A stretch of DNA of 36,649 nucleotides, from positions 1 to 36,649 of the IMG/VR virus record IMGVR_UViG_3300045999_008604; one strand, written 5' to 3'. Both the position numbers and the translations under genes were made by a program. The DNA is from a virus. The notes under the pieces are model-generated. The model saw only the letters and a program-made list of their open reading frames with translations, did no database searches and had not been told where the DNA came from. Positions 1 through 36,649 of this stretch are shown piece by piece; the first letter of the stretch is position 1, and each line of letters starts with the position of its first letter.

Positions 1-185
1 AAGAGAGCTTGAATTAAAATTCCCACTCAAACCCCTTCTTATACTACCTTTACGCATATTACTAATAAGAGTTTTACACCTAAAAGCGCTGCGCTAACCA
101 ACAATATTGCAAAAAAAGCAAAAATTTTTGGGAGAGCGCCAAATAAAAGCGATTTTTCGTTATGCGCGGCGGCGCGAAAACGAAA

Positions 186-221
186 GTTCAAAAAATTTCT
201 ACTAAATGGCCAAATAAAGGA
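186..221 (+). repeat. Plus-oriented intergenic repeat, copy 1
   Basis: The core reads AAAAATTTCTACTAAATGGC followed by CAAATAAAGGA. It recurs at 527-562 and, more diverged, at 2381-2413. In the third copy it lies directly after a plus-strand gene and just before the CCAGGG palindrome, so it may be the plus-strand counterpart of the 3' cassettes. Function unknown. Confidence 0.55.
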
Positions 222-297
222 AACACAAAAAGCCTCATGTTATAGAGGCGGAGTGGGGCTTAAGCAAGTACATTAAAGTTTTTTAGTTTATTAAGGA

Positions 298-422
298 TAC
301 CGAATTATTTTTTTAATGATGAACCGCTAGGCCCCCAGCATTGCCCACACGTAGCGGGTTACCAAAGGAGCGATGATTACAGTGCTCTGCCTTTCATCAC
401 CAAGAAGCTAATTGTATCGGTA
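298..422. ncRNA. Candidate structured RNA (three-stem fold)
   Basis: Three nested or adjacent stems can be drawn. TACCGA (298-303) pairs with TCGGTA (417-422). AACCGCTA (322-329) pairs with TAGCGGGTT (352-360) with one bulged G. AAAGGAGC (364-371) pairs with GCTC plus CCTTT (384-394) around a small bulge. Together they give a junction of two hairpins closed by an outer stem. No tRNA, tmRNA, RNase P or known riboswitch is recognised, and the transcribed strand is unknown. Tentative, because short stems arise easily by chance. Confidence 0.3.
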
Positions 423-526
423 AGTTTCTTTTGTATTATCTTAGGGGGTCTGTCTAACCCTTACGAGCCCAATTTAAAAACAATACAAATTCCACTTACA
501 AATAATATTACACGAAATAAATAAAA

Positions 527-562
527 GTTCCAAAAATTTCTGCTACAGAGCCAAATAAAGGA
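527..562 (+). repeat. Plus-oriented intergenic repeat, copy 2
   Basis: Second copy of the repeat at 186-221, sharing AAAAATTTCTGCTA and GCCAAATAAAGGAG. It is followed at about 575 by a truncated GCCAGG, in the order of the intact unit at 2381-2440. Confidence 0.55.
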
Positions 563-766
563 GTTTAGCTTTTGCCAGGTAACCGTCATCGCACGATCCT
601 TTTTGTGTTTTTACTAACACAACGAAACAAAACTTGCTTTTACTAATAGAACAAAAACAAAAGATTTGAATAGATTAGCCGCGATTTAAAAAGATCTCAA
701 GACAAAAGAAAACATTTCGCGCTTTTTGAGTGCATCTATTTTTTTGATTAAAAGTCCAGGCACCTG

Positions 767-794
767 TTGACATCCCCATTTTTTCTGATATAAA
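767..794 (+). promoter_or_regulatory. Sigma70-type promoter of the AT-hook gene
   Basis: TTGACA (767-772), 16-bp spacer, TATAAA (789-794), then 10 nt to the ATG at 805. The predicted 5' leader is only about 3-4 nt and has no Shine-Dalgarno motif. Confidence 0.75.
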
Positions 795-804
795 TGTAAT
801 CACT

Positions 805-1107
805 ATGAACAACCAATTGAACAGCCCCGAATCCTACGAAGTCTCCAACACCAAGCGTGGACGCGGTCGCCCGAAAGGCAGCAACAGCTTCGCGCACGTG
901 CAGATCAAGCAGTTGCTCACTATGCTGAATGAAGAAGCAGTAGTTCCTGTCTCTAGCATCTGGCTCCGTGACACACTCGGTCTGGCCGTTGAGCCTCCAG
1001 TGGTTCGGACCATTACCAATCACGAAACCCCCATCATCCAAAACCAAGCAGAAGAAAAAGTAGAGTTCCATGTAGAGAACTTCGAAGAAAGCAACTGCCC
1101 ATTTTAA
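805..1107 (+). CDS. Small AT-hook protein
   Basis: A 100-aa protein not recognised as a named family. Residues 18-26 read RGRGRPKGS, a classical AT-hook core (RGRP flanked by basic residues) that binds the minor groove of AT-rich DNA. The rest has a short helical segment (VQIKQLLTMLNEEA) and an acidic C-terminal tail. The start is fixed by a strong promoter ending 10 nt upstream. It is the first gene of the plus-strand block and precedes the RuvB-like gene by 42 bp, which has its own promoter. A nucleoid-like or regulatory DNA-binding role is plausible but is inference from one short motif. Confidence 0.7.
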   Translation: MNNQLNSPESYEVSNTKRGRGRPKGSNSFAHVQIKQLLTMLNEEAVVPVSSIWLRDTLGLAVEPPVVRTITNHETPIIQNQAEEKVEFHVENFEESNCPF

Positions 1108-1114
1108 TTTGCGG

Positions 1115-1142
1115 TTGACTTCTCATTAAAAATTGCTATTAT
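1115..1142 (+). promoter_or_regulatory. Leaderless-type promoter of the RuvB-like gene
   Basis: TTGACT (1115-1120), 16-bp spacer, TATTAT (1137-1142), then 7 nt to the ATG at 1150. The transcription start should fall on or beside the start codon. Confidence 0.75.
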
Positions 1143-1149
1143 TTGCTAT

Positions 1150-2070
1150 ATGTTTGACAACCTCATAGGCCAACAAGAAATCAAGCGTCAGTTACAATTC
1201 TACTCTGACTCTTTCAAGCGTACCAGCACAGTTCCCTTCATCCTCCTGAACGGAGCTAAGGGGCTGGGCAAGACCGAATTCCTCAAGGCATTCAGCAAGA
1301 CTTTGCTCAAGGAAGATGGTAAGCCCCGCCCCATGCTGGAGCTTAACTCTTCCACAATCAAGAACAATCAAATGTTCTTTGAGCAGATCTTCATCCCCAT
1401 CGTACAAAACAACGAGATTACTTTGTTCTTTGATGAGTGCCATGCTCTGCCCAATGATTTGGTTATGGCTCTTTTGTCTATCACCAATACTGAGCGCAGT
1501 CCATTAAAAGAATTTAATTGGCGCGAATATACTTTCTTGTTTGATTTCCGCAAAATCTCCATCATCTTTGCTACAACTGAACTCGACAAGATGTTTGCGC
1601 CTCTTAAAGATCGCCTCACTATTCTTGATTTCAAACCGTACAAAAAAGAAGAGCTGTCTCAGATTATCCAAGGTCGCCTTGAAGATGTGGAGTTTGAAGA
1701 TGGGGTTCTTGAGGACATCGCCAGCACCACTCGTGGCAATGCCCGCTCTGCGGTTAAGCGTGCAAAAGAAATTGAAATGTTTTGTGAATCGCGTAACAGC
1801 AATTTATTCCTGCGTGAAGAATGGAATGAGCTTCGCAACATTCTTGGCATTAAGCCTTTAGGACTCACCAACACCGAAGTGCAGGTTCTTCAAATTCTCA
1901 GTGAGCGCGGCCCATCTACCCTTCAGACCATCGCGGCTATTACGGGCATGAGTCGGACTGCTATTCAAAAAGATGCAGAACTTTATCTTCTTCAACGTGG
2001 TCTAATGAAGATCAATGGCGTAAGAGAAATCACGAAAGATGGACTTGCAATCGTAAAAGAGTTGGAATAA
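1150..2070 (+). CDS. RuvB-like AAA+ ATPase (Holliday junction branch migration type)
   Basis: A 306-aa AAA+ ATPase resembling bacterial RuvB, which drives branch migration of Holliday junctions as a hexamer; RuvB is usually about 330-350 aa. Visible are Walker A GAKGLGKT (35-42), Walker B TLFFDECHAL (91-100), a sensor 1 region ATTELDKM (141-148), PLKDRL (151-156) with a possible arginine finger, a sensor 2 region GNARSAVKR, and a C-terminal winged-helix segment after 'LGLTNTEVQVLQIL' that matches RuvB architecture. No RuvA or RuvC is seen nearby, so it may act with host RuvA or with phage proteins elsewhere. A clamp-loader or helicase-loader role cannot be excluded. Confidence 0.8.
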   Translation: MFDNLIGQQEIKRQLQFYSDSFKRTSTVPFILLNGAKGLGKTEFLKAFSKTLLKEDGKPRPMLELNSSTIKNNQMFFEQIFIPIVQNNEITLFFDECHALPNDLVMALLSITNTERSPLKEFNWREYTFLFDFRKISIIFATTELDKMFAPLKDRLTILDFKPYKKEELSQIIQGRLEDVEFEDGVLEDIASTTRGNARSAVKRAKEIEMFCESRNSNLFLREEWNELRNILGIKPLGLTNTEVQVLQILSERGPSTLQTIAAITGMSRTAIQKDAELYLLQRGLMKINGVREITKDGLAIVKELE

Positions 2071-2088
2071 AATTTCCCCCCAACACGT

Positions 2089-2112
2089 GCCTCCGCCCAT
2101 CTGGGCGGAGGC
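2089..2112 (+). terminator. Hairpin after the RuvB-like gene (possible attenuator)
   Basis: A perfect 10-bp stem GCCTCCGCCC/GGGCGGAGGC with a 4-nt loop, followed only by TTTAGG. It sits between the RuvB-like gene and the next ORF. The weak T-tract suggests partial termination or 3'-end protection rather than full termination. Confidence 0.55.
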
Positions 2113-2119
2113 TTTAGGC

Positions 2120-2374
2120 ATGCACATACTTCAAATTATCGTCAATACTGAACAACCCAAGCTTGTTCATGTCATATATAACCATGAACAGAAAACAGCT
2201 GTGCGCATGGCCATTTTTGAGTTTGACGCAGAGAAGGAAAATGCGCAAGAGATTGATTACGAAGAATTTCCGTTTTTGGTCAAGTCCACGCTTAAGATCG
2301 TTCAAGCCTACATCGAAAACCTAGAAGAACTCAATGACATAGAAGAAGAAACAGAAGGTCAAGAAGAAATCTAA
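2120..2374 (+). CDS. Small acidic protein, unknown function
   Basis: An 84-aa protein with a beta-rich N-terminus (MHILQIIVNTEQPKLVHVIY) and a glutamate-rich C-terminal tail. No family recognised. A GTG at 2087 would add 11 residues, but that extension is encoded by the palindromic hairpin at 2089-2112, so the ATG at 2120 is preferred. No promoter is seen directly upstream; it is probably expressed by read-through from the RuvB-like gene. A repeat, the CCAGGG palindrome and a terminator follow. Confidence 0.6.
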   Translation: MHILQIIVNTEQPKLVHVIYNHEQKTAVRMAIFEFDAEKENAQEIDYEEFPFLVKSTLKIVQAYIENLEELNDIEEETEGQEEI

Positions 2375-2380
2375 AAATTT

Positions 2381-2440
2381 TTAAAAATTTTACTAAATAA
2401 GGCTAAATAAGGGAGGAGTCGTGCCAGGGCCACCCCTGGC
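2381..2440 (+). repeat. Plus-oriented 3' cassette: diverged repeat plus CCAGGG palindrome
   Basis: A third copy of the plus-oriented repeat (2381-2413) is followed by GCCAGGGCCACCCCTGGC (2423-2440). That palindrome is the reverse complement of the one in the minus-strand cassettes, so it has the same polarity relative to transcription: downstream of a gene, before a terminator. The GTCAA block found 8 nt beyond the palindrome in the minus-strand cassettes is absent here. Confidence 0.7.
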
Positions 2441-2459
2441 TCCAACCACACAAAAAGTA

Positions 2460-2488
2460 AGCCCCGCTTGTCGCGGGGCTTTTTATTA
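2460..2488 (+). terminator. Rho-independent terminator, possibly bidirectional
   Basis: AGCCCCGC (2460-2467), loop TTGTC, GCGGGGCT (2473-2480), then TTTTTATTATT. On the minus strand the same hairpin is followed by TTACTTTTT, so it could also end the convergent metalloprotease transcript. Confidence 0.85.
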
Positions 2489-2535
2489 TTTTTTATTTAT
2501 GAGGGCGTATGTTATTAGAACAAGTAGAACAAAAT

Positions 2536-3072
2536 TCATCTTCCGATCTTATCGCCAGTTTTTAGACTGATGATTTCGATATCTTCAACTTCTCCTCCTT
2601 GTTTAAGATTTTTTGTCATCGCGTCAAGGAGCAGAGAAGGTGAAAGCTGGTTTGAGTAAAACATCACATTGCCCGTGCGACCGTTTCGTATCGCATATTT
2701 TGTTTTATTCAAAGCACAGAGCCAACGATCTGAACTGAAGCATCTCTCTGGTGGGACTCCAAGTTTCTGCATCCACTTCTTCCAAGTGGCTCCGTGACCC
2801 CAACCCCCATCATACTCCCAATCGAGAGCGTGTGCCCATTCGTGTAGAATAGTTTCTTTGATTCGGGTAATGAAGTCGGGAGTGTTGCGATTGATGCGAA
2901 CCAAGTGACTGCTAAGTTCAATGTAGTTGCCTTTAGCGCGAGATATACCCGCTCTGCCCATTACCGTCCTCAGTCTATTATTCCACCTAAAAGTCCAAGC
3001 CCTGATAGCGGGATATTGATCTTTGAGTTCTGATGTGATTTCGTTGCAAAGGTTTTCAACTTGTTCGAGCAT
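2536..3072 (-). CDS. SprT-like zinc metalloprotease domain protein
   Basis: A 178-aa protein of the SprT-like family. HEWAH (77-81) gives the two zinc histidines and catalytic glutamate, and GHG (92-94) supplies a probable third histidine ligand after a DGGWGHG segment typical of the family. The C-terminal Cys-rich zinc ribbon of cellular SprT is not evident. Family members related to Spartan cleave DNA-protein crosslinks; the phage role is unknown. The ATG at 3072 is preferred over an upstream in-frame start because it lies 1 nt after the stop of the preceding gene (TAATATG), which points to translational coupling. It is the last gene of a three-gene unit started at 3462. Confidence 0.8.
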   Translation of the reverse strand: MLEQVENLCNEITSELKDQYPAIRAWTFRWNNRLRTVMGRAGISRAKGNYIELSSHLVRINRNTPDFITRIKETILHEWAHALDWEYDGGWGHGATWKKWMQKLGVPPERCFSSDRWLCALNKTKYAIRNGRTGNVMFYSNQLSPSLLLDAMTKNLKQGGEVEDIEIISLKTGDKIGR

Positions 3073-3073
3073 A

Positions 3074-3259
3074 TTATTCTTCGTCTCTGAATTTAATCTC
3101 GTCTTCGATATAGTCAAGCAAATTAAGCAGACCATCGATGCCCTCGCGCATTTCGTCCGTCCATTCGATGTTTTGATCCATCAACCAATAAAGCATTTGC
3201 TTTTGTTTGGCTAGATAAACGGGACAGATCGTGATTTCGATGTCGTGGAACTTTTCCAT
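3074..3259 (-). CDS. Small hypothetical protein
   Basis: A 61-aa protein (MEKFHDIEITICPVYLAKQK...) with an acidic C-terminal half, not recognised. The ATG at 3259 overlaps the stop of the upstream gene by one base (TAATG) and the gene's own stop lies 1 nt before the metalloprotease start. The tight coupling makes this start far better than one two codons upstream. It is probably helical; function unknown. Confidence 0.7.
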   Translation of the reverse strand: MEKFHDIEITICPVYLAKQKQMLYWLMDQNIEWTDEMREGIDGLLNLLDYIEDEIKFRDEE

Positions 3260-3462
3260 TAGCAAACAATGTTAGCAATGTTGGGGCGATTATTCAACCA
3301 TCCAGTTTCGTCTTCGTCAATCTCAAAAGAATCATCGACATAATGTTCGTCAGGATTGTTTACGGACAGTTCGGCAGCCAACTCTTTAGCTTCGTGCAAT
3401 GAGGTGGCTTCCACCTCAATCGTTCCGTGCAATTTGTATTCGTATGCAATGTAGTACTTCAT
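3259..3462 (-). CDS. Small hypothetical protein, first gene of the SprT unit
   Basis: A 67-aa protein (MKYYIAYEYKLHGTIEVEAT...). A beta-strand pair followed by an 'SLHEAKELAAEL' helix gives an alpha/beta layout like many small phage proteins; a DpnD/PcfM-like resemblance is possible but unproven. Translation should be leaderless from the promoter at 3469-3497, and the stop overlaps the next gene (TAATG). Confidence 0.7.
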   Translation of the reverse strand: MKYYIAYEYKLHGTIEVEATSLHEAKELAAELSVNNPDEHYVDDSFEIDEDETGWLNNRPNIANIVC

Positions 3463-3468
3463 GTTTGC

Positions 3469-3497
3469 AATGTAGTTTATGGCTTAGTGTTTGTCAA
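3469..3497 (-). promoter_or_regulatory. Leaderless promoter for the SprT unit
   Basis: Minus strand: TTGACA (3497-3492), 17-bp spacer, TACATT (3474-3469), 6 nt, ATG at 3462. The -35 box overlaps the end of the gene at 3498. Confidence 0.75.
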
Positions 3498-3674
3498 TTA
3501 AAATTGAACTTCCAGAACCAAATGATTCTCGTCAAGCACATCGTTTTCTTCAGTGAAAGAAAGACCAAAGACTTGAATGTATTCGTCGGTTTGGTGAAGA
3601 TATACTGTCGCCGTTTGTTGGAGGACTTCTTCGGGAAGACCCGAAAGATATTGGAGGAGTTGTTTATAGGTCAT
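3498..3674 (-). CDS. Small hypothetical protein downstream of tRNA-Arg
   Basis: A 58-aa protein from the ATG at 3674 (MTYKQLLQYLSGLPEEVLQQ...). A TTG at 3686 would add four residues. The family is not assigned; the helical start and the 'TATVYLHQTDEYIQVFGLSF' strands resemble other small phage proteins. It lies 19 nt after the 3' end of tRNA-Arg and has no clear promoter of its own, so it is likely part of the tRNA-Arg transcript and released by tRNA processing. Confidence 0.6.
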   Translation of the reverse strand: MTYKQLLQYLSGLPEEVLQQTATVYLHQTDEYIQVFGLSFTEENDVLDENHLVLEVQF

Positions 3675-3693
3675 AATTTTAAGCAATTAAAAG

Positions 3694-3770
3694 TGGCGTA
3701 CCCAGCAGGACTCGAACCTGCGACCAACGGATTAGAAATCCGTTGCTCTATCCAACTGAGCTATGGGTAC
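3694..3770 (-). tRNA. tRNA-Arg (TCT)
   Basis: A cloverleaf is drawn directly: acceptor GTACCCA/TGGGTAC, D-arm AGCTCAGTTGGATAGAGC, anticodon loop TTTCTAA giving TCT, T-arm with GGTTCGAGTCC, discriminator G and an encoded CCA. It reads AGA, a common arginine codon in the AT-rich late genes. Confidence 0.95.
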
Positions 3771-3783
3771 TTTCATGTAGGAG

Positions 3784-3811
3784 ATGGTATATGAAATCCT
3801 ACGAGTTGCAA
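3784..3811 (-). promoter_or_regulatory. Promoter for tRNA-Arg and the following ORF
   Basis: TTGCAA (3811-3806), 16-bp spacer, TACCAT (3789-3784). The tRNA 5' end follows 13 nt later. Confidence 0.65.
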
Positions 3812-3820
3812 CATTTATTT

Positions 3821-3883
3821 TCAAAAAATTACGCACATGGTGCGTAATAAGGACTTGACAGTTGGGACCAGGGGCGGCCCTGG
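3821..3883 (-). terminator. 3' cassette 1 (palindrome, GTCAA block, terminator)
   Basis: In transcription order: palindrome at 3883-3868 (CCAGGG..CCCTGG), 8 nt, GTCAA, then terminator stem ATTACGCAC/GTGCGTAAT (3848-3828, 3-nt loop) followed by a T-run. The first hairpin of the usual cassette lies at 3976-3999, separated from the palindrome by tRNA-Lys. Confidence 0.8.
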
Positions 3884-3889
3884 AAGTAG

Positions 3890-3961
3890 TGGACAGGATG
3901 AGACTCGAACTCATAACCAACGCCTTAAAAGGGCGCTGCTCTACCATTGAGCTACCTGTCC
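3890..3961 (-). tRNA. tRNA-Lys (TTT)
   Basis: Acceptor GGACAGG/CCTGTCC, D-arm AGCTCAATGGTAGAGC, anticodon loop CTTTTAA giving TTT, T-arm with AGTTCGAGTCT, discriminator A. No CCA is encoded, unlike tRNA-Arg and tRNA-Leu here. It reads AAA. It is embedded between the GC-rich hairpin at 3976-3999 and the cassette palindrome. Confidence 0.95.
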
Positions 3962-3975
3962 CTTTTGTGCCAGAG

Positions 3976-3999
3976 CCTCCCCCGCACTCGCGGGGGAGG
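3976..3999 (-). other. GC-rich hairpin between a three-gene unit and tRNA-Lys
   Basis: A perfect 10-bp stem CCTCCCCCGC/GCGGGGGAGG with a 4-nt loop and no T-tract. It holds the position of the first hairpin of the cassettes and may stabilise the mRNA 3' end or mark a processing site. Confidence 0.6.
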
Positions 4000-4033
4000 A
4001 TGGATGACACACGACTCACCTACTCAACAAAAA

Positions 4034-4321
4034 TTATCTTGCGGACTCGAAGCAATGCCCAGCGTGCGCGTCTAGGTACTGACGAATGGAACCAATGTTC
4101 GTCCATTGCACTTGCCTTTGCGCTCTTGCTTTCAGCCACGCTTCATCCCCAAGGGGATAGTAATCGCGAGAATGAAATTCTATTGCTTCAAATGCTTCTT
4201 CGAACTGCCGAAGAGCCTTCAACGCCTCAAAGTATTGATTGCCTAGTTTTTGACCAGAGTTCCCGTTCAAGTGAATCAATGGGAGCTGCATTTCGGGATT
4301 GTTTTCTGAAGCAATTGTCAT
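4034..4321 (-). CDS. Hypothetical protein, last gene of a coupled trio
   Basis: A 95-aa, mostly helical protein (MTIASENNPEMQLPLIHLNG...) with charged residues and no family assigned. Its ATG overlaps the stop of the preceding gene (ATGA at 4321-4318), so translation is coupled. It is followed by a GC-rich hairpin and tRNA-Lys, which may share its transcript. Confidence 0.7.
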   Translation of the reverse strand: MTIASENNPEMQLPLIHLNGNSGQKLGNQYFEALKALRQFEEAFEAIEFHSRDYYPLGDEAWLKARAQRQVQWTNIGSIRQYLDAHAGHCFESAR

Positions 4322-4599
4322 TTTTCTAAGTCAATTAGGACTTCGTTTTGGTTTAAGTAACTCAACAGAGAGTAAAACTGTGCGACAAGCATAGCATTAG
4401 AATCTTCTCTTGCAAGGATTTTTTTCGACACATCGAAGAATCTTTGAGGGGAAACAAGAGAATGATTGTTACAGCCCCAAACAAATTCATTTTCTTCTGC
4501 TAGTTGCATGTAAAACCAAGTATGCCACTCCGAAGGAAGAATTGCTGAGACGGGGATAATCTCAATGAATGAACTATTCTTTATGACTAAGTCTTTCAT
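4318..4599 (-). CDS. Hypothetical protein, middle gene of a coupled trio
   Basis: A 93-aa protein with several aromatic residues (SEWHTWFYMQLAEENEFVWG) and no recognised motif. It overlaps both neighbours by ATGA (start at 4599-4596, end at 4321-4318). No membrane segment is seen. Function unknown; the tight coupling suggests the three products work together or at fixed ratios. Confidence 0.7.
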   Translation of the reverse strand: MKDLVIKNSSFIEIIPVSAILPSEWHTWFYMQLAEENEFVWGCNNHSLVSPQRFFDVSKKILAREDSNAMLVAQFYSLLSYLNQNEVLIDLEK

Positions 4600-4811
4600 A
4601 GGTCAGATTGTTCTTCTTTGATAAAGTCCGCAATCATATCGTGAGTTTGAGACCAGTCAACAAAATGATTTGCTTTTTCTGCCAAGACTTCCCAATTATA
4701 ATCGTTCTCATCGAAGTCAAACGATTGTCCATCCCATGCCGCTAAGATGACGTTCGACACGCCTCTGTCACGCATTTCTTCTAAAATTTTGATAGCTCGG
4801 TCAATGTTCAT
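4596..4811 (-). CDS. Small acidic hypothetical protein, first of the trio
   Basis: A 71-aa protein (MNIDRAIKILEEMRDRGVSN...) with an N-terminal helix followed by an acidic 'FDFDENDYNWEVLAEKANHF' segment. This resembles small uncharacterised phage and plasmid proteins, but no name can be given. It should be translated leaderless, with the -10 box 6 nt upstream, and is coupled to the next gene by ATGA. Confidence 0.7.
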   Translation of the reverse strand: MNIDRAIKILEEMRDRGVSNVILAAWDGQSFDFDENDYNWEVLAEKANHFVDWSQTHDMIADFIKEEQSDL

Positions 4812-4817
4812 GTTTGG

Positions 4818-4845
4818 AGAATACCACGGTTTGATTGCGGCTCAA
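4818..4845 (-). promoter_or_regulatory. Leaderless promoter of the trio
   Basis: TTGAGC (4845-4840), 16-bp spacer, TATTCT (4823-4818), 6 nt CCAAAC, ATG at 4811. Confidence 0.75.
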
Positions 4846-4848
4846 GAT

Positions 4849-4944
4849 TTTTTTTAAAAAAAATTACGCACTCAGTGCGTAATAGTTGTTGACTCCTAAT
4901 GCCAGGGGCAGCCCTGGCGGCCTAACCACCTCATCCTGAGGTGG
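4849..4944 (-). terminator. 3' cassette 2, downstream of tRNA-Leu
   Basis: First hairpin CCACCTCA/TGAGGTGG (4944-4926), which overlaps the CCA end of tRNA-Leu; palindrome GCCAGGG..CCCTGGC (4918-4901); 8 nt; GTCAA; terminator ATTACGCACT/AGTGCGTAAT (4883-4863) with a single-base loop, followed by a long T-run on the minus strand. Confidence 0.8.
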
Positions 4945-5029
4945 TAGCTAAGGAGGGACTCGAACCCTCACGAGGATTGCTCCTCAACGGATTTTAAGTC
5001 CGTTGCGTCTGCCATTTCGCCACTTAGCC
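4942..5029 (-). tRNA. tRNA-Leu (TAA)
   Basis: Class II tRNA with a long variable arm (GAGGAGCAATCCTC). Anticodon loop CTTAAAA gives TAA; the acceptor GGCTAAG/CTTAGCT ends in a G-T pair, followed by discriminator A and an encoded CCA. It reads TTA, a leading leucine codon in the late genes. tRNA-Ile2 lies 15 nt upstream. Confidence 0.95.
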
Positions 5030-5044
5030 GAACGAAAAAGAAAG

Positions 5045-5117
5045 TGGGAACGGGGGGATTCGAACCCCCAACCAAGCGATTATGAGTCGCCTGCTCTGAC
5101 CATTGAGCTACATTCCC
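5045..5117 (-). tRNA. tRNA with CAT anticodon, probably Ile2 (reads ATA)
   Basis: Acceptor GGGAATG/CGTTCCC, anticodon loop CTCATAA, discriminator A, no CCA encoded. The anticodon arm and flanks (AGAGCAGGCGACTCATAATC, then GCTTGGT) match, from memory, E. coli tRNA-Ile2 rather than tRNA-Met. In Ile2 the C34 is changed to lysidine by TilS, giving ATA decoding. Met identity cannot be excluded by eye. It begins 7 nt after the stop of the upstream gene, implying an mRNA-tRNA cotranscript. Confidence 0.85.
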
Positions 5118-5123
5118 AAAAGC

Positions 5124-5453
5124 TTACAGTTCAAAAGCAAGAACATTATTTGGTTCCCCTCGGGGAATATAATCTTCATCTTCGCTTTCGAATAATGAGT
5201 ATCCTAGATAAGAAAGGGCAAAGTTGCAAGCATTTTCGTAAAGATAATCTTTGAAGGTGTGAATTTGTTCGCCAGAATCATCATCAACCAAAAAGTAATC
5301 TCTAACTTCATCATCTTTTGTTTTTGGTTCTACACGATAACCAAGATGGAAAAGAGCTTGTTCATCTGCACAGCCCGCTTTTTCTTCATTGTCAAGATAA
5401 AGTTCTTGCGTTTCTGTTTGTCTTTCGTCTGTTACAAGGATATATGACTTCAT
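5124..5453 (-). CDS. Hypothetical acidic protein cotranscribed with two tRNAs
   Basis: A 109-aa acidic protein (MKSYILVTDERQTETQELYL...) with alternating strand and helix segments. No family recognised. The in-frame start at 5492 is rejected because it includes the promoter; the ATG at 5453 lies exactly 6 nt from the -10 box. The stop is 7 nt before the tRNA-Ile2 5' end, so the unit is mRNA, tRNA-Ile2, tRNA-Leu, cassette 2. Confidence 0.7.
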   Translation of the reverse strand: MKSYILVTDERQTETQELYLDNEEKAGCADEQALFHLGYRVEPKTKDDEVRDYFLVDDDSGEQIHTFKDYLYENACNFALSYLGYSLFESEDEDYIPRGEPNNVLAFEL

Positions 5454-5459
5454 GTTTTT

Positions 5460-5488
5460 TTTATAAGCTAAGGGTAAAAGTTTGTCAA
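5460..5488 (-). promoter_or_regulatory. Leaderless promoter, gene plus tRNA-Ile2/Leu unit
   Basis: TTGACA (5488-5483), 17-bp spacer, TATAAA (5465-5460), 6 nt, ATG at 5453. It is close to the sigma70 consensus. Confidence 0.8.
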
Positions 5489-5540
5489 CCATTTTTTTTC
5501 AACGCTATACTCCAAACAAGCAGGACAATGAATAATTCAA

Positions 5541-6239
5541 TCATAGTTTGATCACAAAACCCGAGTTGTCTTTTTTTGCTGGACCTTTTGCACGAAGGCC
5601 CACGATGACACCGCCTTTGGGATCAAGGAAACGAAGGTCGTTTTCGTCTCCGTCAACTACTTTGAAGCCCTGATATTCTGTCGGCAAGGTCTGATCTTTC
5701 TTTGTGTCAAACACAAAAGCAGAATTAAAACCTTTTGACAAAGCCGCAAAAGCTCGCATCTGTGACAGCTTAGTCTCTGCGCGTGAGAAAGTCAAGTGAT
5801 AGTTCGGAATTGTCAAGGACAAACGATCAAAATCTTTCGTGTAGTCGTAGAATTGGGTAGTTGGGAATGTGTCAAACAAATTCTTTCCGTCGATTAAAAC
5901 ATTCTCCCATTCAATGTCAGAGGTGAGATTGGGACGAAACACAGCTTGCAAATTTTTCTTTTCGGCAGTCTTGATTGCCGATTGAATTTCTTTGACAAGC
6001 TGAGAAAGAAAAGCGTCGCGATGCTCAAAAAAGCTTTTTGTTTTTTCTACACGCTGGCTTTGCACCATTGGCCCCATGCCCGCCATGTTCAGACAGGAAT
6101 CCGTGCATCCTTTTGTTCTTTTCTTGCAAACCTCATAGCCACTAAGGTTTGCAGGGGCGAAGTGAATCCCAAAGGTTTCGTAGCCGAAGCTACGGCCCTT
6201 GAGCGTTTTGTAATTGGCAACAGTGAGAATCTTTTGCAT
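5541..6239 (-). CDS. Phage Gp88-family protein (mycobacteriophage gene product 88-like)
   Basis: A 232-aa protein matching the conserved pattern of phage Gp88 proteins: 'GYETFGIHFAPANLSGYEVC' (C38), then GC-x3-C (C45, C49), 'LNMAGMG', the 'RPNLTSDIEWE' segment, 'FYDYTKDFDR', 'YHLTFSRAE' and C-terminal 'VVDGDENDLRFLDPKGGVIVGLRAKG'. Length and motif order suggest a complete protein. The biochemical function is unknown; the conserved cysteines hint at metal or Fe-S binding (inference). It is the longest conserved gene in this part of the early block, with its own leaderless promoter. Confidence 0.8.
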   Translation of the reverse strand: MQKILTVANYKTLKGRSFGYETFGIHFAPANLSGYEVCKKRTKGCTDSCLNMAGMGPMVQSQRVEKTKSFFEHRDAFLSQLVKEIQSAIKTAEKKNLQAVFRPNLTSDIEWENVLIDGKNLFDTFPTTQFYDYTKDFDRLSLTIPNYHLTFSRAETKLSQMRAFAALSKGFNSAFVFDTKKDQTLPTEYQGFKVVDGDENDLRFLDPKGGVIVGLRAKGPAKKDNSGFVIKL

Positions 6240-6245
6240 GAGGGG

Positions 6246-6273
6246 AGAATAACACTTGCAAGGGGTGGCGCAA
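6246..6273 (-). promoter_or_regulatory. Leaderless promoter of the Gp88-family gene
   Basis: TTGCGC (6273-6268), 16-bp spacer, TATTCT (6251-6246), 6 nt CCCCTC, ATG at 6239. Confidence 0.75.
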
Positions 6274-6379
6274 CATTTTTTTTAAAAATATTTACGCCTT
6301 TAGGCGTAATAGTTCTTGACGCACGGAGCCAGGGGTAGCCCTGGATATAAAAAAACCCCGCTCCACACGGAGCGGGGTT
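6274..6379 (-). terminator. 3' cassette 3 with a strong extra terminator
   Basis: The first hairpin here is a true rho-independent terminator: AACCCCGCTCC/GGAGCGGGGTT (6379-6354, 4-nt loop) followed by a T-run. Then come palindrome GCCAGGG..CCCTGG (6344-6328), 8 nt, GTCAA, and a second terminator TTACGCC/GGCGTAA (6309-6292). A weaker stem GATTCC..GGAATC (6380-6418) precedes it, just after the stop codon of the gene at 6426. Confidence 0.85.
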
Positions 6380-6425
6380 GATTCCCTATCAAGTGTTAGC
6401 AGTTCAAGATAAGGAATCTATTGAT

Positions 6426-6701
6426 TCATCTACTTGGGATAATCGAGTTGTCTAGGATGCTGTCCAAGTAAAACATTCCAAAGTGTGGATCTACCTTGCC
6501 GTTCTTGGCCACCACATAAAGTGTGATTGCTTCGGGCGGGCAATGATTAGTTTTTCCTTTTGTTCCTTTCGTCACTCCCGTGCGAACGGTGTAGGTGTTT
6601 GTTTCACCTTTCTTGTTCCTGTACTTGATCGAAAAGAACTTTCCGTTAGTTGTGGCGATGATGCGTTTGCCGATCATATGTTTACAAGGCTCATTCTTCA
6701 T
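6426..6701 (-). CDS. WYL_2/SH3-like small beta-barrel protein
   Basis: A 91-aa protein starting at the ATG at 6701, which overlaps the upstream stop by 11 nt. The segment 'MIGKRIIATTNGKFFSIKYR', then a 'KKGETNTYTVRTGVTKGTKG' stretch, resembles the small SH3/Sm-like barrel proteins of phages (WYL_2, formerly DUF2693), with the typical 'R-GV-KG-KG' pattern. These are thought to bind nucleic acid or act as regulators; no role is proven. It is the last gene of a four-gene overlapping unit that begins at 7330. Confidence 0.6.
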   Translation of the reverse strand: MKNEPCKHMIGKRIIATTNGKFFSIKYRNKKGETNTYTVRTGVTKGTKGKTNHCPPEAITLYVVAKNGKVDPHFGMFYLDSILDNSIIPSR

Positions 6702-6900
6702 CTGGTGATTCTGTATGGTATGCAATGGTTGCGAGCAAGTGATTATAGTCAGAGCTTGTCGCTTCGTCAATCACTGCTTTACTTTCTTCGTGCGTCCATC
6801 CTTGTTTCCGTGCTGCACGGATGAAAGCCGCCATGATTGTGTAGGCGTTGCTGTCAATGCCCACGAGTTCCATTTTTACTTTTTTGTTTGTGAGGTTCAT
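6691..6900 (-). CDS. Conserved small phage protein
   Basis: A 69-aa protein. The core 'VGIDSNAYTIMAAFIRAARK', then 'QGWTHEESKAVIDEATSSDY' and 'NHLLATI', is a widespread pattern in uncharacterised phage proteins (IDSNAF-x-IM...ARKQGW...DY-HLL). The function is unknown; the helical pattern suggests an adaptor or DNA-binding fold. The start at 6900 overlaps the upstream stop by ATGA; a second ATG nine codons in is possible. Confidence 0.7.
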   Translation of the reverse strand: MNLTNKKVKMELVGIDSNAYTIMAAFIRAARKQGWTHEESKAVIDEATSSDYNHLLATIAYHTESPDEE

Positions 6901-7067
6901 ATTTTGCAGACTGGGTGAATGTCATTTCTAGCAGAAAGAATGGTCTGCTGCAATTTGTTTTTGCGGTCTTTCTTTTGTTTCCTGAGTTTTTGGAGGTGGA
7001 GAATCATTCCATCGATTTGATCGATGGACATTGTTTCAGCGATAGCAAGGATTTCTTTTTGTTTCAT
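6897..7067 (-). CDS. Short basic coiled-coil protein
   Basis: A 56-aa protein (MKQKEILAIAETMSIDQIDG...) with a lysine-rich heptad-like helix 'LHLQKLRKQKKDRKNKLQQ'. Its ATG at 7067 overlaps the upstream stop by one base (TAATG), which supports this start over the longer in-frame version. No family assigned. Confidence 0.65.
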   Translation of the reverse strand: MKQKEILAIAETMSIDQIDGMILHLQKLRKQKKDRKNKLQQTILSARNDIHPVCKI

Positions 7068-7330
7068 TAGTTGCGAGAGGTGGTGGTTTTGGTGTGAGGG
7101 TTCCAGAGGCGAAGCAGGTTTTCGTCCATCATAGTGTCGATGCCGAAGCTCAAGATTTGAAAGCATCCGTACAGAGCGTGAGCTTGCAAACGCAAGACTT
7201 TTTCCATTTCGCTTGGCTCATTAGCTCTGTCAAGAGCATTCTCGGTTTCTTTGCTCAACTTCACCAGCATTTGTGCAAACTGGGTGACGAGGTTCTTGTG
7301 GTAGGCGAGGTCGTTTTGCTCTTTGCTCAT
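7067..7330 (-). CDS. Hypothetical helical protein, first gene of a four-gene unit
   Basis: An 87-aa, mostly helical protein (MSKEQNDLAYHKNLVTQFAQ...). The long upstream extension of this frame runs through cassette 4 and the promoter, so it is rejected; the ATG at 7330 lies 6 nt after the -10 box. Unknown function. Translation of the three downstream genes is coupled by overlapping starts and stops. Confidence 0.7.
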   Translation of the reverse strand: MSKEQNDLAYHKNLVTQFAQMLVKLSKETENALDRANEPSEMEKVLRLQAHALYGCFQILSFGIDTMMDENLLRLWNPHTKTTTSRN

Positions 7331-7336
7331 ACAAGT

Positions 7337-7364
7337 AGTATTGCACAGAGTTTTGGGGTTGAAA
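7337..7364 (-). promoter_or_regulatory. Leaderless promoter of a four-gene unit
   Basis: TTTCAA (7364-7359), 16-bp spacer, AATACT (7342-7337), 6 nt, ATG at 7330. Both boxes are weaker than those of its neighbours. Confidence 0.6.
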
Positions 7365-7375
7365 GACTTTTTTTG

Positions 7376-7457
7376 AAAAAAATTACGCATAAGTGCGTAA
7401 TAGTAGTTGACGGTTGGAGCCAGGGGTAGCCCTGGACCCGCCCCTTTACGGGGCGGG
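7376..7457 (-). terminator. 3' cassette 4
   Basis: First hairpin CCCGCCCC/GGGGCGGG (7457-7437), palindrome GCCAGGG..CCCTGG (7435-7419), 8 nt, GTCAA, terminator ATTACGCA/TGCGTAAT (7401-7382) with a T-run. Confidence 0.8.
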
Positions 7458-7473
7458 CGGGGGGACTTGTCAA

Positions 7474-7788
7474 CTAAATTGTTTCGATTGCGTGTTGGAG
7501 CAGGGTGACAGTACCAACTTGTTTTTGATACTCCTCCCCTTTGAAGACGATGCCAACGGTTTTGCCCGTGAGGGTTATTTCGTTCGGTGGTTTCACGCCC
7601 CATTTGTAGTTGAACAGGTTCGTGTGAGTGCTACCGTCTTTGTGGCGCAGGTCGTGAATGTTTGTGGGAATGAAGTAGTCGCCGCAGTCGCGAAGAATGA
7701 TTCTTTGATTCCTCTTGATTGCCTTTTTGATTCTGTGCCAGTGATTGGTTGGAGCTACAATGGTGATGTTTTTTGTGTTACTGATCAT
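7474..7788 (-). CDS. Hypothetical protein with beta-rich core
   Basis: A 104-aa basic protein (MISNTKNITIVAPTNHWHRI...), containing 'KKAIKRNQRIILRDCGDYFI' and a C-terminal 'LTGKTVGIVFKGEEYQKQVG' beta segment. No family recognised. It forms a single-gene unit between cassettes 4 and 5 with a leaderless promoter. Confidence 0.65.
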   Translation of the reverse strand: MISNTKNITIVAPTNHWHRIKKAIKRNQRIILRDCGDYFIPTNIHDLRHKDGSTHTNLFNYKWGVKPPNEITLTGKTVGIVFKGEEYQKQVGTVTLLQHAIETI

Positions 7789-7794
7789 GCTTGG

Positions 7795-7822
7795 AGCATA
7801 CCAGAACCCATGAGGGCTGCAA
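7795..7822 (-). promoter_or_regulatory. Leaderless promoter of the gene at 7474
   Basis: TTGCAG (7822-7817), 16-bp spacer, TATGCT (7800-7795), 6 nt CCAAGC, ATG at 7788. Confidence 0.75.
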
Positions 7823-7832
7823 CATTTTTATT

Positions 7833-7946
7833 CAAAAAAATTACGCACTTGTGCGTAATAGGAGATTGACGGCTGGAGCCAGGGGTGCCCCTGGCCCCTC
7901 GCATGGCGAGGGGTGGTGGTGAGGGGAGCGGTAACCCGCTCCCCTC
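7833..7946 (-). terminator. 3' cassette 5 with an additional long hairpin
   Basis: After the DUF932 gene comes an 11-bp hairpin GAGGGGAGCGG/CCGCTCCCCTC (7946-7921), then CCCCTCGC/GCGAGGGG (7913-7895), palindrome GCCAGGG..CCCTGGC (7895-7878), 8 nt, GTCAA, and terminator ATTACGCAC/GTGCGTAAT (7859-7840) with a T-run. Four hairpins in a row. Confidence 0.8.
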
Positions 7947-7953
7947 GAAGGGC

Positions 7954-8724
7954 TTACGCCTCAGCGCCCGCAAGCTCTTCCGCGTCAATCGGTTCCACTT
8001 CGATGACCGAGGCGTGACCCGCGATGCTGTCGAACATCGACTGCATAACCATCGTCCGCGCAGGGAGTTTGGTGAGGTCGGAACCTTTGAGGTTCTCCGT
8101 CACCGAGTTGTACAAGTTCCACAACGTCGGGGAGTTAAACTCGGGGTGACGCGGAGCCTTGAACTCTTGAGTGACTGCGAACACGTCGCGAGAGGGAAGA
8201 GCCTTGGCCTCAGCGAGTTGCACCGCAAGCTCGCACGCACGGTTGAAACCGATCTCGGTCTGCTGATAGCGGGCGATCCGCGTTTCCATGTCTGTCCAGT
8301 GAGACATGAGGCGACCGATACCCTCAGACAACACGCGGGGAATGTCGCGGATGATGTTGAGAGTATGGCGGCGAGCGAGCTTGACATCTGACGAGAAACA
8401 AAGGTTCTCGCAAACGATCATCCGATTGCCAATGCACATTGAAGCTGCAAAGGACTTGTCATGCGCGTTACGCAATCCAAGAACCAACTTGCGCGAATCG
8501 CTGTTGATATCGGGCCCAGTAATCTGGAACCCGCCGAAGTACCGCTGACCGAAGCGGCCCAGAGCGTGCTTCTCTTCCGTCACGCTGTAGCCCGCACGAT
8601 CAAGAGCGGAAAGCGTTTCTTCCACAAGGAAGGAGTGGCTGATAGGAGTGAAGCTGTCCGTGCCTTCGGGCGTGCGGACGTTGGCGAGTTCTTCACGGGA
8701 GACGAGGTTTTTTGCAATGATCAT
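7954..8724 (-). CDS. DUF932 domain protein
   Basis: A 256-aa protein resembling the DUF932 family, found on phages and plasmids and of unknown biochemical role. Key stretch: 'RYFGGFQITGPDINSDSRKL', then 'LGLRNAHDKSFAASMCIGNR' and 'MIVCENLCFSSDVKLARRHT', the family's central block with conserved N-HD-S and G-CENL. Its GC content is clearly higher than that of the late genes. Unlike its neighbours it has a leader of about 30 nt between the predicted transcription start and the ATG at 8724, without a Shine-Dalgarno motif. Confidence 0.8.
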   Translation of the reverse strand: MIIAKNLVSREELANVRTPEGTDSFTPISHSFLVEETLSALDRAGYSVTEEKHALGRFGQRYFGGFQITGPDINSDSRKLVLGLRNAHDKSFAASMCIGNRMIVCENLCFSSDVKLARRHTLNIIRDIPRVLSEGIGRLMSHWTDMETRIARYQQTEIGFNRACELAVQLAEAKALPSRDVFAVTQEFKAPRHPEFNSPTLWNLYNSVTENLKGSDLTKLPARTMVMQSMFDSIAGHASVIEVEPIDAEELAGAEA

Positions 8725-8760
8725 ATTCTGTTGATGTTGTAGGTTTAACTAACGGAAAGA

Positions 8761-8789
8761 AGTATCTCACACTCGGTGCGGTAGTTCAA
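8761..8789 (-). promoter_or_regulatory. Promoter of the DUF932 gene (not leaderless)
   Basis: TTGAAC (8789-8784), 17-bp spacer, GATACT (8766-8761). It lies 36 nt before the ATG at 8724, the one clear exception to the 6-nt rule in this block. Confidence 0.65.
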
Positions 8790-8834
8790 CGCTTTTTTTT
8801 AATTTTGATCGTTTTTTTTCATTCAGAAACCATG

Positions 8835-8920
8835 CCAAGTGCAAAAAATTTTGCACTTGGACGTAATAGTGCTTGACGGCCCAGGCCAGGGGGAGCCCTG
8901 GCCCCAACCCTTTCGGGTTG
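8835..8920 (-). terminator. 3' cassette 6 with a variant terminator stem
   Basis: First hairpin CAACCC/GGGTTG with a GAAA loop on the transcribed strand (8920-8905), palindrome GCCAGGG..CCCTGGC (8902-8885), 8 nt, GTCAA, then a perfect 12-bp stem CCAAGTGCAAAA/TTTTGCACTTGG (8860-8835) in place of the usual TTACGC stem. Confidence 0.75.
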
Positions 8921-8932
8921 AGGCGTTTGAGC

Positions 8933-9127
8933 TTACTCTGGGAGATAGTAGCGCACTTGGAAAGCAAAGACTGTTTTCTTGTGCTTCCTGAGTTGCCCCT
9001 TCTCTTGCCAAGAGTATTCCACCCAATTGTCACTCGCTTTCACGATGGTGACTTTGTGGCTGGAGCCGTCACAAGAATGCCAAACTTGGCCTTCTTGGAT
9101 TTGATGTTCTTTGAGCCAAGTCTTCAT
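8933..9127 (-). CDS. Small hypothetical protein
   Basis: A 64-aa protein (MKTWLKEHQIQEGQVWHSCD...) with a beta-barrel-like pattern: 'GQVWHSCDGSSHKVTIVKAS', then 'NWVEYSWQEKG'. Phage and plasmid proteins of this kind often have an SH3-like fold, but no family is assigned. Its ATG overlaps the stop of a 44-codon ORF by ATGA (9127-9124). Confidence 0.65.
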   Translation of the reverse strand: MKTWLKEHQIQEGQVWHSCDGSSHKVTIVKASDNWVEYSWQEKGQLRKHKKTVFAFQVRYYLPE

Positions 9128-9258
9128 GTTTCTGGTGGTTTTTTGTGCTTTGGGTTTCGCTTGTAAACTTTCTTGCTAGGTTCAACAATTTGGAGTTTGC
9201 GATTACCCCAGCAGATTGTTTTTTGGTAAGTCTTGCCTTCGTGCTTGAGCTTTTTCAT
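9124..9258 (-). CDS. 44-aa basic protein between two overlapping genes
   Basis: A short ORF: MKKLKHEGKTYQKTICWGNR, then a K/R-rich tail ending in KPPET. Both ends overlap neighbouring genes by ATGA (9258-9255 and 9127-9124), the arrangement expected of a translationally coupled gene. This is why it is called despite its size. Strongly basic; perhaps nucleic-acid binding, function unknown. Confidence 0.7.
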   Translation of the reverse strand: MKKLKHEGKTYQKTICWGNRKLQIVEPSKKVYKRNPKHKKPPET

Positions 9259-9575
9259 CGAATGTTGTACCTCACCCATTTGTCTTCAGAAGTGAAAACA
9301 TAAAGATATGATGCCCAACAAGCTTTTGCAAAGGCTTTTAATTCTTGGAGGGGAAATGAAACTTTTTCTTTTTTCTCCGTGTAGAAAGCGCAGGTTTCTA
9401 TGGTCGGCCCAAGCGAGGACATGTCTCCGCGAGAAATCAATTCTTTTATTTTGTTTCTGTCTTTGTAGGACTCTTCGAGCGTAGCGCCTACGCCCGAAGG
9501 GTAGCCATCCCAATGGCAGTACACAGCGTCGTGTTTATCTCCGTCTTGAATTGCAATGATTGATCTAGTAGCCAT
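9255..9575 (-). CDS. Conserved phage protein of unknown function
   Basis: A 106-aa protein beginning 'MATRSIIAIQDGDKHDAVYC', then HWDGYPSGVGATLEESYKDR, followed by 'ISRGDMSSLG'. This is a recurrent phage and plasmid family (MATRS-IA...YCHWDGYP...L...Y-D) whose function I do not know. First gene of a three-gene unit with ATGA overlaps. Confidence 0.75.
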   Translation of the reverse strand: MATRSIIAIQDGDKHDAVYCHWDGYPSGVGATLEESYKDRNKIKELISRGDMSSLGPTIETCAFYTEKKEKVSFPLQELKAFAKACWASYLYVFTSEDKWVRYNIR

Positions 9576-9581
9576 GTGAGT

Positions 9582-9609
9582 AATGTAGTTGAAAAATGAA
9601 AAGCCGCAA
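9582..9609 (-). promoter_or_regulatory. Leaderless promoter of a three-gene unit
   Basis: TTGCGG (9609-9604), 16-bp spacer, TACATT (9587-9582), 6 nt ACTCAC, ATG at 9575. No cassette separates it from the gene upstream. Confidence 0.75.
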
Positions 9610-9611
9610 GA

Positions 9612-9824
9612 TTAAAAAATGGCTTGCTCAGGTTCTATCTGTTCGCACACAAGGTCAAGAATTTTCCTCATGTAAGTAGTCGATGATTCATAAACCGCAT
9701 AACCTTCATGCTCGGCAATGTAGCAGAGCATGTGTTGGACATCTTCTGCTAAATTTTTTGATTCAAGCACAGCTTGAACTGCTTTCATTACCGCTTCACC
9801 TTGAGGGGGGTATTTCGTAGTCAT
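9612..9824 (-). CDS. Small hypothetical helical protein
   Basis: A 70-aa acidic, helical protein (MTTKYPPQGEAVMKAVQAVL...). No motif or family recognised. Single gene between cassette 7 and the promoter of the next unit. Confidence 0.65.
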   Translation of the reverse strand: MTTKYPPQGEAVMKAVQAVLESKNLAEDVQHMLCYIAEHEGYAVYESSTTYMRKILDLVCEQIEPEQAIF

Positions 9825-9830
9825 GCGAGA

Positions 9831-9859
9831 AATGTAAAACAGGAAAGAGAAAGGCGCAA
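9831..9859 (-). promoter_or_regulatory. Leaderless promoter of the gene at 9612
   Basis: TTGCGC (9859-9854), 17-bp spacer, TACATT (9836-9831), 6 nt, ATG at 9824. Confidence 0.75.
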
Positions 9860-9868
9860 TTAAAAAGT

Positions 9869-9958
9869 GAAAAAAATTTACGTCGAAGACGTAATAGTGC
9901 TTGACGACTGGAGCCAGGGGTGGCCCTGGACCTCCCCAACCCTTTAGGGTTGAGGAGG
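9869..9958 (-). terminator. 3' cassette 7
   Basis: First hairpin pairs CCTCC and CAACCC with GGGTTG and GGAGG (9958-9931), palindrome GCCAGGG..CCCTGG (9929-9913), 8 nt, GTCAA, terminator TTACGTC/GACGTAA (9894-9878): the stem is changed on both sides relative to TTACGC/GCGTAA. Confidence 0.8.
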
Positions 9959-9973
9959 TTGTGGGGGGGGATT

Positions 9974-10180
9974 TTATTCCTCATTGGGGCCACCGAAAGC
10001 CGCATCCCACTCTTCGGCGGTGATGCCCGTCTTGATGAACTCGCGTTCATCAGGCGTGAGGTTCGGGAACGCATCTTGGATCAGCGCACCAGCCTCATAG
10101 GCGGCGAACTGTTCCAAGGTGGCGGGGATGTCGAGGGTGGTGACCTTGCCAGAGAGCATCGAAGTACGAGTAATGTTCAT
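9974..10180 (-). CDS. Small acidic protein with a 'LTPDEREFIKTGITAEEW' tail
   Basis: A 68-aa protein. The C-terminal half 'AGALIQDAFPNLTPDEREFI', then KTGITAEEWDAAFG, resembles a family of small uncharacterised phage and plasmid proteins. The in-frame start at 10228 includes the promoter, so the ATG at 10180, 6 nt after the -10 box, is chosen. Function unknown. Confidence 0.7.
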   Translation of the reverse strand: MNITRTSMLSGKVTTLDIPATLEQFAAYEAGALIQDAFPNLTPDEREFIKTGITAEEWDAAFGGPNEE

Positions 10181-10186
10181 ACGGGA

Positions 10187-10214
10187 AGAATAGACCAAAA
10201 AAAGAATGCCGCAA
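10187..10214 (-). promoter_or_regulatory. Leaderless promoter of the gene at 9974
   Basis: TTGCGG (10214-10209), 16-bp spacer, TATTCT (10192-10187), 6 nt TCCCGT, ATG at 10180. Confidence 0.75.
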
Positions 10215-10225
10215 TCTTTTTTATT

Positions 10226-10310
10226 CAAAAAAATTTACGCTGAAAGCGTAATAGGTGTTGACAGCTCAGGCCAGGGGTAGCCCTGGCCCTCAACCCTTTC
10301 GGGTCGAGGG
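10226..10310 (-). terminator. 3' cassette 8
   Basis: First hairpin CCCTCGACCC/GGGTTGAGGG with a GAAA loop and one mismatch (10310-10287), palindrome GCCAGGG..CCCTGGC (10287-10270), 8 nt, GTCAA, terminator TTACGCT/AGCGTAA (10251-10235). Confidence 0.8.
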
Positions 10311-10319
10311 GTTTGCGGC

Positions 10320-10553
10320 TTAGTAGTTTAAGCCTTCTGCATCAGGATATTCTGCACGCATCCTCTCGGCGTACTCCACATCTTCCTCCACTTGTGTCAA
10401 CTGATAAATGTGGGAGATGGGAACTTTTTCTTCTTGCTTTTCTGGGTGAAGCTCGTCTTGAAGCGCTTCGACTGCGGTGGCAATCTTCGCGAGGTCATCC
10501 GAGTTCTTACAGAACTTTTTGATGCAGTGGATAATGTATTCGGAATCAGTCAT
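10320..10553 (-). CDS. Small acidic protein, paralog of the protein at 11820
   Basis: A 77-aa protein. Its N-terminal half 'IIHCIKKFCKNSDDLAKIAT', then AVEALQDEL, aligns by eye with 'LINFIRENHLNADALAQLAS', then AVECMREEL, of the protein at 11820, so the two look like diverged duplicates. The C-terminal halves differ. It lies 8 nt after the stop of the gene at 10562 and is probably cotranscribed. Function unknown. Confidence 0.65.
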   Translation of the reverse strand: MTDSEYIIHCIKKFCKNSDDLAKIATAVEALQDELHPEKQEEKVPISHIYQLTQVEEDVEYAERMRAEYPDAEGLNY

Positions 10554-10561
10554 AAATGGTT

Positions 10562-10819
10562 CTAGTTGTAGGCTTTGGGGCGGGCTTGTCCTTCGTTCTT
10601 TGCTTCTTCGGCTTCAAGGCATTCAGCCGCAGCCTGATACATTTCGGCCACGACTTCGTTGAATTTTGGATCGCCCGCAAACCGACCTTGAAGCGCAAAC
10701 AAGGTTTTTTCCAGCCATATGATGCGCACATGTAACTGGCTCTGAGGCTTTTGCATAATGAGGGCTTTGGAATAGTCCTCGATCTTGTCAACCAACTGGG
10801 AAATGAGAATCGCTTTCAC
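10562..10819 (-). CDS. Hypothetical helical protein with GTG start
   Basis: An 85-aa, mostly helical protein (MKAILISQLVDKIEDYSKAL...). No family recognised. The start codon is GTG at 10819, exactly 6 nt after the -10 box, so even a GTG-started gene keeps the leaderless spacing. First gene of a two-gene unit. Confidence 0.65.
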   Translation of the reverse strand: MKAILISQLVDKIEDYSKALIMQKPQSQLHVRIIWLEKTLFALQGRFAGDPKFNEVVAEMYQAAAECLEAEEAKNEGQARPKAYN

Positions 10820-10825
10820 GGGCTA

Positions 10826-10853
10826 AACATAGCACAAACAAACAAACTGCAAA
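10826..10853 (-). promoter_or_regulatory. Leaderless promoter of a GTG-started gene
   Basis: TTTGCA (10853-10848), 16-bp spacer, TATGTT (10831-10826), 6 nt TAGCCC, GTG at 10819. Confidence 0.7.
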
Positions 10854-10856
10854 GCT

Positions 10857-10941
10857 AAAAAAATTTACGCCGAAGGCGTAATAGTTGTTGACAGCTGAGG
10901 CCAGGGGTAGCCCTGGACCCCCAACCCTTTCGGGTTGAGGG
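10857..10941 (-). terminator. 3' cassette 9
   Basis: First hairpin CAACCC/GGGTTG with a GAAA loop (10937-10922), palindrome GCCAGGG..CCCTGG (10916-10900), 8 nt, GTCAA, terminator TTACGCC/GGCGTAA (10881-10865). Confidence 0.8.
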
Positions 10942-10957
10942 TTTTAGGTTTCATCGT

Positions 10958-11194
10958 TTAGTACCCGCATGCAGCGTGAGCATCAAAGCCATAACGCTCA
11001 AATTGCTCAAGTACTTCAATCAGAGCTTCTTGAGTGCGTTCGGCAATCCGCGCATCTTGCGCAGTTGAAGATGCAAATTGAGCAATCTCCTCCAATAGGT
11101 TAATGTCGCTGGAAGTGAGCGAGCTGCTTTCGATGTTGCGCAAAAAGGCGCGAACCGACACGAGAGACACAGTGGATTTTGAGGAAGTGGTCAT
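10958..11194 (-). CDS. Small protein, paralog of the protein at 12262
   Basis: A 78-aa protein starting MTTSSKS. The stretch 'LTSSDINLLEEIAQFASSTA', then QDARIAERTQEALI, aligns with 'MSAEQIELLESLAHHASSMA', then QEARFVHAAQAKLI, of the protein at 12262 (shared S..I.LLE..A..ASS.AQ.AR). Helical; function unknown. The promoter places the start at 11194; an upstream in-frame start would lie inside the promoter. Confidence 0.65.
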   Translation of the reverse strand: MTTSSKSTVSLVSVRAFLRNIESSSLTSSDINLLEEIAQFASSTAQDARIAERTQEALIEVLEQFERYGFDAHAACGY

Positions 11195-11200
11195 GCTGAA

Positions 11201-11228
11201 AACATAACACAAAAAAGCGGTATTGCAA
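11201..11228 (-). promoter_or_regulatory. Leaderless promoter with upstream 17-bp palindrome
   Basis: TTGCAA (11228-11223), 16-bp spacer, TATGTT (11206-11201), 6 nt TTCAGC, ATG at 11194. A palindrome lies 9 bp upstream of the -35 box. Confidence 0.75.
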
Positions 11229-11237
11229 GGCTCATTT

Positions 11238-11254
11238 TTCGTGCCATGTACGAA
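11238..11254. promoter_or_regulatory. Candidate operator, copy 1
   Basis: TTCGTGCCATGTACGAA, a 17-bp near-palindrome 9 bp upstream of a -35 box. Copies at the same spacing occur at 11646-11662 and 12138-12154. Confidence 0.5.
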
Positions 11255-11262
11255 TTAAAATT

Positions 11263-11364
11263 CAAAAAAATTTTATCCGAATGCATAATAGTTGTTGACG
11301 TACGGGGCCAGGGGTAGCCCTGGATTTTGTCAAGGTTTTTTTGCGGGGGCTTTCGCCCCCGCAA
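11263..11364 (-). terminator. 3' cassette 10 with a weak terminator
   Basis: First hairpin is a perfect 10-bp TTGCGGGGGC/GCCCCCGCAA with a GAAA loop on the transcribed strand (11364-11341). Palindrome GCCAGGG..CCCTGG (11323-11307), 8 nt and GTCAA are intact. The terminator stem is degraded (TTAT..ATAA), so read-through is likely. Confidence 0.7.
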
Positions 11365-11383
11365 GCTCATGCAGATGAATTGC

Positions 11384-11602
11384 TTACACCGCAAGTGGTT
11401 CGAGCCCAAGCTCTTGCAATCTATTGTTCAGAGCTTGACGCACCAAAGGCGATTCCATTATGGCTATGGCCACGAAGCCCTGCATACTGCCCAGAGCAGC
11501 AGCCTTGCCCACGGTGGAGGAGTCGCCCTTGCGCTCATATACGCGCTCAATGGCTTGGCAGAGGGCTTCGACGGTTTCGAGGTTCTCAATCATGTTTGTC
11601 AT
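11384..11602 (-). CDS. Small hypothetical protein
   Basis: A 72-aa protein (MTNMIENLETVEALCQAIER...) with helices and a small-residue segment 'VGKAAALGSMQGFVAIAIME'. No family recognised; too short and polar to call membrane-bound. The start at 11602 is set by the promoter. Confidence 0.65.
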   Translation of the reverse strand: MTNMIENLETVEALCQAIERVYERKGDSSTVGKAAALGSMQGFVAIAIMESPLVRQALNNRLQELGLEPLAV

Positions 11603-11608
11603 GCTGAA

Positions 11609-11637
11609 ACAATAGATCAAAAAGCTCGTTTAGTCAA
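11609..11637 (-). promoter_or_regulatory. Leaderless promoter with upstream 17-bp palindrome
   Basis: TTGACT (11637-11632), 17-bp spacer, TATTGT (11614-11609), 6 nt TTCAGC, ATG at 11602. The 6 nt and ATG match those of the gene at 10958. Confidence 0.75.
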
Positions 11638-11645
11638 AAACAATC

Positions 11646-11662
11646 TTCGTGCCATGCACGAA
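11646..11662. promoter_or_regulatory. Candidate operator, copy 2 (perfect palindrome)
   Basis: TTCGTGCCATGCACGAA: two perfect 7-bp arms around CAT, 8 bp upstream of a -35 box. Confidence 0.5.
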
Positions 11663-11675
11663 AAAAAAAAAAAAA

Positions 11676-11738
11676 ATAAAAAAATTTACACAATCAGCGT
11701 AATAGTTGTTGACACGCGGGGCCAGGGGTAGCCCTGGC
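11676..11738 (-). terminator. 3' cassette 11
   Basis: Palindrome GCCAGGG..CCCTGGC (11738-11721), 8 nt, GTCAA and a degraded terminator stem (TTACGC/GTGTAA). Termination for this unit is probably done by the strong hairpin at 11773-11800. Confidence 0.7.
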
Positions 11739-11772
11739 GGCTGTCAAGTATTTTCTTTTGTTTTTCTCACAA

Positions 11773-11800
11773 AAAAAACCCGCCCGAAGGCGGGTTTTTT
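11773..11800 (-). terminator. Rho-independent terminator
   Basis: AAAAAACCCGCC/GGCGGGTTTTTT, a symmetrical 12-bp stem with a TTCG loop on the minus strand and T-runs on both strands. Ends the gene at 11820. Confidence 0.9.
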
Positions 11801-11819
11801 AGTTGACACGCGGAGTACA

Positions 11820-12095
11820 CTAGAAGTTGTCGCCGCCGATATCGGTGAGCGATTCCCAGTACGAATCCAAGAAGCGGTCCTCCGCGCCGTAGTCCTCATC
11901 CATGCCCCACCCAGCGGAGGCGAGCGCGTCGGCGTCCGCCTCCCCGTCCGTGAAGTTGTCTTCGGGCGGTTCGGCAGTCGCGAACTGGTCGCCCAGTTCT
12001 TCGCGCATGCACTCGACGGCGCTCGCGAGCTGCGCGAGCGCGTCGGCGTTAAGGTGGTTTTCGCGGATGAAGTTGATGAGCTGGTGAATATCCAT
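11820..12095 (-). CDS. Very acidic small protein, paralog of the protein at 10320
   Basis: A 91-aa protein. The N-terminal 34 residues resemble those of the protein at 10320; the rest is strikingly acidic (PPEDNFTDGEADADALASAG, then WGMDEDYGAEDRF). Such tails occur in DNA-mimic and in scaffold-type phage proteins, but no function is shown. Single-gene unit with a leaderless promoter and a strong terminator. Confidence 0.65.
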   Translation of the reverse strand: MDIHQLINFIRENHLNADALAQLASAVECMREELGDQFATAEPPEDNFTDGEADADALASAGWGMDEDYGAEDRFLDSYWESLTDIGGDNF

Positions 12096-12101
12096 GCCCC
12101 A

Positions 12102-12129
12102 AACATAACAGAAAAAACCGTGCGGTCAA
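12102..12129 (-). promoter_or_regulatory. Leaderless promoter with upstream palindrome
   Basis: TTGACC (12129-12124), 16-bp spacer, TATGTT (12107-12102), 6 nt TGGGGC, ATG at 12095. Confidence 0.75.
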
Positions 12130-12137
12130 AAACAATC

Positions 12138-12154
12138 TTCATGCCACAGCCGAA
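12138..12154. promoter_or_regulatory. Candidate operator, copy 3 (diverged)
   Basis: TTCATGCCACAGCCGAA, 8 bp upstream of a -35 box. Matches copies 1 and 2 at the outer arms and at GCCA. A fourth relative, TTCATGCCAGGTACGGG, is at 14514-14530, farther from its promoter. Confidence 0.4.
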
Positions 12155-12162
12155 TAAAAATG

Positions 12163-12248
12163 CAAAAAAATTACGCCGAAGGGCGTAATACCCCTTGACG
12201 TGCGGGGCCAGGGGTAGCCCTGGACCCCCAACCCTTTCGGGTTGAGGG
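12163..12248 (-). terminator. 3' cassette 12
   Basis: First hairpin CAACCC/GGGTTG with a GAAA loop (12244-12229), palindrome GCCAGGG..CCCTGG (12223-12207), 8 nt, GTCAA, terminator TTACGCC/GGCGTAA (12188-12171). Confidence 0.8.
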
Positions 12249-12261
12249 ACTTAGGCGTCTC

Positions 12262-12555
12262 TTACGGGAATCGCCCCTGACCGATGATATCAAGCATCAA
12301 ACGCTCATACGCAAGTATCTCGGCCCGTTCACGTTCCTCTTGATCCGCAATGAGCTTGGCCTGAGCGGCATGCACAAACCGCGCTTCCTGCGCCATGCTG
12401 GATGCGTGATGCGCAAGCGATTCGAGCAGTTCGATTTGCTCCGCGCTCATCGCGTAGGGGTCAACTACGTTATTGGACGCGAGCGCGTCACACGCGAGCG
12501 CGGCGACGGCAAAGAAGGTGTGGGACTTAGTGGATTGAGCGAGTGAATTAACCAT
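12262..12555 (-). CDS. Small protein, paralog of the protein at 10958
   Basis: A 97-aa, alanine-rich helical protein (MVNSLAQSTKSHTFFAVAAL...). The central block matches the protein at 10958 (see there). The N-terminal in-frame extension to 12603 covers the promoter and is rejected. Function unknown. Confidence 0.65.
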   Translation of the reverse strand: MVNSLAQSTKSHTFFAVAALACDALASNNVVDPYAMSAEQIELLESLAHHASSMAQEARFVHAAQAKLIADQEERERAEILAYERLMLDIIGQGRFP

Positions 12556-12561
12556 GCAAAA

Positions 12562-12589
12562 AAGATACCTCATTCCCACCAGTTCACAA
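12562..12589 (-). promoter_or_regulatory. Leaderless promoter of the gene at 12262
   Basis: TTGTGA (12589-12584), 16-bp spacer, TATCTT (12567-12562), 6 nt TTTTGC, ATG at 12555. The -35 and -10 hexamers are identical to those of the ncRNA candidate at 13041-13068. Confidence 0.75.
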
Positions 12590-12600
12590 CATAAAAAAAT

Positions 12601-12686
12601 CAAAAAAATTTCACATTCTTACGTAATACCCCTTGACACGCGGGGCCAGGGGTAGCCTTGGACCCCCAACCCTTTCGTGTTGAGGG
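12601..12686 (-). terminator. 3' cassette 13, partly decayed
   Basis: First hairpin CAACAC/GTGTTG-like with a mismatch (12682-12667), palindrome with one arm change (GCCAGGG..CCTTGG, 12661-12645), 8 nt and GTCAA intact, terminator stem degraded. Confidence 0.65.
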
Positions 12687-12708
12687 ACTTGTGAGGCCGT
12701 TGACTTAG

Positions 12709-12906
12709 TCAATCAAAAACTTCATGAGCTATACCTGATTCAGGCTGCTCATAAGTCTCTATAAAGTACTTGTAAGGATGCTTGCGCCCCTTAATCCAAT
12801 CCACGGCAGACTTCCTATCAAAGAAGACTCCGATGAACTCATTGACTGAGTTGTGCTCAGGGCTGGGAGATTCCTTAAAGACGATGTGTACTTGAATCTT
12901 GGTCAC
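12709..12906 (-). CDS. Small hypothetical protein with GTG start
   Basis: A 65-aa protein (MTKIQVHIVFKESPSPEHNS...). A beta-strand start, then 'FIGVFFDRKSAVDWIKGRKH' with a helix, suggests a compact alpha/beta fold; family unknown. GTG at 12906 lies exactly 6 nt after the -10 box TACTAT. Confidence 0.65.
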   Translation of the reverse strand: MTKIQVHIVFKESPSPEHNSVNEFIGVFFDRKSAVDWIKGRKHPYKYFIETYEQPESGIAHEVFD

Positions 12907-12912
12907 GGTTCT

Positions 12913-12941
12913 ATAGTAGGCTCAGAGGGTGGACATAGCAA
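12913..12941 (-). promoter_or_regulatory. Leaderless promoter of a GTG-started gene
   Basis: TTGCTA (12941-12936), 17-bp spacer, TACTAT (12918-12913), 6 nt AGAACC, GTG at 12906. It begins 6 bp past the ncRNA candidate. Confidence 0.7.
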
Positions 12942-12946
12942 CGCTT

Positions 12947-13034
12947 ATGAGAAGGGATTGACTGATGACCAAGACTGGGGCCACACATCGGTTCGGGCTT
13001 ACGTAAAGGCCAACAGTCAATCTCTTCTCATCAT
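12947..13034 (-). ncRNA. Candidate small hairpin RNA with its own promoter
   Basis: 18-nt inverted arms (13031-13014 and 12964-12947; one G-T wobble or mismatch) enclose a 49-nt loop. A promoter placed exactly as for the leaderless genes (13041-13068) should start transcription at 13034. An ATG is there, but the reading frame stops after five codons (MMRRD), so the product is more likely RNA than protein. The loop holds short self-complementary pieces (GGCC, TTACGTAA). No terminator hairpin of the usual type follows before the next promoter. A decayed gene is the alternative. Confidence 0.5.
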
Positions 13035-13040
13035 GGTTTA

Positions 13041-13068
13041 AAGATAGAGATTCTCTGTTTTTTCACAA
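13041..13068 (-). promoter_or_regulatory. Promoter of the candidate hairpin RNA
   Basis: TTGTGA (13068-13063), 16-bp spacer, TATCTT (13046-13041), 6 nt, ATG at 13034 that leads only to a five-codon frame. Confidence 0.7.
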
Positions 13069-13078
13069 CATAAAAATG

Positions 13079-13164
13079 CAAAAAAATTTACCAAAACAGC
13101 GTAATAGTACTTGACACCCGAGGCCAGGGGTGGCCCTGGACCCCTAACCCTTTCGGGTTGAGGG
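13079..13164 (-). terminator. 3' cassette 14
   Basis: First hairpin CAACCC/GGGTTA with a GAAA loop (13160-13145), palindrome GCCAGGG..CCCTGG (13139-13123), 8 nt, GTCAA; the terminator stem is degraded. Confidence 0.7.
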
Positions 13165-13179
13165 TTTTACGCACGCGAA

Positions 13180-13416
13180 TTACACGACTTCCAAATCGTT
13201 CTCGAACCCATGAGCAATCAGCTTGCCCCCTTTGTATACCCGAACCCAGCAGTCCGCCCAGTTGGTGGCCCTGCTGCGCTCATACTGATCCCACGCCTGC
13301 GAGGAGGCTTTGGCCATAGCCCTACAGACGCTACGGCTCATGCCCCGCCCATACGGGTGAACGCCTTCGGCGTTGGTGATGATCGCGTACTCCACGGTGA
13401 AGAAGTTAGTAGTCAT
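13180..13416 (-). CDS. Small hypothetical protein
   Basis: A 78-aa protein (MTTNFFTVEYAIITNAEGVH...), containing 'RGMSRSVCRAMAKASSQAWD' and 'NWADCWVRVYKGGKLIAHGF'. The pattern of a beta sheet plus one helix suggests a compact fold; no family recognised. The ATG at 13416 is set by the promoter, rejecting a GTG two codons upstream. Confidence 0.65.
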   Translation of the reverse strand: MTTNFFTVEYAIITNAEGVHPYGRGMSRSVCRAMAKASSQAWDQYERSRATNWADCWVRVYKGGKLIAHGFENDLEVV

Positions 13417-13422
13417 GCACAC

Positions 13423-13450
13423 AACCTACCAAAACCGCCTAATCGCACAA
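13423..13450 (-). promoter_or_regulatory. Leaderless promoter of the gene at 13180
   Basis: TTGTGC (13450-13445), 16-bp spacer, TAGGTT (13428-13423), 6 nt GTGTGC, ATG at 13416. Confidence 0.7.
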
Positions 13451-13460
13451 TATAAAAAGT

Positions 13461-13523
13461 GCGAAAAAATTTCGCGTTTTATCGTAATAGGTGTTGACAG
13501 CCGAGGCCAGGGGTGCCCCTGGC
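13461..13523 (-). terminator. 3' cassette 15, rightmost full copy
   Basis: Palindrome GCCAGGG..CCCTGGC (13523-13506), 8 nt, GTCAA, then a stem GCGAAA/TTTCGC (13475-13461) in place of the TTACGC stem. The 115 bp upstream (13524-13637) hold no supported gene, only short inverted repeats such as GTAAGT/ACTTAC. Confidence 0.7.
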
Positions 13524-13633
13524 GCATGCGTAAGTACGTGATGTTGTTGCACTTACAACGTGCAGAAGTACGTGCAATTGAGCGCTTTACACAAGTCAAG
13601 AAAAATCTTTTGCGCTTGCGTTACATGCAATGC

Positions 13634-13659
13634 AAAACGCCGCCCCCTTGGGGGCGGCG
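13634..13659 (-). terminator. GC-rich terminator after a 36-aa ORF
   Basis: CGCCGCCCCC/GGGGGCGGCG, a 10-bp stem with a 2-nt gap between arms, followed by TTTT on the minus strand. Confidence 0.7.
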
Positions 13660-13687
13660 CATCTTGCTGAGAGTGAACGCTTTAGCG

Positions 13688-13798
13688 TTACTCTGTAAAC
13701 CACAGATACGCAAGCCCTAACGCACCAAGCCCGAAAACGGGGGCGAAGTTGCAAGCTATTGTCCACAAGGTCTTTGCGATGATGATTTCGTTTTGCAT
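13688..13798 (-). CDS. 36-aa predicted single-span membrane peptide
   Basis: A short ORF, MQNEIIIAKTLWTIACNFAP, then VFGLGALGLAYLWFTE and a stop. About 22 central residues are hydrophobic, enough for one transmembrane span. It lies downstream of the gene at 13851 across a GAAA-loop hairpin and is followed by a terminator, so it is probably cotranscribed. No leaderless promoter is seen. Phages often encode such small membrane peptides (holin- or superinfection-related), but that is inference. Confidence 0.5.
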   Translation of the reverse strand: MQNEIIIAKTLWTIACNFAPVFGLGALGLAYLWFTE

Positions 13799-13823
13799 AA
13801 GGTGTTTTCTTTGAGGGAGTTGC

Positions 13824-13844
13824 GGGGGGCTTTCGCCCCCCCTT
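13824..13844 (-). other. Hairpin GGGGGGC-GAAA-GCCCCCC
   Basis: A GC-rich stem with a GAAA loop on the transcribed strand, in the 3' region of the gene at 13851. Same type as the first hairpin of the cassettes, without palindrome or T-run. A near-identical hairpin lies at 14221-14243 after the gene at 14252. Confidence 0.65.
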
Positions 13845-13850
13845 GGTTGA

Positions 13851-14102
13851 CTAGGCATTCGCGTATTCGCGCACCAGCTTTAACCCGTTGACTTCCAAGG
13901 TTCTAATCTTGGCCGCGCTTGTGAAGGAGCGCAACCCCTTGTCAGTCTGGATGATGTACTGAGTGCCCGCCGCGCAAGGCTTGGATTCGATCACTAGCCC
14001 GCTAAGGGATTTGAATTGGCCGTTATCATTCACGCGATCATTCGACGCGGCGTGATAGGTGACTTTGATCAAGGAACCGTTGGCAATGTGGAGGTCTTTC
14101 AT
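13851..14102 (-). CDS. Small beta-rich hypothetical protein
   Basis: An 83-aa protein: 'MKDLHIANGSLIKVTYHAAS', then 'FKSLSGLVIESKPCAAGTQY' and IIQTDKGLRSFTSAAKI. The pattern of strands and turns resembles a small barrel, in line with other SH3-like phage proteins, but no name is given. The -10 box TAGAAT lies 9 nt upstream, so a 2-3 nt leader is expected. Confidence 0.65.
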   Translation of the reverse strand: MKDLHIANGSLIKVTYHAASNDRVNDNGQFKSLSGLVIESKPCAAGTQYIIQTDKGLRSFTSAAKIRTLEVNGLKLVREYANA

Positions 14103-14111
14103 GTGCGAGAG

Positions 14112-14139
14112 ATTCTAGGGTGTTTTGAGAGAGAAACAA
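14112..14139 (-). promoter_or_regulatory. Promoter of the gene at 13851
   Basis: TTGTTT (14139-14134), 16-bp spacer, TAGAAT (14117-14112), 9 nt CTCTCGCAC, ATG at 14102. Spacing is 3 nt longer than the common 6. Confidence 0.65.
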
Positions 14140-14220
14140 GGTTTTTTTTGTGCTTTTATTCAGTTTTTTTTGCAAATGCAAAGCACTAAGAGAGAGAGAG
14201 TTAGAAAAGACATGAGAGGG

Positions 14221-14243
14221 AAAGGGGGGCTTTCGCCCCCCTT
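14221..14243 (-). other. Hairpin AAGGGGGGC-GAAA-GCCCCCCTT
   Basis: GC-rich 3' hairpin with a GAAA loop directly after the stop of the gene at 14252. The remaining bases to the next promoter hold only low-complexity CT and A/T runs. Confidence 0.65.
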
Positions 14244-14251
14244 GTAAGGTA

Positions 14252-14446
14252 CTAGGCCAGAGCGGGTTCCGTAGCCTTAGCCTCTTGAAGCTCCTTTTCT
14301 GTGAGAAGCACCGCGAAGCCAATGTCGATGTGATTCGCAAACTCTTCTTTGCGAGTGACTTTTGCTTCCTCTTCGCTTTCGCAGCGAATGACGCGCACGC
14401 CAAAAGAACCGAGTTCGTTGAGCTTGAAAAGAACGATGTTTCTCAT
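14252..14446 (-). CDS. Small hypothetical protein, first gene of the minus-strand block
   Basis: A 64-aa protein (MRNIVLFKLNELGSFGVRVI...) with a beta-alpha-beta pattern, 'RCESEEEAKVTRKEEFANHI' and 'IGFAVLLTEKELQ'. No family recognised. The ATG at 14446 lies 8 nt after the -10 box TAGAAT; longer in-frame starts cover the promoter. Confidence 0.65.
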   Translation of the reverse strand: MRNIVLFKLNELGSFGVRVIRCESEEEAKVTRKEEFANHIDIGFAVLLTEKELQEAKATEPALA

Positions 14447-14454
14447 ATGCGAGG

Positions 14455-14482
14455 ATTCTAGAGAATTGAAAGGGGAACGCAA
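14455..14482 (-). promoter_or_regulatory. Promoter of the gene at 14252
   Basis: TTGCGT (14482-14477), 16-bp spacer, TAGAAT (14460-14455), 8 nt CCTCGCAT, ATG at 14446. Confidence 0.65.
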
Positions 14483-14755
14483 TCTTTTTTTTGTGTTTTT
14501 TTTGCATTCAATCTTCATGCCAGGTACGGGAAAAGTTTTTTTTGCGCTTTTTCGAGTTGACAAACAAACCCACCCCCATTTTGCGAAAAATGCAACTTGC
14601 CAGGCACGCATCCAGGGCCAGGGGTACTTTTTTTCAGTCCACCACTTCCTCACACACTATTCCAAACTACCCCCCCCATTTACGAAAAACCCAAAATTTT
14701 CCTTGCCCACTCCAAATAAGCAAAATCCAAAAAAAATCGAGGTGTAAATAACAAT
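14483..14755. other. Divergent intergenic region between early and late blocks
   Basis: About 270 bases without a gene, separating the leftward small-gene block from the rightward genes. It contains T-rich runs, an operator-like TTCATGCCAGGTACGGG (14514-14530), a fragment GGCCAGGGGTA near 14618 that looks like a decayed cassette palindrome, and C-rich stretches. GAGGTG (14739-14744) could be a Shine-Dalgarno site and overlaps GTGTAAATA (14742-14750), a candidate late promoter. Confidence 0.5.
14742..14750 (+). promoter_or_regulatory. Candidate late promoter motif, copy 1
   Basis: GTGTAAATA, 14 nt (from its first base) before the ATG at 14756. A GTGTAA motif with an A/T-rich tail recurs before the genes at 16940, 23644, 30163 and 33909. 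Confidence 0.35.
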
Positions 14756-15337
14756 ATGAGGCCCATATTAATTCTCATAACATGCGCAGTACTATCATGC
14801 ACCGCACTAGCGGATGATTCGCGCCTTATCCGCCGTGCTTATTTAGACCTAACAGGAAAACTACCGACAATTCAAGAAATTGAATGGCTCGAAATCTACA
14901 CACGTGAACCGTATCAAGAAGCAGTAAAATACCTAACAGATGTACTAAAAAAGAACTATAAACATCTCAGCCGCGAAGATACTAAAAAACATCTCACATC
15001 ATTGTACTACATGTTTCAGCCGCGAAAACCCATATCAGATCTAGAACTAAGAATAAACTTATTATACTTAGCGGGAATGCCTCAACACGAATTCTCTGAT
15101 GATAAAATTCGCGAAGCCAAATTAAAATTAATTAAAATAGCCACGAATCCTAATATTATTGATTACGATCCTTTGGATTATCTTGCTAATTGTCTTATGT
15201 CTCGCTCCACAACAGCAGATGAAGCAAATAAATTAATGAAAGTATATAAAACCTACGCAAAATACTTGGACGAAGAAAAAGCTTGGCTTGCGGTTCTCGA
15301 CGAACTCCTCAAGCTCGAAGATGTCAGAACAAAATGA
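14756..15337 (+). CDS. Exported protein with a DUF1549-like N-terminal motif
   Basis: A 193-aa protein. Residues 1-19 form a signal peptide (hydrophobic ILILITCAVLSC core, ALA before DD), so export is expected; a lipoprotein reading at C15 is less likely. Directly after it, 'RLIRRAYLDLTGKLPTIQEI' matches the start of DUF1549 domains, which are typical of large surface or periplasmic proteins in Planctomycetes and Verrucomicrobia. The rest is helical and much shorter than a full DUF1549 protein. It may act in the periplasm on the host surface (inference). First gene of a three-gene overlapping run. Confidence 0.65.
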   Translation: MRPILILITCAVLSCTALADDSRLIRRAYLDLTGKLPTIQEIEWLEIYTREPYQEAVKYLTDVLKKNYKHLSREDTKKHLTSLYYMFQPRKPISDLELRINLLYLAGMPQHEFSDDKIREAKLKLIKIATNPNIIDYDPLDYLANCLMSRSTTADEANKLMKVYKTYAKYLDEEKAWLAVLDELLKLEDVRTK

Positions 15338-15951
15338 ATCACGACATTCAATTTAAATGTCTAGTGCGGCGAAGTCATTTCACCAAAGATTCAAATGACG
15401 CAGAAAAATTTGATCCCTGCGTAGCGTTCGGCGTCCAAAGCATTTCGGGCAAAATATTAACATTCCATATAATGACAGACTATGGAATGTTAAGATCTAG
15501 AGTGCCAATTTCTGAAATTTTTTTGTTTATTCCAAAAAGTGACATTCCCTATCACTTTAAACAACTCTGGGACTGCTTTGGAGAAAAAGCAGAAATAATA
15601 AAGTACGAATATCTAAAAGAAAAAAGATGCCAAGTGGTCTTGCGAGACAAAAGAACTGTGTGGGCTACTTATATGTTTACCATTGATTGGTTCGACAATC
15701 CCTATAGCGAAGAACCAAGCGACTATAAGTGTGGCCATGTATTAGTATCAGATGATGGCTACTTACTTTGCCAACCAAACAACAGAATATACTGGAAAGA
15801 CTCGAATTTTATCTGCCGCGATTTTCCTATTGACAAAAAAAGAATTAAAGTTGACAACGAGCTATTGTCTGTGGAAAATGTATCTGATAAATGGGTATCA
15901 GAAGACACAGATTCGTTTTACTATAGCATAAATGAAAATAGAAGAGATTAA
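15334..15951 (+). CDS. Conserved phage protein of unknown function
   Basis: A 205-aa protein. Segments such as 'AFGVQSISGKILTFHIMTDY', 'LWDCFGEKAEIIKYEYLKEK' and 'TIDWFDNPYSEEPSDYKCGH' are the kind seen in uncharacterised proteins of large phages, with conserved tryptophans and a QPNNRIYW motif. The role is not known. The ATG overlaps the preceding stop (ATGA at 15334-15337), which favours it over an earlier in-frame start. Confidence 0.65.
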   Translation: MNHDIQFKCLVRRSHFTKDSNDAEKFDPCVAFGVQSISGKILTFHIMTDYGMLRSRVPISEIFLFIPKSDIPYHFKQLWDCFGEKAEIIKYEYLKEKRCQVVLRDKRTVWATYMFTIDWFDNPYSEEPSDYKCGHVLVSDDGYLLCQPNNRIYWKDSNFICRDFPIDKKRIKVDNELLSVENVSDKWVSEDTDSFYYSINENRRD

Positions 15952-16504
15952 AGTATTCACGGGAATGAAAGAACTCATCGAACATTATTCTTTTGTTTCG
16001 AATGAGAAGAAAGACGAAATTGGCCACAAATATTTTTGGGTTCCCTTGGAACACCAATTAAAATGGTTAAATAATGGATTGGGCCAAATTACTTATTTCG
16101 AAGTTATCGAAAACACTGATTCAAAAAATCAAAACAAAAGAGAATTAGCAAGCGGCAAATTTATGTATAAAATGCATAGTGACTATGTAAGAAATTTAGA
16201 GTTAGGCGCTAATTTAAAAAATGAATCAGCTTATCTTAAAGCTGATGGTTTTGATGATTGTTTGATTGGAATCGGTCTTTCTTTTGGAAAGAATGGGATA
16301 TTAGTTTACGATCAAGCAAAAGTTATTCAAAAATTAGAAGAGCAAGGAATGACTAACGAAGAAGCTTTTGAGTATTATGAATATAATATATTAGGAGCTT
16401 GCTTAGGTGACAATATGCCTATCTTTGTAGAACAGTTGTCTATGAAAGAAGTAGAAGAACTTTTGAGCCTTGAAAAAGGAATAGATTATAGTAACGACTC
16501 GTAA
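15932..16504 (+). CDS. Conserved phage protein of unknown function
   Basis: A 190-aa protein overlapping the previous gene by 20 nt. The C-terminal part 'LVYDQAKVIQKLEEQGMTNE', then EAFEYYEYNILGACLGDNMP, has the pattern '(E)GM..EEA.EYFE.N..GA..G...P.F' that is frequent in hypothetical phage proteins. Function unknown. Its 3' end overlaps the convergent deaminase-like gene by 19 nt. Confidence 0.65.
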   Translation: MKIEEIKVFTGMKELIEHYSFVSNEKKDEIGHKYFWVPLEHQLKWLNNGLGQITYFEVIENTDSKNQNKRELASGKFMYKMHSDYVRNLELGANLKNESAYLKADGFDDCLIGIGLSFGKNGILVYDQAKVIQKLEEQGMTNEEAFEYYEYNILGACLGDNMPIFVEQLSMKEVEELLSLEKGIDYSNDS

Positions 16505-16905
16505 GATCCATCGTCTTTAGTATAAAAGACATTTTTATAGCCAAGCCCTTCTAGAATTTTCATACAGTTCTGGCAGGGCTTCGCCATTTTTACTTTTTCT
16601 TCATTGTCTATTCTTATATTTACAAACGTAAGTTTAGAACAGTCAGTTTTTCCCATTTTGATAATGGCATCTATCTCTGAGTGTAAAGATGCCACGTATT
16701 TTTCTGGATTGTCCTTGAATCCTTTATAACAACCAAAGATGTGACGACGATGCAGTTTCTTTAAATTATTTATGCCAATGCTTATTAATTTGTTTTTATT
16801 GTATACAAAGGTAACATGGAATGCGCGTCCAGTTTGCCTATCTTTTTTTAAGCATTTGGCTATTTCTATACATTTATTTATTTTAGTAGAAATATTCTTC
16901 CCCAT
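16486..16905 (-). CDS. Cytidine/dCMP deaminase-like zinc protein
   Basis: A 139-aa protein with the deaminase signature: HSE (75-77; usually H-A/V/S-E, the first zinc ligand and catalytic Glu) in 'VASLHSEIDAIIKMG', and PCQNC (110-114), the other two zinc ligands. An N-terminal beta-sheet segment (HVTFVYNKNKLISIGINN) fits the fold. It could act on dCMP, cytidine or another base; the substrate cannot be told. The start is taken at the ATG at 16905 because the longer in-frame version runs under the next gene. It is the only minus-strand gene in the right half. Confidence 0.75.
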   Translation of the reverse strand: MGKNISTKINKCIEIAKCLKKDRQTGRAFHVTFVYNKNKLISIGINNLKKLHRRHIFGCYKGFKDNPEKYVASLHSEIDAIIKMGKTDCSKLTFVNIRIDNEEKVKMAKPCQNCMKILEGLGYKNVFYTKDDGSYESLL

Positions 16906-16912
16906 ATTATAT

Positions 16913-16924
16913 GTGTAAGAAATA
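16913..16924 (+). promoter_or_regulatory. Candidate late promoter motif, copy 2
   Basis: GTGTAAGAAATA, 27 nt (from its first base) before the ATG at 16940, in the 34-bp gap between two divergent genes. Confidence 0.3.
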
Positions 16925-16939
16925 AAAAGGAATAAGTCA

Positions 16940-17845
16940 ATGGCATTTTTAAAATATTCAGATCTACCAATATTCGCATGTTTGTCAGAAACATGGCCCA
17001 GTGATTCGATTCCCCCAAAGACAGTCGAAAACCTTTTTGCAGCTACTGAGGCTTCATTGTCTTTTGACGCTAATCTTGCACCAAACAAGTTTTTAGGAAA
17101 AGCTCAGATAAAAAACGATTATTCAACAGTTGGACCGATGGAGGGAAAATTTTCTTTTACTTTTTATCCTTTGATTGAGAAAGATACTTCTATATTAAAC
17201 ATAAGTTCATCAAATCAAATTTTATTTTTTTCTAGATTAACTGGAAACATAGAGCAGGGAACTATTTTTTTATTTTCAAATTTGGCATTGCGCAAAACCG
17301 TTTTGCAAAATTATTCAGTGAAAATAAACCCTTATCAACCTGTATCTGTTACAGCAAATTTTATTTCATACGACGTTTCAAGTTTAAAAGATCAGCGAAT
17401 AGAAGCATACACAGATCCACTTTCAATATCTAAAGACCAAAATACTCCATACTATGAAGCGCTGCACGCTTTGACTACAAAAATGTATGGGTCATCAGTT
17501 AATATTCCAACTGCAAAAGTTTCAATAGAAGTTAATGTAGATTGCCAAAGAACTCCAGTTTACACCTTGGGAAATAAAGTTCCAGATTCCATAATTTTAA
17601 CTTCAGTGGAAAGGACTACCACAATTCAAGGAGAAGATATAGGTTCAATTATGGATGTTACTGGTGCAAACGCAGGAAGTACAAATATTTATTTTTTACC
17701 ATTAAGTAAATATGGAGCAAACCCTTCTTCTGATTATAACGCTTTAAGTTTTGATATTGATGGTAGAATTGTTTCTCAGCAACTTCAAGTAGCCCAAAAT
17801 TCAATGATGAATGGAAGAGTCGTTATTAAAGAAAATATCCTTTAA
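16940..17845 (+). CDS. Predicted virion structural protein, perhaps tail tube
   Basis: A 301-aa beta-rich protein with no signal peptide. 'TAKVSIEVNVDCQRTPVYTL', then 'VPDSIILTSVERTTTIQGED' and 'SIMDVTGANAGSTNIYFLPL' read like a beta-sandwich structural protein; a central domain 'SVKINPYQPVSVTANFISYD' is similar in kind. It lies upstream of PhoH and the packaging genes. A tail-tube role is a guess from general pattern and position only. Confidence 0.45.
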   Translation: MAFLKYSDLPIFACLSETWPSDSIPPKTVENLFAATEASLSFDANLAPNKFLGKAQIKNDYSTVGPMEGKFSFTFYPLIEKDTSILNISSSNQILFFSRLTGNIEQGTIFLFSNLALRKTVLQNYSVKINPYQPVSVTANFISYDVSSLKDQRIEAYTDPLSISKDQNTPYYEALHALTTKMYGSSVNIPTAKVSIEVNVDCQRTPVYTLGNKVPDSIILTSVERTTTIQGEDIGSIMDVTGANAGSTNIYFLPLSKYGANPSSDYNALSFDIDGRIVSQQLQVAQNSMMNGRVVIKENIL

Positions 17846-17862
17846 TAATTTAATATACAATA

Positions 17863-18597
17863 ATGGCAAAAAAACTTTCCATCAAAAAGGGAAACGATCT
17901 AAACATCACTCCGCAACCAAAAGAAAAAATAAATTTCAAACAAAGATCTTTTAGGTTTTCTGAAAAACAAAAGACATTTCTTGAACTAGCTCTTTCTGAC
18001 AAGTCTAAAATTATTTTCCTTGCTGGTCCCGCTGGCACTAGTAAAACCTACATGTCTGTATATGCCGCAATTAATTTACTCGGCAGGGACACTAATAAAG
18101 AAATAATTTATGTCAGAAGTATTGCTGAAAGTGCTGAAAAAGGTTTAGGTAGTTTGCCAGGCGAAGCAGATCATAAGTTTGAACCATTCGTTACGCCATT
18201 GTGGGAAAAAATTGACGAAATGGTTTCTGAGGAGCATGCCATATGGTTAAAGAAAAGCGAGCTTCTTTCTGCAAAGCCAATAAATTATTTAAGAGGCGCA
18301 AGTTGGGCGGATAAATTGATTGTTGCAGATGAAGCTCAAAATTTTTCATACAAAGAGCTAGTAACTTTAATTACTCGCATTGGAGAAAATAGCAAAATGT
18401 TTATTTGTGGTGACTTCATGCAGTCTGACGTTAAATCAAGTGGATTCAAGCAGATGTTTAATTTGTTTAATGATCAAGAGTCTCAAGAGAATGGCATCTT
18501 TTGTTATGAATTTGACAATAATGATATTTATCGTAGTGGAATTCTTAAATTTATTATTATTAAATTACAACAAGAAAAAGATAAAGAAAAAGTGTAA
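17863..18597 (+). CDS. phoH: PhoH-family ATPase
   Basis: A 244-aa protein with clear PhoH features: Walker A GPAGTSKT (55-62), the family block 'VRSIAESAEKGLGSLPGEAD' followed by HKFEPF, Walker B LIVADEAQN (152-160), and GDFMQSD (183-189). PhoH is an ATPase widespread in phages, probably acting on RNA, though its role in infection is unsettled. The length matches phage PhoH. It precedes the zinc-ribbon and sigma-like genes. Confidence 0.92.
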   Translation: MAKKLSIKKGNDLNITPQPKEKINFKQRSFRFSEKQKTFLELALSDKSKIIFLAGPAGTSKTYMSVYAAINLLGRDTNKEIIYVRSIAESAEKGLGSLPGEADHKFEPFVTPLWEKIDEMVSEEHAIWLKKSELLSAKPINYLRGASWADKLIVADEAQNFSYKELVTLITRIGENSKMFICGDFMQSDVKSSGFKQMFNLFNDQESQENGIFCYEFDNNDIYRSGILKFIIIKLQQEKDKEKV

Positions 18598-18705
18598 AAT
18601 ATATTGAGTTGAGCGTTACGCTCGGGCGCGTAGCCTTATATATTATTGAACGCCAATTCATTTTATTATTTAATAGGTGGAAGTTAATTTGATTATATAA
18701 TAAAT

Positions 18706-19092
18706 ATGGCATCTATTTTCTGCCCCCACTGCGGCGCAAAGGCCGAATACAATTTTTCTCCTCCAAACTTTTGCTATAAATGTGGCTTGAGTTATGGAGG
18801 AATGGATGCCGCCGTCCAAAAACATAAACAATTTTCTAGAAATAAAAATTCAAAAAGAGATCTGGGTGAGGAAGATGTTGATGTCGATAGCGAAGACGAT
18901 TACCAAGATGAAAATGAAAGTTATTTTTCTAATTCAACTAGAGTTCCAAGAATCTCAAAAATAAATGTAGACATAGATATATCCAGTGATGTTAGGGTTG
19001 TAAAATTTTCAGATTTAATGTCTCCAAATTACGAAATCGCCCAATTTCCTAGGGGGAAAACTCAAAGTTTGAGTGACTTATCTGATGAGTAA
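18706..19092 (+). CDS. Small zinc-ribbon protein with acidic tail
   Basis: A 128-aa protein with an N-terminal zinc ribbon, CPHC (6-9) and CYKC (23-26), then a basic patch and a strongly acidic segment (GEEDVDVDSEDDYQDENESY). Such ribbons often bind nucleic acid or RNA polymerase. It overlaps the next gene by 8 nt, so it may be coupled to the sigma-like protein, perhaps as a partner in late transcription (inference). Upstream, 18598-18705 holds only a short GAGCG/CGCTC hairpin and A/T-rich sequence. Confidence 0.7.
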   Translation: MASIFCPHCGAKAEYNFSPPNFCYKCGLSYGGMDAAVQKHKQFSRNKNSKRDLGEEDVDVDSEDDYQDENESYFSNSTRVPRISKINVDIDISSDVRVVKFSDLMSPNYEIAQFPRGKTQSLSDLSDE

Positions 19093-19786
19093 AAAAATTA
19101 AAAAAATTTCTTTTGAAGAGAGATGCGAGACAATAGAAAAAGCAATTAATAAAAAAAGAAAAAAATGGCAGCTAACCGCCATTAGCTGGATGGACTTTGA
19201 TGACGTATCTCAAATTATAAAATTACATATTTATAAAAAATGGGACATGTGGGATCAGTCAAAACCACTTGAGCCTTGGATAGGACGAATAATAGCAAAC
19301 CAATTAAAAAATATAATTAGAAATAATTACACTAATTATATTAGACCTTGCTTAAATTGTCCCCACAGTGGGGGAGAAGATATTTGTAACATTTCCCCAA
19401 ATAATACTCAAGGCAATTTTTGTGAATACTACGCAAAATGGGAAAAGCAAAAGAAAATGGGGTATGATTTAAAAATGCCGCTAGCTCTAGAAAATCATTC
19501 ACAAGAAGTTGAGCAACAAATAGATAATTCTTTTTTTAATTTTGAAAGCGTTGAGGTTTTGAACGGAGAGATGAAAAAGGTTTTAACCATCAAACAGTAC
19601 AATGCCTACATAATGTTATTTTTTGAAAAGAAAACAGAAGAGGAGGTTGCAAAATTCATGGGCTACAAAACCACTGAAAAAAATAGAATGATAGGATATA
19701 AGCAAATAAAAAATCTTAAAAAATTATTTAGAGAAAAAGCCTTAGAGATACTAAATAGTAAAGATATTTGTTATGGATCAGACTAG
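19085..19786 (+). CDS. Phage-encoded sigma70-family factor, probable late sigma
   Basis: A 233-aa protein. 'MDFDDVSQIIKLHIYKKWDM', then WDQSKPLEPWIGRIIANQLK, matches sigma region 2 (D-DDV.Q-.....KW..-D-SKPL-PW--RI--N-L), which binds the -10 box. A C-terminal 'LTIKQYNAYIMLFFEKKTEE' helical part is consistent with region 4. Between them lie C89, C92, C101 and C113 (CLNC...C...C), a predicted zinc-binding insert. The ATG at 19085 overlaps the stop of the zinc-ribbon gene; a GTG four codons upstream is less likely. T4 gp55-type late regulation is a reasonable parallel but unproven. Confidence 0.75.
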   Translation: MSKKIKKISFEERCETIEKAINKKRKKWQLTAISWMDFDDVSQIIKLHIYKKWDMWDQSKPLEPWIGRIIANQLKNIIRNNYTNYIRPCLNCPHSGGEDICNISPNNTQGNFCEYYAKWEKQKKMGYDLKMPLALENHSQEVEQQIDNSFFNFESVEVLNGEMKKVLTIKQYNAYIMLFFEKKTEEEVAKFMGYKTTEKNRMIGYKQIKNLKKLFREKALEILNSKDICYGSD

Positions 19787-20840
19787 AGTTAAATCTCTCT
19801 CAAGAGAACAAGAAGATTTTATCTTAAATAATTATAAATTAGTTAAAGATTTAAATATCTTAACTAAGAAAGTTTTCGAAAATGAAGATTTGGACGGAAG
19901 GTCTTTTGAGGGTAAATTAGTAAGAGCTTTTTTGGTCAAAAATAAACTTGAATACAAAACATCAAAGCATACCAAGGTGGACGCGGTCGAACTTACGGAC
20001 GCAAATAAACATTTTATTATTCAATCCGCAGAACAAGGAATGAGTTCTTTTGCAATTGCTGAATTACTATTTCCAGATAAAGAAATAAAAAAACTTGGAG
20101 CAGAACAAAGGGCAGTTCTAGAGCATATTAGAACTGTAAATGAAAATTTTATTCCAAGTCAGGAAAATGGACTTTTAACAAGTTATAGTCCTCCTAAAAC
20201 TCATCTTCGATTAATTAAAAAAGTGTTCGATTCCACTGGGACTCAATTAGAAGAAACAAAATTAAGTAGAGGTCAAAAAAATTGCTTAGATAAGTTGGCA
20301 ATTAATTTATCTAATTCTAGATTTATTAAAATAATAAATAATTATTCATCAAAGGACGATAGATTATTATTTGAGGAGGAGTTTACTAGACTAACTTGGG
20401 ACAAGCCAGATTTAACGGCTGATGAAATAAATCTATATATGAATGTTTGCAAAGAAATTATTAATTTGGAAGTTATTAGTAAGCATTTACACAAGCTGAA
20501 TGAATTATTTGATCAGACAGAAGAGCAACAAGAAATGACTGTTAGATTAGCTGAAATTATAAAAGCAAAAAGTTCGGAATATCATCAATGCGAAGGAAGA
20601 ATAGAAAATCTTACAAAAAAACTTCAAGGTGATCGGGCAGAAAGGATGAAAAATAGGCAGAGAGAAAACGCTTCAATTATTTCTCTTGTTCAAATGTTTC
20701 AGGATGAAGAAGAAAGAAAAAACATGGTTCGAATTGCAGAAATGCAAAAACAGTTAGTTAAAACTGAAGCCGAAAGGCTTGAGGGAATGGCCGCTTTCAA
20801 GGCTAGAGTTCTAGGTATTTCTCAAGAAGATGTTATATAA
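19773..20840 (+). CDS. Hypothetical coiled-coil protein next to packaging genes
   Basis: A 355-aa protein. The N-terminal half has two possible helix-turn-helix-like units ('LSREQEDFILNNYKLVKDLN' and 'LTDANKHFIIQSAEQGMSSF'); the C-terminal half is a long charged coiled coil (about residues 235-340). It overlaps the sigma gene by 14 nt and the nuclease gene by 11 nt. Position just upstream of large terminase and possible DNA binding make a small-terminase-like or packaging-regulator role conceivable, but no family match is claimed. Confidence 0.6.
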   Translation: MDQTRVKSLSREQEDFILNNYKLVKDLNILTKKVFENEDLDGRSFEGKLVRAFLVKNKLEYKTSKHTKVDAVELTDANKHFIIQSAEQGMSSFAIAELLFPDKEIKKLGAEQRAVLEHIRTVNENFIPSQENGLLTSYSPPKTHLRLIKKVFDSTGTQLEETKLSRGQKNCLDKLAINLSNSRFIKIINNYSSKDDRLLFEEEFTRLTWDKPDLTADEINLYMNVCKEIINLEVISKHLHKLNELFDQTEEQQEMTVRLAEIIKAKSSEYHQCEGRIENLTKKLQGDRAERMKNRQRENASIISLVQMFQDEEERKNMVRIAEMQKQLVKTEAERLEGMAAFKARVLGISQEDVI

Positions 20841-21750
20841 TTGTTTAGAGTGTGATCAAATTTTTGAATCTGAAAAGAGTCTTCATGCTCATATAAAAAA
20901 GCATGGACTCTATTTACATGACTATTTTGTTAAGCATTTTCAAAGAAAAAATCTTTTAACTGGGCAGCTTTTGCCATTTAAAGATAAAGATAGTTATTTT
21001 CAAATTGATTTTGATGACCCTCAACAATTGTATAAATGGTGCAACACTGCAGATGAAAATGTAGTTAAAAATTATATTTTGGAAAAATTAGCAGAAAGAA
21101 TTAATAAGAAAAAATTAAAATTTGCGCCTAATGAAATAGAGCTTTATACAAGCTGTCTTCCCTCTATAGATCATTATAAATTTTTTTATAAAAGTTATAC
21201 TTACGCATGCAATGAAATAGGCGTGTCTCCACTATTTGATGATAAGTTACCAATTGATTTTCAGAGTAAATACAAGCTAGAAGACATGGTAATCATTACT
21301 GATACTAGAGAGCAAGAACCTTTATTTTTTAAAAAACAAATTTTAAGTAAATTAGACGTTGGAGATTATGGAGTGCAAGAAAATTTTGATTATACTTTTG
21401 TGGATAGAAAGTCAGAACAGGACTTTAAATCTACTTTGAGCCCGTCAAATTTAAATAGATTTAAAAGAGAATTAGATAGATGTCGGTCTATAGATTGTTA
21501 TGTTTTTGTTGTAATAGAATCCAAACTCGAAGAAATTGAGAAAAATAATAAAAAATCATTTCATAAATCTAATATGAAATATATATATCACAACATGAGA
21601 GTATTGCAACATGAATACAAGGATTGTTGTCAATTTGTTTTTTCTGGTGGAAGGAGACAGAGCGAAAATTTAATTCCTATGATTTTAAGGGCTGGAAAAA
21701 AAATTTGGAATGTTGATTTACAATATTACGTAAATAAAATAAAATTATGA
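20830..21750 (+). CDS. C2H2 zinc finger plus ERCC4/XPF-type nuclease fusion
   Basis: A 306-aa protein with two domains. Residues 3-26 form a C2H2 finger (C5, C8, H21, H25; 'YNCLECDQIFESEKSLHAHI'). Residues 153-215 match an ERCC4/XPF-type nuclease: D158 in 'IITDTREQEPL', GDY (178-180) and VDRKS (191-195), a variant of the ERKxxxD core. XPF-type nucleases cut branched DNA. It overlaps large terminase by ATGA, so it may process packaging substrates or recombination intermediates (inference). Confidence 0.75.
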   Translation: MLYNCLECDQIFESEKSLHAHIKKHGLYLHDYFVKHFQRKNLLTGQLLPFKDKDSYFQIDFDDPQQLYKWCNTADENVVKNYILEKLAERINKKKLKFAPNEIELYTSCLPSIDHYKFFYKSYTYACNEIGVSPLFDDKLPIDFQSKYKLEDMVIITDTREQEPLFFKKQILSKLDVGDYGVQENFDYTFVDRKSEQDFKSTLSPSNLNRFKRELDRCRSIDCYVFVVIESKLEEIEKNNKKSFHKSNMKYIYHNMRVLQHEYKDCCQFVFSGGRRQSENLIPMILRAGKKIWNVDLQYYVNKIKL

Positions 21751-23609
21751 GTTGGGAAATAGGAAATCAAAGGAGCAGGAATAGGTTTAAAAATATAAAT
21801 GAAGAAATTTTGACTAGGGATGGTTTCTTGGATGAGCGAGAGGCTAAAATTTTATTGTATAAATTTTTGAGAGAAAATCCTTCTTTTACATCAGAGCTAT
21901 TAACTGGCGTAGAGCTTTTTCCATTTCAGCACATGGCAATTAAAGCCATGTTTCAAACTGATTATTTTTTAGGTATTTGGAGTCGTGGACTATCTAAATC
22001 TTTTACTACTGGCATTTTTGCAATTTTAGACGCAATTTTACATCAAGGTATTCACACGGGAATTATATCAAAATCATTTCGTCAAGCTAAAATGATTTTT
22101 AGGAAAATTGAAGATATTTCCAAAAGCATAAAAGCTCCTATGTTCGCTGAGGCAATAACAAGAGTATCAAGAGGAAACGATGAATGGTTCATGGAAATAG
22201 GAGCGTCAAGAATTACAGCCCTTCCTCTTGGAGATGGGGAGAAGCTTCGCGGTTTTCGTTTTCAAAGAATGATTATTGATGAATTTTTGTTAATGCCAGA
22301 AAAAATATATAACGAAGTAATTGTTCCATTCCTTTCTGTTGTGGAAAATCCAACGGAAAGGCAAAAAATTTATGACATCGAATCTAAAATGATTATTGAT
22401 GGCAAAATGAAGGAAGAAAATAGGACAATTTGGCCAAATAATAAAATTATTGGTTTGTCTTCAGCAAGTTACAAATTTGAGTACCTGTACAAGCTGTATC
22501 AACAGTACGAACATTTGATTATGAGCGAAAAGAAAGAAAAGGACGAAGCTCATCGTGTGATAATGCACTTTAGTTACGATTGTGCTCCAACGCAGTTGTA
22601 TGACCAAAGCTTATTAAATCAAGCCAAATCTACAATGAGTGAATCTCAGTTCCAAAGAGAGTTTGGTTCAATTTTTACTGATGATAGTAGTGGTTATTTT
22701 AAGGTTAGCAAAATGATACAATGCACAATTCCAGATGGCGAAGGACAATCAATCGAAGTTGCAGGAGATGCAAATTCTAAATATATTTTATCTTTTGACC
22801 CCTCTTGGTCAGAATCAGAGGGTTCGGATGATTTTGCAATGCAAGTTATAAAATTAGTACCAGAAAAAAAGATTGGAATAATTGTGCATAGTTACGCCAT
22901 GCCTGGGACGGCTTTAAAGCATCACATTGAGTACTTTCATTATCTTATTAATAATTTTAATATTGTTGCAATGGTGGGCGATTACAATGGGGGCGTTCAA
23001 TTTTTAAACTCTGTAAATGAAAGCGAAATCTTTAAAAGGGACAAAATAAAAATTGAAACTTTTGATGCTGATTTTGAAACATTACAAGAATACAATGCAG
23101 CAGTTATGTCTTGTCGCAATCAATATAACTTATCTCAAAGAAAAATTTGCCATTTAAGAAAGCCAACTTCTTCTTGGATAAGATATGCGAATGAATTACT
23201 CCAATCAGCCTTCGATCATAAAAGAATATTGTTTGCTGGAGCAGCAATGAATGAAGATTACACAAAACAAAGAGGCAAAAGCATTCCAATTGATAAAATT
23301 AAATTTCTTAGAGTTGGTGAAGAAGATCAAGAATTGGGAGCCAAAATGATTGATTTTATAGAGCATCAAAAAGATATGCTTGATTTGACCAAATCTCAAT
23401 GCGCTTTAATACAGCCAAATACAACTGCAATGGGAACGCAGACTTTTGATTTACCTCAAAATTTGAAAGGCCAAAGAGGTCCAGATAGAGCAAGAAAGGA
23501 TTCTTATTCTGCGTTACTTTTGGTTAATTGGATGATGAATTTATATAATGACATGCAAGAATTGCCAAGCCCACAACAATATTTCTTTTCTCCAGTATTT
23601 ATAAAGTAA
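21747..23609 (+). CDS. terL: Terminase large subunit
   Basis: A 620-aa packaging motor. ATPase part: a Walker A-like WSRGLSKSFT (78-87), Walker B MIIDEF (175-180) and a coupling motif near LSSASY. Nuclease part: 'YILSFDPSWSESEGSDDFAM' (D351 region) and MVGDYNGG (D412), typical of the RNase H-like terminase nuclease. The length is normal for large phages. Overlaps the preceding nuclease gene (ATGA) and is followed by the portal gene. Confidence 0.92.
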   Translation: MSWEIGNQRSRNRFKNINEEILTRDGFLDEREAKILLYKFLRENPSFTSELLTGVELFPFQHMAIKAMFQTDYFLGIWSRGLSKSFTTGIFAILDAILHQGIHTGIISKSFRQAKMIFRKIEDISKSIKAPMFAEAITRVSRGNDEWFMEIGASRITALPLGDGEKLRGFRFQRMIIDEFLLMPEKIYNEVIVPFLSVVENPTERQKIYDIESKMIIDGKMKEENRTIWPNNKIIGLSSASYKFEYLYKLYQQYEHLIMSEKKEKDEAHRVIMHFSYDCAPTQLYDQSLLNQAKSTMSESQFQREFGSIFTDDSSGYFKVSKMIQCTIPDGEGQSIEVAGDANSKYILSFDPSWSESEGSDDFAMQVIKLVPEKKIGIIVHSYAMPGTALKHHIEYFHYLINNFNIVAMVGDYNGGVQFLNSVNESEIFKRDKIKIETFDADFETLQEYNAAVMSCRNQYNLSQRKICHLRKPTSSWIRYANELLQSAFDHKRILFAGAAMNEDYTKQRGKSIPIDKIKFLRVGEEDQELGAKMIDFIEHQKDMLDLTKSQCALIQPNTTAMGTQTFDLPQNLKGQRGPDRARKDSYSALLLVNWMMNLYNDMQELPSPQQYFFSPVFIK

Positions 23610-23629
23610 CTTTGAAAGTTAACTTTTAA

Positions 23630-23639
23630 GTGTAACATA
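23630..23639 (+). promoter_or_regulatory. Candidate late promoter motif, copy 3
   Basis: GTGTAACATA, 14 nt (from its first base) before the portal ATG at 23644, the same distance as at 14742. No Shine-Dalgarno motif is visible between. Confidence 0.35.
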
Positions 23640-23643
23640 GAGT

Positions 23644-25695
23644 ATGTCTGACAAAAGAAAGTATACAAAAAAATCTTTATATTGGAAAAAATTTGACGCA
23701 TCGCAGCCAGAAACTCATCCAATATATATTCAGAATTCGCCAATTCCTCCCCCAGTGAGTGCTGGGGAGCCTTTTTATACTTCAGACGCATCTATTACAG
23801 TAGATAATTACAAAAGATTAGAACCCTCTAATCATGATAGGAGAAATAATACTTCTAGAGTCAACAGGTCTAGTTTTTCTGGCGTATTTAATCGCTTCAG
23901 CAGCATTCGAATGGGCATGCTGCCGTATGAATATGCTGCTGATGGAGTTAATGTTCGAGAAGCAATAGAACTTTGTCAAAAAGCTTACGCCAATGTGGCC
24001 GTTTTTAGAAATTCAATAGATGTAATGGCTGAATTTGCAAATTCTGAAATTTATCTTGAGGGAGGTAATAAAACTTCTCGTGATTTTTTCTATCGTTGGT
24101 TTAATAAAATTAGACTATGGGATTTAAAAGACCAATACTTTAGAGAATATTATAGGAGTGGAAATATTTTTATTTATCGAGTAGATGGAACTTTATCTCT
24201 AGAAGATTTCAATACTTTATCTAAAATTTATGCAGAAGAAAGCTTATCTGCAAATAAAATTCCAATTAAATATATTTTGTTGAATCCATTTGATATCGTA
24301 GCAAAAAGAAGCACAACTTTTTCTGTTGGAGCTTATGAAAAAATTCTTTCTGAGTATGATATGGAAAGATTACGTAATCCTAAAGATGATTACGACAAAG
24401 AAGTGTTAAATGGTTTGCCCGCAGATGTAAGGGAAAAAATTAAACAAGGTCAATATTATACAAATGGTCTTTTAATTAAATTGGATAATGAAAAATTAAG
24501 TTATAGTTTTTACAAAAAGCAAGATTACGAACCATTTGCGATTCCTTTTGGTTATCCAGTTTTGGAAGATATTAATGCAAAGCTTGAATTGAAAAAAATG
24601 GATCAAGCTATCACTCGGACGGTTGAAAATGTTATTCTTTTGATTACGATGGGTGCAGAGCCAGATAAGGGCGGAATTAATCCACAGAATTTAGTTGCAA
24701 TGCAACAATTATTCATGAACGAAAGTGTTGGCAGGGTTTTAGTTTCTGACTACACTACAAAAGCGGAATTTATTATTCCAGATATTTCAAAAATTATTGG
24801 GCCAGAAAAATATACAGTGCTGAATGAGGACATTAGAATGGGCTTGCAAAATATAATGCTTGGCACTGAAAAATATAACACAACTGAAGTAAAGGCCCGT
24901 ATTTTCATGGATAAATTGAATGAAGCTAGAAGAGCTTTTTTAAATGATTTTCTCCAAAGAGAAATTCGGAGAGTTTCTCAAGATTTAGGATTTAGAAACA
25001 TACCAACAGCAAAATTTGTTGATATGGATTCAAAAGATCAAACTGAATTACTTAGAATTACAACTCGCTTGATGGAGCTTGGAATATTAACTCCTCAACA
25101 AGGATTGGGCGTTTTCAACACTGGCAAATTTCCGAATTCTGAAGAAATTGGAATCACGCAAGAAGAGTTTGTTAAAGATAGAAAGAAAGGATTTTACAAC
25201 CCCTTGGTTGGAGGTGTTCCGCTCATTGCGCCAGCAGTTCCCAAGGTGTCTGCTACTTCCCCCGCGCCCGCGCCCGCCCCTGCAGGAGCCGTGCCTAATG
25301 GAGCATCTGGTTTAAACCAAACCCCCAAATCTCCAGGTCGTCCAACTGGTAAAACCGCTCCATCCAAAACTATAAAGGGGTATTCAAGAAAAAATATTCA
25401 AGAAGTAGTTGGAAAAATAGAAGATTTAAGAAAAAGTGTAGAAATTGAAATTAAAAAAAGATACAAAACAAAAAAATTAAACGAAGAACAGAATAAAATT
25501 GTTGATAATTTATGCGAAGCTATTGTTTGCGCTTCTGACATGAACGATTGGAATAAAGAAGCTCAAAACTGTGTAAATGAAATTGAAAAAATAGAAAATC
25601 TACAAACTCTACAAGAAATTTTAAACATTTCTGCAGAACACGAATTAAATACTTATCCATCTGCAATTTTATACCATTCCGAAAAAGTTAAATAA
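23644..25695 (+). CDS. Portal protein
   Basis: A 683-aa protein directly after terminase. Portal-like features are the long helical stem region after 'LELKKMDQAITRTVENVILL' and the segment 'NEDIRMGLQNIMLGTEKYNT', then TEVKARIFMDKLNEARRAFL, resembling the stem and wing of portals. A low-complexity Ala/Pro linker (PAPAPAPAG, encoded by GC-rich DNA near 25261-25290) and a charged C-terminal helical domain follow. It forms the dodecameric channel through which DNA enters the head. Confidence 0.85.
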   Translation: MSDKRKYTKKSLYWKKFDASQPETHPIYIQNSPIPPPVSAGEPFYTSDASITVDNYKRLEPSNHDRRNNTSRVNRSSFSGVFNRFSSIRMGMLPYEYAADGVNVREAIELCQKAYANVAVFRNSIDVMAEFANSEIYLEGGNKTSRDFFYRWFNKIRLWDLKDQYFREYYRSGNIFIYRVDGTLSLEDFNTLSKIYAEESLSANKIPIKYILLNPFDIVAKRSTTFSVGAYEKILSEYDMERLRNPKDDYDKEVLNGLPADVREKIKQGQYYTNGLLIKLDNEKLSYSFYKKQDYEPFAIPFGYPVLEDINAKLELKKMDQAITRTVENVILLITMGAEPDKGGINPQNLVAMQQLFMNESVGRVLVSDYTTKAEFIIPDISKIIGPEKYTVLNEDIRMGLQNIMLGTEKYNTTEVKARIFMDKLNEARRAFLNDFLQREIRRVSQDLGFRNIPTAKFVDMDSKDQTELLRITTRLMELGILTPQQGLGVFNTGKFPNSEEIGITQEEFVKDRKKGFYNPLVGGVPLIAPAVPKVSATSPAPAPAPAGAVPNGASGLNQTPKSPGRPTGKTAPSKTIKGYSRKNIQEVVGKIEDLRKSVEIEIKKRYKTKKLNEEQNKIVDNLCEAIVCASDMNDWNKEAQNCVNEIEKIENLQTLQEILNISAEHELNTYPSAILYHSEKVK

Positions 25696-25696
25696 T

Positions 25697-27235
25697 ATGA
25701 ATTATAAATATCAAACTGTTTTTAGTGCTGGAGAATTAAAAGTAAAAAAAATTTTTTCTGATGAAAGTGTGTCGAAAGCTTCTTTAGAAAATTTAATTTC
25801 ATTAATTCCAAATTCAGAAATAGACCTCAATGAAAATATTGATTTACTCGGTGTGGCTTTTAATGCTGCTGTCGTTAATCGCTTTAATAGAAATGACGAT
25901 GGTATTGACACTGATACTGCTCTTAGAATTTCAAAACTTTTTAAACACAAACCTACAAACATTGAACACAAAAAAGAAAAAGTTGTTGGGCATATTTTAA
26001 CAACTGGATTTAGTCGTTATGGAGATAGTCAAATTCTTGTTCCAGAAGATCTTAATAATTATACCGACGCTTTCAATATTTCTTTGGGCGCTGTGGTTTA
26101 CAAATTTGTTAATAGAGAATTTGCAGATGCTTTGGAAGCGTCTTCGGAAGATCCAGAAAGTCAATATTATAATAAAATTTCTACAAGTTGGGAATTGGGA
26201 TTCAATGAATATAAAATAGCAATTGGTTCTGAAAACTTAAATGAGGCGGAAATTATTTCAGACGAGAAAATTATCAAAGAATTAAAAGGAAAATTAAAAT
26301 CATATGGAGGTAGCGGAAAACTTGATGACGGTACAAAAATTTATCGTTTAGTTGTTGGAGAGGTTTATCCGCTTGGGATTGGATTCACAACAACGCCAGC
26401 TGCTGATGTTAAAGGAGTTATAGTTGATAAAAAACAAGATTTAGAAATGCAAGAAAAACCAAAAGCGAAATTTTGGCAATTAGGAAATCATTTTTTTACT
26501 AAAAAAAATTCACAATCAGAAAATACCGTTGTAAAAACTCAAAAAGAAAGTGCCATGAATTTAGACAATCTTATTTCCGAAGTGAGAGAAGCTTTATTGG
26601 AAAAAAAAGTATCTCAAGAAGCCGCTGCAAATATGACAGCAACATTCACCGAAGCAATTAAACAAAAAGATGCAGAATATAGAAAAGAATTAGAAGATGC
26701 AAAAAATCAAGCAGAGGCCGCAGAGAAAGAAAGAGTCGAATTGAGAGCCTCTATGGAAGAAGTTCAAAAGCAATTAGCTGAAGCTTTAAACAGAATCAAT
26801 GATTTTGAAAATGAAAAGAAAGCCGCCGAAGCTTTAGCTCGTTTCAATTCTCGCATGCAAGAGCTAGACGAGCTTTATGATCTTGATGACGAAGATCGTC
26901 GTGTTTTGGCAGACGACATTAAAATTTTAGAAAGCGATGAAGCTTTCGCCGCTTATAAAGGTAAATTGGGAGTAATGTGGAAAAATAAAAATAAAAAAGC
27001 AAAAGAAGATAAAGAAAAAGAAATGAAAGCTGCTATTGATGCAGAAGTTGAAAAAAGAATTTCGGAATTGAAAACTTCAAAATCTTCACACAATTCTGTT
27101 GACCAAATTCTTGATAAAGCAAAAGCTTCAAATCCTCCAGTTCCCAATAACAATCAAGAATCTTCAAAGCCCGTGCAATCGCTATATGAAAAATTTGCAC
27201 AAGCTTTCAAGAAAGAAAATATTATCATTTCCTAA
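25697..27235 (+). CDS. Candidate prohead protease-scaffold fusion
   Basis: A 512-aa protein between portal and capsid genes. Residues 1-250 have a protease-like pattern ('NIEHKKEKVVGHILTTGFSR' with H, 'ISTSWELGFNEYKI' with S, and 'GEVYPLGIGFTTTPAADVKG'), suggesting a head maturation protease; the catalytic assignment is uncertain. Residues 287-512 are a long charged coiled coil with many E, K and A, as in scaffolds. An internal in-frame ATG at 26555 (residue 287) could give a separate 226-aa scaffold, as for lambda Nu3 within gene C. Confidence 0.65.
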   Translation: MNYKYQTVFSAGELKVKKIFSDESVSKASLENLISLIPNSEIDLNENIDLLGVAFNAAVVNRFNRNDDGIDTDTALRISKLFKHKPTNIEHKKEKVVGHILTTGFSRYGDSQILVPEDLNNYTDAFNISLGAVVYKFVNREFADALEASSEDPESQYYNKISTSWELGFNEYKIAIGSENLNEAEIISDEKIIKELKGKLKSYGGSGKLDDGTKIYRLVVGEVYPLGIGFTTTPAADVKGVIVDKKQDLEMQEKPKAKFWQLGNHFFTKKNSQSENTVVKTQKESAMNLDNLISEVREALLEKKVSQEAAANMTATFTEAIKQKDAEYRKELEDAKNQAEAAEKERVELRASMEEVQKQLAEALNRINDFENEKKAAEALARFNSRMQELDELYDLDDEDRRVLADDIKILESDEAFAAYKGKLGVMWKNKNKKAKEDKEKEMKAAIDAEVEKRISELKTSKSSHNSVDQILDKAKASNPPVPNNNQESSKPVQSLYEKFAQAFKKENIIIS

Positions 27236-27261
27236 CAACTAACTATTAATTAAATTATACT

Positions 27262-27885
27262 ATGGGCAAAAGACTATTACCCTTTAGACAATACAACGAG
27301 CATGATGTTATTAACATGTTTGCTCTCGATGACACAGTACTTTCCGCAACAGAAAGTATTACTGGATATCATTCTGGTGATGCTGGAGTTTTCGTCAAAG
27401 TAGTTTCTGGCAATTTGGATTTAGATCCCGTTCAATATGGCAATTACTCTTACTTGGGTAAGACTGATTATCCATTCGTTGGATCAAATCAATACCCCAA
27501 AGTTACTTTGAAAGTTGGTCCCGCTTCTGCTGGAGACGTAGCTCTCGGCATCACTTTGTGGGAAACTGCTAAGTATGACGAAAATGGAGAGAAACTTCTT
27601 TATTATCCTCAAAAAGCCGCTGAGAATCAAGTGCTACTACCTGGACAAGCTGTTCCAGTAGCAACGAGGGGAGTATTTACTGTCACTTCTAGGGCTTACG
27701 ATGGCACATTGACAGTTGGATCTAAATTCAAGCTGTCCGCTAACGCTGGAAAAATTACTGGCGCTGCGCTTAGTGATGTATCTGGAATTGGAACTGTTCT
27801 CGCAACAGGTTCTAGAGGATCTAATGGCGCAACAATTGCAGATAGACTTTCTGGCAATTATGCAGTAATCAGACTTAACGCCTAA
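27262..27885 (+). CDS. Candidate capsid decoration or head-stabilising protein
   Basis: A 207-aa protein immediately before the major capsid candidate. The glycine-rich, beta-type sequence ('GDVALGITLWETAKYDENGE', 'GVFTVTSRAYDGTLTVGSKF', 'GIGTVLATGSRGSNGATIAD') fits a small decoration protein, and the position between scaffold and capsid is typical. No family motif is seen. No Shine-Dalgarno motif is present. Confidence 0.6.
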   Translation: MGKRLLPFRQYNEHDVINMFALDDTVLSATESITGYHSGDAGVFVKVVSGNLDLDPVQYGNYSYLGKTDYPFVGSNQYPKVTLKVGPASAGDVALGITLWETAKYDENGEKLLYYPQKAAENQVLLPGQAVPVATRGVFTVTSRAYDGTLTVGSKFKLSANAGKITGAALSDVSGIGTVLATGSRGSNGATIADRLSGNYAVIRLNA

Positions 27886-27914
27886 TTTTAAAATTTAAAT
27901 AAAGAATTACAAAA

Positions 27915-29060
27915 ATGAAAATCTCACTAAAAAGAACTCCAGAACAGATCGAGTTAGTAAGAGCGATGGCTTCAAAAAATCGCGATGTCGCTTACGAGGC
28001 TCAAGTTGCATTGGCTCAATTTCTTGGTCCCGTTCTAGCAGAAGTAATCAATAACGCTCCAGTTTTATCGAATCTTTTCAGCACATTGCAATTTAATGCT
28101 GATGACAATCCTTCGATTCCATTGGATTTGTATTATGACATCACTGATGAAGACTATATTCAAGTATATAGTCAACAAGTCGCTGGCGGTCTTCCAACAA
28201 ACCAAGTATTGCCAACTACTTCTGAAATGAAGATTACTACCTACACTCTTGATTCAGCTCTTAGCTTTGATAAGCGTTATGCTGCCAAGAGCCGCATGGA
28301 TGTAGTTAGCAAAACCTTCACTCGCATGGCTCAAGAAATCCTCTTTAAACAAGAGCGCACTTCTGGTAATTTGATTCTTTCTTCTTTGGCTAACGCTTCT
28401 ACAAATGGTAGGTCACACGTTCAAAGAGCCAATGCTGCTAAACGCTTCCTGCTTCAAGATCTTAATGAATTGTTGACTCTTTCTCGCAGGGTGCTTACTT
28501 CTTTTACTGGGCACACTCCAGCAAATGGAGTTTCTGGAATGGGAATTACTGATTTGCTTATTTCCCCAGAAATTGAAGAAGAGCTTCGCGCAATGGCTTA
28601 TAACCCAATTAATACTAAAGGTTCTGCCACTACCTCAACCAACGGTAGCGATAATGGTATCGCTGCTCCCGAATCAGTTCGCCTTGGATTGTTCAATGGA
28701 GCTGGAGTTCCTTCGTTTTATGGAGTTAATCTCTTGATCTTTAATGAATTTGGTGTTAACGGTAAATTTAACACAATCTTTGATACTGTTGCTGGATCTA
28801 CTTCGTATGCAAAAGCTGATGGTAGTGGAGGGGCAGCTTTTGCTGCTACTGATGAATTGTTGCTTGGAATTAATCGCAGTCGCGAATCATTAGTGAGAGC
28901 AATCGCAGTTGACTCTGAAAATGGTAGCGAATTCAGTTTAATTGCTGATGATCAGTACAGCATCCGTCAAAACAAAATCGGTTATTTTGGATCTTTGGAA
29001 GAAGGTCGCATGGTTCTTGATAACCGCGCTTTGTTTGGTAAAATTGTAGCTCGCGCTTAA
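27915..29060 (+). CDS. Major capsid protein candidate
   Basis: A 381-aa protein in the classical capsid position (terminase, portal, protease/scaffold, decoration, capsid). An N-terminal helix (LKRTPEQIELVRAMASKNRD) is followed by an HK97-like pattern: long strand regions, 'EILFKQERTSGNLILSSLAN', and a C-terminal 'SLIADDQYSIRQNKIGYFGS'. The codon choice is more GC-rich than in its neighbours, as expected for a highly expressed gene. It is followed by a strong terminator. Confidence 0.75.
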   Translation: MKISLKRTPEQIELVRAMASKNRDVAYEAQVALAQFLGPVLAEVINNAPVLSNLFSTLQFNADDNPSIPLDLYYDITDEDYIQVYSQQVAGGLPTNQVLPTTSEMKITTYTLDSALSFDKRYAAKSRMDVVSKTFTRMAQEILFKQERTSGNLILSSLANASTNGRSHVQRANAAKRFLLQDLNELLTLSRRVLTSFTGHTPANGVSGMGITDLLISPEIEEELRAMAYNPINTKGSATTSTNGSDNGIAAPESVRLGLFNGAGVPSFYGVNLLIFNEFGVNGKFNTIFDTVAGSTSYAKADGSGGAAFAATDELLLGINRSRESLVRAIAVDSENGSEFSLIADDQYSIRQNKIGYFGSLEEGRMVLDNRALFGKIVARA

Positions 29061-29082
29061 TTGAATTAATAGATTTAAAATT

Positions 29083-29115
29083 TGGCCGCTCCTTTAAAGA
29101 GCGGCCATTTTTTTT
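29083..29115 (+). terminator. Rho-independent terminator after the major capsid gene
   Basis: TGGCCGCTC (29083-29091), 7-nt loop, GAGCGGCCA (29099-29107), then eight T. It should limit read-through from the capsid gene. Confidence 0.92.
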
Positions 29116-29126
29116 ATAATATATGT

Positions 29127-29483
29127 ATGAGAGATTTAAATGATTTAGAACAATCCAATGGCAAAGAATTTATTAAAAACCAAAAAAATTTAGAAGAAAT
29201 GCTTGGCGTAAATAAAATTAGTCCATTTGGAACCTACGAATTAGAAGTGTTCGAAGAAAATTTAAAAGGCGCAACTCAAATTGATTTGCAAAGAATCGCT
29301 CAAAGGGTTGGCCTTAATCCGTTTTTAGATCGCGGAAGATTAAAGTCATCTTTAATTAAAGAGTTTAAGGCGTATACAAAAAACGCAAGAAGAAATTTGT
29401 TACCTCAACCAACTCATCAATTAAAGCTTGATCCCAAAAATCCAAAACATAAAAAAACAATTAAAATTTTAGGAGAAATCTAA
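29127..29483 (+). CDS. Hypothetical protein, possible head completion
   Basis: A 118-aa basic protein (MRDLNDLEQSNGKEFIKNQK...). The start at 29127 is taken because the in-frame start at 29082 would lie in the terminator. The middle 'LKGATQIDLQRIAQRVGLNP', then FLDRGRLKSSLIKEF, is helical; no family recognised. It lies after the capsid gene, where head-completion or tail-joining proteins are often found. Confidence 0.6.
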   Translation: MRDLNDLEQSNGKEFIKNQKNLEEMLGVNKISPFGTYELEVFEENLKGATQIDLQRIAQRVGLNPFLDRGRLKSSLIKEFKAYTKNARRNLLPQPTHQLKLDPKNPKHKKTIKILGEI

Positions 29484-30112
29484 TGAGCCAAATAGGTGAA
29501 TTAGCTCAATCTATTTTTGATGTAGAATTTGATTCTGACGCGGGAGCAGTTTCTTTTGATCATATTTTTAATTGGCTAAAAGAAAATTTAGGGTTGCTAA
29601 ATACCTTAATTAATACTTCTTTTGCTGGAGAAGATCCCAATATGGGTATTGAAGCAGAGGCTATTTATAAAGAATTGTATTTATATAATTACTACAATAA
29701 ACAAGCAAGAAATGTTCTTCGAGGAATTACGGCAACTACAAATGCTGGAGATAATATTTTGCAAGTTTCTGACGGAGATAACTCAATTAGTTTTGTAAAC
29801 AGAAACGAAGTAAGTAAAGTTTATAGAGATTTAGCAAAAGATTCTAAAAGCCGCATGGATAATCTGGTAGCTAAGTATAATATTTTTTCATCGAAGCCTC
29901 TTCAAGTTGGAGGAATTGAAGCTGGAAGCATTGGTGAATCTGCTGATGCTGGCGTGCAATTTGGAAGTGGTAGTGACGATCAAATTTTTGATGGTGGAGC
30001 GGATGAAGCTCTCGAAACGGAAGAAGATCAAATTTTAGCAAATGGTGAAGTTTTGGATGGTGGTCAAGATGGTAATCAAAATGAAGGTTTAATTGATGGT
30101 GGAGAAGATTAA
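29483..30112 (+). CDS. Hypothetical protein with glycine-aspartate-rich tail
   Basis: A 209-aa protein. Residues 1-140 are helical with 'VSFDHIFNWLKENLGLLNTL' and 'NYYNKQARNVLRGI'; the tail contains 'GSGSDDQIFDGGADEALETE' and GGQDGNQNEGLIDGGED. The ATG overlaps the previous stop by one base (TAATG), with AGGAG 6 nt upstream of that ATG, one of the few clear Shine-Dalgarno sites. Possible head-tail connector, from position only. Confidence 0.6.
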   Translation: MSQIGELAQSIFDVEFDSDAGAVSFDHIFNWLKENLGLLNTLINTSFAGEDPNMGIEAEAIYKELYLYNYYNKQARNVLRGITATTNAGDNILQVSDGDNSISFVNRNEVSKVYRDLAKDSKSRMDNLVAKYNIFSSKPLQVGGIEAGSIGESADAGVQFGSGSDDQIFDGGADEALETEEDQILANGEVLDGGQDGNQNEGLIDGGED

Positions 30113-30140
30113 TTTTTTTTAAAAGTCTATATTTCATTAT

Positions 30141-30150
30141 GTGTAAATGA
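30141..30150 (+). promoter_or_regulatory. Candidate late promoter motif, copy 4
   Basis: GTGTAAATGA, 22 nt (from its first base) before the ATG at 30163. Confidence 0.35.
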
Positions 30151-30162
30151 AGTATAGCCACC

Positions 30163-33100
30163 ATGTCAAATATATCCCTTCGTTTCTTACAAAGAAGAAC
30201 TTCAACTGTTGGAAGAGTCCCTGCTGTAGATGCTCTTTGCAGAGGAGAACTTTATCTTCAATTAGCTGATAAAACAATTTATTTTGTTGATTCAACTGGT
30301 GGACTTGTATCTGTTTTGACAGACGGTCAATGCTTTGGAATAAATAAAATTAAATTTTCTGGAGCTGCAAGTGGTGATTTGCCATTGTGGAATGGAAGTC
30401 AATTTGTAAATTTTTCAACTGGCAGTTTTTCCTTTAATACAGGAAATTTTGTAGTTTGCTCTCAACTTAATCAGTATGTATTATGCTCCAATACTGGAAT
30501 GTTTGCGACTACTGGTTATTTGTCAATACCTCTAACGGCTCTACGCCAAGATTCAGCTACAGATGGAGCAGTTCTTTGCTGGAGCGGTGGGTGTTGGAGA
30601 GCGGGCATAGCAGGTGGAGGCAATATAGATTTATCCGCTTATTTGCAAACTGGACAAACTGGTCAATTTGAAAGTTCTGGGTATTCTCGCACTTGTTTCG
30701 TAAATACTGGGCAAACTGGAATGTTTGCAACCACTGGTATTTCAAGCGTACCTTTAAATGTTTTAAAACAGGAATCAGCAGTAGAAGGTTCGGTGCTTTG
30801 CTGGAGCGGTGGGTGTTGGAGAGCTGGAACAGTTGCTGCAGGAAATTTAGATTTATCTAATTACGTCCAAACTGGACAAACGGGCAATTTCGTGACTAAG
30901 AGTCAAACGGGAGATTTCGCCAGCGCCGCAGGTACGGGCAATTTCGTGACTAAGAGTCAAACGGGAGATTTCGCCAGCGCCGCAGGTACGGGCAATTTCG
31001 TGACTAAGAGTCAGACGGGAGATTTCGCCAGCGCCGCAGGTACAGGTAATTTTGTCACCACGGGTCAAACGGGAGATTTCGCCAGCGCCGCAGGTACGGG
31101 CAATTTCGTGACTAAGAGTCAAACGGGAGATTTCGCCAGCGCCGCAGGTACAGGTAATTTTGTCACCACGGGTCAAACGGGAGATTTCGCCAGCGCCGCA
31201 GGTACAGGTAATTTTGTCACCACGGGTCAAACGGGAGATTTCGCCAGCGCCGCAGGTACGGGCAATTTCGTGACTAAGAGTCAGACGGGTATTTTTGCCA
31301 CCACTGGCGATTTATCTATACCATTAAAAGCCCTAGCTCAGAACTCTGCTATCGACGGTTCAATTTTATGCTGGAGCGGAGGTTGCTGGAGAGCTGGGAC
31401 AGCTGCTGGAGGAGAAGGAGTTGATTTATCTGCATACGTTCAAACGGGCCAAACAGGAGTTTTTGCGTTAGCAAGTAATTATCCAATTTTTGACGTAACT
31501 TCTACTCCAGCAGAATTTTATACTTTAATTTATTGTTTTAATCAAAATACAAGTTGTTATTTTTTAACTCCAGCATCAATGAATTATGCTTTAGCTTATG
31601 GAAGTACAAATGTTTTAATTTCTGATGGGGCTAATAATTTGCATGGCGGAGGTACTGGATCAAATAATATTCCTAATTCATCAAATGGAATTTTATTATC
31701 TTCTGATAATTCTTTATTTAATACCGCTAATTATACCGCTGTTTTAAGTAGTTCTTACACTAATATAAGCGCTTCTTCTTATTCTTATGCGTTTGGTTGT
31801 TGCAATACTATTAACAATGGAATTGGTAATTTTCTATTTGGATTTTGCAATTGCACTTTGAATTTACAAAATGTTTTTATTTTGGGCTGTGGAATTACTG
31901 CAGATACTTGTAATAGCACTTACGTAAATAATTTAGTAGCTTGTAATAATGTTTGCGTTTATGGAGATATTTGTTCTTGCGGAGTAATTTGTATGATGAA
32001 TTGTAATTCTGTGTTGGGCAGAAACTCTTCTCTTTGTAGTAATTTGCTTGAAGATGTTATAATTTTAGGTTGTGGAATTGTTGGAGATGCAAATAATACA
32101 ACTTTTACAAATAATTTAGAAGTTAAATGCGATTTAATAGTAGAAGGTAAACTTTGTGCAAATGAAATCTGTGGTACGGGTGATTTTTTGGATTTAAAAC
32201 TGTTTTGTGATGACTCAGTTGGATCTTTTTTAACTCTTAATGTCGATTCTTTAGATCCCTCTAATCGTTATTGGGATACTACTCCACCTGTCAGCGCAGA
32301 AGGAGACATTTTAGTTTGGGAAGCTTGTTCAAGTTGTTGGAAAGTGGCAAACACGGGGGCTCTTGTAGGCATTCCATCTCCAAGTTCACCAAGTTATGGG
32401 TCGTTTCTTTTTTATGACGCATCTGCTTGTGCTTGGCTTGCTTCTACAACTCCAACTTCCGATGGAGAATTTTATACTTGGAACGCTGCATTAAGTAATT
32501 GGACAATTAAAAACAGTTCGGATTTTATAACTTCGCCAGTGTGTCCCTCAAACGGATCTGTTTTATATTACGATACGACTACTTACTGCAATTGGATTAA
32601 TTCTTCTGCGCCGAGTGCTCAAGGAGATTTTCTAGTATGGAATGCAGCGGGATATTGGGAGATTGGCAACACTTCCAGTTTTCTTATTGTTCCGAGTGCT
32701 GTAGGTGGCATTTCTGCAGGTTGCGTTTTATGTTTTGATGGTACTACATGGGGTGCAGGTAGTATTGATTGTGGCACTTTAATTCCCTGTCCACCTTCGC
32801 CCACTGTAGGCTACGTTTTATGTTTTGATGGGTCTACGTGGACTGCGGCAATTGCAGCTTCGGCGGATCTTAGCACTGTAATTCCTTGTCCACTTGCAGC
32901 TAGTGCTGGTAATGTTTTATGTTTTGATGGGTCCACGTGGACCGCAGCCTCGGCAGCCTCGGCAGATCTTAGCACTGTAATTCCTTGTCCATCTTCGCCC
33001 ACTGCAGGCTACGTTTTATGTTTTGATGGGTCTACGTGGGTTGCAGCATCTGCAGCTTCGGCAGATCTTAGCGCTGTAATATGCTGCCCACCTGGGCCCG

Positions 33101-33882
33101 CCGCAGGTGACATTTTAACGTATGACGGCACTAATTGGATTGCGTGTTGTCAAGCTGCTTGTTCTACCTATATATCTTGTCCGCAAATCACTTCTCTTTT
33201 TCCAAATGCCGTTTTACGCTGGGATGGGTATAGTTGGAATCCAAGCAATGCAGTCGAAAACCTTGGTACTGTAATACCTTGTCCTGCAGCGCCCGATTAT
33301 GGCTGTTTTTTAATGTTTGATGGAACCAATTGGAGTGCAGCCACTCCGCCTGCAGCGGATTTTTCTGAATTAATATATCGTCCCATTTCTCCTTTAGAAG
33401 GGGATGTTTTATGTTATGATGGAAGCGCTTGGATTGCAGCAACTGCAGCTTCAGCGGACCTTAGCAATGTAATATGTCGTCCGTCTTCGCCCGCAATTGG
33501 GGATATTTTATGTTGGGATGGAAGTTCTTGGTCCACAAGTTCTGATTATCTAAAGAGTCCATCTTCACCTGCAATTGGGAATATTTTATGCTATGATGGA
33601 GTCAATTGGATTGCGGCAGTCGCAGATTCTCCAGATTTTAGCAGTGTAATATGTTGTCCGTCTTCAGCAGCCGAGGGTTGTGTTTTGTGCTACGATGGAA
33701 GCGCTTGGATCGCAGCAACTGCAGCTTCAGCGGACCTTAGCAATGTAATATGTCGCCCCGTTGGACCTGGAATTGGATATACTTTATGTTGGGATGGAAA
33801 TGATTGGGTTGCAGCTACCATAGAAGATCAATTGCAAGCTTTGTCTGGCTATTTGATTTCTATACTGTGCGCTTGTTCATAA
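30163..33882 (+). CDS. Long repeat-rich fibre-like protein 1
   Basis: A 1239-aa predicted virion fibre or stalk. The N-terminus 'FLQRRTSTVGRVPAVDALCR', then GELYLQLADKTIYFVDSTGG, is shared with the second fibre and may be its particle anchor. Next come TGQTGxF repeats with seven 18-residue units of the type TGNFVTKSQTGDFASAAG, and a Cys-rich beta-helix-like region ('NVFILGCGITADTCNSTYVN', as in YadA-like head repeats). From about residue 875 follow roughly 11 repeats of ~33 aa centred on G-x-[VI]-L-x-[FYW]-D-G-x-x-W. No enzymatic motif is seen. Receptor binding is likely but inferred. Confidence 0.75.
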   Translation: MSNISLRFLQRRTSTVGRVPAVDALCRGELYLQLADKTIYFVDSTGGLVSVLTDGQCFGINKIKFSGAASGDLPLWNGSQFVNFSTGSFSFNTGNFVVCSQLNQYVLCSNTGMFATTGYLSIPLTALRQDSATDGAVLCWSGGCWRAGIAGGGNIDLSAYLQTGQTGQFESSGYSRTCFVNTGQTGMFATTGISSVPLNVLKQESAVEGSVLCWSGGCWRAGTVAAGNLDLSNYVQTGQTGNFVTKSQTGDFASAAGTGNFVTKSQTGDFASAAGTGNFVTKSQTGDFASAAGTGNFVTTGQTGDFASAAGTGNFVTKSQTGDFASAAGTGNFVTTGQTGDFASAAGTGNFVTTGQTGDFASAAGTGNFVTKSQTGIFATTGDLSIPLKALAQNSAIDGSILCWSGGCWRAGTAAGGEGVDLSAYVQTGQTGVFALASNYPIFDVTSTPAEFYTLIYCFNQNTSCYFLTPASMNYALAYGSTNVLISDGANNLHGGGTGSNNIPNSSNGILLSSDNSLFNTANYTAVLSSSYTNISASSYSYAFGCCNTINNGIGNFLFGFCNCTLNLQNVFILGCGITADTCNSTYVNNLVACNNVCVYGDICSCGVICMMNCNSVLGRNSSLCSNLLEDVIILGCGIVGDANNTTFTNNLEVKCDLIVEGKLCANEICGTGDFLDLKLFCDDSVGSFLTLNVDSLDPSNRYWDTTPPVSAEGDILVWEACSSCWKVANTGALVGIPSPSSPSYGSFLFYDASACAWLASTTPTSDGEFYTWNAALSNWTIKNSSDFITSPVCPSNGSVLYYDTTTYCNWINSSAPSAQGDFLVWNAAGYWEIGNTSSFLIVPSAVGGISAGCVLCFDGTTWGAGSIDCGTLIPCPPSPTVGYVLCFDGSTWTAAIAASADLSTVIPCPLAASAGNVLCFDGSTWTAASAASADLSTVIPCPSSPTAGYVLCFDGSTWVAASAASADLSAVICCPPGPAAGDILTYDGTNWIACCQAACSTYISCPQITSLFPNAVLRWDGYSWNPSNAVENLGTVIPCPAAPDYGCFLMFDGTNWSAATPPAADFSELIYRPISPLEGDVLCYDGSAWIAATAASADLSNVICRPSSPAIGDILCWDGSSWSTSSDYLKSPSSPAIGNILCYDGVNWIAAVADSPDFSSVICCPSSAAEGCVLCYDGSAWIAATAASADLSNVICRPVGPGIGYTLCWDGNDWVAATIEDQLQALSGYLISILCACS
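30883..31290 (+). repeat. 54-bp tandem repeat in fibre gene 1
   Basis: Seven full 54-bp units and one partial, almost identical in sequence and more GC-rich than the surrounding gene. Two unit types alternate: with TKS (GTGACTAAGAGT) and with TTG (GTCACCACGGGT), in order K, K, K, T, K, T, T, then partial K. The near identity, silent sites included, points to recent recombination. Confidence 0.9.
32780..33830 (+). repeat. About eleven ~100-bp repeats in fibre gene 1
   Basis: Each unit encodes about 33 aa ending in a motif like 'VLCFDGSTWTAA', with CP-SSP spacers and ASADLSTVI linkers. DNA identity is high between some neighbours and low between others, so copies are of mixed age. Confidence 0.8.
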
Positions 33883-33887
33883 AATTC

Positions 33888-33897
33888 GTGTAATAAA
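33888..33897 (+). promoter_or_regulatory. Candidate late promoter motif, copy 5
   Basis: GTGTAATAAA, 21 nt (from its first base) before the ATG at 33909. Confidence 0.35.
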
Positions 33898-33908
33898 TCT
33901 TAAATATC

Positions 33909-36649
33909 ATGGCAACGACACCCTTTCGCTTCTTACAGAGAAGAACATTAATTCCAAATAGAGTACCGCATGTTGCAACTCTTTGTCAAGGAGAGATTTA
34001 TGTGCAGCTCGCTGATCAAACAATTTATTTTACAAATTCAACTGGTGGATTGACATCTGTTTTAACAGATGGAGTTGGATTTGGAATGAATAAAATTAAA
34101 TTTAGCGGAGCTAATATTGGCGATTTTCCTGTTTGGGATGGAAGTAAATTTATTTCATGTCCAATTAATAGCTTGGTTTCTGATTTAGAAACTGGAATTT
34201 TATATGACTTATTTGTATCTACGGGAAGCACTGGTAGTTTTGTTACTTGTTTTCAAACTGGTGAATTTGAAAGTTCTGGATATGCCCGCACTTGTTTTGT
34301 AAATACAGGTCAAACAGGAATTTTTGTTACTACTAGTCAAACAGGATCTTTGAATTATATTAAATCTCCAAGTTCCGTAGCTGCAAATTGCATACTTTGT
34401 TACGATGGGGCAAATTGGGTGGCTGGGACTGTAATTGGTGGAGGTGGAGGCGGAAGTTCGCTGCCAAACGGCTCTTTAGAAAATTCATCTTTATGTTGGG
34501 ATGGAGCACAATGGACAACTGGACAAACGTATGTTTCCACAGGGCAAACGGGAGTTTTTGCGACAATTAATCCATTAAATATTCCTTTAACTGCATTACA
34601 ACAAAATGACGCAACTGACGGTACAGTTTTATGTTGGAGCGGAGGATGTTGGAGAGCTGGGATTGCAGGCGGTGGAGGATCAATAGATTTATCTAGTTAC
34701 GTTCAGAAAAGTCAAACGGGAGACTTCGCTGCCGCCGCAGGTACGGGAAATTTCGTAACTAAGAGTCAAACGGGAGACTTCGCTGCCGCCGCAGGTACGG
34801 GAAATTTCGTAACTAAGAGTCAAACGGGAGATTTCGCTGCCGCCGCAGGTACGGGAAATTTCGTAACTAAGAGTCAAACGGGAGATTTCGCTGCCGCCGC
34901 AGGTACGGGCGAATTTGTTACCAAGAGTCAAACGGGAGATTTCGCTGCCGCCGCAGGTACGGGCGAATTTGTTACCAAGAGTCAAACAGGAAATCTTGAT
35001 TATGTTAAGTGTCCAAGCAATCCAATTTTAGGATGCGTGATCTGTTGGAATGGCGTTTCTTGGGATCTTGGAACTGCGGCTGGTGGGGGCGGTGGGGGAG
35101 GAACATTGCTTCCAAATGGAACTTCCGCAAATTCAGCTTTATGTTGGAATGGAAGTGCTTGGGTAGCTGGTCAAACTTATGTAGCTACAGGCGAAACTGG
35201 AGCATTCGAAACCACTGGATACGCTCGCGTTTGTTTCGTAAATACGGGTCAAACGGGAAGTTTAAATTTTATTAAATGTCCAAGTTCCGTAGCTGCAAAT
35301 TGCGTGCTATGCTATGATGGCACAAATTGGGTCGCTGGAACTGTAGCTGGAGGTGGCGGAACCACCCTTCCAAATGGAACTTCCGCAAATTCAGCAGTAC
35401 GCTGGGACGGAACAGCTTGGACGACTGGACAAACATATGTTTGCACTGGACAGACGGGTCAATTCGCCGCTGCATCATCGCTTTCCAGCTACCTCACGAC
35501 CAGCGCAGCAAGTTCGACTTACGCCACAAATGCGGCTCTTTCCAGCTACCTCACGACTAGCGCGGCAAGTTCGACTTACGCCACAAATGCGGCTCTTTCC
35601 AGCTACCTCACGACTAGCGCGGCAAGTTCGACTTACGAAACTACTGGATACGCTCGCCGATGTTTTGTGACTACGGGTCAAACTGGTCAATTCGCTGCTG
35701 CGTCGTCGCTTTCCAATTATCTCACGACTAGCGCGGCAAGTTCGACTTACACTCCCAAAAGTGAAACTGGAGCATTCGAAACCACTGGATACGCTCGCGT
35801 TTGTTTCGTAAATACGGGTCAAACGGGAAGTTTTGTAACAACATCGTGCCCTCAAATTTCAACACATTTGGTTTGCGCTTCCCCCCAAACTTACACTTTT
35901 ATATTGAATGGTTGTGGAAATTCAATAAATGGATGTTGTTTTAATTCAATAATAAATGGACGCACTAACTCCATATTGCCTGGATCAAATGGAGTATTGG
36001 GCGAAGTCAATGCAATAATTAATGGAGATCAAAATACTATATGCACTTCTCTTTCGAGAAATGTTATTTTAGGAGGCGCAAATTCTTTAATTTCGTGTGG
36101 TACTTATGATTCAATCTTTTCTACAGCTAATGGAACTTTATCTACTGCTTCGTATTCAACTATATTAGGAGGCTCAAGCAATTGTGGTTGCGCCGTAGGT
36201 TATTCAGCTATTTTAGGGGGACTTTCTAACTTAATATGTAATTCATGCTGTTCTGCAACATTTGGAGAAGGTAATAGAATTTGCTCTTCATGTGGTTCAT
36301 TTGCGGTCGGGCGCTGCAATTTAATTAATCTTGTAAATTATGCTGTTGTTTTGGGATGCAATATAACTGCTTCTTCTTCTAATACCACGTATGTAAATAA
36401 TTTATGCGTAAATGGAGGTCAAGTTTTAGGCGCTTCAAATTTAGCAACTACAAGTGATTTAAGTAGTTATGTTACTACTAGCACTGCAAATTCAACTTAT
36501 GTACTCAAAAGTGAAACTGGAAGCTTAATAAAAGTTTCTGGATGCTCAACAAATTGCGATTTGACAGTTGTTGGAAATCAATCATTAAATGCTAACTGTA
36601 TTGATTGTACAAGTTATTTTTCGTTTATTGCAGGAGGCTCTGGAAATTC
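33909..36649 (+). CDS. Long repeat-rich fibre-like protein 2 (incomplete at the right edge)
   Basis: At least 913 aa, open to the end of the window. Its N-terminus ('FLQRRTLIPNRVPHVATLCQ', then GEIYVQLADQTIYFTNSTGG) is paralogous to fibre 1. Five 18-residue units of the type TGDFAAAAGTGNFVTKSQ follow, then 'VLCYDGTNWVAG' modules with GGGG linkers, three 19-residue units 'LSSYLTTSAASSTYATNAA', and a Cys-rich YadA-like part ('STILGGSSNCGCAVGYSAIL', 'VVLGCNITASSSNTTYVNNL'). In relatives such regions often end in an S74 chaperone, which would lie beyond the window. Confidence 0.75.
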   Translation, partial: MATTPFRFLQRRTLIPNRVPHVATLCQGEIYVQLADQTIYFTNSTGGLTSVLTDGVGFGMNKIKFSGANIGDFPVWDGSKFISCPINSLVSDLETGILYDLFVSTGSTGSFVTCFQTGEFESSGYARTCFVNTGQTGIFVTTSQTGSLNYIKSPSSVAANCILCYDGANWVAGTVIGGGGGGSSLPNGSLENSSLCWDGAQWTTGQTYVSTGQTGVFATINPLNIPLTALQQNDATDGTVLCWSGGCWRAGIAGGGGSIDLSSYVQKSQTGDFAAAAGTGNFVTKSQTGDFAAAAGTGNFVTKSQTGDFAAAAGTGNFVTKSQTGDFAAAAGTGEFVTKSQTGDFAAAAGTGEFVTKSQTGNLDYVKCPSNPILGCVICWNGVSWDLGTAAGGGGGGGTLLPNGTSANSALCWNGSAWVAGQTYVATGETGAFETTGYARVCFVNTGQTGSLNFIKCPSSVAANCVLCYDGTNWVAGTVAGGGGTTLPNGTSANSAVRWDGTAWTTGQTYVCTGQTGQFAAASSLSSYLTTSAASSTYATNAALSSYLTTSAASSTYATNAALSSYLTTSAASSTYETTGYARRCFVTTGQTGQFAAASSLSNYLTTSAASSTYTPKSETGAFETTGYARVCFVNTGQTGSFVTTSCPQISTHLVCASPQTYTFILNGCGNSINGCCFNSIINGRTNSILPGSNGVLGEVNAIINGDQNTICTSLSRNVILGGANSLISCGTYDSIFSTANGTLSTASYSTILGGSSNCGCAVGYSAILGGLSNLICNSCCSATFGEGNRICSSCGSFAVGRCNLINLVNYAVVLGCNITASSSNTTYVNNLCVNGGQVLGASNLATTSDLSSYVTTSTANSTYVLKSETGSLIKVSGCSTNCDLTVVGNQSLNANCIDCTSYFSFIAGGSGN
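34717..34986 (+). repeat. 54-bp tandem repeat in fibre gene 2
   Basis: Five units of 54 bp encoding TGDFAAAAGTGNFVTKSQ or the variant with GTGEFVTKSQ. Same length and similar protein sequence as the array in fibre 1, with different codons (GCTGCCGCC for GCCAGCGCC). Confidence 0.9.
35476..35637 (+). repeat. 57-bp tandem repeat in fibre gene 2
   Basis: Three near-identical units encoding LSSYLTTSAASSTYATNAA (19 aa), with a diverged partial copy near 35707-35750. Confidence 0.85.

Follow-up and report, generated by a model that had tools for sequence, protein, structure and literature searches.

We analyzed a 36,649-nucleotide (nt) stretch of viral DNA (positions 1 to 36,649 of IMG/VR record IMGVR_UViG_3300045999_008604; here, the window), in which an array of small early genes on the minus strand is interspersed with a recurring intergenic cassette. 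The motif TTGAC-N8-CCAGGGG has exactly 15 matches, with first bases running from 3855 to 13494, all on the plus strand, and zero matches were found in dinucleotide shuffles of the window (n = 100). These counts bear out the earlier note on this DNA, which had described 15 plus-strand copies with a constant 8-nt gap between TTGAC and the palindrome (15/15). The note had also placed 1 to 3 nt between CCAGGGG and CCCTGG; that gap is 3 nt in every copy, leaving 6-bp arms around a 4-nt center. CCCTGG is perfect in 14 of the 15 copies and reads CCTTGG in the copy at 12633, and the center is imperfect, with C..C in most copies. Because the genes are on the minus strand, the elements follow one another in reverse relative to the plus-strand reading. 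On the gene strand, a stop codon, often followed by another hairpin, precedes CCAGGG-N4-CCCTGG, N8, and GTCAA; then come N4 (N5 in two copies), TATTACG, a terminator-like hairpin with a T run, a promoter, and a start codon. Each palindrome also contains two CCWGG (Dcm-type) sites. Outside the palindromes, CCWGG is at or below expectation (14 versus 27.6 in the window, 0 versus 13.7 in relative G003, and 13 versus 17.0 in relative G001).

The first three genes of the array have no cassette. The first cassette follows them at 13417 to 13522 on the minus strand, as are all those below (palindrome at 13507 to 13522; 90 nt from palindrome to start codon). At 13101 to 13139, a palindrome (13124 to 13139) is accompanied by GTCAA and TATTACG, and the promoter-proximal ATG opens a frame of only five codons. 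The cassette at 12556 to 12661 (palindrome at 12646 to 12661; 90 nt) is the 12633 copy with one mutated arm, CCAAGG on the gene strand. Three cassettes have longer spacings: 12096 to 12223 (palindrome at 12208 to 12223; 112-nt class; gene at 11820 to 12095), 11603 to 11737 (palindrome at 11722 to 11737; 119 nt), and 11195 to 11323 (palindrome at 11308 to 11323; 113-nt class), the last two with a mirrored TTGAC upstream. The cassette at 10820 to 10916 (palindrome at 10901 to 10916; 81 nt) precedes a gene with a GTG start (10562 to 10819), and it is followed by those at 10181 to 10286 (palindrome at 10271 to 10286; 90 nt; gene start at 10180) and 9825 to 9929 (palindrome at 9914 to 9929; 89 nt; gene at 9612 to 9824). 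A cassette of long type lies at 8725 to 8901 (palindrome at 8886 to 8901; 161 nt), ahead of a DUF932 gene (7954 to 8724). Beyond it are cassettes at 7789 to 7894 (palindrome at 7879 to 7894; 90 nt; gene at 7474 to 7788) and at 7331 to 7435 (palindrome at 7420 to 7435; 89 nt), where a TTGAC lying upstream forms an outer stem with GTCAA when the sequence is folded computationally. The cassette at 6240 to 6344 (palindrome at 6329 to 6344; 89 nt) holds the promoter of a GP88-family gene (5541 to 6239), and the one at 4812 to 4917 (palindrome at 4902 to 4917; GTCAA at 4889 to 4893; 90 nt) has a predicted leaderless promoter for the gene starting at 4811. The last, at 3771 to 3883, occupies the gap between tRNA-Lys and tRNA-Arg (palindrome at 3868 to 3883, with GTCAA and the TATTACG hairpin). 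A 16th palindrome, CCAGGGCCACCCCTGG, lies on the plus strand at 2424 to 2439 between convergent genes; it lacks GTCAA, and no promoter follows it.

Almost all of the small early genes have the palindrome ahead of them. The cassette is linked to the promoter of the next gene more than to the 3' end of the preceding one. Across 68 promoter-scored sites in six related phages, the distance from palindrome to start codon was 87 to 91 nt in 30 and 112 to 114 nt in 9; in the window, the distance from stop codon to palindrome varied from 3 to 206 nt. The "3' cassette" label used in the earlier note is thus misleading, since it is the distance to the downstream promoter that is maintained. The approximately 90 nt between palindrome and start codon have diverged (mean pairwise identity of 0.44 among 21 cassettes), and the deeply fixed spacing is the 4 nt between GTCAA and TATT (51/54). 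The early genes look leaderless, as predicted from a −10 box 6 nt ahead of the start codon in 54 of the 68 sites. Five palindromes (one each in the window, G002, G003, G005, and G006) lie in convergent gaps without a downstream promoter, which means that control of promoters cannot account for everything the palindrome does. On inspection, we rejected an antisense promoter reading from TTGAC: a −10 box is missing at 16 to 18 bp, and the palindrome fills that place. A hairpin plus TCAA is also known from the ends of IS200/IS605 elements.

In the CCAGGG-type records, the arms are near-invariant (79 perfect copies, three one-arm variants, and zero compensated changes). The fixed 8-nt rule proposed for TTGAC holds in the window but not beyond it: the gap in relatives is 5 to 9 nt, and many copies have other sequence in place of TTGAC/GTCAA (CATTATG-type in G002 and G003; GTAAG or GCAAG in G007). 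Arms that varied with compensation, together with an unconserved TTGAC, were named beforehand as grounds for abandoning the earlier reading, and the outcome was mixed. Within the lineage the arms show no compensation; across lineages, other phages carry different, matched arms. TTGAC is only partly conserved. Copies inside one genome are probably related by duplication, and the invariance of the arms and the constant spacing are therefore not independent events.

More distant phages have different multicopy palindromes at similar places. A CCGGGCC-N-GGCCCGG dyad is present in 57 of 59 copies, with symmetry reaching the center, where RNA could not pair, and in a distant lineage the palindrome TTGGGGAATATTCCCCAA, found in 18 of 20 copies, is likewise symmetric to its center. 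This pattern fits sequence-specific recognition, and the palindrome appears to behave more like a double-stranded DNA dyad than an RNA hairpin. The palindrome types track the DUF932 tree, and the records searched have them only in early regions; a further lineage has pairs of palindromes sitting between terminator and promoter. In distant phages where GTCAAG is enriched without adjacent hairpins, the signal looks largely like CTTGAC −35 boxes and coding words, and we set it aside. Searches of two MAG contigs and 80 capsid-gene loci turned up no palindrome repeated in four or more copies. The major capsid protein of these phages had no match among 50,697 GenBank phage records searched, and a DUF932 scan of GTDB contigs gave no matches.

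We favor, with somewhat better than even confidence, a terminator-promoter intergenic cassette with an operator-like site for a putative lineage-specific dimeric protein. Such a cassette would separate independently promoted early genes; its parts are the palindrome, GTCAA-N4-TATTACG, an intrinsic terminator with its T run, an A/T tract, a sigma-70-type promoter, and a start codon predicted to be leaderless. The palindrome lies directly ahead of the terminator, with the predicted start site about 98 bp downstream. It would be recognized as double-stranded DNA, and its putative reader would probably be phage encoded. Most likely, the early unit would be controlled or insulated, with incoming transcription blocked, the downstream promoter acted on, or both. 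One candidate reader, the phrog_624 "DNA binding protein" of G005, was rejected; it is not likely a regulator because Pfam hints at a pyrimidine-dimer glycosylase (E = 0.0011, below the cutoff).

The earlier note had preferred a bound protein to a simple hairpin, and near-invariant arms and distant dyads do suggest more than a hairpin, although the fixed TTGAC spacing is not general. A bidirectional structural hairpin without a specific ligand, serving 3'-end protection or transcription termination, would suit the stable fold and the location after genes and tRNAs. It is nevertheless very improbable, since the neighboring hairpin has variable arms while the palindrome is near-invariant, no T tract directly follows the palindrome, and spacing to the downstream promoter is kept. 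An RNA element akin to the nut sites (boxA-boxB) of lambdoid phages, in which a phage-specific hairpin and a conserved linear element are about 8 nt apart, strikes us as quite unlikely. Here, a transcribed hairpin and unpaired GUCAA would bring in an RNA-binding protein of the phage together with a host factor to modulate termination. The hairpin and conserved block do precede a terminator in transcript orientation, they lie at a nut-like distance, an outer UUGAC/GUCAA stem is present in some folds, and the pairing recurs with different arms in another lineage (a CCGGGC hairpin, with GTCAAG mostly 7 to 10 nt later). However, the order relative to transcription is reversed from nut and the site lies before terminators and promoters; a conserved loop in transcript-strand orientation, as in boxB, was not seen, as the center varies and both orientations relative to genes occur. 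Moreover, other lineages conserve inner positions of the dyad at which RNA could not base-pair, many relatives lack GTCAA, and several palindromes lie past the U-tract terminator of the upstream gene. An Rfam search at gathering score returned four tRNAs only.

Recombination cassettes like the PeSL of T4-type phages, whose homology tracts would shuffle small early genes between phages, are an unlikely account. The palindrome would then owe its persistence mainly to duplication and gene conversion, and in addition to serving as a weak terminator. Cassettes do flank small genes with their own promoters, unit order differs among relatives (the DUF932 unit f20 is placed differently), and paralogue family f0 recurs within arrays. 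Yet the palindrome is constant beside diverged flanks, even in copies whose flanks are unrelated (the 2424 and tRNA-adjacent copies), which counts against gene conversion because conversion would homogenize the flanks too.

The operator-like reading points to a switch or boundary signal of a kind not described before, read by a putative DNA-binding protein. Perhaps, although we hold this only tentatively, an uncultured phage group has a genome-wide early operator or insulator system with a palindrome per lineage, a coevolving dimeric reader, and leaderless promoters. If so, it would be a multisite regulon with a specificity code that changes from one lineage to the next. To our knowledge, few systems are known in which phages have multicopy regulatory sites of lineage-specific sequence; the present cassettes are another candidate, with predicted leaderless early promoters and an unusually regular geometry. 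Across the tree, at least four types of palindrome provide a natural data set for a cognate-protein search by covariation; CCAGGG, CCAGGC, CCGGGC, CGTTGA, and TTGGGG lineages were distinguished.

Among known systems, the nearest analogues appear to be mycobacteriophage stoperators and T4 PeSL cassettes. The SAS/ESAS of Cluster K mycobacteriophages are multicopy repeats found ahead of the start codon in some of the genes; SAS is a 13-bp repeat, GGGATAGGAGCCC, tied to translation initiation sites, and about half have an upstream inverted repeat (PMC3203893). In contrast, start codons here look leaderless with the palindrome about 90 nt upstream, and a 115-nt start-anchored alignment had no SAS-like 13-bp block near the start. 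Stoperators number tens of intergenic sites per genome, and the Cluster A consensus sequences of L5 (GGTGGMTGTCAAG) and Bxb1 (GTTACGWDTCAAG) have TCAAG in common and differ in the remainder (PMC3029335). They are asymmetric, monomer-bound 13-mers proposed to halt transcription (PMC9283540). Like them, the present cassettes have many intergenic copies in a single orientation relative to transcription (15/15 GTCAA blocks in the window), but their lineage-specific part is a palindrome. Allowing three mismatches, the cassettes failed to match the L5 consensus, which had 17 matches versus 10.9 expected, none at a GTCAA block; one single-mismatch match (11736 to 11748, plus strand) adjoins a palindrome. 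Family scans of one relative, covering part of its open reading frames, named no immunity-repressor homologue among the matches listed. PeSL (promoter early stem loop) elements are described as composite cassettes, each joining a terminator to a promoter, that recur between small genes of the early region and are proposed as mediators of gene shuffling (PMC4503421). The architecture is the same, with an early promoter and a stem-loop terminator in the gaps that separate such genes. The cassettes described here add a near-invariant 16-bp palindrome and a GTCAA-N4-TATT block, and they differ from PeSL in having apparently leaderless promoters and a palindrome that is replaced by another from lineage to lineage.

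On the plus strand of the window, the motif TTGAC-N8-CCAGGGG-N3-CCCTGG occurs in 14 exact copies and in one copy with CCTTGG, from 3855 to 13522, and it found no match in 100 dinucleotide shuffles. With the CCTTGG variant counted, this confirms the fifteen copies described in the earlier note. The constant 8-nt gap it described between TTGAC and the palindrome likewise holds in 15/15 window copies, while the inner gap of the palindrome, given there as 1-3 nt, is 3 nt in every window copy. Genes in the cassette region lie on the minus strand. Along that strand the order is a stop codon, often a first hairpin, CCAGGG N4 CCCTGG, 8 nt, GTCAA, 4 nt (5 in two window copies), TATTACG, and then the promoter side. 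TATTACG opens a hairpin with a terminal T run; beyond it, A/T-rich sequence leads to a promoter and then to the next gene's start codon. The stop codon lies 3 to 206 nt from the palindrome in the window, and many copies with a first hairpin fall at 30-47 nt. A 16th palindrome (2424-2439) lacks GTCAA and sits between convergent genes. The window also carries four tRNA genes (3694-5117), and the one for tRNA-Lys is immediately followed by the palindrome at 3868; an Rfam search of the window matched tRNAs only. A degenerate unit is present at 12907-13041, where the promoter-proximal ATG gives only a 5-codon frame.

We scanned IMG/VR and selected records for patterns of this kind, CCAGGGC-N2-CCCCTGG among them; the carriers comprise at least those named here. 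Among the relatives, the palindrome is present 5 times in G001, 18 in G002, 15 in G005, 10 in G006, and twice in the fragment G004; G003 has 14 exact palindromes and 2 with one mismatch. In G007, a further relative with 80% identity to the window at its capsid locus (L035), the palindrome is shifted to CCAGG N6 CCTGG; this form occurs nine times, and its arms are CCAGGC in most copies. Record scans of G008 and G009 did not find the palindrome. Of 482 IMG/VR loci with related capsid genes, 80 were fetched, and neither these nor two MAG contigs contained a palindrome present four or more times. The repeats therefore belong to the early region rather than to the surroundings of structural genes. 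Each palindrome holds two CCWGG words. Elsewhere in the window and relatives this word is at or below expectation, at about half in most records, with none in G003 and 13 versus 17.0 in G001.

The fixed 8-nt spacing is a property of the window genome and is not general: in relatives the gap is 5-9 nt and GTCAA is often missing. Counted within 18 nt of the palindrome, GTCAA accompanies 15/16 palindromes in the window, 5/5 in G001, 14/15 in G005, and 9/10 in G006, versus 8/18 in G002, 3/16 in G003, and 0/9 in G007. The distance from GTCAA to TATT is 4 nt in 51/54 cases, which, given the variable palindrome gap, ties GTCAA to TATT. With one mismatch allowed, the window holds 13 matches to GTCAA-N4-TATTAC against 0.6 expected.

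We examined the link to the downstream promoter with our own scorer, which looks for a start codon that opens at least 45 codons, a -10-like hexamer 5-7 nt upstream of it, and a -35-like hexamer 15-18 nt above the -10. Applied to sites of six phages, it gave 76 candidates, 68 of them above the score cut. The palindrome-to-start distance, which carries no weight in the score, was 87-91 nt in 30 of the 68 and 112-114 nt in 9. In 54/68 sites, exactly 6 nt separated the -10 box from the start codon, and the -10/-35 spacer was 16 nt in 48, two counts biased upward by a small bonus for 6 nt and for 16-17 nt spacers. A start-anchored alignment of 21 non-redundant cassettes showed conservation of the palindrome, GTCAA, TATT, -35, and -10, together with a AAATTTTTTT run at -55 to -46. 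Because copies share descent, these spacing and conservation counts are not independent trials. Palindromes in convergent gaps have no downstream promoter, and the window's first three minus-strand genes past the divergent region have no cassette. Window early genes (e.g., 4811, 6239, 7788, 9824, and 10180) are predicted to be leaderless, given this short distance between -10 and start codon; more distant relatives have similar promoters.

The best-supported reading is that the cassette is a terminator-promoter unit with an operator-like double-stranded DNA site for a putative lineage-specific dimer, which would control or insulate early units through repression, activation, or a block to read-through. 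A plain structural hairpin is one rival. Among palindromes of the CCAGGG-type records (the window and G001 to G006), the arms are perfect in 79, one arm is mutated in three, and a compensated double change is seen in none, in line with the claim that the arms barely vary. Another rival is a nut-like RNA element. Here we turned to more distant DUF932 relatives (36-65% identity), fetched besides the close ones. CCGGGCC-N-GGCCCGG retains its complete dyad, with only the central base free, in 57/59 non-redundant copies, and TTGGGGAATATTCCCCAA is fully palindromic in 18/20; in both, the conserved dyad extends into positions that could not pair in an RNA hairpin. In the window lineage, inner palindrome positions are asymmetric in most copies (CTAC centre), so recognition as DNA there would lean partly on the other lineages.

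The TTGGGGAATATTCCCCAA palindromes form tandem pairs 9 bp apart and, at locus L311, sit between terminator and promoter; GTCAAG lies 2-17 nt, mostly 7-10, past the palindrome of the CCGGGC lineage. Further multi-copy palindromes in DUF932 relatives are CGTTGA-N3-TCAACG and AAATCGC-N3-GCGATTT. Palindromes are replaced by lineage: on the DUF932 tree, types cluster by clade, several clades have none, and one join is on long branches. Intergenic regions of loci L279-L282 combine two repeated elements, CCCACCC-N4-GGGTGGG hairpins and the CGTTGA-N3-TCAACG palindromes. The third rival is a PeSL-like recombination cassette. The DUF932 unit varies in its position in the unit order between relatives, and one paralogue family is found repeatedly inside arrays. 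G005 encodes two sigma-like proteins. As for the putative dimer, family scans of 101 of the 122 listed ORFs of G005 (best 25 of 39 and best 25 of 71 families) yielded no candidate palindrome-binding protein, although such scans could miss a DNA-binding regulator among the remaining ORFs or families.

The window spans an entire IMG/VR record (36,649 bases). Its terminase is T4-like by a weak Pfam match, and further genes encode PhoH, a sigma-like protein, a clamp-loader/RuvB-like ATPase, DUF932, GP88, and SprT. The major capsid protein had no match at E 1e-5 among 50,697 GenBank phage records, the terminase reached only about 23-26% identity among the matches listed, and for the early region (7950-14500) the matches were short, 77-88 bases, and confined to four records; the search thus found no close relative in culture. 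The protein at 14756-15337 has a DUF1549-like N-terminal stretch, below the Pfam cut-off; DUF1549 (PSCyt2) is a Planctomycetota/Verrucomicrobiota-type domain. Together with a Verrucomicrobiales MAG contig that carries a capsid relative (66%), this hints at a Verrucomicrobiota host, a weak hint since MAG binning errors are possible; another capsid relative (54%) is in a Flavobacteriaceae MAG. A 1239-aa repeat-rich protein (30163-33882) with recurring CLCxDG/CWDG motifs is probably a fibre.

Among known systems, PeSLs, as described in PMC4503421, are closest in architecture to the window cassettes, whereas the stoperators of phage L5, which occupy tens of intergenic sites (PMC3029335), are closest in logic. 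TCAAG is common to the L5 and Bxb1 stoperator consensus (PMC3029335), but the L5 consensus does not match the window cassettes. Stoperators are also asymmetric sites bound by a monomer (PMC9283540), unlike the palindrome of the window cassettes. The Cluster K ESAS repeats, whose function is unknown (PMC3203893), share with the window cassettes the feature of upstream inverted repeats.
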